64,000 nucleotides of DNA, from positions 4,380,976 to 4,444,975 of the forward strand of contig NC_134527.1 of NCBI RefSeq assembly GCF_027942865.1, given 5' to 3'. Every line of letters begins with the position of its first letter. Position 1 is the first letter of the stretch. Below the pieces are notes generated by a model. It was not told the origin of the DNA. It did not search any database and saw nothing but the letters and a program-made list of their open reading frames with translations. Source of the stretch: Odontesthes bonariensis. Taxonomy: Eukaryota > Chordata > Actinopteri > Atheriniformes > Atherinopsidae. This document shows positions 1-64,000 of this stretch, piece by piece. A program made the translations under genes and the position numbers.

Positions 1-556
1 CCTTGTCCTGTCCAGCATTATGGCAGCAGAATTGAAATCTGAATACTGTTTATGCCAAACCCATTTGCTATGCCAAGGGACGCTTTATGAATGTAAAGCT
101 CCCCTTGATGCCCATCAACTCTTCATTTATTTATTTATTTATTTTTGCTACAAGACTTAATGTGATAGGGCCGAACCGGACCGGGGGACAGAGAGAGAGG
201 GAGAGCGAAGAAGTAAAAAAAAAAAGGAACAGAAATATGAAGAGAAAAAAATAGAAAACAATGAAAAATCAGACAACCACCTGCTACACCTGTAAAAACA
301 AAACTGAAGACAGTTGGGAATCCAGCCTTAGAGACACCAGGAGCACCTGTAAGCAGACAAGCAGAGAACAAACACACAAACAAACAAACAAAAAAGCACA
401 AGCAGCAGCAATCACATATAATACACAGGTGACCTTTAACCACAGGACAGCACAACACTGCTTAGCGCGCATGCTACTGGGCTAATGAATGTGTGTGAAT
501 GTGTGTGTGTGCATGAACATGCAATACACATAGATGATCCTACATAATAACCATGC
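1..556. other. intergenic, no gene seen
   Basis: Short low-complexity tracts only: a TTTA run near 126-147, a purine-rich stretch near 187-260, a CAAA-rich stretch near 370-400 and a TG-rich stretch near 490-515. Open frames here are short, cysteine- or lysine-rich translations of simple sequence and show no domain. Confidence 0.6.
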
Positions 557-594
557 TTAAATATCAGTGCATAGGGCCACAATCCACCCCCCCA

Positions 595-800
595 GCATAT
601 CTTTCATTTTCAATAACCACTTAATCCAGTTCAAGGGCCGGAGCCTATCCCAGCTGCAATGGGGCGAAAGACTGGGTACACCCTGGACAGGTCGCCAGTT
701 CATGACAGGGCCAACGCAGAAACAATCGTGCACCGTGCAACCGTTTTTAGATGGTGAGCGGAAGCTGCAGTACACACCGAGGATCCATACATGCAAACCC
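595..800. repeat. dispersed teleost repeat, partial
   Basis: The stretch with 'ccagttcaagggcc', 'ggagcctatcccagctg' and 'tacaccctggacaggtcgcc' is a phrase I recognise as widely dispersed in fish genomes. A shorter degraded relative lies at about 32104-32160. The superfamily is not determined, and the short overlapping ORFs on both strands are repeat translations. Confidence 0.5.
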
Positions 801-980
801 TAACCCTGCTTTTGTCAGAATGTGTCACTCATATTGACTGTGTGCATTCACTAAGCATACTGGGAACTGATCCAGGCACCCAAGAGACATAACATTTTCA
901 GAAAAACTTCAGCTTTAATGATTTAAATACAAAGAATAAACAAACAGTAAGAGAGACGCCCATAAAACTTTAATATTGAC

Positions 981-1068
981 TTGAACCGGGGCCAGCTGCA
1001 GCGAGAACTATAGCCTCTTGTACATGATGGGGCGCCTGCTCAACCCACTTCGCCACGGACCACCCCTG
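981..1068 (-). mobile_element. tRNA-derived SINE head, partial
   Basis: Read on the minus strand, this has a tRNA-like RNA polymerase III promoter: an A-box-like GTGGCGAAGTGGGTTGAGC followed by a B-box-like GGTTCAA. The same head occurs inside hAT copies at 3594-3778, 6849-7017 and 40877-41093. The SINE body and tail are missing here, so this is a fragment rather than a tRNA gene. Confidence 0.65.
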
Positions 1069-1975
1069 TTGGCTAATAACCGGCTAAGACTGGTGGCTCC
1101 TGCAGCACATACAAAGGTGTCCTGATGAGGGCAGATGAGCAGCAGGTGTGACAGCAGGAGCGATCCAGACTCCGCCCCGGGCTCCTAGGAAACCTGCCCA
1201 GCCCCACCAAAGACTCAGATGAGTAACTGCATACACTGTAGTTCTCCCCAGCTAACGTTTTTCTGGCTGTAGCTAACAGCCTTTGGTAGATTTACATGCA
1301 TAACGAGGCAAAAACATAATGTCATTATACGCATCAAAATGCATTGGGCTGAGGTCAAATTAAAGAAGCAACAAAAAATAGAAGCAGCATCAAAAAGATG
1401 TAAAATGGTTAAAACGAGACCAAAAAATGACGCATATGAACACAAAAAAGACGTATGTGCTCATATCACGTAGAGCAGGGAAGGCACACCTGCAGGAAGG
1501 CATCAAACAACAAGCATCTGTTTGATGCTCCACTTAAAAAGTCTGACTGTGAAACCCAACAAAGTCACAGCAGTGGCACCTGCTGCAGGTTCACAGGTCA
1601 GGACAGGGTGCAGCGAAGGGAAAGTAGATCCTGAAAGCAAAACAACAAAGAATAACAGGCAGCAAGCGTTTCTTGGTTTTTTTTGTAGATCCTGATTTCA
1701 GTGTTTGTGCTGCAATCTAACTGCTTGTTAAATTGTTGCTATTTAATGACTTTATGAGCTTTCTTTCATTACTGTATGTAACCAAGCCACAAGTTCTCAT
1801 AGTAAAACTAACCTCTCTGTAAAACTTGTGGTCTAAAACCTTTTCTTCTGACATGATCACTATGTTTTCTTAGAGTTTCTGCATATTAAGGTTGCAACGT
1901 TGAGTAAAATGTTACGGTTAATCCTTGTCTTGCTGAAACGTGCAGGACCTTCCCTGAAAAATATGTCACTTGGAT

Positions 1976-2341
1976 GTCACTGCGTGCTGCCGCCTGCCGA
2001 CAGCCGCACCTGTTATGGTGTTTGCTGCTCGGTCTGCACAGCAGGCAGTGATACGAAGGGAGAGAAAATAGAGCCAAGAGATTGTGAGGTCTGACTTTTT
2101 CCTGGAGAACGATTTTGTGATGCAAATGTATTACTCTTTTGAACGCATATTGTTTTGAGAAGCAAAACGCTTTATTTTTTAAACCCCAGCCAACTAGCCG
2201 GAACCACTTTTGTCAACGCCAAAACGAGGCTGGAACTCGGCTCACAGAACGCAGCAGGGGGTGAGAAAATGTTCATAAATGATGTTGCTAGTATGGGATG
2301 TCATACAGCTTCATGTCAAAAGAGGCGAACTATCCCTTTAA
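1976..2341. mobile_element. TTAA-flanked foldback element, right arm only
   Basis: Matches the centre and right arm of the foldback family seen complete at 22346-22993. It ends in CTATCCCT followed by TTAA at 2338-2341. The left arm is lost, so this copy is truncated. Confidence 0.7.
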
Positions 2342-3478
2342 GAAAGAAGAAGGAGGAAAAGGAAGAAGAAGGTTAAATACAATAAATATTCCACAAGTTA
2401 CGGCTTTGATAACTTAATTCAGACAACAGTCATTCGTTCCACTGTTTTATTTTCAGTTTTAAATGTCTCAGTTCCAAACCGTTATAGTAACGATGTATTT
2501 TCCATAAATAAGCCATAGAATATACCGTACAAGAGTGCTACTTCAAACGTTTTCTGCTGTTTTTCTCTGAGCTTGTTGACAAGCCCACCAAGAAAGCGAG
2601 GCTTTCCTCCACCGCTGGGTCCTGCACTGTTGTGAAAAGCTGGAGTGTAATTCCTCTGACAGCAGAATGCCACCAGCAGCCCTGCAGGGGAAACATGGCT
2701 GAACAGTTCAAGAGCATACGGACCAAGATTAATCCAAGCTCCTCTCCTCTATCAACGCGCTGATTTACAGCCAAGTGCACTCAGCAGCAGTCTGAGGATG
2801 TTCAGAGAACCAACCTGCAGACGACAGAGGCGTTCAAAAAGCACTTTAGTGATTTTAGTATCAGACACACTTTCAAGTGACCTCCTGAAGTTGGACTCCT
2901 CTCAGGTGAGAGTTGGACATTTTAGTCAGCAAGTTCTGTATTTCCTAGGTTTAACCTGCCTGACGGACCCTGCTTATAGGAAGAAATGCAACTTGACTCG
3001 TGTTTTATCAGCTAATCCTTGTTTTTTGCTGGATAACACTGAAGATTAGGGGTGTTTGCATTGGTTTCCCCATCTGACTGGTTCTTAACATCCATCTAAG
3101 AGGAACCCAGAAACCTTTGACTTTCCTGTGTCGTCTACACTGCTTTAAGTCGAATACTGTTTTACTTCTTCTTTGGCTTTAGATTAGTTCAACAAAAAAT
3201 AAGACAAATTAGCTTCAAATCTACCTGTAAAATACAAACTACATGGATTAACTACATTTAAACCCAATAGATGCTGGAAAAAAGGTTAATTTCAGAAGAT
3301 AAACCGGAATTATTCTCATCTTCAACCCTAACAGCCTAACACTATGCAGCCAAACAGAAAGCCTCCAGGAGGTCTCAACCAATACCAAATATGTTCGGTT
3401 GGATTTTAAGGGGAAAGTATCAAAAATGATTTCCTTTCCATCCATACACATAATGAATTGAATAATGTATGTAATTGT
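2342..3478. other. intergenic, no gene or clear repeat seen
   Basis: Moderately AT-rich unique-looking sequence. The open frames are short, start in arbitrary places and show no recognisable domain. Confidence 0.5.
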
Positions 3479-3593
3479 TAGGGCTGGGCGAGTTAACTCG
3501 TTATTATCATGTTAACTCGCTAATTATTTAACGCCGATAAATATTTTATCGAGCATTAACATATTTTATTTATTTTTTATTATAATTTTTTGT

Positions 3594-3778
3594 GACTTTT
3601 GTGCCTTTAATGGATAGGAAAGTTCAGAGAGACAGGAAGCAGGGGTCAGAGAGAGGGGGAACGACATGCAGCACAGGACCGTCGGATGCGGGACTCAAAC
3701 CGGGGCCAGCTGCAGCGAGGACTATAGCCTCTGTACATGGGGCGCCTGCTCAACCCACTACGCCACGGACCACCCCTG
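3594..3778 (-). mobile_element. tRNA-derived SINE nested in hAT copy 1
   Basis: On the minus strand: tRNA-like head with A-box-like TGGCGTAGTGG and B-box-like GGTTTGAGTCC, a pyrimidine-rich body, and a tail ending CCATTAAAGGCACAAAA. The same insertion at the same place in hAT copies 2 and 6 shows that it spread as part of the hAT element. Confidence 0.75.
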
Positions 3779-3895
3779 TTTTATTATTTATTTTATTATT
3801 GTAAAAGTCTGTTGCTCACAGGCTTTTATTTTGTAAAAGTCTGCTGCTGTCTGCTGTGGAACAGGAAAAGAAAGTAATCGGCGGATCCACCAAAC

Positions 3896-4201
3896 ATGGA
3901 GAAGGGTACGGAACTTTTACTCGGCCATTTTCATTTTAAAGTTCTTCCAGACGGCGGAGTCGACAGAACCAAAGTCATCTGTAAACACTGCCAAGTTGAA
4001 TTGTCTTCTCAGCGTAGTAGTTCCAGTCTAAAATATCACTTAAAGGCAAAACACACAACTGATAGCAGCAAGTCATTCAAGGAAACAGACAGTGGAGCGA
4101 GGCTTCTACATAAAAACTACAGAAAGATGCTGATGTTAAAAGTGTGTTTGCACAACAAATGTTATGGCACTTTCATTCATATGGCAGCACATTTAAAATA
4201 A
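3896..4201 (+). CDS. BED-type zinc-finger ORF of hAT element (copy 1)
   Basis: 101 aa. Residues about 28-55 hold a BED-finger pattern: C-x2-C (CKHC) followed after about 20 residues by H-x4-H (YHLKAKH), with an SSSSLKYH stretch between. BED fingers are the DNA-binding N-terminus of hAT transposases. The RNase-H-like catalytic domain that would follow is absent and the frame stops after HMAAHLK. Copy 2 at 7135-7440 is the same except for one residue (G to S at position 10). Whether it is transcribed is unknown; it could be relic coding sequence or a small DNA-binding protein. Confidence 0.55.
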   Translation: MEKGTELLLGHFHFKVLPDGGVDRTKVICKHCQVELSSQRSSSSLKYHLKAKHTTDSSKSFKETDSGARLLHKNYRKMLMLKVCLHNKCYGTFIHMAAHLK

Positions 4202-4635
4202 AGCTAAATGCTAAAGGCTATACACTACTTTTGGATTTTGCGTACAAATACGATTAATCGTGATGAATCGTGGAAATCATGTGATTAATTAGATTAAACA
4301 TTTTAATCGTTGCCCGGCCCTAGTTTCTAAATGTTCTTCCTGATTTTTCAGGTTCAAAACTCTGCTGCATTTACTATTAAAGTGAAGCTTCTTTCCAAAG
4401 GGATTAAAAGAAGAATCGACCCGTGTTTTAACCATGAAGTCTGCTGTGAATCAGCTCCGACTCACTTGTTGTTCCCTCCCCTTCAGATCTGCAGCTCATG
4501 ATGGGTGTGACCAACAGAATGTGAACCGAACGGCTCTGTTATCTGCACAGACACGTGATTTATAGCTCAGAGCTCAGATAAGTTTCAGCTTTCAGGAAGT
4601 GAAACTCACTGAGTCGTCCTGATCTGAGAGGAGAA

Positions 4636-6309
4636 ATGGCGCAGAAAGGAGTTCAGCTGGACCGAGAAAGCTTCTCCTGTTCGATCTGCCTGGATCTGCT
4701 GAAGGATCCGGTGGCTATTCCCTGTGGACACAGCTACTGCATGAGCTGTATTAAAGCCCACTGGGATGGAGAGGATCAGAAGGGGATCCACAGCTGCCCT
4801 CAGTGCAGGAAAACCTTCATACCGAGGCCTGTCCTGGGGAAAAACACCATGTTAGCTGATTTAGTGGAGCAGCTGAAGAAGACTGGACTCCAAGCTGCTC
4901 CTGCTGATCACTGCTATGCTGGAGCTGAAGATGTGGCCTGTGATGTCTGCTCTGGGAGGAAGCTGAAAGCCACCAAGTCCTGTTTATCCTGTCCGGCCTC
5001 TTACTGTGAGGAACACCTTCAGCCTCATTATGATTCAGCTCCACTCAGGAAACACAAGCTGGTGGAGCCCTCCAAGAAGCTCCAGGAGAACATCTGCTCT
5101 GTTCACGGTGAGGTGATGAAGATTTTCTGCCGTACCGATCAGAAGTGCATCTGTTATCTCTGCTTAATGGACGATCATAAAGGCCACGACACAGTGTCAG
5201 CTGCAGCAGAAAGGACTGAGAGGCAGAGAGAGCTGGAGGGGAGTCGGCAGCAGATCCAGCAGAGAATCCAGGACGCAGAGAAAGATGTGAAGCTGCTTCA
5301 GCAGGAGCTGGAGGCCATCGATCGGTCTGCTGATAAAACAGAGGAGCACAGCCAGAAGATCTTCGCCGAGCTGATCCGTCTCCTCCAGAAAAGAAGCTCT
5401 GATGTGAAGCAGCAGATCAGATCCCAGCAGGAAGCCGAAGGGAGTCGAGTCAAAGAGCTTCAGGAGAAGCTGGAGCAGGAGATCACTGAGCTGAAGAGGA
5501 AAGATGCTGAGCTGCAGCAGCTCTCACACACAGAGGATCAGAGCCAGTTTCTGCACAGCTGCCCCTCAGTGGCAGCACTCAGGGGGGCTACACACTCATC
5601 CAGCATCCAGATCCGTCCTCTGAGGCACTTTGAGGATGTGACAGCAGCTGTGTCAGAGCTCAGAGATAAACTACAGGACATCCTGAGAGAGGAATGGGCC
5701 AACATCTCATTGAGAGTCGCTGAAGTGGATGTTTTACTGTCAGAACCAGAACCAGAACCAGAACCAACGAGCAGAGCTGGATTCTTAAGATATTCATGTG
5801 AAATCACACTGGATCCAAACACAGCAAACAGAAAGCTGTTACTGTCAGAGGGGAACAGAAAAGTGAGATTTATGAAACATCCTCAGTCTTATTCTGATCA
5901 TCCAGACAGATTCACTGATTATTGGCAGGTCCTGAGCAGAGAGAGTCTGACTGGACGTTGTTACTGGGAGGTGGAGTGGAGAGGGAGAGGAGTTGTAGCA
6001 GTCGCATACAAGAACATCCGCAGAGCAGGAAGAGGGAATGAATGTGGATTTGGATTTAATGACAAATCTTGGGTATTACATTGTGACCCAAACAGTTATA
6101 TATTTATGCACAACAGCATTAGAACCTCCATCTCAGGTCCTCTGCCCTCCAGAGTGGGAGTGTACCTGGATCACAGAGCAGGTATTCTGTCCTTCTACAG
6201 GGTCTCTGGAACCATGACTCTCCTCCACAGAGTCCAGACCACATTCACTCAGCCGCTCTGTGCTGGGATCTGGCTTTATTCTTATGGAGACTCAGCAGAG
6301 TTTGTGTAA
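4636..6309 (+). CDS. TRIM E3 ubiquitin ligase, TRIM16/finTRIM-like (RING, B-box, coiled coil, PRY-SPRY)
   Basis: 557 aa in one exon. An N-terminal C3HC4 RING has C15-x2-C18, C30-x-H32-x2-C35-x2-C38 and C54-x2-C57. Two B-box-type zinc modules follow (about residues 100-132 and 152-185; CSVHGEVMKIFC, CYLCLMDDHKGH). A long Glu/Gln-rich coiled coil covers about 195-290, and a PRY-SPRY domain covers about 375-557 (ITLDPNTANRKLLLSEG, TGRCYWEVEW, GFGFNDKSW). Proteins of this layout transfer ubiquitin through the RING and recognise targets through SPRY; fish have large expansions of them, often linked to antiviral defence. The start follows an in-frame GGAGAA context, and no upstream methionine extends the RING. 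An (EP)4 run at about residues 370-377 is a coding hexanucleotide repeat. The C-terminus ends at AEFV, a few residues short of what I expect for the family. The exact orthologue is not determined. Confidence 0.9.
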   Translation: MAQKGVQLDRESFSCSICLDLLKDPVAIPCGHSYCMSCIKAHWDGEDQKGIHSCPQCRKTFIPRPVLGKNTMLADLVEQLKKTGLQAAPADHCYAGAEDVACDVCSGRKLKATKSCLSCPASYCEEHLQPHYDSAPLRKHKLVEPSKKLQENICSVHGEVMKIFCRTDQKCICYLCLMDDHKGHDTVSAAAERTERQRELEGSRQQIQQRIQDAEKDVKLLQQELEAIDRSADKTEEHSQKIFAELIRLLQKRSSDVKQQIRSQQEAEGSRVKELQEKLEQEITELKRKDAELQQLSHTEDQSQFLHSCPSVAALRGATHSSSIQIRPLRHFEDVTAAVSELRDKLQDILREEWANISLRVAEVDVLLSEPEPEPEPTSRAGFLRYSCEITLDPNTANRKLLLSEGNRKVRFMKHPQSYSDHPDRFTDYWQVLSRESLTGRCYWEVEWRGRGVVAVAYKNIRRAGRGNECGFGFNDKSWVLHCDPNSYIFMHNSIRTSISGPLPSRVGVYLDHRAGILSFYRVSGTMTLLHRVQTTFTQPLCAGIWLYSYGDSAEFV

Positions 6310-6314
6310 AGTGA

Positions 6315-6320
6315 AATAAA
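6315..6320 (+). terminator. proximal poly(A) signal of TRIM gene
   Basis: AATAAA six bases after the TRIM stop codon. It is very close to the stop, so the distal signal at 6682 is more likely to be the main one. Confidence 0.35.
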
Positions 6321-6681
6321 TGTATTTAGTCAGCTTGTGGCTGACAGCTGGCTGCTGGGATGTCTCTGCTGCTGTTCTGCTGTTTATTTGCTGCTGTTTC
6401 CTGTGTCTGTGCAGCCATGGAGGATATCACTGCTGATGAGGAGTTTGATTCACAGAAATATTCAAATCTAAACTTCTCTGAGCTCTAAACATCAGTGGGA
6501 TCCTGGTGTCGGTGTGTCTGTATGTTGTTGTTTCTCTTCCACTTCATGGAGCCCAGCAGAGGAGTCAGCAGACCTTCCTTTATCACAGACTCTTTTCAGA
6601 TCTCATCACTGTGGAAATGGGAAAATAATCCTGGAGTTACGCTGACTTTGATTTTGTTCATTTGTTCAGGCTGTGTTTGAG

Positions 6682-6687
6682 AATAAA
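6682..6687 (+). terminator. distal poly(A) signal of TRIM gene
   Basis: AATAAA about 370 bases after the stop codon. The sequence after it soon turns into repeat DNA (hAT copy 2 from about 6782), consistent with the gene ending here. Confidence 0.5.
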
Positions 6688-6848
6688 GGCGCTCAGGCCA
6701 AATATTCACTTTAAAGCTCCGTTTCTGTCTCATATTCTGTGTTTATATTCATGTTTGAACATGTTTCAGTGAATCAATGCAGCTGTTAACTCGCTAGTTA
6801 TTTAACACCGATACACATTAACGCATTTTTAAAAGAAACATTTTTGTT

Positions 6849-7017
6849 GGGGCTTTTGTGCCTTTAATGGAAAGTTCAGAAAGACAGGAAGCAGGGGGCA
6901 GAGAGAGGGGGAACAACAAGCAGCACAGGGCCGTCCGATGCGGGACTCGAACCGGCTGCAGAGAGGACTATAGCCTCTGTACATGGGGCTCAACACACTA
7001 CGCCACAGACCTCCCCT
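6849..7017 (-). mobile_element. tRNA-derived SINE nested in hAT copy 2
   Basis: Same head, body and tail as at 3594-3778, with small deletions in the tRNA-like part between the two promoter boxes. Confidence 0.65.
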
Positions 7018-7134
7018 GTTTATTATTTATTTTATTATTGTAAAAGTCTGTTGCTCATAGGCTTTTATTTTGTAAAAGTCTGCTGCTGTCTGCTGAGGAA
7101 CAGGAAAAGAAAGTAATCGGCGGATCCACCAAAC

Positions 7135-7440
7135 ATGGAGAAGGGTACGGAACTTTTACTCAGCCATTTTCATTTTAAAGTTCTTCCAGACGGCGGAGTC
7201 GACAGAACCAAAGTCATCTGTAAACACTGCCAAGTTGAATTGTCTTCTCAGCGTAGTAGTTCCAGTCTAAAATATCACTTAAAGGCAAAACACACAACTG
7301 ATAGCAGCAAGTCATTCAAGGAAACAGACAGTGGAGCGAGGCTTCTACATAAAAACTACAGAAAGATGCTGATGTTAAAAGTGTGTTTGCACAACAAATG
7401 TTATGGCACTTTCATTCATATGGCAGCACATTTAAAATAA
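7135..7440 (+). CDS. BED-type zinc-finger ORF of hAT element (copy 2)
   Basis: 101 aa, differing from copy 1 only at residue 10 (S for G). It keeps the CKHC and H-x4-H ligands. It lies in an element that has lost its left terminus. See copy 1 for domain detail. Confidence 0.5.
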   Translation: MEKGTELLLSHFHFKVLPDGGVDRTKVICKHCQVELSSQRSSSSLKYHLKAKHTTDSSKSFKETDSGARLLHKNYRKMLMLKVCLHNKCYGTFIHMAAHLK

Positions 7441-7529
7441 AACTAAATGCTAAAAGCTATACGCTACTTTTGGAGTCATTTTTGGATTCTGCGTACAAAT
7501 GCGATTAATCGGGATTAATCAGGGAAATC

Positions 7530-7790
7530 AAATCAAACTCAAATCAAACTTTATTTATATAGCACCTTTCATACTAAAGAAAAAAGCAACACAAAGTGCT
7601 TTACATAATGAAATCAGTAATAAAATCAATTCAATTCATAAACTCACACACAACATCACACCGACAACCACACTGCACACATACTACCCCCCCACCACCC
7701 CCAACATGAGCAATATCAACAACAATCAACAACAATCAACATTAAAATCAACATTAAAATCTGGCTTGACGCTGAAGCTGGCTTGACGCA
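7530..7790 (-). mobile_element. LINE-type 3' end nested in hAT copy 2
   Basis: On the plus strand it starts with AAATCAAAC units and 'tttatttatatagcacctttcat', then 'caaagtgctttacat'. This is the reverse complement of the 3' terminus seen in other fish LINE copies in this window (16604, 45643). No coding part is left. Confidence 0.55.
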
Positions 7791-7835
7791 TGCGATTAAT
7801 TAGATTAAACATTTTAATCGTTGCCCAGCCCTAAT

Positions 7836-9036
7836 AGTTGTATAAATAAATCAATAGAAGTGACAGTTTTAGGAAAAATATCCAGATAAAGGAAGGAAGC
7901 AACAGTTATGTTTGGTCCCCCACACTTTTATCTTAGTTTCCCTGTTTAAATCACTACAGTAGCCTGTAATCATCGTGCTTTTTATTCCCTTCAGAAAACA
8001 GCCAGTAGTCCAACTCTGGAAAAGAGAGAGAGGGTTGTGGGACTCTTATTCTGAGAAGATTAGAACTCTTCAGTCCTTCCATGAATACACAAGCAGACAC
8101 AATGAAAATTACACCTGTTTATTGTCTGCCAGCTGTGGACCCGCTCATACACACCTCTGTATTCCTGTGTCCCAGCAGGCCTTTGATCGGGTAATTGCTC
8201 CCCGGCCCCCGGAGTTTGCAACCCCCCCCCCCTCCTCCCCATCATATGTCGCTATGGTGACCACCTCTCCAGCATCCATCTGTGCGCCACCTTCACGCCG
8301 TTTTTAAGACAGACTTTTATGTTACATGAAGAAGGGTGATGGAGGAAAAGGGCAGAAACTTCTTCCACCTTAACCTTCTTGACCAGTGTGTGTATGTGAG
8401 TGTTTCTTTTTCTTTTCTTGCCTCTTTCTCTCTGAATAAATCTACATTGATTGATTGATTTTATTTTTTTTTATTTTTTATTGATTTTTTATTTATTGAT
8501 TATTTATTTATTTATTTAGTAATTTATTATTATTATTAGTAGTAGTAGTAAGTAGTAGTATTTTATTAGAATTGGTATTATTATTGTTGTTGTTAATATA
8601 CAATAATTGTAAATATTAATGATTTTATCATTTTTTTTGAGCTAATTGACTCATTTGAATTTCCCCCATTGGGGGATGAATAAAGTATTTTTCTATTTCT
8701 ATTTCTATTTGTATGTTTGCCCACTTAGCCCACCCGAGGTGTTCGTTATGTCACTGCAGGGGAATGACTAAACTCAGCAGACTCTCTTTGATTAGCAATC
8801 AGCATCGGGGAAACAGCAGATCCACACATGCTTCACATTAGATGATCAGTATAGTGGAAATCAGTAGAAACCATCTGAAGTCTCAGGAGGCCGAATGAGG
8901 AGAAAAATGTTCTCTGATCCAAGAGATGCGCCGGAGTCCTGCTGTGACAATTCATAAGACGAGGATTTTCCCCTTAATGATCAATTATCACACTGTCTGT
9001 CAGGATCTCACATCTAATCTGTTCCGCTCTGTTCCA
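7836..9036. other. intergenic, simple sequence and a LINE-like tail
   Basis: No gene recognised. The 110-aa frame at 7975-8307 is proline/serine-rich at its end and shows no domain. 8440-8640 is an AT-rich microsatellite-like tract. 8655-8710 ('gaatttcccccattgggg', 'gaataaagtatttttc', TTTCTA repeats) looks like a retroposon 3' end; a related stretch in opposite orientation is at 51734-51800. Confidence 0.5.
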
Positions 9037-9162
9037 CACTGTAACGAATTGCTGTATATTTACGGTGGATTTACAACAGTATCCTACTGTATTTTATAAT
9101 AATTGTAAAATAAATATTCATCCCTCACATGTAAATTAACAGTTAAATCAGTCATTTAACTT

Positions 9163-9557
9163 AGTCATATTCAAATGGTTTATTAAGACCTATTATCACT
9201 GTATAAACCTTAATATTTCCTCTCAGATGAAAGTTTTTTACCCCAGTCCCCTTTAATTTGATTTATGGACCATTGAACGGCTTAAATGCTCCCTCTTAGT
9301 CATATTCATATACAGTATTGAAGATCTGTTATCATTTATTATACCAACCGTTCTGTTATTAGCTATATTTTTAAATGCTTCCTCTTAGAGGAAAGTTTAT
9401 CCATGTTTGTTAGCTTTTGTTAGTTTACTCAAATTACCTGTTATAGTTATACCAATCTTACTATTAGCTTAATTTAATTTTGCTCTGTATTCCTGTGTTG
9501 TATTTTTTATGTCTTTATGTAAAGCACATTGAGTTGCCTGTAGTATGAAATGCGCTA

Positions 9558-9611
<54 letters not shown>
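9163..9611 (+). mobile_element. retroposon 3' end with (TTGA)n tail, nested
   Basis: Inserted in the CACTGTAA element and flanked by the 7-base direct repeat ATTTAAC. It ends in 'gaaatgcgctatataaataa' followed by about 11 TGAT units (9563-9610), a typical fish LINE tail. The coding part is missing. Confidence 0.65.
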
Positions 9612-10048
9612 TAACAGTACCAGTAGATAACTGTAATTTAACAACATAAAACAATATTTGTAATGAATTGCTGTAAATGTACGGTGGATTTACAACAGTA
9701 TCCTACTGTATTTTATAATAATTGTAAAATACTGTTGAATACTTTTCTCTCGCATGTAAATTAACAGTTAAATCAGTCATTTAACAATACCAGTAGATAA
9801 CTGTAATTTAACAGCATAAAACAGTATTTGTAGTTCTCCGACTGCCATATACTGTAATCCGAAATACGTTATTATACTGTTAAATCAATTCCGGAAGATG
9901 CGCTGTAAATAACAGTTATCCTACCGTCATGTACTGCAATTAAAAAAACAGTATTATACTGCTTGATAAATAACAGTAGTTGCACTGTAAAATAACCACA
10001 ACACCTACCGTTATTCTACGTGTAATAGCTACGTTGGTCCACAAGGGG

Positions 10049-10100
10049 AAACGTGGTATTGTCACAATTTGGCCCCCAAAATTGTGACAATACCACGTTT
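10049..10100. repeat. perfect 22-bp inverted repeat, 8-nt loop
   Basis: Left arm 10049-10070 (AAACGTGGTATTGTCACAAT followed by TT) pairs without mismatch with 10079-10100. The loop is C/G-rich. It lies inside the CACTGTAA transposon. Confidence 0.85.
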
Positions 10101-10533
10101 TATTTGGCCTATTCATTTGCTTCGCAACCAGGTCACGTGACTATCAAGTTTCCCTCAGCTAAAAAAAGGAAAATGGCCGACTGTCGACCTTTTTTCTGTG
10201 AAAAACATAATATTTTAAGAAACCATCTGCATTTGTATGCATTTCGATGGAATTTCCAGCGAGAACTATGCATCATATTTTCAGAATCTTCGTTCAGAGA
10301 ATGTAGACGATCTTTTGTTTATTAGTTTCGCCGAAGATTTTGGGATCTCCTTGAAAAAACGTAAGAATATCACGTTTTCTACCGTTGTTAAGGTGGTTGC
10401 TGTGGACGCTGCTATCTCTGCGTCACCGAGGTATACCGACGGTTGTCATATACTGTAATCCAAAAAACGGTAATATACTGTTGAAATAAATAACAGTAGC
10501 TGCTGTTATTTTACGGGGAAATTCTTTACAGTG

Positions 10534-11814
10534 CAGTTCTTCAGTGACACTTTATGGTGTTCATATTCCAAAGACTTCTCCTCGTATGCAGTTTTAAACA
10601 TTCTCAGTATGCTGAACGTGTGTTTCAAACGCATACTTCCCCAAAAATTCACTGTTTTTTTTTACGAGATCTTCACCAAATTGTGTAGTGACTATTTGTC
10701 TATAAAAATAATAGAAAAAACTTTTGACTTAAAGGTGACCAAACTAAAAATAAACATCACACACTGTAGGGGTTTCTGGTTTATGCAGTACAAGAAGGTC
10801 CAAAAGGTTAAAAAAATGTAGTTCATTATGGATTTATTCCAAGTTTGCAGGCAGAACCAAACATGGCAGCTTCACCGGATCCCTTCCTGCCTCTCCTGCT
10901 CTGATTCCCACAATTTCTGCCTGATTGCCTCACCTGTTCACCCACTGATTGACTGGCTGGGTGAATGACGACTGGTAAAAAAAAAAAATGTGACCACCCA
11001 AGTGCGTCCAGAGCTGCCTAAAACCTCTGTATTTATGTGTGAAACGCCCATTTCCCAAACAAAAAATCAATTAAATTAATTACAAACCAATTTATCCTAA
11101 AATCCTAATTATCAACCAAAAACTAAGCAAATAATAGGCTATAAAATAAATCTAAATTCTAAGACTTAACTAAAAATAGAGAAATAGCTCCTACAGATTG
11201 TGTGAGAAAGTTCTGAGAGTTTAAACATCTTCAAGCACTGAATGAGTTTGCAATGACTGACCTGTCAATAGGCCAAGAGGTTATTTAATCACGGTGTATG
11301 AGTCCTATTTTACTTTCTGCTTCATGTAGAGAGGTAAAAAACAAAGCAATCCACGGCAGGATGCTGCAGTCTGGGCTGCTGACAGCTTCTGGTGTCTCAT
11401 CATACACCTGCACAGCTTTCAGTGGCAGGGGCCAGATGTTTTCATTAAGTTTACAGATCATATTGTCTATGATGAATGTAACGGAGCTTTAAATTCCAAC
11501 TGCTGCATGAAAAGTAGAAAACACTGAATGTATAGTGGAGAATCTGCTTATTAGTGTCACTGTTAGAGGAAAAAAATAGCCTATTTTTAGATGAAGTGAT
11601 GGTTTTCTCAGATTCAGAGTTGTTTATTTGTTCACCCAAATGATCAGTTTAACATAAATGTGCAAAAAGCAGCAAATTTCCACAAAAACCTGAATCCAAT
11701 GATTAAAACTTCATTTTTGTACACTTTTAAGACAACTAATGATCCTAGAAAGCGTTAATCTATTAAATGTTGAAATGATGAATTCAGAAAAAAGAGATTA
11801 TTAAAAAGTTCTTC
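10534..11814. other. intergenic between transposon and htr1a 3' end
   Basis: AT-rich, no gene recognised. The open frames are short and lysine/phenylalanine-rich without domains. Confidence 0.5.
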
Positions 11815-11820
11815 TTTATT
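11815..11820 (-). terminator. poly(A) signal of htr1a
   Basis: AATAAA on the minus strand, about 240 bases downstream of the htr1a stop codon. Confidence 0.5.
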
Positions 11821-12058
11821 AGACTTTACAGAGCAGGATGGGTGAGGAACATGGAGCTTCAATCAAACAATCACAGCTTTATCTATGCATAGGCTACAGA
11901 CATTTCTGGAGATATGAACCATGGAGATTATCAACAGTAATCGCTTTTCATCTTTAGCGCCATTCCTGATTCAGAGCAGGTTCTTTGGAGGCTTCCAGGG
12001 CGCATAAAATAAATACTTTGTTTTTAATTAAAAGACGAAGAGACTAAACGTGGAACCA

Positions 12059-13309
12059 TCACGGCTTGCAGAAATGACACTTGATTATTTTCTTGAACGC
12101 GCTTTGGAAGTCTTTGTTAAAGTATGCGTAGATGATGGGGTTCAGTAAGGAGTTGGAGTAGCCCAGCCAGTTTATCACATCCTCCAGCCAGCGGGGCATG
12201 TAGCACGACTCCTGGCAGAAAGGCATGACCAGGGCGACGATGAAGAAGGGCAGCCAGCAGAGGATGAAGGTGCCCATGATGATGCCCAGAGTCTTCACCG
12301 CTTTGCGCTCCCGCACCAGCGCGATCTTCTTCTTCGCCTCGGTCGCCTTCTCGTGCCTGCTCTCGAACAGCGGCACGGGGCTCGGGGTGTTGGGCAGCGG
12401 CAGGTTGCCTTTGGAGTTGCTGTGAACTTCGATTATCTCCAGAGACTCGCCGTCCTCCGCGTGCTTCACCGCGCCGTTGGCGCTCGGCGGCGCCCGGGGC
12501 TCCACACTCCGTCTCCAGCTCTTTCCCTGCGCGTCTCCGTGGGGCTTTTTGTGGAACAGCGCGGGGGACAGCGCCAAACACGAGTCGGAAACTTTCTTTT
12601 TCTCAGTTTTACGCACAGTCCTCCTGATCCGAAAACGCGCAGCTTTGAATATCCGTCCATATAAAACCAGCATCAGGGACAGCGGGATGTAAAAAGCCCC
12701 GAATGTGGAGTATATTGTGTACCAGGGGTCTTGCCTGATCTTACACTGCTTCGGATTCGCCCTGTCCTCCGCCATGCTGCTGGGCTGAGAGCGCATGACC
12801 AACATGGGCGGCACCGAGATGGAGAACCCGACGAGCCAAGTGACACTGATGAGAACCGCGGCTCTCCTCGGCGTCCTCTTCTTCATGTACTCTATGGGCT
12901 CCGTGATCGCCCAGTATCTGTCCAGCGCGATGGCGCACAGGTGCAGGATGGACGACGTGCAGCACAGCACATCCAGGGAGATGAAGATGTCGCACGGAAC
13001 CTGCCCGAGCGTCCACCGGTTTAAGATCTGGTAAAGCGCCGCCATGGGCAGCACCAGCACCGACACCATCAGGTCGGTCACGGCCAGAGAACCGATCAGG
13101 TAGTTGGCCACGTTCTGGAGGGACCTCTCCAACGCGATGGCCGCCACCACGCAGGCATTCCCAAAGATTGCGCACAGGATGAGCGCGCAAAGCAGGAGGG
13201 ACGTGACCACCTGGTAACTCAGCTTCACCTCCTCGTCCTCAGGGTTGGAGGGTTTGATTGTTGAGTTTTCAAACTGGGGCCAGGCTGTCGTGTTGTTTGC
13301 GCCCTCCAT
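12059..13309 (-). CDS. htr1a: 5-hydroxytryptamine receptor 1A
   Basis: 416 aa in one intronless exon, against 422 aa in human HTR1A. This is a class A GPCR that binds serotonin and couples to Gi/o at the neuronal plasma membrane. Visible landmarks: N-glycosylation sequons near residues 5, 6 and 15; TM1 about 35-60; the amine-binding Asp at 113 ([10 protein letters not shown]); DRY at 130-132; a long basic third intracellular loop (about 220-340); FILCWLPFF in TM6; NPIIY in TM7; and a short tail ending KCHFCKP with cysteines suited to palmitoylation. The DRYWAI and [13 protein letters not shown] blocks are typical of 5-HT1A. rnf180 follows downstream on the other strand, as in human, which supports orthology. 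Fish usually have two htr1a paralogues (aa/ab); which one this is cannot be told here. Long ORFs on the opposite strand are GC-rich shadows. Confidence 0.96.
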
Positions 13310-13475
13310 TGTTGGTGAACTCTGCGTTTTGGAGAGATTCGGTCACTCCATGGAGAGCCCGGCGTTCATCGCGCGGTGGCACCTTGCAGGGCGCATGGCG
13401 GACTGCGGGACTGTGGGGTGCTTCAGAACTACCGTGGACTGCAAGTGTCGGCTGCTGACGGAGAATGATGCTGCG

Positions 13476-13483
13476 TATTTATA
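13476..13483 (-). promoter_or_regulatory. TATA box of htr1a
   Basis: TATAAATA on the minus strand, about 170 bases upstream of the htr1a start codon, implying a 5' UTR of roughly 140 bases. Position and orientation fit; transcription was not observed. Confidence 0.5.
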
Positions 13484-13519
13484 CCAGTGATGGAAAACGC
13501 GTCATTTGTCTGTGAGGCT

Positions 13520-14099
13520 GTTGCAGAGTCTGGCTGGTTTAGTTTGGTTGTGTCCGTTTAGTCGACAGCTCAAACAACAAGGTTTTTGGCAGCAATGAAA
13601 AAAAAATCCGTTTAAACAGTTATTTTTCGATTCTGGATGTTTTTCATTTTGCAGGTTAAGGCGTGTATTTGCTATCTTCATGATTTGTGTTTATTTGTTG
13701 AAACTGAATCTTCCTGAAGTTGTGATTGATGGTTTTGATTTTTTTTCACATTAAATGGGATGTTTTAACTGAGCCCTGTCAGTGAGAATGTGTTTCATCA
13801 CCTTGTTTTTCTTCTTTAACTTCACATCCTCTGTTTTCAGCTGCACGGTCAGAGCACTCAGATGACCACACAGATCTATGGCAGTGACACTGCCACCTGG
13901 CGTTGGCCTGCTGTTATAACAAAGGAAACTTTGTGTTCTCACAGTTTGAATGACGCACGCATAAACCATTTAAAAAAAAATCAAATAATCGTGTATAATA
14001 TATGCACATTTTTACTGAAATAAGAATTCAAATTGATAACGAACAGCACTAGTTTATTGGATTCTAACGAGCATGAAAGTCTGTATTTGGTATGAAAAC
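13520..14099. other. intergenic upstream of htr1a
   Basis: No gene or known repeat recognised. It probably includes htr1a upstream regulatory DNA, but no specific motif could be supported. Confidence 0.4.
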
Positions 14100-14545
14100 C
14101 AAGATAGTTCAACTCAGCCTGAACCCTCTCAGACGAGCTTTCTGTCCTTTCTTTAAGGAGTCTTCAGGAATAGTTCTCCAGGCTTCTTGAAGGACATCCC
14201 AAAGCTCTTCTTTGGATGTGGGCTGCCTTTTGTTCCGTTCTCTGTCAGCATGATCCCACACTGCTTCAGTAATGTTGAGCTCCGGGCTCTGGGGAGGATT
14301 CATCCCTCCATCAGACCTGCTGCCACTGATTTTCAGCCCACTTCTTGTGTCCTTTGGCACAGCTCAGCCTTTTCTCCCTGTTTCCCTTCCTTAAGAACGG
14401 CTTCCTGACAGCCACCCTTCCATGGAGCCCATTTCTGATGAGGCTTGGGCCAACAGCAGATGGATCAGCTGAAGGTCCAGATGCATCTCTCAGCTCCTGT
14501 GTCAGGTCTTTGCTGGATGTTTTCCTCTTTCTTAAGGACATCACT
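14100..14545 (-). pseudogene. Tc1/mariner transposase fragment, internally deleted
   Basis: Two minus-strand frames match parts of Tc1-like transposases. 14311-14544 resembles the N-terminal region (MSLRKRKTSSKDLTQELRD). 14109-14360 has the C-terminal SPELNITEAVWDH block with the third acidic residue of the DDE triad, followed by QPTSKEELWDVLQEAW. The two parts are in different frames and the central catalytic region with the first two acidic residues is missing, so it is dead. No intact inverted repeats were found around it. Confidence 0.7.
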
Positions 14546-15132
14546 TTCAGATGCTCATCTTTTTAGGCCTGACACTTATCTCCTGAACAAGTCTCGTTTT
14601 TTTAAGGCCCACTGTACGCAATGCCAAGATCTGGCAAATAGCTCTTTGGAAATCCTCTTGTTGGTGCCAAAATCATTTAAAAACTATTTAAAAACTATTA
14701 TTATAAACTAGAAAAACTATTTTCTGTCTGTCAAATTGTGTTATTGTTGGCTTTTTATTGTAGATGCAACAAAAGAAATGGGAATAAATGATGTGTCTTT
14801 GTGACAGGCTGCAAACAAAAAAGCACCTAAAGATTAAAACTGAAATCTGTCCTTTGCTAGGTTTTCTGTTATGTGAAGACATAACACTGGTTCATCCCTT
14901 GTGTGCCTTTTTTTATGCTTGAATGATTTGTTGGCTAGTAATAAGTGTCTTAATAATTAAAAAAAAAAAACTGCATACTTCTGAAAATGGTCAGGTACAA
15001 GAACTGGACTGAAAATGTAGCAGCCGAAGTGAAAAAGAAAAAAACTTTGAAAGTCTTCCAGAAAGCCTGAAGAACTATTGTTTAAGAAAACTTGTACAGT
15101 GAGTTTGTGCCAGAAATAAAGTATCTGAAAAT
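14546..15132. other. intergenic, AT-rich
   Basis: No gene or clear repeat boundary recognised. Confidence 0.4.
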
Positions 15133-15919
15133 CAGAGGTGGAAAGATACTGAAAATCTGTACTCAAGTACAAGTACTGTTAGATTGCTTAAATTGTACTC
15201 AATTACAAGTAAAAGTACTAGTGTTGAAAAAAATACTTAAGTACTCTAGTACTAGACTACAATTCCCACAGGCTCACCAGAGCTGGACAATAGAGAAGAT
15301 TGGAAAAACGCTGCCTGGTGTGACATTAATCTTGCCTAAAAAGCTAATTTTGCGTTAAAACGTTAAATTTCAAGTTAACCCCCAAGATAACTTGAAATCT
15401 TTAGGCAAGATTAATGTGTGAATTAAACCCCTGCTCTTGTGATATATGTCAGCAGAGAGCTGGGAACCTGAATATTAATTTGAGATGCAGCTCAGCACTG
15501 TGCGCCAGGTTTTTTAACCAAAAACAGCTCACCTTATCCAGTGAAATTACTGCAATGATGTGACTGTTACGAGGCCAGAGTCTAAACAGATGGCACACAC
15601 ATCTTATTATCAGGCTGACCAATGGCAGCTTTAGCCAAATCAATAACCTTAACACATGAACAATAAGATATCATACAAGTATAGTTGTAAAACCTCTTCC
15701 TGTAGTGTGTTTTTTGAGATTAGACGTTGAAGTCTTGTAAACGACAGTCAGTAGCGACTTTTGATTTTAAAAGTACCGACCTAGATTACATGGTGTAAAT
15801 TGTACTCAAGTATGAGTAAAATTACAACTTGAAAAAAATATTCAGAAAAGTACAAGTACCCAAAAAATCTACTTAATTACAGTAACGTGAGTATTTGTAA
15901 TTCGTTACTTCCACCCCTG
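15133..15919. mobile_element. Tol2-like hAT MITE with 8-bp target-site duplication
   Basis: Starts CAGAGGTGGAAAG and ends CTTCCACCCCTG. The subterminal repeats of the type 'tactcaagtacaagtac' resemble Tol2 ends. It is flanked on both sides by CTGAAAAT (15125-15132 and 15920-15927), a perfect 8-bp duplication typical of hAT. No transposase is present. The interior contains an inverted repeat (15324-15340 against 15400-15416). Confidence 0.85.
15324..15416. repeat. inverted repeat inside the Tol2-like MITE
   Basis: CATTAATCTTGCCTAAA (15324-15340) pairs with its exact reverse complement at 15400-15416. Shorter inner arms (AAATTTCAAGTTA / TAACTTGAAAT) continue the pairing. Confidence 0.75.
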
Positions 15920-16209
15920 CTGAAAATGGACTGAATGTACTTAATTTCTCTGCAGTTAAGCAAAAACTACATGACGACAAAACGCCAACTATCTGTCCAA
16001 TATGTTATATTTTTGACATTTGTTTTATTTCATTCACTTTAATTCCCCTAATAAAGATAATTCGAAACATAGAAATGAAGTGGAGATGAAACATTTCAGA
16101 TTTAAAACAAAGATAACAGTTCACAAAAAAACGGGAGAAATGACCGTTGAGGCTTTCAGCGCGGGATGTATTTTGGCCTAGTAGCCGTCCCGTAGAGTCC
16201 CACTTTTTG

Positions 16210-16217
16210 TGACGTCA
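16210..16217. promoter_or_regulatory. CRE-like palindrome upstream of rnf180
   Basis: TGACGTCA, the consensus CREB/ATF site, in a locally CpG-containing region about 1.2 kb upstream of the first rnf180 coding exon. A plausible non-coding first exon follows, ending at a strong donor (CTG|GTAAGC, donor at 16329). The promoter role is inferred from position. Confidence 0.45.
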
Positions 16218-16395
16218 CGGACATATTTACAGCCGGAAAAAAAGAGAGAGACTTCCTTCTTTAGTTTAAGTCTTTCTTTGATTTATGTGCGGCGTCACCT
16301 CAAGCCGAGAACAACCCCGAGCTGTCTGGTAAGCAGAGAAACGTTCTCTTTTAAAATGTCTTCTTTCGAGGGGACGAACACCCGCCGCGGAGAGC

Positions 16396-16436
<41 letters not shown>

Positions 16437-16437
16437 G
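16396..16437. repeat. (TTG)n microsatellite
   Basis: About 14 uninterrupted TTG units just downstream of the presumed rnf180 first exon. In one frame they read as polyvaline, but this is not coding. Confidence 0.9.
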
Positions 16438-16603
16438 ATAGCGGCAGGTGGCTAAGCAGCTAAGTTAGCAGGAGGTTGTTTATTCTGACACAATTGCTGT
16501 CAGCTTTGTGCTTTACACAAGGAAAAAGATGTGGAAGAATAAACGTTGATGTCACCTCTGTGGTTAAACGAGGAGAAATGGCTGAAAGCTTCGTAGCTTA
16601 AGA

Positions 16604-17040
16604 TCAAATCAAATCAAATCAGATTTGTTTGTAGCACATTTCATGTACAAACAATTCAAAGTGCTTCACATAAAATAAAAGCATTGCAGCAGGGAGTGGA
16701 AGAAGCATTACAAATGCATAAAAGAATATAAAGAGGAACAAATACAATAATTAAAATAAATAAAAACAAGCAGATAAATGCAAAGATATCGTGCAGATTT
16801 CATGCATAGACACATGAGAACAGAAATGTCTTTAACCTGGATTTAAAAATGTCTCCATTTGGTGAAAGTTTAATCTCCACTGGCAGTTTGTTCCACTTGT
16901 TTGCAGCATAACAGCTAAATGCTGCTTCTCCATGTTTAGTCTGGACTCTGGACTGGACCAGCTGACCTGAGTCCTTGGATCTGAGAGCTCAGGTGCAGAA
17001 CTTGAACTGTCTAAAAGAGGCTCAGTGTGACTGTAGTCTC
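16604..17040 (-). mobile_element. LINE 3' end (L2/Rex-type), copy in rnf180 5' region
   Basis: On the minus strand it encodes the decayed C-terminus of a LINE ORF2 (the block around [16 protein letters not shown] seen in the plus-strand copy at 26519-26812). It then runs through a 3' UTR to 'caaatctgatttgatttga' repeats. It is 5' truncated. Confidence 0.7.
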
Positions 17041-17373
17041 ACCAGAACCAATGCAGCCTCAGAGGAAACACCACCAGGTTGGGTTTAGTTCTCCATGCTT
17101 AAGAAAACTGCGACTGTATCCAGTGTTTAACGCCCTTTTAAAGATCAAGAGATTCATCTTTCTCCCTGTTTGTGCAGAAACCACAAACACATCTTCCATT
17201 CCTCAGTCACCAGTTTGTTTCTTTAACAGAATCTTTTTTTAAATCTTTTTATTGTTCTGTTCTGTTTCAGCACAGTCGTGGACATGTTGTGCACGTGTGC
17301 GTCCCGGCTGCCATCACCACAGACGGCAGATGGACTGAGGACACTGCTGGTCGGTGTGTAGAGGAGGGGAACC

Positions 17374-18218
17374 ATGCTCCGCTGCAGAAGGTGTCGGAAG
17401 GCCGTCGCAGACTTGATGTGCCTGTCAATGGTTGGTGAAAATCTGGTGTATCCGACATACTGCAAAGTGTTTCGTTTAAAGGGATAGTTCGCCTCTTTTG
17501 ACATGAAGCTGTGTAACATCCCATATCAGCAACATCATTTCTGAACATCTTCTTACCCCCTGCTGCGTCCTGTGAGCCGAGTTCCAGCCTCGTTTCGACC
17601 TCACATGGCTTGGCCCTATTTTCTCTCCCTTCGTATCACTGCCTGCTGCCGCCTGCCGATAGCCGCGCCTGTTACGGTGTTTGCTGCTCGGTCAAGCATC
17701 ACTCATTTTTAATCACCATGAATAATTGTGGCACGAAGCAGCTTTTATCTAACAGCTGTTACTCTCTGCCTTGGTGCGGGCTGTGGTTACAAATAACTCA
17801 ACACAAAAACTTCTGTGCCAAATATCCCGAGTTGTGGCTGATTGTATCGTTGTTGTAATCTCATCCACCTCCCAGCAGATCTGCTGAAATGTAACGTCTC
17901 AAATTCGAGGTCTTATCTGAAAATGTTGAGCAGTGACAGCTTGTAAAGCTGTGAGAGACCTCGGAGTTTCAGATGCAAAGCTGGCAGCGGTTGTTAAAGC
18001 CGGCGTCTGTCCGTGTGTTTAACTTCAGGCCGCGGAGGAAAGTTCGGCTGCTGTTTGCACCATTTGGCACGTGAATGTTGACAAGCTGCCGGAGTGGATC
18101 CTGACCTCGGTTCATCAGGTGAGTGTGTCACCATGGCAACTGGATATTATGCTGATGGGGGAAATAATAAGAAAAAGCTGATTTTTTTTATTTTTTTTTT
18201 ATTGTATGATTTTAGGTA

Positions 18219-18271
<53 letters not shown>

Positions 18272-21200
18272 CCTATAAGCCATATATAATTCCCCTTTGA
18301 ACACATCATCCTCAATCTGTTTAATGCACTAGACAAGTGCTAGCATTTCGCTAACTAGCCGCTAACGTACAGAAACCTTAGAAACAGCTAGTACAACTAC
18401 CCATCAATAGCATAATGCTAATCTGCCAAACAACCCATGCAGAAAAAACACATGTACAGAATGTAAGTGAAAGTATTCTTCGGTTTCATGTAGCTGGGAT
18501 GTTTCTTTTAATGACGGCAAAGAAGTTCCCGTTTTATCCCGTTTTTATTTTCTGAACTACATCACTTCCGGTTTTCGTCAAGACCCGAATCGATGCGATC
18601 TAAACAAAAGATACAACCTCCCTGGAGGAGTGGAAAGGAGTGAACACAACAAATGTAATCCAGGTGGACCGTTCTTAGAACTGCTCTGTCCGAATGCGGC
18701 CATTGAGTCCACCATGAACTCCTCTGGATACCAAAGTGTTCTAGAGTCAGATGTGAGGCTAAAGCTGGGCTGAAACTGGCTCATCAACAGGACAAAGATC
18801 CCAAACACAGCAGCAGATCTACAGCAGAATGTGTGAAGAAGAGAAGAATCAAGGTGTTCTGATGGTCCAGACCTCTGGTATAATTATTCTTATTATATCC
18901 TGAATCCTAAAACATTTTTTCTTTAATGACTGTATATAAATAAAAGCTGCATTCAGCTTCTATGCTCCACATGTCTGGAACAAACTCCCAGAAAGCCTCA
19001 GATCAGCTGAAACACTCAGTGTGTTCGAAACCGCATACTACATACTTCCATACTACATACTACATACTACATACTACATACTACATACTTCCATACCGCC
19101 TACTACATACTACATACTACATACTGCATACTCATCGATCAGACAGTATGCAGAGCATTTACCCACAATGCATTTCGTTCCTGCCCGAGCCGAAATCAGC
19201 CGGCCTGAAGCTGATTTCGCTTAAGCTCTAAACTCTGTAAACTTTAGCAACATTTGAAACATTTTCAGGTGAGAAAGTAGTCGTTTAGATCCCCAACGTG
19301 TTGAAAACCTGACAAAATACCGGCTATTCACAATTTTGTTCCCACGAATTCGGCGCTACTAAAGCTAGCCGCAGTGAGCAACGCACTTCCGGTTATTTTC
19401 ACAAAATAAAATACCCGTTGCCTTTAATCATAGGGAAAACCATTACCATACAATTGGTGCTTTTGTTTTGAAAACAGGAAGTGAACCCACCCTCGTTGTA
19501 GCTAGCTTGAAACTGCCGTTTTGACAGGAAATGACGATCGGCGACGTTACGTTGCATCTTGGGTAGTTTGAGTATGAGTAGTAACCTCATGATGCATACC
19601 CAACATTTAGGAGAATCTAGTATGCATCCGGAAACTTAAAAAAAGTTAAAGTTAGTATGAGTAGTGGGAGTAGTAGGAGAAGTATGCGGTTTCGAACACA
19701 GCCACTCAGTGTGTTTAAGTCCAGGCTGAAGACACACCTATTTTCAGCTGCGTTTGAATAAAGCTCCAAATCTGAAGCTTGAGTTTCAAAACTTAATCAC
19801 ATTTTAACTCCTGATTTTATCAATTTTTCTTATTTCTTTCTCTTTTTTTTTTTAATTTAAATCATGCTTTTTATTTCTACTGTTTTAATGTCTCTGTAAA
19901 GCACTTTGAATCACCTTGTAGTTGAGTTGTGCTGTACAGATAAACTTGCCTTGCCTATACTCTGTGATTCAGGTTTGTATTTTTAACTCTAACAAGTCAG
20001 TTCCTCACGCTTTGACATCAACCCCATGGCTGCTGTAGGTGCTTAATCAGTCTTATGCAACACAATAAAAGCCATATGATGAGAAATCTGATTAATCGAT
20101 GAACACAATCGTTTTACCTGCAGTTGCATCCCGCTGTTTACCTCCAGATTTGATATTTTTATCAGAATAAATGAATAACTCGTGGCTGTGGTGTCTCTCC
20201 AGGCCCAGTGGACCGTGGGAAAGCTGAACTGCCATAACTGCGGGGCTCGTTTGGGCGGCTTCAACTTCATTAATCGCTCCGACTGTCCCTGCGGCCAGGA
20301 CGCCGCCGTCCACCTCAGCAAGAGCCGCGTCGATCACGACCACAAGCGCTGCGTCCTCATCGTCCAGCCCAGGAGGACAAAGCCCGGGGCGGGTCTGCTG
20401 TCGGACTGCTCTCAGAGGAAGGAAGAGCGGCCTGAACTCAGCAGGTCGGCCCTGGACAGTTTACAGCTCAACTGCACTGCCGTCATGTCCCACATCCGTC
20501 CGGTGGAGGCCTCGCATCAGCTCAGCCACGCTGGAAGCACTCAGCCGTTTTCCTTCAGCCCCCTTTACTGCATCTCTCACAGGAGAAGGGGCAGCCTGGA
20601 GGACGGGGGAGACTTCAGGTCGTGTTTTTGCCCCGTTGGCCCTCCCGGCATGTCTGCTGTGGATCTGATGAGGTCGGGATCGTCTGGTTCTTATCCCACC
20701 AGCCCCACGAGGGAAGCCTCAGTTAACGCCGTCCGCTGCCGTCCGGCTGCCTCAGGAGGTGCACGGCCTCCTCTGCATCAGCAGCCGCTGCCGGCTGAGG
20801 CGGACGTGGAAGCTTTGGCCACCGCATCGGTCCACCAGGAGCTCTCTGAGTCCCTGCCCTCTCACAGAGGAAGATCCACCTCTAACAGAGCTGCCGAGCT
20901 GGAGGAGGGAGCAGAGGTAAGCTGCTGCACGGGATTGTTTTAATTAGGGCTGGGCGCGTTAACTCGTTATTATCGCGTTAACTCGTCAATTATTTAACGC
21001 CGATAAATATTTTATCTATATATTTTTATCAATATTTTATATAATATTTTATTATTGTAAAAGTCTGTTGCTCATGGGCTTTTATTTTTGTAAAAGTTTG
21101 TTGCTCACAGGCTTTTATTTTTGTAAAAGTTTGTTGCTCACAGGCTTTTATTTTGTAAAAGTCTGTTGCTCACAGGCTTTTATTTTGTAAAAGTCTGTTG

Positions 21201-24200
21201 CTGTCTGCTGTGGAACAGGAAAAGAAAGCAATCGGCGGATCCACCAAACATGGAGAAGGGTACGGAACTTTTACTCGGCCATTTTCATTTTAAAGTTCTT
21301 CCAGACGGCGGAGTCGACAGAACCAAAGTCATCTGTAAACTCTGCCAAGTTGAATTGTCTTCTCAGCGTAGTAGCTCCAGTCTAAAATATCACTTAAAGG
21401 CAAAACACACAACTGATAGCAGCAAGTCATTCAAGGAAACAGACAGTGGAGCGAGGCTTCTACATAAAAACTACAGAAAGATGCTGATGTTAAAAGTGTG
21501 TTTGCACAACAAATGTTATGGCACTTTCATTCATATGGCAGCACATCTAAAATAAAACTAAATGCTAAAAGCTATACGCTACTTTTGAATTCATTTTTGG
21601 ATTTTGCGTACAAATGCGATTAATCGTGATTAATCAGGGAAATCATGTGATTAATTAGATTAAACATTTCAATCGTTGCCCAGCCCTACTTTTAATACAT
21701 CTCCAAATAACATTAGCACTCTTGTTGTGTGTCAGCTTTTCTTTTGGTTGTCCTCGGTGGCTTATTCTGTGTTGTTCTCGCAGCCTCGGGCCTCTGAGGT
21801 CTCCCCAGACTTATTAGGGCTGAGCAAAAGAGAGAAGAACCGTCTGAAGAGTCAGCGCAGGAAACAGAGGAAGAGAGAAAGATGGCTCCACAGCCGGCAG
21901 GAGAAGGAGCCGGTACTCAGAATTCTGTTTTTACTTTTGCATTTCTCTCAGGAATAGAATATTTTAACTATTCATCTAAAGTTAAGAGAAGTTGTTACAT
22001 GTAAGAGTGGCAGAGGAGCCAGTTTCAGAGGATGGATGGGAGATGTTTTCCACTCTCATGCCAGCAAACCAGATGTGATATCTTCAGATGTTTGCGTGCA
22101 GGCTGGAGGTGAGAGCGCTTCGCCGCTGGACAGTGAGGAGGAGGGCAGGGAGGCCGTGACCTGCGCCGTGTGCCTGGACATCTACTTCAGTCCGTACAGC
22201 TGCCAGCCCTGCGGCCACGTCTTCTGCGAGCCGTGCCTCCGCACGCTCGCCAAGAACCGGCACGCCAGCACCCCCTGCCCTCTGTGCCGCACCCTCATCT
22301 CACACACCAGCTTCCACAGAGGTGAGCGTCCGCCGTCGTTCTTATTTAAAGGGACAGTTCGCCTCTTTTGACTTGAAGCTGTATGACATCCCATATCAGC
22401 AACATCATTTCTGAACATCTTCTTACCCCCTGCTGCGTCCTGTGAGCAGAGTTCCAGCCTCGTTTTGGTGTTGACGAAAGTAGTTCCGGCTAGTTGGCTG
22501 GGGTTTAAAAAATAAAGCGTTTTGCTTCTCAAAACAATATGCGTTCAACAGAGTAATACATTTGCATCACAAAATGGTTCTCCAGGAAAAAGTCAGACCT
22601 CACAATCGCTTGGCCCTATTTTCTCTCCCTTCGTATCACTGCCTGCTGCCGACAGCCGCGCCTGTTACGGTGTTTGCTGCTCGGTCTGCACAGCAGGCAG
22701 TGATATGAAGGGAGAGAAAATAGGGCCAAGCAATTGTGAGGTCTCACTTTTTCCTGGAGAAAGATTTTGTGACACAAATATATTACTCTTTTGAACGCAT
22801 ATTGTTTTGAGAAGCAAAACGCTTTATTTTTTAAACCCCAGCCAACTAGCCGGAACTACTTTCGTCAACACCAAAACGAGGCTGGAACTCTGCTCACAGG
22901 ACGCAGCAGGGGGTAAGAAGATGTTCAGAAATGATGTTGCTGATATGGGATGTCATACAGCTTCATGTCAAAAGAGGCGAACTATCCCTTTAATGAACAG
23001 AAAATGAAGAATTCACAACCGATTGTAATTGACTAAAACTGTCCTCATTCCCCATCAGAGCTCAACCAGACTGCAAAGACTTTCTTCCCCAGAGTCTATG
23101 TCGCTCGCAAGCAGAACTTCCAGAATTCGCTGTGTGCAAAATGGCCTCTACCCAGCTTCCGCAAACACTTCTGGTCCTTTTGGGGTGAGAACCTGCGCCA
23201 GTTATAGGCGTATAAATTATGTTTTTGTCTGTTTCTCTTAAAAAACTCTCAGTCTAGCTTGTTCACAGCGAACATAAGTAGGGTAACTGATAATCAGAGG
23301 TGGGTAGAGTAGCCAAAAGTAGAAGTAAAAAGTCATCCAAATAATTACTTGAGTAAGAGTAAAAAAGTGCTCGGTGAAAAAACTACTCCAGTACTGAGTA
23401 ACTGTTGAGTAACGTCTGATTTATTTGTTAACACAAGCATTCAATCAGACAGACAAAAATACTAAATAATCATCTTTAGGCAAATTAGAGTTCATCCAAT
23501 TGATAAAATAAATTAAAATTAATTAATTAATTACAAAATAGCTTAAATTAAAATAATCCAGGTAAATTCAAATACTTCAATAAAAAATAAAAGAGACTTA
23601 GGAAATGTTTAAAACATGTGTAACCCATATGTAACCTAAAAAACAAACATTCACCTATCCATGGGGGGAAAAACGAGTTTAGGAAACTTAGCGCTACATG
23701 TTTCCTCAAGTTAGATGTTGAGTTTCTGCTGAAATGTGCGTTTGTTTTGGTTGCCACAGAAGACACATAATGTAGCTGCTGTTTCTCACTCTTTGTAAGG
23801 TAAACATGCTTTCAGTATGAGGCCTCGTCTGCGTCTTCATTTCCCACCGTTGGTTCTGACATTTTTCATCTGTTTCTTTGTTTGTTTGCTACGACTGCTA
23901 ATGCTAAAGCTAACCCGTCCCGCCGCTGAGATCGAGTACGGTCACGTGACCCGACTGCACGGCTGCGTCTGATTGGTGGAACACAGTCAGGTGGTAGAGC
24001 CTTTGGCGGAAGTCTCTCTCTCTGTCAGAATAAAACATTAAAATGAGGCGTACGCGGGGGGATAAAAATAATGAGGCGTAGAATACCAAAGAGGTAAGAA
24101 GAAAAGTAACCAGCTCATTGTAGCCTAATGTAGCGGAGTAAGAGGACAGTTTCTGCTGCACACATCTACTCAAGGAAAAGTAAAAAGCATAGAGATTTAA

Positions 24201-24484
24201 AACTACACCTAGAAGTATAATGTTTTTCAAAAACTTACTCGGGTAGATGTAACTCGTTACTACGCACCTCTGGTTGTTGTGCTTCAGAATATCAGAGGAA
24301 CGCAGCGACCGCACGGAGACGCTGGCACTTTGCCCACGGAGGCTTCACACTCGAAGCTCTGAACTTCCACGACATGCGAGGCTGGCTCTTCGACATCGGC
24401 CTGGTCATCGTCTGCGTCCACTCGCTCAACTGGATCCTGGCGCTCCTGCTCCTCTGCATCCTGCTGTACTACTGCTTCTTCTGA
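17374..24484 (+). CDS. rnf180: RING finger protein 180 (E3 ubiquitin ligase), 7 coding exons
   Basis: Coding exons by eye: 17374-17445, 18029-18118, 20203-20916, 21784-21912, 22102-22321, 23059-23184 and 24288-24484. Phases agree at each join and the total is 1548 bases, 515 aa (human 592). The first donor could also be at 17431, in the same phase. The N-terminus has CRRCRKAVA, then [13 protein letters not shown] and [20 protein letters not shown] with a CPCGQ zinc-ligand pair. The middle is variable. A basic patch ([20 protein letters not shown]) precedes a C3HC4 RING ([26 protein letters not shown]). The last exon ends in a leucine-rich membrane segment and YYCFF. RNF180 is a tail-anchored ER E3 ligase; in mouse (as Rines) it is reported to act on monoamine oxidase A, fitting its place beside htr1a. 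The central region is shorter than in human. Confidence 0.93.
17476..17697. mobile_element. TTAA-flanked foldback element, left arm only
   Basis: Starts TTAA then AGGGATAGTTCGCCTC about 30 bases after the first rnf180 coding exon and stops within the element centre. The arm has an internal deletion compared with 22346-22993. Confidence 0.7.
18224..18268. repeat. (AT)n microsatellite
   Basis: About 22 AT units in rnf180 intron 2, preceded by T-rich sequence. Confidence 0.95.
18942..19966 (+). mobile_element. LINE 3' end (L2/Rex-type), split by a hAT-like insertion
   Basis: Before the insertion it reads as the ORF2 C-terminus around [14 protein letters not shown]. After the insertion it continues as KSRLKTHLF, then a stop, then a 3' UTR with 'gtaaagcactttgaatcacc'. 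The two halves join exactly across the duplicated site CACTCAGTG. Confidence 0.75.
19022..19702. mobile_element. hAT-like MITE, family TGTTCGAAACCGCATAC (copy 1)
   Basis: Inverted ends TGTTCGAAACCGCATAC and GTATGCGGTTTCGAACA, flanked by the direct repeat CACTCAGTG (19013-19021 and 19703-19711). Near the left end the ACTACATACT motif repeats many times (about 19035-19130). A second copy is at 49092-49722. No transposase is present. Confidence 0.8.
20946..21688 (+). mobile_element. non-autonomous hAT element with BED ORF (copy 3)
   Basis: Ends TAGGGCTGGGC and GCCCAGCCCTA, flanked by GTTTTAAT / CTTTTAAT (7 of 8 bases equal). It starts about 30 bases after the donor of rnf180 exon 3. It lacks the SINE found in other copies but has about five tandem 33-bp units (GTAAAAGTCTGTTGCTCACA and following) at 21055-21205, where copy 1 has two. 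The BED frame opens upstream of the usual methionine (21166) but probably starts at 21250. Confidence 0.85.
21250..21555 (+). CDS. BED-type zinc-finger ORF of hAT element (copy 3)
   Basis: 101 aa from the conserved [10 protein letters not shown] start. One zinc-ligand neighbour differs (CKLC instead of CKHC), and the four Cys/His ligands remain. It lies in rnf180 intron 3 on the sense strand, so it could be carried in pre-mRNA. Confidence 0.5.
   Translation: MEKGTELLLGHFHFKVLPDGGVDRTKVICKLCQVELSSQRSSSSLKYHLKAKHTTDSSKSFKETDSGARLLHKNYRKMLMLKVCLHNKCYGTFIHMAAHLK
22346..22993. mobile_element. TTAA-flanked foldback element, complete
   Basis: Two inverted arms of roughly 290 bases each start TTAA+AGGGACAGTTCGCCTC and end CTATCCCT+TTAA. 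They enclose a short unique centre with 'acagccgcgcctgttacgg'. The element fills most of rnf180 intron 5 (22322-23058). ORFs in it (for example around [10 protein letters not shown]) recur in other copies because the DNA recurs. TTAA duplications are known from piggyBac and Kolobok transposons; which group applies was not decided. Confidence 0.85.
23295..24272 (-). mobile_element. Tol2-like hAT derivative in rnf180 intron 6
   Basis: Starts CAGAGGTGGGTAGAGTA and ends GTAACTCGTTACTACGCACCTCTG, the Tol2-type end signature. On the minus strand near 23690-23770 there is a possible BED-finger remnant (CGNQNKRTF and STSNLRKH in different frames). No clear 8-bp duplication. Its right end lies 15 bases before the last rnf180 exon. 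Confidence 0.7.
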
Positions 24485-25037
24485 CACGCCGAGGAGGGCG
24501 CAAGGGTTTTATTTCCTGCCTCGATGGTCTGATTTATCTTGGGGAACACTTGGGAAAGAGAGCGAATTTGCACAAAAAAAGTCAACAACATGGGTTCACT
24601 CGACTGTTTTCACTTTCTACAACATCATGCTGCTGTTTTTCTGTGGAATATCTGAGTCGTTTTGTTTTAATATTTACAAAAGCAAATAGATTTCTTTCCC
24701 TTTTAGGCTGAATCAAGTTATTCTGCCACGTTTAGCATTAAAAATTCTATGAACTTTTGAAGGATTCTGCCTAATATCAGGCTTTTATTTGTGAGTTGGA
24801 AAGTGTTCAGCTTTACCAAACAAAGGGGTTATTTGCTGAAAACTCTGGCTACGTCAGCTTAAACGCTAATATTTCAGTTTATATCCTCAGTCTGCTGAGG
24901 GCACTTTATAGTCTAACCCTTACCAGAGGTACTTTATTGCTAAATATTTTGATTTCTCTCTCTTTCTGTAAGCAAATGCTGTTATTTTTTAAATCCCAAC
25001 ACACCCAAAAAAAAAGAAAAGTCAATCAACAATAAGC

Positions 25038-25043
25038 AATAAA
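25038..25043 (+). terminator. poly(A) signal of rnf180
   Basis: AATAAA about 550 bases after the rnf180 stop codon and before the next repeat (25169), the best candidate 3' end. Confidence 0.5.
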
Positions 25044-25168
25044 ACAGCTTTTAAAATCAAGCGCTCCTTCAGTCATTCAGTCCCACTCTTTCTCTTTTTT
25101 TCTTTTTCCAAGCAAACCTACAAAATGGGAAGCTGGAGATGCTGCTGACAGTTTGGTTTTATTCTCAT

Positions 25169-26193
25169 TTAAAGGGACAGTTCGCCTCTTTTGACATGAA
25201 GCTGTATGACATCCCATACTAGCAACATCATTTATGAACATTTTCTTACCCCCTGCTGCGTCCTGTGAGCAGAGTTCCAGCCTCGTTTTGGTGTTGACGA
25301 AAGTACATTATATTATATTACGGTCATTCTGCAGTCGCTTTTATCCAAAGTGACTTACAATAAGTGTGTTCCACATCGGTAGGCAAAAGAACTTCAGGTC
25401 ACAAGAAATCATAAGTGCATTTCCTTCCAAATCCAAACAGCTAAGAGCATAACTAGTGCTGGAGTAAGCGCGGTAAGTTAGGTACCGAGACAAATGGGAA
25501 GACAATTGGCTGAAACTAGTTTCAATGGGGGCTGTTATCACACAGAGAAACTAAACCAGCAGCAAGCTTACTTAGCAGTCAAAATATAGCAAAAAGCAGA
25601 ATGGTACACTAGACAAATGTTACTTACTTATTCTGGATGAATCAAGGAGTTCACAGTCCCTCCAAAAGTTAAAAACACAGAAAGTAGTTCCGGCTAGTTG
25701 GCTGGGGTTTAAAAAATAAAGCGTTTTGCTTCTTAAAACAATATGCGTTCAACAGAGTAATACATTTGCATCACAAAATGGTTCTCCAGGAAGAAGTCAG
25801 ACCTCACAATCGCTTGGCCCTATTTTCTCTCCCTTCGTATCACTGCCTGCTGTGTAGACTGTGCAGCAAACACCATAACAGGTGTGGCTGTCGGCAGCAG
25901 GCAGTGATACGAAGGGAGAGAAAATAGCACCAAGCGATTGTGAGGTCTGACTTTTTCCTGGAGAACGATTTTGTGATGGAAATGTATTACTCTGTTGAAC
26001 GCATATTGTTTTGAGAAGCAAGACGCTTTATTTTTTAAAACCCAGCCAACTAGCCGGACTACCTTCATCAACACCAAAACGAGGCTGGAACTCGGCTCAC
26101 AGGACGCAGCAGGGGGTAAGAAGATGTTCAGAAATGTTGCTGATATGGGATGTCATACAGCTTCATGTCAAAAGAGGCGAACTGTCCCTTTAA
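25169..26193. mobile_element. TTAA-flanked foldback element with a nested insertion
   Basis: TTAA+AGGGACAG at 25169 and CTGTCCCT+TTAA ending 26193. The unique centre is in the opposite orientation to the copy at 22346. The left arm is split by a 374-base insertion (25306-25679). Confidence 0.85.
25306..25679. mobile_element. dispersed retroposon-like repeat, nested
   Basis: Inserted in the foldback element and flanked by the 7-base direct repeat GAAAGTA (25299-25305 and 25680-25686). Its 'cggtcattctgcagtcgc', 'ttatccaaagtgactta' and 'caataagtg' phrases recur at 43176-43360. The class is not determined. Confidence 0.65.
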
Positions 26194-26518
26194 TGAAATG
26201 CACGTGGTCTTTACACATTATTAATCTTTAAGTTTACAGTTTAGTTTAAAGCTTGCACATACGGTGCTGCTTGAAAAACTGATAACAAGCCGGAATACGT
26301 ACGCTGGAGGAGAAAAATATCTGTTTACAGGTGGTTTGTTTTCTCAGGTGAAAGTCTGACTGATGGCTAACTCATAATGAAATGGTCTGTGAATAAAGTC
26401 CTGGTAGCTCAAGAAAAGATGTCCAACACAGTTTTCTTGTTTTTTTCTCCACCTGTACACATACAAAGACCCCAGTGTTGTGCTCAGGTGTCCGATGGGT
26501 GACTTTAGAGTTATAAAA
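26194..26518. other. intergenic, no gene seen
   Basis: No domain or repeat recognised between the foldback element and the LINE fragment. Confidence 0.4.
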
Positions 26519-26812
26519 GTCACAGAATAGATTTTAAAAGCCTGCTGATGGTTTACAATCTGTGATGTGTTCAGAGAATATAAAGCCAGCAGAGCTCTGA
26601 GATCCAAGGACTCAGGTCAGCTGGTCCAGTCCAGAGTCCAGACTAAACATGGAGAAGCAGCATTTAGCTGTTATGCTGCAAACAAGTGGAACAAACTGCC
26701 AGTGGAGATTAAACTTTCACCAAATGGAGACATTTTTAAATCCAGGTTAAAAACATTTCTGTTCTCATGTGTCTATGCATGAAATCTGCACGATATCTTT
26801 GAATTTATCTGG
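26519..26812 (+). pseudogene. LINE ORF2 C-terminus and 3' end (L2/Rex-type)
   Basis: Reads in frame through [20 protein letters not shown] and [20 protein letters not shown] to VYA and a stop. This is the terminal part of a non-LTR retrotransposon ORF2. The reverse transcriptase is not present, so the copy is 5' truncated. Related minus-strand copies are at 16604-17040 and 45643-46290. Confidence 0.75.
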
Positions 26813-27580
26813 ACTGTTGCTTGTTTTTAAATTCACATATTCATACATATTCTTTTATGTATTTTTATTTTTATTTTTTAAACTTTGTTTATTTGACATT
26901 TTAAACTTAACAGCATTGTTGGGACAGAATAAAATTATAAATACAATCAGTAGCAGCAACAATTCTGTCAACCCCTGACCCACCCACAGGCCAACAAAAG
27001 AGAAAATAAAAATAAATAAAAATAATAAAAATTAAAAAATTAAATAAATAAATAAAAAAGGGATAAATTATTAAGAATATTAGTTTAAATAAATAAGTAC
27101 AGATACATAAAAAATATAAGCTTACAGGTTTGTCAGATATTTAAATATCCTCAGTGTCATAAAGAGTTAAGGAGTCAAAATACCTAAAAAAAGGGGTCCC
27201 ATGCAGCATGAAAAATAAATTAGTATTTTTAAACATTAAAAATCCCTTCTGCAATGATGATAAAACCTTTTGTTTTTTACTTTAATAGCAAAGAATCCGG
27301 GGCAAAAACGACCCCCGGTTGAGCTGAAGCCCCTCACCAGACAGCCATTACTGGGACGGTGAAGGGAGTGAGAGATGAACTAGTCCTATGGGGAGAATCC
27401 TGTTGAAATGTAATATGTGAGACATACAGCTGGTCACTAAAAGGCCAGTGACTCATGTCTGAATGAACTGAGGTGACAATATCACTATGCAGAATTTTCT
27501 TTAATTAATTAAAAGCATGTTTTTTGCTTTATTTTGTCTCATGTTAGTGGTTTCTGTTTATTTTCTGCAAACATTAAACG
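26813..27580. other. intergenic, AT-rich
   Basis: No gene recognised; A/T-rich with AAATAAATAA-type simple sequence near 27000-27060. Confidence 0.45.
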
Positions 27581-27589
27581 TGTTTAACC

Positions 27590-33310
<5,721 letters not shown>

Positions 33311-35318
33311 CAGTCTGATGGACACTAACTTCAGCTGTTTCTTTAAGTGGTGTATAATGAGGCTATTTAACTGAATTCCTCATGGGTTTTTTTGTTTGTT
33401 CTTTTTTTAAACAAATATCTAAAATTGTAATCCTGGAATATCTGCTAATTGCTTTGCTGTTTTTCTCTCTCGTTTGGATAAATTGCTTTCTTCAGACTTC
33501 TACAGCTTGTTCAGGTTCAGCATGTTTATGTGTGCACAGTTTCGGACTATTTGGGTTTGGTTTGTTTTCCAGATTTATTTCAACAGAAACTTTGTCTCAG
33601 AGCCAGCAAACACTGGAATAAATTCCAGCTGGTATTGAGTGAAATTAAGCATATATATATATCTATATATATATCGCTGCTGTTTTACAACTGGCGGCAT
33701 CGTTCAGGTTCAGTTGAGTTGAGCTTTACAGACACAGGCAGAACTCAGATCTCACTAAATGTACATGTTGAGGCTATGCACAGGCATCTCCAGTTATCAG
33801 CTGTCTCACTGCTTGTTTCATGCCTCACCTGAGCGACTCTTAGTGGAGACTCACTGATCTCTGCTCACCTGTGTGATATGACCACCACTTAGACAAAGCA
33901 AGTCATCTACGGTATTAAGGTATTATGGCTGCTTGATTTAGAGCATTTCTCCTACTCTAGATTAAAAAGAATTTAGAATTTACTCAGCAGTGTGTGTATA
34001 AAATAAACCCAGAAATAGAAAATAAGTGTTTCTACGTCAGCTTTTTGTTTTTTTTTGCTTTGATGTTGTTGGTATAACACCATTAATGTGGGTCGGTTAG
34101 CCTGTCCAGTACAAAGAGTTCTTACTTAAGAATTGGATAGATCGAGTTTGGACAGATCGTGGTTTCTAATCGCTTTTGGTAACTTTCTGAACTCTTTGCG
34201 GTTCCAGTTGGTCCTTAAAAACTTATCGGTTATATGGATATTGGATGGATATCACTGACATTACTAACCTCGGCTTTATCATCTTCCAAAACCTTCTATT
34301 GCATAGAATAAGACCGCGGTTCAGTATGGTTACTGTGACCCTTTATCCACTGAGTGTAAATGAATGTAGCCGGGGCAGAATAGGAAGTTTAGCTCTGGGC
34401 CGCTCTTGGTCGTGTTGGTGATGTTGTTGATGCTTTAGCTTTGCTTATCTGCTTGAAAACACAGAAGTCAGGGTGGACAAAGATCTGCTTTAACTAAACG
34501 TTAGATAAGGAAGGTTGTTTCAGTGCTTTTCACCTAGGCTTGTCTTTGTTTATTGTTTTTTGGTGCTTCATCCTCTGTATGTTCTGGGCCCCGGGGCTCG
34601 AGCAAACCTTTAGACTTTAGCCTATGCGCTGATAGCTTCTTGGAGTATTGCACGTCTGTCCATCTGCACTGAAAACACACCCATCCGTGGGGGCTTTGAG
34701 TGATGCAGTGATAGAAACTGGCCCTAATCCAGTTGTTTTCTTCTCAATATTATTCCGCAGTTTAAGTAAACAGCCTAAGCTCTGAAAGTCGCCGCATCCG
34801 AGGAAGATGCGTTTCCGCGATGAAGGCAGAACCGTTAGCCAGCTTGTTGTCATATACGCAGCAACACGGCATGGCTTGTTTGTGGCTAATGCATTATAAC
34901 TACCGTAAACTACTTAGGCCTCTTTTCACCCGTACAGTTTTAGGGGCAGGGTGCACTTTTGCTTGCCTTTAATACTCAATGCAATGTCATGGAATCAAGG
35001 TTTCAAACATGGTCTAAAGGTCCTGAACTGAAGAACAACGATGTAAAATGTCTAACTCCACAATACAGAACAACACAGTTCAGTCTTTTTAAGACGTAAT
35101 TTTTGAACACGTATTCGAGCGTCTACATCTGCATTGCTCAGAGTTTAATAGTTACTTTTTTAGGGTCTAACAGTCCCTCACGGCACATAAATCTCCTTAT
35201 TCTGACTTACTGGCTGACGAGTGCTATTTTCTCACCGTGCCCCCCAGATTTTCACATTTTACCACAACAGAAGCAGTCAAAGTATGAAGAGTTCTGAGAA
35301 TTGATATAATACAAGAAC
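33311..35318. other. rgs7bp 3' UTR and intergenic DNA
   Basis: No other gene recognised. AATAAA at 34002-34007 is a candidate rgs7bp poly(A) signal, about 690 bases after the stop. A short TA-rich run lies near 33652-33673. Confidence 0.45.
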
Positions 35319-35964
35319 TAGGGCTGGGCGAGTGAACTCGTTATTATCGCGTTAACTTGTTTAATTATTTAACGCCGATAAATATTTTATCGCGCATTAA
35401 CGCAGGTTTTATTATTGTAAAAGTCTGTTGAATGCATCACATTCACACAGTTACAGCAAACACCACGAAGCATGGAGTAATAAAACAAAGATAAACTAGC
35501 AGCTAACATCACCGCTACAGGTGTGAAGCTCACGGAGCTAACCGGCGCTACTTCCTGTTTTACTTGTTTCAACATAAAAGCACATATTTCAAAATAAATT
35601 TAAAAAAAAACCATTTACAGCCAAGTTGAATTGTCTTCTCAGCGTAGTAGTTCCAGTCTAAAATATCACTTAAAGGCAAAACACACATCTGATAGCAGCA
35701 AGTCATTCAAGGAAACAGACAGTGGAGCGAGGCTTCTACATAAAAACTACAGAAAGATGCTGATGTTAAAAGTGTGTTTGCACAACAAATGTTATGGCAC
35801 TTTCATTCATATGGCAGCACATTTAAAATAAAACTAAATGCTAAAAGCTATACACTACTTTTGGATTCATTTTTGGATTTTGCGTACAAATGCGATTAAT
35901 CGCGATTAATTTGGGAAATCATGTGATTAATTAAATTTTAAATTGTAATCATTGCCCAGCCCTA
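35319..35964 (+). mobile_element. non-autonomous hAT element (copy 5), perfect target duplication
   Basis: Ends TAGGGCTGGGC and GCCCAGCCCTA, flanked by ACAAGAAC on both sides (35311-35318, 35965-35972). This is the clearest evidence that the family is hAT. The 5' part of the BED ORF is replaced by unrelated sequence (about 35425-35615), and the frame resumes at [12 protein letters not shown], so the first Cys pair of the finger is lost. Confidence 0.9.
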
Positions 35965-35972
35965 ACAAGAAC

Positions 35973-37108
35973 ACTTCTCACGCTCCATTGTCGTAAAAAC
36001 AATTCAATCGATTGTTCTAATTTTAAAAAAACCTTCCTTACTCATTTTTACTGGCATATTGTCGCTCTAACAGTGTCCTCAGTGTGTTCATCGCCCCGCA
36101 GTCTTCCCTCCCAAAACGACCACATTTTTCAGCAGATGTTCCACATACTTTGAAAGGCACACATACCAAAAACACCCAAATATTAAATCTACTTGTGTGG
36201 TTCTTCATCTCAAACAGTTCAGCCGTTGTCACATTGAATGTAGGTGCATAGTGGCTTGTAAATAAGTGTCTGTGCCCTTGTTTGTTCCTTCAGTGTAACG
36301 TGATGATGTTTGAACTTTCGTTTGATTTGGCACGTGTACGACTCGGCGTACGTGTCCTGCAACGTAGAAAAACACGGCTTAACTCATGTACAGCCTCGGG
36401 AATTTTATAACACCAATAAAGTTTTCTATAAAATGTGTTTTTTGTGTGTGTGTTTCTCGGTGTGTTGCAACCGTACAAGTCATTCAAACGATGGGAGGAT
36501 TGCGTAAACTCCCAGATTGTGAAAATGTTTAATGGAAGCGAGGAAAGGTCCTCTCCACTCTGCAACTTTAGCTGTCAGGTTCCAAACACAGAACATCTGG
36601 TTTACATCTCAGCAGCTGGGAAACTCCAGAGCTCTTCCCGTAACAACGAGGAACAAAAAGGTTATGAAAGAAATTTATGTATTTTGTGGTGTTATTATTG
36701 GGTTTTTGGACACTGATTGGTCCATTTGAGCTCATAAGAAAGATGATACCCAGGAGAATCGCAGTGGAGTTAATAACCCTGCAGTCAACTCAAACCTCAG
36801 AGTCAGATCTGCCTGCAGTGCACAAACCACAGACTCCTCTTCTGCTCTGCTCAGCTGTATCCAGTTAGTTTTTGTTCATATACCTGTGGAGGAGGACTTC
36901 ATTAGGTGTGGTGAGTCAGATTTAACATTTTAAATGTATCTTCTTTCTTTCTTCTTATCGTTAAATGCAAATATTACAGCTGAACCACTTTGCGTGTGAA
37001 TTGTCCCTCAACGGATCGTCGTTCCGAATGAATAATCGGGGATTGTTGTTGATGGTGGTTGGTTAAAATGATTTTCAGAGAAGGTTTGAGACAGTTGGAG
37101 CTCCCACG
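35973..37108. other. intergenic between rgs7bp and c6
   Basis: No gene recognised. AATAAA at 36416-36421 could be a distal rgs7bp poly(A) signal. The last few hundred bases should contain the c6 promoter and 5' UTR, but no TATA box or factor site could be supported. Confidence 0.4.
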
Positions 37109-40100
37109 ATGGCCCCGTCCAGCAGCTGGATCCTGCTGCTGCAGCTCCTGAGCTGCATCTCAGCCGGTCTGGCCTGTCACTGCGACAGATACTCGTGGAC
37201 CCCCTGGTCCACCTGCTCGAGGACCTGCAACCACGGTACTCAGAACAGGCAAAGGTAAGGCTTTGCACGCGCATCAGTACTACATGTGAGGCAAGGCAAG
37301 GCAATTCAAAGTGCTTTACAGCTACATAAAATCACAAGAAGGCAATAAAATCATTCCAAAAAACATAAAAATAATCATTAATTCATCAGATTAAAAGCAC
37401 AGAGTGCAGATGAAACACTTTCAGGTGTCATATGCACAGCTAAACAGAACAGTTTTCAGCCTGGATTTAAACATTGTCAGAGTTGAGGCCTGTCTCACAT
37501 CTTCTGGAAGACTGTTCCAGATGTTAGGGGCATAAAACTGAAACGCAGCCTCAGCACTGGAAAAAATGCCCCTCCAAAAATAAGTAAGAAAAACAACAAA
37601 TACGAGACGTTTTTGCTTGAAATGAGCAAAAAAAATCTGCCAATGGAACTAGTGAAAATCGGCTTGTCAAGATTTCTTGAAATAAGATGTGATATTTAGG
37701 ACTTTTGAGATAAAAGTGATCTTGAAATTAGCTTAAAAACCTCTTCAAATGTCAAAAAAAGCTTGTTTCATATGAAATCCGACTCAAAACAATTTGTTTT
37801 CAAGACTTTTCCAGATGTATTGTCTTCAAACAAGTCCCTATATCTGGCAGAAATGGTACTTGTTAGGCAGTTGTGTCTTATATTAAGTGTAATGAGATAT
37901 TTTGACAAGAAATGAGACAAATATACTTGGTAAGACTTAGATTTTTTCCAGTGAGCTTGTTTAGTCCTGACTCTGGGCACCAGCAGGAGACCCCTCCCTG
38001 AGATTTTCAGAGCCCCAGTTGGTTCATGTGGCTCTAACATGTCAGAGATGTGCTTTGGTGCTACACCATGAAGACCAGAGCTGTTTTAAAGTCTATTCTC
38101 TGAGCGACAGGAAGCCAGTGCAGAAACCTGAGCACTGGACTAATATGGTCGTATTTCCTGGTTCTTGTCAGGACTCGAGCAGCAGCGTTCTGGATGTACT
38201 GCAGCTGTCTTACAGCCCGTTTAGAGAGCCCAGTGAGCAGGCCGTTACAGCAGTCTAACCTGCTGGAGACAAACGCATGGATCAGTCTTTAGAAGTCTGG
38301 TTTAGACACTATTCCTTTAATTCTGGTGATGTTTTTTAGATGGTAAAAAGCTGCTGATGTTACTGATTACCCCGAGATTTCTAACCTGATAGTTAGGTTT
38401 TAGAGAGAGAGTCTCAAGGTGACTGATAACACTTTCTCTTTGTTTCTGTGGGCCACAGACAATGATTTCCGTTTTGTTTGAGTTCAGCAGGAGGAAATTG
38501 TTTTGCATCCACACACTGATCTGTTCGATGCAGCGACACAATGTATCTACAGGCCCGTGTTCTCCTGCCGTCAGTGACACGTAGATCTGAGTGTCATCTG
38601 CATAGTTGTGGAAGGACACATTATAGCTGCGTATTAGCTGGCCTAGTGGAAGCATGTACAGATTGAACAACAGGGGTCCCAGGATTGACCCCTGAGGAAC
38701 CCCACAGGTCATAGCCATTTGGTCTGACACACAGTAACCGATTTCAACAAAATATTTCCTGTCCTCCCGATAGATAAAGCACGACCAGAGATTCCCCACC
38801 AGTCTTCTAACCTCTGTAATAAGATGTATACATGTACACAATGTATCTACAGTGCAAGTACTGGTGAGATGTGTTAGCAATGCTGTACTGAGTAATCATC
38901 TTTTCTCTGCTAATTTAATCAGTTTCACCAAAAGCCTAATGCAGCAGCTCATGCATCCAAAAGAGATTTCTATATCTTTTCAACAGGGTCATTACCTATG
39001 ATGACTATTACTGGAAGAGCAGCTGCCAACAGATGTGTGTGAATCATGACACCAGAGCATGCAATGAGCACGCATGTCCGATAAACTGCCTTCTGACAGA
39101 CTTTGGCCCGTGGTCCGACTGCTCGCCCTGCGCCAAGAAACAGGCAAGGACGACACAATCTTTGTTTTCATCTCCATGTTTTGTGCAAAGCTCACATGTT
39201 CCATTCAGGTTTTTGCTGTCAGGTGCATGCAGACTCAAAAACTGTCACTTCTTGTTGCGAAGACCCCGTTGTCCGTGAACGAAGGAAGTGGATGAACAGA
39301 TCACAGTCAGAAAATCTTAGAGAATACCAGGAAGATTGCAAAAAGCCAGGAAAGTTCACTTCAAAGGGGAAGATACCGCACACTCTTGTCCATCATGCTG
39401 AATTTATTGTACAAACAACGTTTCGGCCAGTGTGGCCTTTCTTAAGTTTTCTCAAGTAAACTCTGATCTTCCACCATTGACTTCGCCCCCTAAGTCTGTC
39501 TTAACTCCTATTCCGGATGGCAACCGTAAATGTGGCTCCTGTGTGCAATGCAGTTATACTTATAAATGTACTTCATTTAAACATCCACATACAGGTAAAA
39601 GTATTCCAATTAAGGGCATTATCACATGTAACACAAAGTCTGTTATTCATCTGATTACGTGCCCATGTGGAAAGTCATATGTTGGTAAAACTAGTAGGGA
39701 GTTAAAAGTACGCATTGCGGAGCATCGCAGCACTATTCGCTGTAAAAACCTTAACTATCCAGTTACAGCGCATTTTGTGGAAGCTGGTCATTCGGTTTCT
39801 GTGCTAAAATATATAGGCATTGAAAAGGTATCTCTACCTAGACGGGGTGGTAACCTTGAACGTCTACTATCTCAGAGAGAAAATTATTATATTCATTCCC
39901 TTAGGACACTAATTCCTTTTGGTTTAAATGTGGAATTTGAACTTAAATGTTTTCTGTAACTAGACTCATGATTTAAACATTGCAAGTATTGTCTTTATAT
40001 TATTTTGTCTTCCCACCATGGGACTATATTGTATATAGACCACTTGGTATTTGGATCTTTTGCACTCACAGGGGCTGGTGTATCATTATATTTATGTTTT

Positions 40101-43100
40101 TCTTTTTTCTTTCAATACTTATAAATTGTCTAAACCTATTACCTGTCCTTTTGACACTATTTGCCAATGTAAACATATGTGATTGATTAATGTGTGACGA
40201 GACTCCACTTTGATTGGCAGGTGTCATGGGACTAATTAACTGATTGTTGTCAACCAATCACATAGTAGAGGATAATTTATAAGAGGTGTTTTCACTTTGC
40301 TTGTGTAAAAACTTGAGAAAGGCCACACTGGCCGAAACGTTGTTTGTACAATAAATTCAGCATGATGGACAAGAGTGTGCGGTATCTTCTCCTTTGAAGT
40401 GAACTAGTACCCGCTACCTGCACCTCGAAACTTCTGGTGTGCATTGGTTTCTTCCTCCTAAAAAAGCCAGGAAAGAACAGGAAACAAGGACATTTGTGTG
40501 ATGAGGAGAAGCAATGATGAACTTAGCCTGCAAGTGAGCAACATCTCCTGTTATAAACCAGGACAACACATGGTTGCGTTGTTCCAGCCGCGTCCCGTCT
40601 CTCAACCTGCAAAAAATGCATCCTGGCAGAAATTCTAACTCAGATTAGCTCCTTCAGTTCAGAAAAGAGAGTAACGCCCGACCTGCAAGGCACAAACTAA
40701 TTCACTGGGATGAAAGCTGTAAGACTTTTCATGTCTTTCCGGTAGGGCTGGGCGAGTTAACTCATTATTGTCGCGTTAACTTATTAAATTATTTGACGCC
40801 GATAAATATTTTATCGCGCATTAACGCAGGTTTTTAAAAAAATAATAATTTAATTAATTTATTATTATTATTTTTGAGGGCTTTTGTGCCTAATGGATAG
40901 GAAAGTTCAGAGAGACAGGAAGCAGGGGTCAGAGAGAGGGGGAACGACACGCAGCAGAGGGGGAACGACACGCAGTCCTGGTTCAAGTCCAACGCGGGAC
41001 TTGAACCGGGGCCAGTTACAGCGAGGACTATGGCCTCTGTACATGGGGCGCCTGCTCAACCCACTACGCCACGGACCACCCCTGTTTTATTATTTATTTT
41101 ATTTTGTAAAAATCTGTTGCTCATAGGCTTTTATTTTGTAAAAGTCTGTTTTAATTCATAAGTTCTTCCAGCCCTATTTTCCGGAGTTCATTTCATGTCA
41201 CGCACATTGAGGGCGCTGCATGAGTAAATGCACATCTGAGTTTCTTTGATTCTAACCCCAGTTTTTCCAGGGTGTCCAGTTTCATTCGCCAGGTTCAGGT
41301 TAAAGAGTAGCAGGGGCGTGGCTAGATTCTAATGCCATTTAACTTAAGGACTCTCTCTTATCTTTTTGACATAGTTTCGTACCCGGTCCATTGAGAGACC
41401 CTCCCAGTTCGGTGGAGCAGCCTGCAGCGTGGAGCTGGCAGAGGAGCGGCCCTGTTATCCCGCCAAAGAGTGCAAGTTGCCAGCCATTGACTGCATGGAG
41501 AAATTCAAGTGTGGAAATGGTGAGTCCCGCTACTTTATGTTCCTATGTTCCTCCCTCCACCGAACGCAGACTTCGCCATGTGTTTTCATAATGCACAGAC
41601 ACCAACACACTTCTAAAAGAGGTTTCTCCTGCTGCAGGGCGCTGCATTAACGCCACACTGACATGCAACGAACAGAACGACTGTGGAGATAACTCCGATG
41701 AGAAGGACTGCAGGAGGACGACACCTGTATGCCCAGCTGACAAGGCAGTCGCCCCCGGGGCTGACCTGGTGGGAAATGGGTGAGCTAACGGTTAATACCC
41801 CCCCACTGAGTTCCCTTTCGCAATGTGCACGTATATCCAAGTATACGTTTAGAAAATGTTCACGCAACCCTCACTTTTCGCCTGGTTTGGAGGATGACGC
41901 CATCTAAAGTCAGACGTGAAGATGCAGACATCTTTTGTTTATTTACGTCATAAATTTTATCTGACCAAGAAGAAATGCCATTGAAATAAACTATCCCTTT
42001 TACGAGGGAGTGCTGGCAAAGACAGCAGCGCAGTTAACAGAAGAAAACCACACATACAGGCCACAACCAGGGTACATGTACAGTAATACCAGTAAATTCA
42101 TGCAACGGTGACCAAGAGGACAACCTCATGTCTTCCCCACTGTATCAAGGATATCTTGTGACACCCTTAAAGTCTTGTACTTAAAGGGATAGTTCGCCTC
42201 TTTTGACTTGAAGCTGTATGACATCCCATACTAGCAACATCATTTATGAACATGTTCTTACCCCCTGCTGCGTCCTGTGAGCAGAGTTCCAGCCTCGTTT
42301 TGGCGTTGATGAAAGTAGTTCCGGCTAGTTGGCTGGAGTTTAAAAAATAAAGCGTCTTGCTTCTCAAAACAATATGCGTTCAAAAGAGTAATACATTTGC
42401 ATCACAAAATCGTTCTCCAGGAAAAAGTCAGACCTCACAACGGCTTGGCCCTATTTTCTCTCCCTTCGTATCACTGCGTGCTGCCGACAGCCGCGCCTGT
42501 TTCACGGTGTTTGCTGCTCGGTCTTCACTTCGGTCTGCACTTCGGTCTACACAGCAGGCAGTGATACAAAGGGAGAGAAAATAGGGCCAAGCGATTGTGA
42601 GGTCTGACTTTTTCCTGGAAAACGACTTTGTGATGCAAATGTATTACTCTGTTGAACGTATATTGTTTTGAGAAGCAAGACACTTTATTTTTTTAAACCC
42701 CAGCCAACTAGCCGGACTACCTTCATCAACACCAAAACGAGGCTGGAACTCTGCTCACAGTACGCAGCAGAGGGTAAGAAGATGTTCATAAATGATGTTG
42801 CTGATATAGGATGTCATACAGCTTCATGTCAAAAGAGGCGAACTATCCCTTTAAGTTCAATAGAACCTAAACAGGATCTGACTCCACCTTGATGTGTTTG
42901 AAGGTTCGATGCTCTTGCAGAGGAGCCGAGGGGAGCAGTGCTCGACAACATGTTTATGGGAGGAACTTGCACCATCAGGAGGCCCCGAAACTTCAACACG
43001 TACTATCGCATTCCTCACAACATGGAGAGCTTTGAAATGAAGGTAGTCTTTGGTATCGTTGTCATGCTTTCATTGACGAGATGTTTTCACCGGCCGGAGA

Positions 43101-46100
43101 AACCATCAGCCGGTTATCACAGTCTTACATCCAATCTAACCAAATCGACCTTATATAGGAATGACCGAGGCATTACATTTCATTACATTACGGTCATTTT
43201 GCAGACGCTTTTAACCAAAGCGACTTACAATAAGTGCGTTCAACATCGGTAGGCAAAAGAACTTCAGGTCACAAGAAATCATAAGTATATTTCCTTCTAA
43301 TACCAAACAGCTAAGAGCAAAACTAGTGCTAGAGTAAGTGCGATAACCAACCAGCCTCTCACCAACTGCACACCAGTCACAGCGGGGTGGGGATGCAAAC
43401 CCTGGTTCGGGTAGGGGGTAATGAAAATATAGAGGGTGCCAGAGGTGGAGGAAACAATAAGTGCGTAAGGAACTAGGACGGCGCAGGTGCTGTCCTAAGA
43501 GGGCGGATCAGGGTAGTTTTTCTTGAAGAGGTGGGTTTTCAGCCTACGGTGAGATGGCTGATGTATCATGAATACATTTAACATTTCCTTTCTTCTGACT
43601 TTTATTTTTCTCATTTTTAGAACCAGAACAAATGAGGTCTGAAGGATTATAACAGTCAGAGAGTCAAGTCACAATTCATAATGCGTACAAAATAAGGAAG
43701 GCAGGAACGTTAAAAGAAATGATAAAAAGGCAGCTACAGTAACAGTCCCACTTTAACCCTACAACCCTGACCCCATTAAGCAGATCAAGTAAGTTATGTT
43801 GTTAAAACAAGCAGGAGTCTGCAAGCCTTGGGGATAATTCCACGGAATAAGGAAGTAAGTCGAGCCCCGAGTCTCAGAGATTGAACGGGCAAGTCCTTTT
43901 CAGAGTATGACCTGCCAAAACTCTCCAGCAAGAGTCCAGGGGTCCGTTTCACAAAGCAGGTTCAACAAACTCTGAGTCTGTTCCTGATCTCTGAGTTGAT
44001 CTACTCTGAGATAGAAAACCCTGAGTTTTCGGTTCCAGAAACGCTGATTTGAGTGAGTTTAATCAACTCTGAGTAGGTTCACCTTGAGTTTTGCATGGGC
44101 GCCACAACTTCAAAAAGCCAGCATCAATGGACCCCCGATTCGACGAGTCACCATGGCAACGGGGAAGAGGAAGGGCTACGTTTTTCACCAACCTCGAATT
44201 GGAAATCTTAATGCGCTCATACGGCGAGTTTCAATACGTTTTTAGAAATAAGTGCAACACCGCTGCAGCAGCAAAAGTGTAAGTTTAAATGCAGACCTTT
44301 GCAATCACAATAATATTACAGGGAAACTGCTTGAATGGTAGCCCATTCATTTATTTCATTTAGGTGCAATCTCGCGGGAGAGAAGCGCACTTGGCAGCAG
44401 TTTAAGATGAAATATAAAAACATTGTTCAAACAGGTGAGACCTTGGCATGGAGGCTCATTCTGATCATGTTTTACACTGTAAAATAAATATTAAGTGGCT
44501 ATTTGACTGTGCAGTTATTTTATTTCCAACATAATGCTGTTTTCACACACATAAACTATGTCTTCTCATCTATATCATGTTCTGTTAAATACTTAAGCCT
44601 ATTTAAACTAAAAGAGACTTCTACTGAGCCAACAGAAAGAAGGCAGATGCCCGTAAAACGGGTGGTGGCCACCACCTCTAACGGGAGGCCAGTGGCTGAG
44701 ACACGAGTGTCTTTATAAAACATAATAGGCCTATATATATCTTTTTTAAGCCTATTCATACAAATATTTATTTGTCTTTTATGTCTTTTTTTTCTTTTGT
44801 CCCAACACATTCTGATGGTGCCGCTCAAAAAGATAATTGTCTGTAAATGCAAAAACATCTATGCGCGGTCTGATAACCATCTCCGACGAATATTTATTTC
44901 TCTGCGCAGTAATGCTGCACCTTCATCCACGGGATCGTTGTCAAAAGGACATGTTCGTGAAAAAAGTCGCCTCCTACTGTGCCTAATGGACTTCTAGAAG
45001 TAGAAGAACTCGCTCTGCTGACTGACTGAATGAGGAAATCAAATGGCGTGTGTGGCTGAAAGAGGGCGGAGACAGAAAGAAACTCGAGGTTTCTTGAGGA
45101 AAACCTGGTCCCGACCAGGTTAGGTTCAGAGAGTCTGTTACTACGGTAACTGACCGAGAGGTTGAGTTACCTCTCTTTGTGAAACGGAAAACTCAGGGTT
45201 TCCCTCATTTCAGGGTTAATCTACTCAGAGTTTTCACTAAACCTGCTTCGTGAAACGGACCTCTGGAATCCTCTTTAAGAGTTTGGACTGAGGCAAGAAA
45301 GTAGAACACAATCAAATCAAATTGTTTTGTAGGAGACTTCTCCAAAGGAAAACTGTTTGGTGTGGGCTGTAATTCTGCTGATGCGTTTGTTGTTGTTTAG
45401 GTTGGCGAGCTGGAGGATTTCAGCACCGAGCCCCAGACGCTGCACAGCGAGCCCGTCGATCTGAAGACCAGTTCATCGTCTACCAACTACGGTCCAAAAC
45501 GAAACGACTTTCTCTTCATCCTCTTGTTCTTCCACAAATCATCTAGCTCAGGGATCACCTCTAACAAGGCTGCTTTCGAAGCCTCCAAGAAAAAGGTGGC
45601 CGATGCCGTCATCATTGATATATTTGCAGTGCCAAACATTTCAAATCAAAATCAAATCAAATTTATTTGCATAAAACATTTCATGTACAAAACAATTCAA
45701 AGTGCTTCACATAAAATAAAAGCATTGCAGCAGGGAGTGGAAGAAGCATTAAAAATACATAAAAGAATATGTATGAATATGTGAATTTAAAAACAAGCAA
45801 CAGTCCAGATAAGTTCAAAGATAGCGTGCAGATTTCATGCATAGACACATGAGAACAGAAATGTTTTTAACCTGGATTTAAAAATGTCTCCATTTGGTGA
45901 AAGTTTAATCTCCACTGGCAGTTTGTTCCACTTGTTTGCAGCATAACAGCTAAATGCTGCTTCTCCATGTTTAGTCTGGACTCTGGACTGGACCAGCTGA
46001 CCTGAGTCCTTGGATCTAAGAGCTCTGCTGGCTTTATATTCTCTGAACAGATCACAGATTGTAAACCATCAGCAGGCTTTTAAAATCTATTCTGTGACTG

Positions 46101-49100
46101 ACTGGAAGCCAGTGTAAAGATTTTAAAGCTGCTGTGATGTGTTCAGATCTCTTAGTCCGGGTTAAAACTCCAGCAGCAGCGTTCTGGATGAGCTGCAGAT
46201 GTTTAATGCTCTTTTTGGGAAGTCCAGTTAAAAGAGCGTTACAGTGATGGAGTCTGCTGGAGATGAATGCATGGAGGAGTTTCTCCTGGTCTGTTTTTGG
46301 GAGAGGAAACCTTTAATTCTGTTGATGAGGAGGATGATTTGAGGACGCCACAAAGATATATATACAAGCACAATCATGTACACATTTCTTTTCACATGCA
46401 CAGATTCTACTCGTTGCACCTGCAGTTTGGAGTCTCTTTAATTCTTGTTCTTTGCTTTGAAGGACTCCAAATTTTTCCGAGTGCATCAGATTCTTCCCGT
46501 GTCCACGTTCAAAGTGAGGGACACGGACGACCTCGTGCTTTCACTGCCCTTCCTGGAGTTCCTCCACGCTCTTCCCCTTCAGTACAACTATGCGCTCTAC
46601 AGGGAGATCTTCCAGCGCTTTGGGACGCACTACCAGAGCTTAGGGAGACTGGGAGGCCACTATGACCTGCTGTACCAGTACAGCAGAGAGGAGATGAAGA
46701 GTTCAGGTACGGCAGCTCAAAGCTTAAAGTTTGGTATAAAGATGGCAGAAAATATCTCTACCTGGAGTCCCTCAGCTCTTTTGTTTCTTGAATGCCGTGC
46801 ACTCTCCCCCCTCTGACAGGCGAAACCGAAGAGCACGTCTCAGGCTGCCTGAACCGTGACACCACCTTTACCGTCATCCTTTACTCTCAACACAGCAGCG
46901 TATCCCGATGCACCAACAACAAGATGACTGAGAAATATGAAGGTGCCATCAAAAGTCGTCCAGAAATAATGCACATTTCGGTGTTACTGCCTCTTTTGTC
47001 TAGTTATTACGTTCCTTTTGTCCAGGGTCTTACATCCAGGCATCAGAGAAGTCCTTCTCCATGGTAAAAGGAGGTCGATCCAGAGAGGCAGCGGCTCTGG
47101 CCTGGGAGAGACAGGGCGCTGCTCCGGACAAACTATCCTTCAAGAACTGGGCCAAGTCTGTGATCGACAACCCCGCTGTGGTCGATTATCAGGTAAACTT
47201 TGGAGTTCCCTGCGAAAAGCATCCAAAAAAACTAGGGCTGGGCAAGTTAACTCGTTAATTATTTAACGAATATTCGAATTCGAATAACGAATATTTAATA
47301 AATATTTTATCGCACATTAACGCGTTTTGGGGGGGGCTTTTGCGCCTTTAATGGATAGAAAAGTTCAGAGAGACAGGAAGCAGGGGGCAGAGAGAGGGGG
47401 AACAACATGCAGCAATCTATAGCCTATAGACTGTAGCACAAAACACACAACTGATAGCAGCAAGTCATTCAAGGAAACAGACAGTGGAGCGAGGCTTCTA
47501 CATAAAAACTACAGAAAGATGCTGATGTTAAAAGTGTGTTTGCACAACAAATGTTATGGCACTTTCATTCATATGGCAGCACATTTAAAATAAAACTAAA
47601 TGCTAAAAGCTATACACTACTTTTGGATTCATTTTTGAATGTTGCGTACAAATGCGATTAATCGTGATTAATCAGGGAAATCATGTGATTAATTAGATTA
47701 AACATTTTAATGGTTGCCCAGCCCTAAAAAAAACATCTTGAAAGCTGCTGTTACACCTCCGTCCGTTTGTGTTTGTCCAGCTGCTTCCCATCATAGATCT
47801 GGTGCGAGGAATCCCCTGCGCCGTCACCAAGAGGAGGCACCTGAGGAGGGCCATGCTGCAGTACCTGGAAGAGTTCGACACCTGCAAATGTGCCCCGTGT
47901 CCCAACAACGCCAAACCAGTTCTCTCTGGCACAGAGTGCAAGTGTGTTTGCCAGACTGGCACCTTCGGTACCAACTGTGAGAAACGGGCTCCTGACTACA
48001 CCTCAGGTACCTGCTGGTATAACTCGTGAGAACTGGGTGATCACAGGCGGTCCTGGCTAGATTTACGCCCTGGGTGAACTATCCCCCCCCAAAAAAAGAC
48101 TTACCCCGGCACCAACACAGCAACATATTATATTATTTGGATTATTTTATAATCTTAAATACAAAAAGGTACAAGAACTGAGAAAAAACACGATAAATAA
48201 ATTAAATACAGAATATAAATATCAATCACAAATCCTAAAATAACCTCAAAATCCTAAAAAATAACCGAAGAAAGCTAAAAAAAAATAGAATAAAGGCTAC
48301 TCTATGGAGCATAAAAAAATATTCCTGCAGTTATGCTAACAACAGAGCTCAGACTGTAGCAGCTGTTTTCACCCTGTCTACAGCTGGCATTCACATTAAT
48401 ATTGTTGTGTTGCAAACACAAACCAGACCAGGTTGCCTTTGGGTGAAATTAGCTGCATGACATGATGCCTCAATTCTAATTCTAGTTCAGCAAAACTGTA
48501 AATCAAATACAGTCGTGGCTAATAGCATCATATTAGCAAGAGGCTAACAGATAGCCTATAGCCTACGTCACTGATAGAAATCTGCATCCCTTTATCTTTT
48601 GCCCGTTTCTCCTCTTCTTCTCTTTCTAAACTGGGCACCTGATGGCTTCTTTGGTCTTTCACCATGATGATGATCCATGATGACTCCACATTATTACCTT
48701 TGCTTTTCCCATTAACGCCGTCCGTTCACCCGTCAACCAACCGGAGTCACGTGACATAAACATATCTACGTAGATTACTGCCCTGGGCGGTTGCCCACAT
48801 TGCCCATAGCAAAAACCGGCCCTGTGGGTGATAACCAGGAAAGGTAGTAGTCGTCAATCCACTGCTGGATTCTGTTTTATACTAAGAGGAAGCCACACGA
48901 GCTCGTCTCTGACAGAAAGGGAGTGGGGAGTCCATATGTGTCTACTCCTGAAAATATAAGAAGAGGAGTCTTAGGCAATAACAAACATGGACTCTTCAGC
49001 AACTAAAATCTTGTATCGAGCTTTTAGAGATTCCTCTAAAAAAAAAAAACAGCAACAGTTGGTATCCTTGGTTCCCTAGATGATTACAAATTGGCTTTGT

Positions 49101-52100
49101 TCAAAACCGCATACTACATACTTCCATAATGTATACTCATTAGACAGTATGCAGAGCATTTACCCACAATGCACTTCGCTCCTGCCCGAGCCGAAATCAG
49201 CCGGCCTGAAGCCGATTTCGCTTAAGCTCTAAATTCTGTAAACTTTAGCAACATTTGAAACATTTTCAGGTGAGGAAGTAGTCGTTTAGATCCCCAACGT
49301 GTGAAAACCCGACAAAATACCGGCTATTTACAATTTTGTTCCTACGAATTCGGCGCTACTAAAGCTAGCCACAGTGAGCTAACGCACTTCTGGTTATTTT
49401 CACAAAATAAAATACCCGTTGCCTTTTATCATAGGGAAAGCCATTACCATACAATTGGTGCTTTTGTTTTGAAAACAGGAAGTGAACCTACCCTCGTTGT
49501 AGCTAGCTTGAAACTGCCGTTTCGACAGGAAATGACGATCGGTGACGTCACGTTATGTTGCATCTTGGGTAGTTTGAGCATGAGTCGTAACCTCATGATG
49601 CATACCCAACATTTTGGAGAATCTAGTATGCATCCGGGAACTTCTCGCTTACTCAAACTGGCATACTAACTCAAAACGTTAGTACGAGTAGTAGGAGAAG
49701 TATCCGGTTTCGAACACAGCCCTTGTCTTTAAAAGGGTAGCTTATGTAGCACAATGGTGGCAACAGCTTACCTTCGTCCTTAGCCAGATAACACAGGACA
49801 CATGCTAATGATGCTAATGATGCTTATGATGTTTTGTTTCTCAGAAACGGTGTGATTTCATTCATTTAAGTCCAGTGAAATGATGGAAGTGATACTCAGT
49901 CACTGTCCTGCCGCATTAGTACGACCCTCTGGATCCCACAGACTGTCTTCAGCTCTATTAGTGGTTCACTGTGAACTCTGCGGCCTGTATAAGCTCAGAC
50001 TTTACCAGCTACTAACTCTGACCAGGTTCGGTAATGCTTATTCTGAAAATGTGTCATTTCCACAGAGGTGGTGGATGGTTACTGGAGCTGTTGGGGGTCA
50101 TGGAGCAAGTGTGGAGCCTTTATGAGGAGACATCGGACGAGGCAGTGCGACAACCCTGCCCCCCTTAAAGGAGGCCAAACCTGCGATGGACCGGGCAAAC
50201 AAGAGGAGCCGTGTCACGTCTCCCTTTTTGAAAAGTAGGATGAAAATAGACCATTCATGCGTGTTCATTTGGGGGAAACAAGTCGGTTTAACGTCCGGTT
50301 CCTTTGTCCTCTGTCCTCTGCAGACAAGAGTCCTGTGACAATGATGACGACTTCACTGTAGGCTGGAAGGATGAGCTGCCTCCTGGTGTGCAGGGCTGTC
50401 TGAGGCCAAAGAGGCCTTCCAACAGCTTCCTCAGGGTAAAATCGTACTGCAAACGACAAAAAAACTAATGTCTACTGTTGGTATTTTAATGAAATTTAAT
50501 GCGGAAGCATATTACAGTCATGATAACAAATGTTAACTGTGCAAAAGGGCTTGAATACGGAAGCCCTAAATGGCCAAAGATACATACATTTTATTCCATC
50601 CGTTTTCTCATGATAACGAGACAATTTTCCTCCATTTTCTCATGATAACGAGATAATTTTCCTCCATTTTCTCAAGATAACAAGATAATTATGTCGTTAT
50701 CTCGAGAAAACGATCATTGTTTTGTCATCCTTCATTTTTTCAATGAAAGGGGGGTAAAAATGTGTACACCTTTGCCAGAAATACATATGAACACATATAA
50801 ACAGGGGCGGACCGGGGAGAAAAAGTGTCCTCAAAAACCATCGGTAAATTAACTCGTTATCTCGAGAAAACGATCATTGCTCTCGGTTTCCATACTTGAA
50901 TGATTCATAGGTCAGAAAAAAATCCTCAAAAGATGCTCAGGAACTAGGGCATGGCTGAAAAAGAGTGAAAAAATAGTCAGTGTCCGAATGAAAATGTTAA
51001 AAGAACAAGCGTCAGAGACCACTTTGAAAGGTCACAGGAAAGACTGGTATTTAAAGTTAATAATGATTTCAAGGGTGCATATTTGGATCTTTTGCCCTTT
51101 TCCCCTCCACCAGAAAGCGAAGCCTTATTACAGCTTTGGTGAGGACGAGGAGTTCCAGTGCTTCACTGGCTTTGACCTCGAGGGTTTCCAGTTCATTAAC
51201 TGTCTCCCTGACGGAACATGGAGTGAGCCGACAGGAGAATGCACCAGTAAGTCACCAGATGTGCAATCCTTAAACTTAGTCTGCAACTATGTGTTTTGAT
51301 TATCTCGTTGATTTCTGACCTGGTCTCCTTTAACCTTCAGGGAAGTTTTGCGCTCCTCCAAAGATTCCTGATGACATGACGCTGTTCAACGCCAAAGACA
51401 TTTACAAAGTGGGTGATGCTGTGGGTTTGAACTGCAAAGCACATGGCCTAATTCCAGCGCCGCCAGGCTTTTACACCTGCAACAAGCTTCTCGCCTGGGA
51501 GCCTCCATTACCCGCTGACCTGCGCTGCACTGATGGTACGGTAGCCCTGTGGAGAAAACGAGTTCTACAATTTTTCACTTTTTGAATTTGGCAATTACTT
51601 ACATGTACGATGATCTCTTCAGAGAAAGTTAGAAGCGGCAGAATGTCGACTGTTTTCGGGTTATCCGACATGCTTCAATCTGGAGCTCAACCTCCTCCCC
51701 CGTGCGTGTATACCGCGACAAGGACATTAGCCCGATTGAATTCAGTTCAGTTGAAGTCGATATTACTTTATTAATCCCCAAAGGGAAATTGTGTTGCCGC
51801 AGTATTTATTATTCTCAAAGATGTGCTATTGTTATAGATAGATAAAGTAAAATAGAAATCAGCCGAAGGGAAGCGGAGCGGGAGGTGTGGTAGAAATCTT
51901 CACCATCGGTGGGTTTGGGGTGTTGTTTTTGTAGTTAGCTTAGCAACAACTTAGCCGTTGAGTTTAAATGCGGCGTCGGCAGGTATCACAGGTGAACTCT
52001 CCCAGCAGACAGCAGGGACGGGAACTCACAGCCAACAGGTCAACATCTGGGATGCAGATGCTCGTTTTCAGTGACGTGTCCAGGATTCCACCGTCTGTTG

Positions 52101-55100
52101 TTAGCAAGCACCTGTCACCCTCCTCCTCCTTCACTGTTACCGCTCTGTCTGCAGTCTCCGTCTGCCCTGTATCATCTTAATGCTGAGCTGTTAGAGCTGT
52201 TCCCGCAGCCATGCCTCGGTATTGCCTTCCCGATATTCCTGCTGTGTCCTCATTCCTGTTTATCTGCCAGTGATCTCACACTTCCCATGATGATCAAGGC
52301 AAGGCAAGTTTATTTGTACGGCACAATTCAACTACAAGGCAATTCAAAGTGCTTTACAGAGACATTAAAACAGTAGAAATAAAAGGCATGAAGGGATCAT
52401 TTTGTTCCTGCGTTCTTGACAAATCTCCTGTTCAACTCATCTTTATTTGGGGTTTTATTCCAGGGATTATTTGGGCTAAATTAGCTGCTCCAACAGGTTA
52501 ACAACTTTCCTGTTGTCATTGTTATACATCAAGACAGATGTAAAAATAATTAAAGCTGCAAGCAGCCTTGAGATGGACCGAGATGTGCGTACGTTGGTCA
52601 TGCGCTGGACGCCGTAGTCACGCAGGTCTGCCCACACGCACGATACCCTCTGCATATATACGAGCACATAATAACCCCAATGTGGAGGGGTTGTTGAAAA
52701 TTTCTAGGGGGCGCCACTGAGCCATTTTGCTCCGCCCACACACGATACCCTTTACATACATACAAGGTCGTCAGGATAGACATGTGTGCCAAGTTTCATG
52801 ACTTTGTGATGATGATAAGGCTTTCAAATCACAAACGCCATCACATGATTTTTACCGCCTAGCCACACCCACACCATTCAGAGATTGGAAAAGTTTCCCT
52901 AATTTTTTCCCCCTCATGTCTTAAGAGCTACCTGGCCAAGTTTGGGGCTGTTACCATTTAATCTGTAGGAGGAGTTCGATCAAATGCAAGGTGTGGAAAA
53001 AAAAAGACGTTTACAACCCCCAGCAGGTGGCGCTATAGGTGAATGTCACTATAATAATATGTGCACGTTCAGGCTGGATCCAGCATTCACCGTATGGAGT
53101 TTGGGACAGATTGGATAATGTATGTGGGAGTTATAAGCGACTTCATATTTTGTGGTAAGTGATGGCGAGTCATCGAACTTTGAGGCATCGCCACGCCCAC
53201 GCCCTTTGAGGTTTGAAAAAGTTTCTCCATGATTTTTTCCCCCCATGTCTTAAGAGTAACCTGGCCAAGTTTGAAGTCTGTAGCATTAAATCTGTAGGAC
53301 GAGTTCGATCATATGCAAGGCGTTGAATCGGTCAAAAATGGCACCAAAACGCACCTTCCATCCAAAATGGCCGCCTTCCTGTGGACGTGGGACCATGGCG
53401 GCAAGAGACTTTTTTGTGCGTCTGGGCATGATGAATAAGTGTACCGAATTTTGGCGTCCCGCGCAAAACTAACCCAATTGTGGGGACCATTTTTAAGCAT
53501 CGTGGGGGCGCTACAGAGTCAATGAGCGACTCCCAAAAAAATAAAGTTTAGATTTTTTCATGTCAAGTGAGTTTTCGAGTACCTTTTGCAAAGAATAAGA
53601 ATAATTCCTACAGATACAATAGGGTCCTTCAGTTTCACTGCTCGGCCCCTAATTAACGGCAGAAGTCCTTCCAGCAGTGCAGAAAATAAGTCCCAGAAAT
53701 CTGTGTTTTTACAGTGAGAAGCTCAGCAGAAAACCTCAGAAAGATGCAAAGGAAGACACAGTATGTCCAGATCTACTGCCTAAAGGCAGGCAGCTATCAA
53801 ATGCATGAAAGACCTAATGGCCAAGTCTAATTCTAGCCGTAGCTTGACTAAAAACATGCGTGTAAACATACTGCTCTTTGAACTATTGGTTCATTTAAAA
53901 AGAAAGAAGAAAGAATTCAGACCCCCCTTCCACAGTTCAGAAGAACTCTCCATCTGACCCAACATTAGTGGAGAAAAACTGTGTTTCTGACTCAACCGCC
54001 AACTTTAAACAGGAAACACTTGCCAAGCGCAGAAGCTGATTGGTCTGCATTTATGGGTCACATTCATGTGGTGGAAAAACAAAGTTGTAATCTGACTCTC
54101 AGGAACAACAGCTCAATGGAAGTGACACCAATATCTTTCCCATCTTTACATTATTACTGATAAATGTTTGGTAATGAACTATTTAGTCTGATTTATTTAA
54201 ACTGTTGACCAATCGTTTATCTATCAGTAATGTGGTCAACATGAATAAAGTATGAAATTATAGCACCTAAACTTTGTGCTGCTAGTGGAAAAAGTTAGAC
54301 TGGAGCCCTTTGATGTTTAAACATTTTATGCCTCCAGTATTTCCATGTGGGGACCATAAGGTTTAAATTTGGGTTGCAGATAAGGGTCCCAAGTGGGTTT
54401 GTCCACAGTTTCCACGGTGGCCCCACCTGTGTTTGCCCAAATGGGTTTCAAAGTGCAACTTGAAGGGTTAGGGGTTAGGGTTACCCTAAGCCTTAAATTA
54501 TTCCAAAGGCAATACAGATAAACACATCACACAAAGTAAAAGAATGTTGACAATCAAATTGGCTACATGCAAAGTCCAACTAAAGCCACACAGCAACTTG
54601 AAACCCATATGGGCAAACACAGGTGAGGCCACCATGGAAACTGGACAAACCCACTTGGGACCCTTATCTGCAACCCAAATTTAAACCTTATGGGCCCCAC
54701 ATGGACATGCTGGCTGGGCTGATTTGTCATTTTTCCCTCTTTGGCATCAAAAATGTCACCTATTATGGAGCGTTTTTCCTGGGTACCAGTATCGATCTGT
54801 TAAGAACAGCGATGCTCTGATTGGCTGGAGGGGAAGTCTTGGATCTTCGATCAGAGTAGCTAATCTTAAATGACTAATGTTGGGATTTCCTGTGTGTTTC
54901 CTGGGCGTAGAGGAACCATTTGTTCCCGGTGGTCAGTGTGGTCCAGGGCAGAAGCTCGAGGGCTCTCGCTGTGTTTGTATCGAACGGGAGAGCTGCCTGT
55001 AAGTTTTCAGGATTCATTTCAGCATCGTGTCACGGTCTAAAATCTGTCATTGGACTGACCTTTGAGTGTACACGTGTGCGCAGCTCAAAGCCAGAGACCA

Positions 55101-55731
55101 TCTGCGTCCTGAACGTAGACCTTGGTGTCGCCGTGTCGATGTCCCTCTGCTCCTTCCAATCTGGTCGATGCCACGGCGATCCGCTCTTTTTCATCAGAGA
55201 GAGTAAGTGTGATCCTGCAGGTGAGGACAAGCTGGAGTGGGCCAAGTTCAGAGCCAAGATGTCCTCCAAGAGCTCCGTTCACGTGCCCTGTGGTCTTGAC
55301 ACGTGTTACGATTGGGAGACCTGCTCCGGTGAGTTTGTTCAACGAGAGATTTCCACTTTAGTTTGCTGTTTAGTTTAGTTTAGTTTGCTAGCTGTTTGCT
55401 AGTTTGCATTTGACTGTGGTTGTGTTAGGGTAGCTTAATACTGTGCAGTTAAACCTCCTGAAAATGACTTCGTGAGCAGAAATTAGGTTTGCACGCTGCG
55501 TTTGGTGTAAAGTGTTTAAGGCTAAAATGATTTAATGTGTTTTTAGAGTACAATGAGTGTAAGTGCCGAAGTCCTCGTGACTGCCCCAGATCTGACCAGG
55601 ACAAGATGTACTGCGTGAAGTTGGTCGGCAGCGAGGTGACGCGCAGCCTTAGCCTCTGCTTATTGGCCAGCAGCAAATGTTCCGGCCATCAGTTTGAAAT
55701 TGTCAACGAGGGACCCTGCCCGACCAGATGA
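37109..55731 (+). CDS. c6: complement component C6, 17 coding exons
   Basis: Exons by eye: 37109-37254, 38987-39143, 41375-41519, 41638-41779, 42904-43042, 45401-45595, 46463-46706, 46820-46942, 47026-47192, 47781-48006, 50066-50234, 50324-50435, 51114-51246, 51341-51535, 54911-54998, 55084-55328 and 55547-55731. Phases agree throughout; 2811 bases, 936 aa (human 934). Domain order: signal peptide; TSP1 (YSWTPWSTC); TSP1 ([10 protein letters not shown]); LDL-receptor A ([16 protein letters not shown]); MACPF with the FGTHY and [11 protein letters not shown] signature; EGF-like ([14 protein letters not shown]); TSP1 ([11 protein letters not shown]); two CCP/sushi; two factor-I-like modules ([18 protein letters not shown]). 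C6 is a secreted plasma protein that binds C5b and recruits C7-C9 to build the membrane attack complex. Intron 2 uses a GC donor. Many introns carry transposons. The C7 gene lies tail to tail downstream, as in human. Confidence 0.95.
37276..38880 (-). pseudogene. LINE (L2/Rex-type) with reverse transcriptase fragment
   Basis: The minus-strand frame 38317-38880 contains reverse transcriptase blocks [18 protein letters not shown] and [12 protein letters not shown], including the catalytic YADD, then NSNKTEIIV and a NLGVI block. The rest of ORF2 (37955-38316) is broken, and the 3' UTR runs to 37276 with 'caattcaaagtgctttaca'. An AAAATTTTTC-type MITE (37554-37954) is inserted. It lies in c6 intron 1 and is a dead copy. 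Confidence 0.8.
37554..37954. mobile_element. MITE with CACTGGAAAAAAT termini (copy 2), nested in LINE
   Basis: Same ends and interior as 30184-30531, but with about 50 more bases near the right end. It is inserted into the 3' part of the LINE at 37276-38880. Confidence 0.75.
39354..40404 (+). mobile_element. Penelope-like element fragment between inverted repeats
   Basis: About 89-base inverted repeats (39354-39443 and 40316-40404) surround a GIY-YIG ORF. The reverse transcriptase part is absent. The repeats contain GGCCACACTGGCCGAAACG, a stem-loop followed by CGAAAC, as in hammerhead ribozymes known from Penelope-like terminal repeats. It lies in c6 intron 2. Confidence 0.75.
39432..39959 (+). 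CDS. GIY-YIG endonuclease domain of a Penelope-like element
   Basis: 175-aa open frame with no stop. It has a CGSCVQC cysteine pair as in the Penelope-type linker, then the GIY-YIG core in its SYVG form ([20 protein letters not shown]), [10 protein letters not shown], the H/F block, and a C-terminal [20 protein letters not shown] with the Glu. In intact elements this endonuclease nicks DNA to prime reverse transcription. The first residues come from the left inverted repeat, so the true protein start lies in a missing upstream part. Confidence 0.75.
   Translation: MAFLKFSQVNSDLPPLTSPPKSVLTPIPDGNRKCGSCVQCSYTYKCTSFKHPHTGKSIPIKGIITCNTKSVIHLITCPCGKSYVGKTSRELKVRIAEHRSTIRCKNLNYPVTAHFVEAGHSVSVLKYIGIEKVSLPRRGGNLERLLSQRENYYIHSLRTLIPFGLNVEFELKCFL
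40743..41176 (+). mobile_element. non-autonomous hAT element (copy 6, BED ORF deleted)
   Basis: Ends TAGGGCTGGGC and CCAGCCCTA, flanked by CTTTCCGG / TTTTCCGG (7 of 8 equal). It carries a full SINE (40877-41093) with a small duplication (AGAGGGGGAACGACACGCAG twice). The BED ORF is deleted, leaving only about 80 bases after the SINE. It lies in c6 intron 2. Confidence 0.85.
40877..41093 (-). mobile_element. tRNA-derived SINE nested in hAT copy 6
   Basis: Minus-strand head with A-box-like TGGCGTAGTGG and B-box GGTTCAAGTCC. Extra bases near 40980-41000 include a second partial B-box (GGACTTGAACC on the opposite strand). This is the longest SINE copy in the window. Confidence 0.75.
42181..42854. 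mobile_element. TTAA-flanked foldback element, complete
   Basis: TTAA+AGGGATAGTTCGCC to CTATCCCT+TTAA, with arms of about 300 bases. The centre has a small duplication (CACTTCGGTCT twice). It lies in c6 intron 4 (41780-42903) and ends 49 bases before exon 5. Confidence 0.85.
43176..43560. mobile_element. dispersed retroposon-like repeat
   Basis: Shares its first 170 or so bases with the nested insert at 25306-25679 ('ttacaataagtgcgttc', 'gtaggcaaaagaacttcag'), then differs. It lies in c6 intron 5. Confidence 0.6.
43936..45266 (+). mobile_element. PIF/Harbinger-type element with Myb-like gene
   Basis: Inverted ends CCAGGGGTCCGTTTCAC and, from the other side, CCAGAGGTCCGTTTCAC, with AAGCAGGTT further in. 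The subterminal regions are rich in CTCAGAGTT / AACTCTGAG. It contains a Myb/SANT-like gene and no DDE transposase. It lies in c6 intron 5. The target duplication could not be settled. Confidence 0.7.
44127..44681 (+). CDS. Myb/SANT-like DNA-binding protein of the Harbinger element, 3 exons
   Basis: Exons by eye: 44127-44278, 44364-44434 and 44629-44681; total 276 bases, 91 aa. Donors are GTAAGT and GTGAGA, and acceptors are TTTAG and CTGAG. The product starts [10 protein letters not shown]. It has [20 protein letters not shown] and, across the first intron, [20 protein letters not shown], the helix and Trp pattern of the Myb/SANT-like accessory protein that brings Harbinger transposase to DNA. 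The frame then ends early after RKTGGG, so the usual proline-rich tail is lost. The second acceptor is weak. Expression is unknown. Confidence 0.5.
45643..46290 (-). pseudogene. LINE ORF2 C-terminus and 3' end (L2/Rex-type)
   Basis: The longest copy of this LINE tail in the window. On the minus strand it reads, with breaks, through the leucine-rich region (LHHCNALL.., AAAGVLTRT) to [10 protein letters not shown], then a 3' UTR and a (TTTGA) tail at 45643. It lies in c6 intron 6. Confidence 0.75.
47232..47726 (+). mobile_element. non-autonomous hAT element (copy 7), perfect target duplication
   Basis: Ends TAGGGCTGGGC and GCCCAGCCCTA, flanked by AAAAAAAC on both sides. A deletion joins the SINE tail (47335-47415) to the second half of the BED ORF, so no finger remains. 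It takes up most of c6 intron 9 (47193-47780). Confidence 0.9.
48042..48827. mobile_element. probable DNA transposon, ends CAGG..CCTG
   Basis: 'ggcggtcctggctagattta' and 'cgccctgggtgaac' at the left are mirrored by 'actgccctgggcgg' and 'aaaaaccggccctg' at the right. The termini are only roughly inverted, so the boundaries are approximate. No ORF. It lies in c6 intron 10. Confidence 0.4.
49092..49722. mobile_element. hAT-like MITE, family TGTTCGAAACCGCATAC (copy 2)
   Basis: Left end GGCTTTGTTCAAAACCGCAT, right end CGGTTTCGAACACAGCC. The interior is nearly the same as 19022-19702 ('atttacccacaatgca', 'gaaatcagccggcctgaag'), but with only one ACTACATACT unit. It lies in c6 intron 10. Confidence 0.8.
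50560..50900. repeat. repeat with ATAACGAG/CTCGTTAT units
   Basis: Three near-tandem units of CATTTTCTCATGATAACGAG and following bases, then inverted CGTTATCTCGAGAAAACGAT (twice). It is related in inverted orientation to 58755-58850. It lies in c6 intron 12. Confidence 0.6.
52291..52395 (-). mobile_element. LINE-type 3' end fragment
   Basis: 'caaggcaagtttatttgta' to 'caattcaaagtgctttaca' is the reverse complement of the fish LINE 3' end also seen at 37276 and 19900. It lies in c6 intron 14. Confidence 0.6.
52552..53655 (-). repeat. large dispersed repeat (AGGGACCGAGCAGTG family), copy A
   Basis: Starts AAAGCTGCAAGCAGC and ends, on the other strand, TTAGGGGCCGAGCAGTGAAAC. The same sequence in the opposite orientation is at 60886-63196. 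The interior holds the unit with 'tggccaagtttgaag', 'gcgccactgagcc' and 'gccacgcccacg'. It lies in c6 intron 14. Confidence 0.75.
54343..54704. mobile_element. foldback element, about 120-bp arms
   Basis: 54343-54465 is mirrored by 54590-54704 with few mismatches ('ccatgtgggg', 'aaatttgggttgcagataag', 'gtgtttgccca'). The centre has a telomere-like GGGTTAGGGGTTAGGGTTA run (54466-54484). It lies in c6 intron 14, about 200 bases before exon 15. Confidence 0.8.
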
Positions 55732-55836
55732 GCAGTAAAAATGATCATATTGTTTGAAATGCTTACGATTCGCTGAGGCTACTTTCTGCATTGAAACCAC
55801 AAATTTAAAGAAGTTTTAGAAGTTTGCAAAATGTGA

Positions 55837-55842
55837 AATAAA
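55837..55842 (+). terminator. poly(A) signal of c6
   Basis: AATAAA 106 bases after the c6 stop codon. Confidence 0.65.
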
Positions 55843-55849
55843 CAATACA

Positions 55850-56136
55850 TTAAAGCTGCAGTCTGCAACTCTTTTTCAAGCATAATGCCTGGAACTGTCC
55901 GGGGATTCTGAAAGTAGTACATTAAATACCCCAATACAAAAAAAAATGAAGGCGGGACAGGAAGTTGAATAACTTTTTATTTTTCGGTTAAAGAATAAGC
56001 ATTTCTTGCATTTTGCGACTACGGAGGTCACTGTTTTCAACTTCAAGTGTTCTGATAGATCATGTAAACTCTTAAAATGCCAAAAATTAGGACTTTACGT
56101 ATGACAACAACAAATCCTGACAGACTGCAGTTTTAA
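55850..56136. mobile_element. small TTAA-flanked MITE
   Basis: TTAA+AGCTGCAGTCTG at the left and CAGACTGCAGTT+TTAA at the right, about 287 bases. It begins 7 bases after the c6 poly(A) signal. No ORF. Confidence 0.65.
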
Positions 56137-57394
56137 ACTTTGATGTGTATAAGTATTCCCCCCGTAGTGGCTATTAGTCCTCAGTGTCAATAATCAAAAA
56201 CTAAAAAATGTAAATGAGTCCATTGTTCATTGCCAAAAAAATTAAGGTTTATTGTTCTAACCAAGCAAACGAACAATGGGCCTTTGCCGCCTCTCTTGCC
56301 CTTGTAAAAAACCATCCCAGGTGCCTTACTCACCTGTGACTGCCTGCCCATAAGTAAACTCTCCCAGTGCGCCCCAGCTAACCAGTGCCTTCAAAATAAA
56401 AGCATAATTAAATACCCAAATTAACTCAAACAATACTAAATATCATAAACAACCAAAAAAGGTGTATTCCCCAAACTAAACCCCCAAAAGATAACAAAAT
56501 AATAAGTGAGCCAAATATTACAAAATAAAAAAAATAGCTCCTACACCCCCCACCAAGTCAGCCGTGTCGCAGAGCCCCCTTTGACGGCTGCAAATATCCT
56601 GGAATGTGACTTTCTAAGCCTGAGCAGAACTACCGCGGCCCCTTAATACTGGATGGTTCTGCGGTACTCTTAGAGCTGCTGTCATGCTGAAAGGTAAACA
56701 CAGAACCAGTCTGAATTATCTGGATTGAAACAGATTTTTCTTCAAGACTGTGTCTAATATTTAGTTCCATCAACCATTCCTTATATTTTGAACAATTTCC
56801 CCACAGCATGATGCTGCCACCATCTTATTTCGCCACATATATCCTTTGGTAAATGGATATAATGGAGCGCTTCTGAGGTTTTTCTCATATTAATTTCTAA
56901 GCCTAATCTCAATTTCTTCTAAATTTGTTCCCGACCTGTTTGGATGTTCGTGATGTTAGAGTTTCAAAACAAAAGGGGGAATACGTACGCACACCTTTCA
57001 GTGTTTTCACTTTACTTCACCAATTTAGGCCATGCTTTGTTAGACCTTTACATAACACCATCAAACATGTACATTTAAGATTACAAGTATTGGTGAAATA
57101 AAGACAGATAATGCCTTATTTAGAGGCTGTATTGTCTCTGCCCTGTTCTCTCCCGTTATATGGATATACGCCGATCTCCAGTGATCTAAATATCTTCCGA
57201 AGGACGCCGACTTTCACCAAACTGTTATCGGTGAGTAGATGAACGTATTTTATGCCAAAAATAAGGTCCAGGTTTAAAAAATCCCGAACTTCCCCTTTAA
57301 TATCTGCATTCTGGTCGACGCCACACATCTTGACAGAAACGTCCTCAAATCTGTGACAAAATCAGGAGAGCCGAAACTATTCCAAAAAAAATGT
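56137..57394. other. intergenic between c6 and c7 3' ends
   Basis: No gene recognised between the two convergent genes; AT-rich. The short frames have no domain. Confidence 0.5.
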
Positions 57395-57400
57395 TTTATT
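57395..57400 (-). terminator. poly(A) signal of c7
   Basis: AATAAA on the minus strand, about 130 bases after the c7 stop codon. Confidence 0.5.
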
Positions 57401-57530
57401 CATTTTCTATAACAAAAACTGACAAAACATTAACTGAGATGCCCTCAAACATCATAACAAATACAGACCGTGTTAGACAATATGTTTTGTTCTATTTACA
57501 ACTCAAAAAGAAATCAAATAACAGCCTTCT

Positions 57531-60500
57531 TTACTCTGGACAAGCCTCTATGCTGATGACACTGATTTGCTCGCCAGAGCACCGCCGGGCCCCCGCCTCA
57601 CATTCTGTCATGCTTATGGAGGCGCCGTCAACACCGGATCGGACGCACAGCGTGGGCGTGTCTTTAGGGCATTCTGATGCATTCTGACAAATGCATTTTC
57701 TTGCTGATTCTACAGTAAAAAGGAAAAAAGAAAAGTCTGATTACACCTCTGCAGTTGCACACTTATAACACCAGGTTAAAGGACTTTTAAAAGGCTTTCC
57801 AACCAGGGCTCTAACAAAAACGTTACATTGAGTTAAGGAATTACAGATAAGGGAGTCTCACCTTGGCAGATTGTCCCTGGCTGGCAGTCCTCACAGGACG
57901 TGAACGTCTCCTCCGACCAGTCACAGTCTCCGTCACCGGTCCACGTGAGGCTCCGTCCCAAACACCGCAGAGCTCCCAGCTGGCACACTCCTAATAAACG
58001 GGGTCTCTGTTGGGGTGTCAGCCTGACACACAACTGAAGCGAAGTCCTGAAAGAAGATTCGTTTGGAGAAAAATGTTGTTTTTTTTGTAAAAATAAGAAA
58101 AAAAGAAAAAAAGAGAAATAATAAATAATTATCTAAAATCATACTCACGGGCACTGAAATGGCATTTTACAGACACACCCTCGTCTTCCCACGTTCTCCC
58201 ACACTTTACACTTCAGGCCGGTCGGAGGCTGAGGAGCTGTGGGCGCTGAGAAGAAAATCATTTGGAGTTCCATTAACTGGAATTGATTGGATGATTCTAT
58301 TACAATGAATTGGGCTGTATCTTTGAAGTGCTTTGAGATGACATTTATCGCAATTTGGGCGCTATATGAATAAAACTGAACTGAACTAAACTGAAGATAG
58401 GCTGAGCCTTTGTTCACCCCAACAGAGGCTGCAGCCGTTCACAGCGAGCTATTTGCAAATCATATACAAAGAAACAAAGAAAAAGGGCAAAACGAGCTGG
58501 TCTTTACTTTTCCAGCATCAGAATTTATACAAACCTGGCAGCTATTTGGTGTATTCTCTCACCAAATATGATTTGACTGTGAAATAATACGATTAACATC
58601 ATAATTAAATTTTAAAATCAGTTGAATGCAAAAGTAAAATACAAAAATATTTCCTCAGTGTGATTTTTCATTCCACAACAACACAACATCTCATTACACA
58701 GCAAAAACTCAGTCTTTCCAAGAATATGCAACTTTTTTCTCATCAAATGTAGTAATTAGTAAACGGAGGAAAATTATCTCGTTATCACGGGAAAACGGAT
58801 GGAATAAAATATATCTTTGTATGTCTGTTTAGGGCTTCCGTAATATCTAGCAGGTAAAATGCCGAATATTTCCTCGACGCTTGGTTTACGGATGCTGTTT
58901 TCACCCTCGTGTGCTCACCTGTAGCTCCTGATTTATGCAAAACTTATATAACCTGGTTGGCATGCCCATCCAAACCCAACAAGGTGCAGCAATTGGAAAT
59001 GTTTCACAAAAGTTTCATAAACACTTAAAAGTGAAACAGAGAAGCTTCCTCTCTGACTTCTCCTCTACAACCAAGAGCTATTTTCTCTGTAGCAACATGT
59101 AAGTTTAGGTTCAGAGATGAAACTGCAGTCAGTTCGAGCCCCTCTATTCACCACAAACACTGTGATGACGTATGCAAATTCCTACAGTTCAGTGATTTAA
59201 AATAGGTCACAGTGTGTTTACCACAGAGACGTCCACAGGTTTAAAGGGATAGTTCGCCTCTTTTGACATGAAGCTGTATGACATCCCATATCAGCAACAT
59301 CATTTATGAACATCTTCTTACCCCCTGCTGCGTCCTGTGAGCCGAGTTCCAGCCTCGTTTTGGCGTGGATGAAGGTAGTCCGGCTAGTTTGTTAGGGTCC
59401 CGAAAATAAAGCGCCTTGCTTCTCAAAACAATATGCGTTCAACAGAGTAATACATTTGCATCACAAAATCGTCCCTCCAGAAAAAGTCAGACCTCACAAT
59501 CGCTTGGCCCTATTTTCTCTCCCTTCGTATCACTGCCTGCTGTGTAAACTGTGCAGACCGAAGAGCAGACCGAGCAGTCCCCTGCTTCCGAGCAGCAAAC
59601 ACCGTAACAGGTGCGGCTATCGCTAGGTGGCTGAACGCAGTGATATGAAGGGAGGCAAAAATAGCACCAAGCGATGTGAGGTCTGACTTTTTCATACAAA
59701 ATGATTTTGTGATGCAAATGTATTACTCTTTTGAACGCATATTGTTTTGAGAAGCAAGACGCTTTATTTTTGTGGCCCCTAGCAAACTAGCCGGACTACT
59801 TTCATCAACGCCAAAACGAGGCTGGAACTCTGCTCACAGGACGCAGCAGGGGGTAAGAAAATGTTCATAAATGATGTTGCTGATATGGGATGTCATACGG
59901 CTTCATGTCAAAAGAGGCGAACTATCCCTTTAAGGTACAAGGCTTCACAACAGTGACAGTGAGGTTATTAATGTTGTGCTCTACCTGATTCACAATGAAA
60001 ATCACTTGGAGAAGGAGACCACTGCAGACTGGAGCTGCACATGATCTCTGAGACGTCGCCGTCCAGCACCCAGCCCGCGGGACAGGACAGGGACACGTGT
60101 TCTCCGATATCATAAACGCTCTTGGTGGGCGTTGCTTTAACCAAACTGTTGACTGTAGGAATCTCACATGTGGCAGCTGGAACAAGAAAAAAGGGAATTT
60201 TGAACAGGAAGCCAAACAAACGACAACATTTTAACCACATGTTTCATGAGCTATGACAACCTTACAGCCTTCAGCCGGGTCATGGCAGCAATTTATGACT
60301 TCATAATCGCCTAATTTGCCACCAAGCATCATGTAACAAATATCATATGGACCTACATAGATCATCCACAAGAGTTTGGTAAGACGTACTTTTGCAAACC
60401 CTCGCTCCTGCGCTCCAACTCTGGTCCTCCTCACAGGTGACTTCAGCAGTTCCAGTGAGGTAATACCCCGGTATGCAGCTGTAATCCATTCTGTCTCCAA

Positions 60501-60761
60501 CCATGTAAAAATCTTTGGGATTCTAAGAGAAAAAAACCAAACCAACCATAAAAGCGTCACTTTTCAAACATTCCTCTAGTCTTTGCAAAGCTTAAGCAAC
60601 CCTTTCTCGGGCCACATGCAAGAAACTGCAGTGGCTCAAAAAAAAGCTGACAGCGTTGGTTTCACATCCTCACCCGAACGAAGCCATTGGACAGGTGCGG
60701 AGGGGACCCACAGGTTTTTGGTGGGGCCACAGAGAGACTAAAACACTGAGGCTCCATCGTC
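57531..60761 (-). CDS. c7: complement component C7, six 3' exons (partial)
   Basis: Minus-strand exons by eye, in gene order: 60674-60761, 60390-60522, 59985-60176, 58149-58245, 57862-58046 and 57531-57709. The joins keep phase and give 290 aa to the stop. The part seen holds the linker and first CCP (SLSVAPPKTCGSPPHLSNGF, then DRMDYSCIPGYYL), the second CCP (ATCEIPTVNSL, VSLSCPAGWVLDG) and two factor-I-like modules (GLKCKVWENVGRRGCVCKMP; KCICQNASECP, MTECEAGARRC). These match the human C7 C-terminus, including CVCKMP and ECEAGA..RC. C7 binds C5b-6 and makes the complex membrane-attached. The TSP1, LDLRa, MACPF and EGF exons must lie beyond 64000. Confidence 0.93.
58261..58400 (+). mobile_element. 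retroposon 3' end in c7 intron
   Basis: 'gaagtgctttgagatgac' and 'gggcgctatatgaataaa' followed by CTGAA repeats form a typical fish LINE or SINE 3' end. It lies next to the exon at 58149-58245. Confidence 0.6.
58755..58850. repeat. inverted relative of the ATAACGAG repeat
   Basis: 'ggaggaaaattatctcgtta', 'ggaataaaatatatctttg' and 'gggcttccgtaat' are the reverse complement of about 50540-50640. Confidence 0.6.
59241..59933. mobile_element. TTAA-flanked foldback element, complete
   Basis: TTAA+AGGGATAGTTCGCC to CTATCCCT+TTAA. The centre orientation equals that of 25169-26193, with an insertion repeating GACCGAG-like units. It lies in a c7 intron, 51 bases from the splice junction at 59985. 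Confidence 0.85.
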
Positions 60762-60885
60762 CTGAGAGCAAACATAAGAAAAATAAGATCAACCTTTGAT
60801 ATTAGTGAAACTAAACTATTCAGACTGGAGACGAAAATATATTTGAAGGAATTTGTAATGGAAGAAATCACAGTGACGCTTTAGT

Positions 60886-63196
60886 TAGGGACCGAGCAGT
60901 GAAACTGCAAGGACCCTATTGTATCTGTAAGGTTTATTAGGGACCGAGCAGTGAAACTGCAAGGACCCTATTGTATCTGTAAGGTTTATTATTATTATTC
61001 TTATTCTTTGCAAAAGGTATGCGAAAACTCAGGAAATTTTGCGAGCGCCACGTGCCGGTCGACGACATGAAAGAATCTAAACTTTATATTTTTGGTAGTC
61101 GCTCATTGGCTCTGTAGCGCCCCCTACGATGGTTAAAAATTGTCCCCGCAATAGGATTAGTTTCGCGTGGGATGACGAAATTCGGTACACTCGTTCATCA
61201 TGCCAAGACGCACAAAAAAGTCTCAGGCCGCCATGGTCCCACGTACACAGGAAGGCGGCCATTTTGGATGGAAAGTGCGTTTTCGTGCCATTTTTGGCCG
61301 ATTCCACGCCTTGCTTAAGATCGAACTTGTCCTACAGATTTAATGCTACAGACTTCAAACTTGGCCAGGTTACTCTTAAGACATGGGGGGGGAAATTCAT
61401 GGAGAAACTTTTTCAAAACTTAAAGGGCGTGGGCGTGGCAACTCCTCAAAGTTCGATGACTCGCCATCACTCGCCACAAAAAATTAAGTCGCTTATAACT
61501 CCCACATACATTATCCAATCTGTCCCAAACTTCATACGGTGAATGCTGGACCTAGCCTGAACGCATACATATTATCATAACGACATCCACCTATAGCGCC
61601 ACCTGCTGGTGGTCGGAAACATCTCTTTTTTTCCACATCTCGCATTTGATCGAACTCGTCCTACAGATTTAATGCTACAAGCTTGAAACTTGGCCAGATT
61701 ACTCTTAAGACATGGGGGGAAAGAGTCATGGAGAAACTTTTTCAAACCTCAAAGGGCGTGGCCGTGGCGACGCCTCAAAGTTATGACTCGCCATGAAGAA
61801 TTAAGTCGCTTATAACTTCCACACTCATTATCCAATCTGTCCCAAACTTCACACGGTGAATGCTGGACTCAGCCTGAACGCGTACATATTATCATAGTGA
61901 CATCCTCCTATAGCGCCACCTGCTGGTGGTCGGAAATGTCATTTTTTGCCACACCTCACATTTTATAAAACTCCTCCTACAGATTTAATGCTACAAGCTT
62001 CAAACTTAGCCAGGTTACTCTTAAGACATGGGGGCAAATATTCATGGAGAAACTTTTCCAAACTCTGAACAATTCGGGCGTGGTCAGGCGGTGAAAAACG
62101 TGTGATGGTGTTTGTGATTTGAAAGCCTTATCATCATCACAACGTCATGAAACTTGGCACACACGTCCATCCTGAACACCTCGTACGTATTTGAAGGGTA
62201 TCGTGTGTGGGCGGAGCAAAGTGGCTCAGTGGCGCCCCCTAGGGTACTTAAAAATGGTCCACACATTGGGGTTAGTTTTGCGTGGGACGACGAAATTCGG
62301 TACACTCATTCATCATGCCCAGACGCACAAAAAAGTCTCACGTCCACAGGAAGTCGGCCATTTTGGATGGAAAGTGCGTTTTCGTGCCATTTTTGACCGA
62401 TTCTACACCTTGTATAAGATCGAACTTGTCCTACAGATTTAATGCTACAGACTTCAAACTTGGCCAGGCTACTCTTAAGACATGGGGGGAAAAATTCATG
62501 GAGAAACTTTTTCAAACCTCAAAGGGCGTGGGCGTGGCGACGCCTCAAAGTTCTATGACTCGCCATCACTCGCCACAACAAATTAAGTTGCTTATAACTC
62601 CCACATACATTATCCAATCTGTCCCAAACTTCATACGGTGAATGCTGGACCCAGCCTGAACGCGTACATATTATCATAGTGACATCCACCCATAGCGCCA
62701 CCTGCTGGTGGTTGGAAACATCTTTTTTTTTCACACCTCGCATTTGATCAAACTCCTCCTACATATTTAATGGTAAAATCTTCAAACTTGGCCAAGTTAC
62801 TCTTAAGCTAGGGGGGAAGAAAACTCTTGAGAAGCTTTTCCAAACTCTGAACGGTGTGGGCGTGGCCAGGCGGTGACAATCGTGTGATGGCGATTGTGAT
62901 TTGAAAGCCTTATCATCATCGCAACTTAATGAAACTTGGCACACACGTCCACCCTGATGACCTCGTTCGTATGTGAAGGGTATCGTGTGTGGGCTGAGCA
63001 AAATGGCTCAGTGGCGCCCCCTAGAAATTTTCAAAAACCCCTCCGCATTGGAGTTATTATGTCCTCATACGTACGCAGAGGGTATCGTGTGTGTGGGCAG
63101 AGCTGCGGCTCCAGCGTCCAGCGCATGCCCCAACGTGCGCATATCCCAACGTACGCACACCTCGGTCCCGCTCACAGCTGCTTGCAGCTTTCTAGT
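60886..63196 (+). repeat. large dispersed repeat (AGGGACCGAGCAGTG family), copy B, internally tandem
   Basis: Begins with a 52-base block present twice (60886 and 60938) and ends GCTGCTTGCAGCTTTCTAG. Inside, a unit of about 320-330 bases starting CTACAGATTTAATGCTACA recurs near 61332, 61661, 61977, 62431 and 62758. Between the 61977 and 62431 copies, and after 62758, a second unit holds CTTGGCACACACGTCC and GGCGCCCCCTAG. No gene; the similar ORFs on both strands follow the repeat. It lies in the 5' part of c7 as seen here. Confidence 0.8.
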
Positions 63197-63205
63197 TATC
63201 ATTAT

Positions 63206-64000
63206 TAGGGACCGAGCAGTGAAACTGCAAGGACCCTATTGTATCTGTAAGGTTTATTATTATTATTCTTATTCTTTGCAAAAGGTATGCGAAAACTCAG
63301 GAAATTTTGCAAGCGCCACGTGCCAGTCGACGACATGAAAGAATCTAAACATTATATCTTTGGGAGTTGCTCATTGGCTCTGTAGCGCCCCCTACGGTGC
63401 ATAAAAATGGTCCCCTTAATAGGATTAGTTTCGCGTGGGACGACGAAATTCGGTACACTCATTCATCATGCCCAGACGCACCAAAAAGTCTCTTGCCATC
63501 ACGGTGCCACGTACACAGGAAGGCGGCCATTTTGGATGGAAAGTGCGTTTTCGTGCCATTTTTGGCCGATTCCACGCCTTGCATAAGATCGAACTTGTCC
63601 TACAGATTTCATGCTACAGACTTCAAACTTGGCCAGGTTACTCTCAAGACATGGGGGGAGAAATTCATGGAGAAACTTTTTCAAAACATAAAGGGCGTGG
63701 GCGTGGCAACTCCTCAAAGTTCGATGACTCGCCATCACTCGCCACAACAAATGAAGTCGCTTATAACTCCCACATACATTATCCAATCTGTCCCAAACTT
63801 CATACGGTGAATGCTGGACCCAGCCTGAACGCGTACATATTATCATAACGACATCCACCTATAGCGCCACCTGCTGGTGGTCGGAAACATCTCTTTTTTT
63901 CCACATCTCGCATTTGATCGAACTCGTCCTACAGATTTAATGCTACAAGCTTCAAACTTGGCCAGGTTACTCTTAAGACATGGGGGGAAAGAGTCATGGA
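63206..64000 (+). repeat. large dispersed repeat, copy C, cut by the window end
   Basis: Starts TAGGGACCGAGCAGTGAAAC about 10 bases after copy B ends and follows the same order of units as copy B from 60938 on, with a few percent difference. It continues past 64000. Confidence 0.8.

Follow-up and report, generated by a model that had tools for sequence, protein, structure and literature searches.

A young and very abundant non-autonomous hAT family in Odontesthes bonariensis that retains a BED-finger reading frame

MITEs usually lose their entire interior. Like Ac-type hAT transposons and their Ds- and MITE-like derivatives, the elements analyzed here have 11-bp terminal repeats, subterminal repeats, an N-terminal BED finger and 8-bp duplications in which position 2 is T and position 7 is A; they differ in that they lack a catalytic domain and in that the finger-coding part has been kept. 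The N-terminal BED finger of the Tgf2/Tol2 and Hermes transposases binds the element ends (PMC4890040, PMC10368747), and the isolated Hermes domain binds tightly to a quasi-palindromic subterminal repeat pair (PMC10368747). The finger described below is likewise N-terminal, but Tgf2/Tol2 and Hermes are full transposases.

P-element repressors, as PMC12393704 characterizes them, combine an interrupted transposase with a retained DNA-binding domain. Our elements resemble KP and further P elements with internal deletions in precisely this, a deleted transposase gene whose DNA-binding part is kept, but they belong to another superfamily, selection on their protein is not supported (see below), and a role in repression would be hypothetical. 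Short proteins from the BED part of hAT elements also include the domesticated DNA-binding proteins of the CGGBP type, which are studied as host proteins (PMC8097297); here, in contrast, the short BED-derived protein belongs to a multi-copy mobile family.

Seven copies and their ends

The window, a stretch of 64,000 nt from O. bonariensis (NC_134527.1), contains seven related element copies, all on the + strand (Table 1). A first-pass annotation had listed these seven copies: all are real, although three of the seven start positions were one base off. The common ends that it described are evident in ten exact 11-bp tips (TAGGGCTGGGC/GCCCAGCCCTA), but not in every copy: copies 1, 2, 4 and 6 each have a missing or imperfect tip. 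A nested antisense tRNA-type SINE, whole or partial, which the annotation had missed, occurs in five of the seven (1, 2, 4, 6 and 7). A piece related to the repeat insert of copy 2 lies at 9498-9587 on the − strand.

Table 1. Element copies, their reading frames and nested features (window positions), with two coding hAT elements found elsewhere in the genome (last two rows)
Feature	Position	Strand	Description
Copy 1	3479..4322	+	844 bp; tips at both ends, the right one with 1 mismatch; carries SINE and 101-aa ORF; no clear duplication (3/8)
tRNA-type SINE nested in copy 1	3596..3778	-	A box TGGCGTAGTGG, B box GGTTTGAGTCC, on - strand
BED ORF of copy 1	3896..4201	+	101 aa; motif Cx2Cx15Hx4H, residues 29-53
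Copy 2	6782..7833	+	1052 bp; no left tip; SINE; 101-aa ORF; 3' part with later repeat insert
BED ORF of copy 2	7135..7440	+	101 aa; G10S
Repeat insert within copy 2	7532..7788		approximate limits
Copy 3	20945..21688	+	744 bp; both tips exact; 7/8 duplication GTTTTAAT/CTTTTAAT; no SINE
Tandem repeat in copy 3	21047..21202		33-bp unit
BED ORF of copy 3	21250..21555	+	101 aa; H31L and 2 silent changes
Copy 4	31363..31985	+	623 bp; partial SINE between 16-bp repeats TTTTATTATTTATTTT; left tip 1 mismatch; duplication 5/8
ORF of copy 4	31687..31947	+	truncated, 86 aa; entire finger kept
Copy 5	35319..35964	+	646 bp; both tips; perfect duplication ACAAGAAC; no SINE; ~190 bp of other sequence in place of ORF start and first finger part; ORF remnant from 35621
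Copy 6	40743..41176	+	434 bp; SINE present, ORF absent; reduced right tip with 2 mismatches; 7/8 duplication CTTTCCGG/TTTTCCGG
Copy 7	47233..47726	+	494 bp; both tips; perfect duplication AAAAAAAC; partial SINE; ORF solely as remnant from 47439
Coding hAT (L113+L110)	C2:41,524,640-41,527,662		3,023 bp; duplication 7/8; BED and hAT dimerisation domains (Pfam)
Coding hAT (L114+L109)	C23:29,716,495-29,719,508		3,014 bp; duplication 8/8

The perfect 8-bp duplications reported for copies 5 and 7, and the 7/8 matches of copies 3 and 6, were reproduced; random window pairs match at 8/8 with a frequency of 6e-5 and at 7/8 with 5.7e-4. No convincing duplication flanks copies 1 and 4. A larger sample comprised 52 copies with both ends (six from the window and 46 of 80 genome loci, L001-L080): the 8-bp flanks differ by 0-2 mismatches in 44 of them and by at least three in the other eight. 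Within the 44, T occupies position 2 in 32 and A position 7 in 36. The Ac-type hAT consensus is nTnnnnAn, and from these duplications we take the family to be of that type. Mismatches between duplications pile up at positions 1 (8/25) and 7 (5/25), and their use as an age clock was dropped. TTAA-type motifs, of which all seven window copies have 3-4 within 110 bp of the left end and six have 1-3 within 110 bp of the right end, complete a set of features (8-bp duplications, short terminal inverted repeats, subterminal repeats, nTnnnnAn consensus) that bears out the assignment to hAT.

The three 101-aa BED ORFs that had been noted are indeed separated by one or two residues (copies 1 and 2 by G10S, copies 1 and 3 by H31L), and a Pfam search of the ORF returns zf-BED alone. 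Because no catalytic or dimerisation domain accompanies the finger, the window copies are non-autonomous hAT DNA transposons.

Abundance and candidate relatives

The family is young and very abundant, with thousands of copies. In its own genome a 29-mer from the core occurs 6,368 times exactly and 7,439 times within three mismatches, against none for the reversed control. Protein matches to the ORF numbered 9,733 candidates, and all 150 that were scored are 100% identical over 101 aa. These figures uphold the earlier suggestion of very recent amplification. A DNA query with the ORF, in a search that skips common words, returned no candidate from the same genome, which the counts above show to be a false negative. 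Beyond this genome, single-protein queries of viral_contigs and genome_contigs, which reach close relatives only, confirmed none; the tip sequence occurs in 18 of the papers searched, none of them with a title on hAT elements.

An autonomous relative with matching ends was sought in the same genome with the Dimer_Tnp_hAT profile, which gave 2,305 candidates; 150 were scored, all of them above the cut-off, and for 12 of these the sequence was inspected over 700 bases beyond the domain. Two of the 12 carry the exact right tip, and both belong to coding hAT elements of about 3 kb (Table 1). Their right tip, GCCCAGCCCTA, is identical to that of the window family and their left tip, TAGGACTGGGC, differs by one mismatch and runs into CGATTAATCG, but their BED, subterminal and 3' UTR sequences are different. 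A relative with nearly the expected ends thus exists, whereas an autonomous parent matching in both ends and interior was not found among the 12 examined. The two elements are not the parent; they are at most candidate mobilizers of the family. Nine of the 150 scored domains lie on C1, none of them (by eye) within 100 kb of the exact core 29-mers listed there.

Because the parent was not found, we infer rather than observe that the element arose by internal deletion: the first coding part of a full hAT, the BED finger, would have become joined to non-coding 3' sequence, and the product would move in trans through a hAT transposase that recognizes its ends. The last ~30-45 residues of the ORF may then be accidental, read from the non-coding sequence joined to the BED-coding part.

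The BED-finger reading frame

The zf-BED match covers residues 13-53 (Pfam E 3.3e-8); residues 45-101 match nothing significantly in Pfam (best E 0.89), and in a single-sequence model, of low quality over its whole length (mean 47.6) and too poor to use, residues 51-101 score pLDDT <50. The first-pass annotation had raised the possibility that the finger is useful, and had named a dN/dS near 1 beforehand as evidence to the contrary. Such a value is what we find in two samples not chosen by protein: the nonsynonymous to synonymous ratio is 1.07 (bootstrap 0.74-1.91; 17 synonymous changes in 2340 sites, 75 nonsynonymous in 9606) for 44 dense- or end-region copies, and 0.95 (0.71-1.44; 31 in 1019, 119 in 4117) for 19 mid-chromosome copies. 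Copies unable to encode a finger are equally uniform: the ORF remnants of copies 5 and 7 differ from each other at 1 of 155 positions, their 3' flanks at 12 of 133. An intact 101-aa ORF is found in 18 of 28 dense- or end-region copies with a start versus 2 of 14 such mid-chromosome copies.

Equal divergence of ORF and non-coding sequence, a second expectation for a relic, holds in part. For private non-CpG changes in mid-chromosome copies the two are alike (ORF 1.46%, 3' flank 1.33%), but total divergence in these copies is 3.68% for the ORF v 6.26% for the flank (paired p 0.0019), and in dense domains also the ORF is the less diverged.

Since the ratio is near 1, private change is equal in mid-chromosome copies and the finger-less copies 5 and 7 keep the same near-identical sequence, the ORF seems to be a relic that recent amplification has carried along passively. 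The overall reading that we favor, with a probability of roughly 80%, is that of a young non-autonomous hAT family whose ORF is intact through recency, and perhaps exchange, without selection on the protein. Many copies would retain the ORF simply by being recent, inter-copy exchange perhaps adding to the uniformity of the interior, and in older copies it would decay like neutral sequence. Selection on the protein as the main cause is rejected by the ratios, the private-change rates and the decay of the ORF, but a weak contrary signal remains: variants common to at least two of the 63 copies lean towards synonymous (ratio 0.53, p 0.051), possibly a trace of constraint in source elements.

That signal bears on a very improbable alternative, suggested by analogy with the KP repressor of the Drosophila P element, in which the BED peptide would act in trans as a competitor or recruiter, binding subterminal repeats to limit or guide transposase, and would be kept by selection. 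Both properties listed for P-element repressors in PMC12393704 are present here, the isolated Hermes BED domain binds a subterminal repeat pair (PMC10368747) and the ends of our elements carry palindromic GTTAAC and ATTAAT motifs; moreover, the zinc ligands are seldom altered (just 2/49, 3/51, 1/60 and 2/60 copies). Maintenance by selection is, however, not what the ratios of both copy groups indicate, and the hint at two copies turns into 1.59 (13 nonsynonymous to 2 synonymous) for variants common to at least three copies and 1.35 for at least four. The uniformity of remnants that cannot encode a finger and the scarcity of intact ORFs in mid-chromosome copies argue in the same direction, and a trans-acting product would give the copy that encodes it no advantage. 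A conserved-looking repeat ORF can mislead: identical proteins stand at no fewer than 150 places with no codon-level constraint.

Uniform interior and variable ends

Dense-domain copies vary less in the interior of the element than at its ends, and do so without codon bias, a pattern that plain recency does not predict. Among 20 dense-domain copies chosen by the core 29-mer, ORF divergence is 0.73% against 2.70% in the 3' flank. The contrast also holds (0.60% v 2.96%) in 19 copies selected with a flank 29-mer, which argues against sampling bias, although seven of 20 flank-chosen loci are copies already in the core-chosen set. Hypermutable ends do not account for it either, private change in mid-chromosome copies being equal in ORF and flank even though total flank divergence is higher. 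A short-read assembly artefact was judged unlikely: the 945-Mb assembly consists of 187 contigs, and neither P nor S, two further repeat families in the window, has a uniform middle.

One possible explanation, to which we give somewhat less than even odds, is gene conversion centered on the interior: among dense-domain copies the middle would be replaced after insertion, and the ends, lying beside unlike DNA, would keep their own changes. The ORF-flank contrast of both dense sets, the lack of codon bias and the behavior of families P and S are consistent with this, as is the genome-wide share of exact matches, 86% for the core 29-mer (6368/7439) against 35% for the flank 29-mer (2450/6908), a word that may also occur in relatives without this core. 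Copy 4 combines new and old core variants: its bases are of the new type at 418-491 and of the old type at 532 and 536, near its deletion. Of 78 pairs among 13 variable sites, some of them CpG-type, 40 contain each of the four combinations two or more times (a count made without a control), but recurrent mutation can also yield four combinations. Exchange is in any case not free, since linked variants persist across the uniform core (254-660, r2 0.25). Nor is the region just 5' of the ORF uniform (3.0%). A uniform stretch is also not unique to the hAT element: window family Q has a 98.6-98.9% near-identical stretch and in family R one end has diverged far more than the middle, and neither is a clean control.

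We hold only tentatively, and with less confidence than conversion as such, the fuller proposition that ectopic gene conversion in particular copy-dense domains is homogenizing the interior of a dispersed cut-and-paste transposon of ~7,400 copies and thereby keeps an unselected ORF near-intact in copies with more diverged ends. If interior conversion is true, the family would offer a natural experiment, and a large one, on how dispersed repeats recombine, and divergence dating of such elements would depend on the part that is read.

The uniform interior is explained about equally well by source-level history alone, whose chances we place just short of even: a few active sources with the same core and slightly different ends would each have produced one burst, with no conversion after insertion. 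Against it, such sources would need at least four differences outside the ORF, none that frequent being found in the 306 ORF bases, and private change in the dense and end set is lower in the ORF (0.29% v 0.71%, p 0.0075). In the 20 densest copies, however, private change does not differ (ORF 0.34% v flank 0.46%, p 0.48), which speaks against conversion. Flank variation in dense and end copies is mostly shared, 2.40% against the 0.71% that is private, as expected of differing sources. Four linked variants define two groups, and these variants are rare or absent in mid-chromosome copies (254C in 1/11, 273A in 1/12, 613G in 2/18 and 660C in 0/18).

The hAT family in the window and across the genome

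The anatomy of the window family is that of a non-autonomous hAT element. All seven copies lie on the + strand. The first-pass annotation had assigned them common tips, TAGGGCTGGGC/GCCCAGCCCTA; the copies are indeed related, but the tips are imperfect or missing in four: copy 2 lacks the left one, the left tip of copy 4 and the right tip of copy 1 carry one mismatch each, and the right tip of copy 6 carries two. The target duplications described earlier were recovered, perfect over 8 bp at copies 5 and 7 and matching at 7/8 positions at copies 3 and 6 (chance rates among random window pairs: 6e-5 for 8/8 and 5.7e-4 for 7/8); copies 1 (3/8) and 4 (5/8) show no convincing 8-bp duplication.

The copies are layered. 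An antisense tRNA-type SINE, whole or partial, with A and B boxes, sits inside copies 1, 2, 4, 6 and 7 (in copy 4 with a 16-bp repeat on both sides) and is absent from copies 3 and 5. An additional repeat entered copy 2 later, and copies 4 to 7 have internal deletions or replacements, each different. In copy 5 the ORF is left from residue 33 onward, both cysteines being absent, and in copy 7 from residue 51 onward only. Three copies carry, as first described, a 101-aa ORF differing at one or two residues; a fourth carries an 86-aa ORF with a complete finger. The reported lack of a catalytic domain also stands: Pfam finds zf-BED alone (residues 13-53, E 3.3e-8). A phmmer search of the PDB gave a weak match to human ZBED1 (2ct5, E 0.012); a match to the designed repeat protein 4ow4 (E 7e-6, no individual stretch significant) was taken as chance.

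The assembly searched (945 Mb, 187 contigs) contains the window at C27:4,380,976-4,444,975; the genes present suggest a teleost source. A 29-mer from the C half of the ORF (the core 29-mer) has 6,368 exact places in the genome and 7,439 with up to 3 mismatches, against none for the reversed word, and the 150 protein matches scored (of 9,733 candidates) are all 100% identical. Two explanations had been offered for the near-identical ORF, very recent amplification or a useful finger, for example one that binds element ends: the first holds. On chromosome C1 the first 100 exact core 29-mer places are few below 39 Mb and become dense at 39.6 Mb and beyond. The 150 protein matches listed (C1 to C4) are clustered as well: C1, C3 and C4 have them towards one of their ends, and C2 at 4-7, 26-31 and 43-44 Mb.

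Both ends could be located at 46 of 80 family loci (L001-L080). Together with the six window copies having both ends, 44/52 pairs of 8-bp flanks agree with at most 2 mismatches, giving the consensus nTnnnnAn (T2 in 32/44, A7 in 36/44), as in Ac-type hATs. Mismatches in the duplications (80 loci plus window copies) are unevenly spread, piling up at position 1 (8/25) and position 7 (5/25), as if insertion at times makes imperfect duplications.

Maintenance of the BED protein

Four samples were drawn: A, 30 copies picked for a perfect protein and left out of the nonsynonymous/synonymous ratio; B, copies at the first 30 places on C1 with an exact core 29-mer (18 of them mid-chromosome, at 5.5-36.5 Mb, the remaining 12 outside the middle); D, 20 of the places listed for the dense part of C1; and E, 20 copies picked by an exact 29-mer in the 3′ flank (19 dense, 7 of these shared with D). 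The suggestion of a useful finger is not supported. The ratio is 1.07 (bootstrap 0.74-1.91) in 44 non-redundant copies from copy-dense or chromosome-end regions (75 nonsynonymous changes over 9,606 sites, 17 synonymous over 2,340) and 0.95 (0.71-1.44) in 19 mid-chromosome copies. Variants common to at least 3 of 63 copies number 13 nonsynonymous to 2 synonymous (ratio 1.59). One result leans towards constraint: variants common to at least 2 copies (26 to 12) give 0.53 (p 0.051), or 0.57 (p 0.15) without CpG sites. Zinc ligands are changed in 2/49, 3/51, 1/60 and 2/60 copies. Among copies with a start, the ORF is intact in 18/28 dense or end copies vs 2/14 mid copies, and private non-CpG change in mid copies is 1.46% in the ORF vs 1.33% in the 3′ flank. 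From these ratios and counts, therefore, the protein is not visibly maintained.

The peptide, if made, could nonetheless bind DNA, to judge from known systems: P-element repressors likewise retain a DNA-binding part without catalysis (PMC12393704), the isolated Hermes BED domain binds a quasi-palindromic end motif (PMC10368747), and Tgf2 transposases without the finger lose binding to their own ends (PMC4890040).

A uniform element interior

The part worth following is the uniformity of the interior. Copies 1, 3, 5 and 7 differ at 2 of 155 ORF positions vs 22 of 133 in the 3′ flank (p 1.6e-6). A single change point fits best at ∼21547, eight bases ahead of the stop of copy 3; 0/2,000 shuffles did as well. 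Copies 5 and 7, neither able to make the finger, differ at 1/155 positions of the ORF remnant vs 12/133 of the flank. Across the genome, measured against the A + D majority sequence with the search word excluded, divergence in ORF, 3′ flank and left end is 0.73%, 2.70% and 5.90% for D; 1.03%, 4.68% and 5.40% for the 12 non-mid B copies; and 3.68%, 6.26% and 5.45% for the 18 mid B copies. Sequence directly 5′ of the ORF is less uniform than the ORF (3.0-4.2%). Exact matches make up 6368/7439 places for the core 29-mer vs 2450/6908 for the flank 29-mer. Picking copies by their core does not create the contrast, since it recurs in the 19 dense copies of E, picked by flank (0.60%, 2.96% and 6.80%). 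Nor does protein selection explain it, given a ratio close to 1 and the same pattern in remnants.

Two causes are rated about equal on the present data: interior conversion among copies, and source-level history. Older core variants are frequent in mid copies (418A 9/17, 422C 14/17, 475C 9/16, 532T 13/17, 598T 9/17); dense or end copies are nearly all of one new core type (e.g. 418C and 532G, each 60/61; half of the 62 dense or end copies compared had been picked for a perfect protein). Two observations are possible signs of exchange between copies, although recurrent change may account for them: thirteen variable sites form 78 pairs, of which 40 have all four combinations at least twice, and copy 4 couples new-type with old-type core close to its deletion. 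Variants on the two sides of the core are still linked (r2 0.13-0.25), which is easier to reconcile with short conversions within the core than with an exchange of ends. In the 32 dense or end copies of D and B, flank variation is mostly common to several copies (2.40% shared, 0.71% private). The ORF of these copies has less private change than the flank (0.29% vs 0.71%, p 0.0075); in D alone there is no difference (0.34% vs 0.46%, p 0.48).

Coding relatives and other features of the window

hAT dimerisation domains are plentiful in the genome: all 150 scored, of 2,305 candidates, pass the cut-off. In the proposed search for an autonomous relative with matching ends, 12 of these domains were read downstream. 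Two of the 12 belong to elements (on C2 and C23), each about 3.0 kb, that have the exact right tip and a left tip TAGGACTGGGC continuing into CGATTAATCG; their target duplications match at 7/8 and 8/8 positions. The C2 copy has frames with BED and hAT dimerisation domains. Because both elements differ from the window family in the BED and in the rest of their sequence, we regard them as relatives with matching tips, at most possible mobilisers, and reject them as parent. Elsewhere, 20 of the 150 listed domains fall within 8 Mb of C13 (21.7-29.7 Mb); six belong to open frames 421-519 aa long, and a coding hAT may have been active there recently.

The window also holds a second dispersed family, palindromic and MITE-like: its copies match one another in either orientation, are 82-95% alike and have no uniform middle.

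Further features located in the window
Feature	Position	Strand	Remarks
SINE-like stretch	978-1070		similar to the SINE part only
Second dispersed family	1987-2358, 22329-23011, 25680-26198, 42170-42855, 59240-59945
TRIM-type ORF, 557 aa	4636-6309		uninterrupted; RING, B-box, coiled coil, PRY-SPRY; between copies 1 and 2
Rhodopsin-family receptor ORF, 416 aa	12059-13309		presumably 5-HT1A-like
∼33-bp unit in element's 5′ leader	21047-21202		tandem repeat count varies by copy; also at loci L005, L019, L027-L029
∼190 bp in copy 5	35431-35620 (approximate)		between left end and ORF remnant; unique to copy 5 among the window copies; may be parent sequence or filler
Reverse-transcriptase fragment	38317-38718	-	RVT_1
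UnaL2 LINE 3′ element	43188-43242	-
Right-end repeats	52552-53657, 60932-64000		several ∼430-990 bp blocks, 84-96% alike, some inverted
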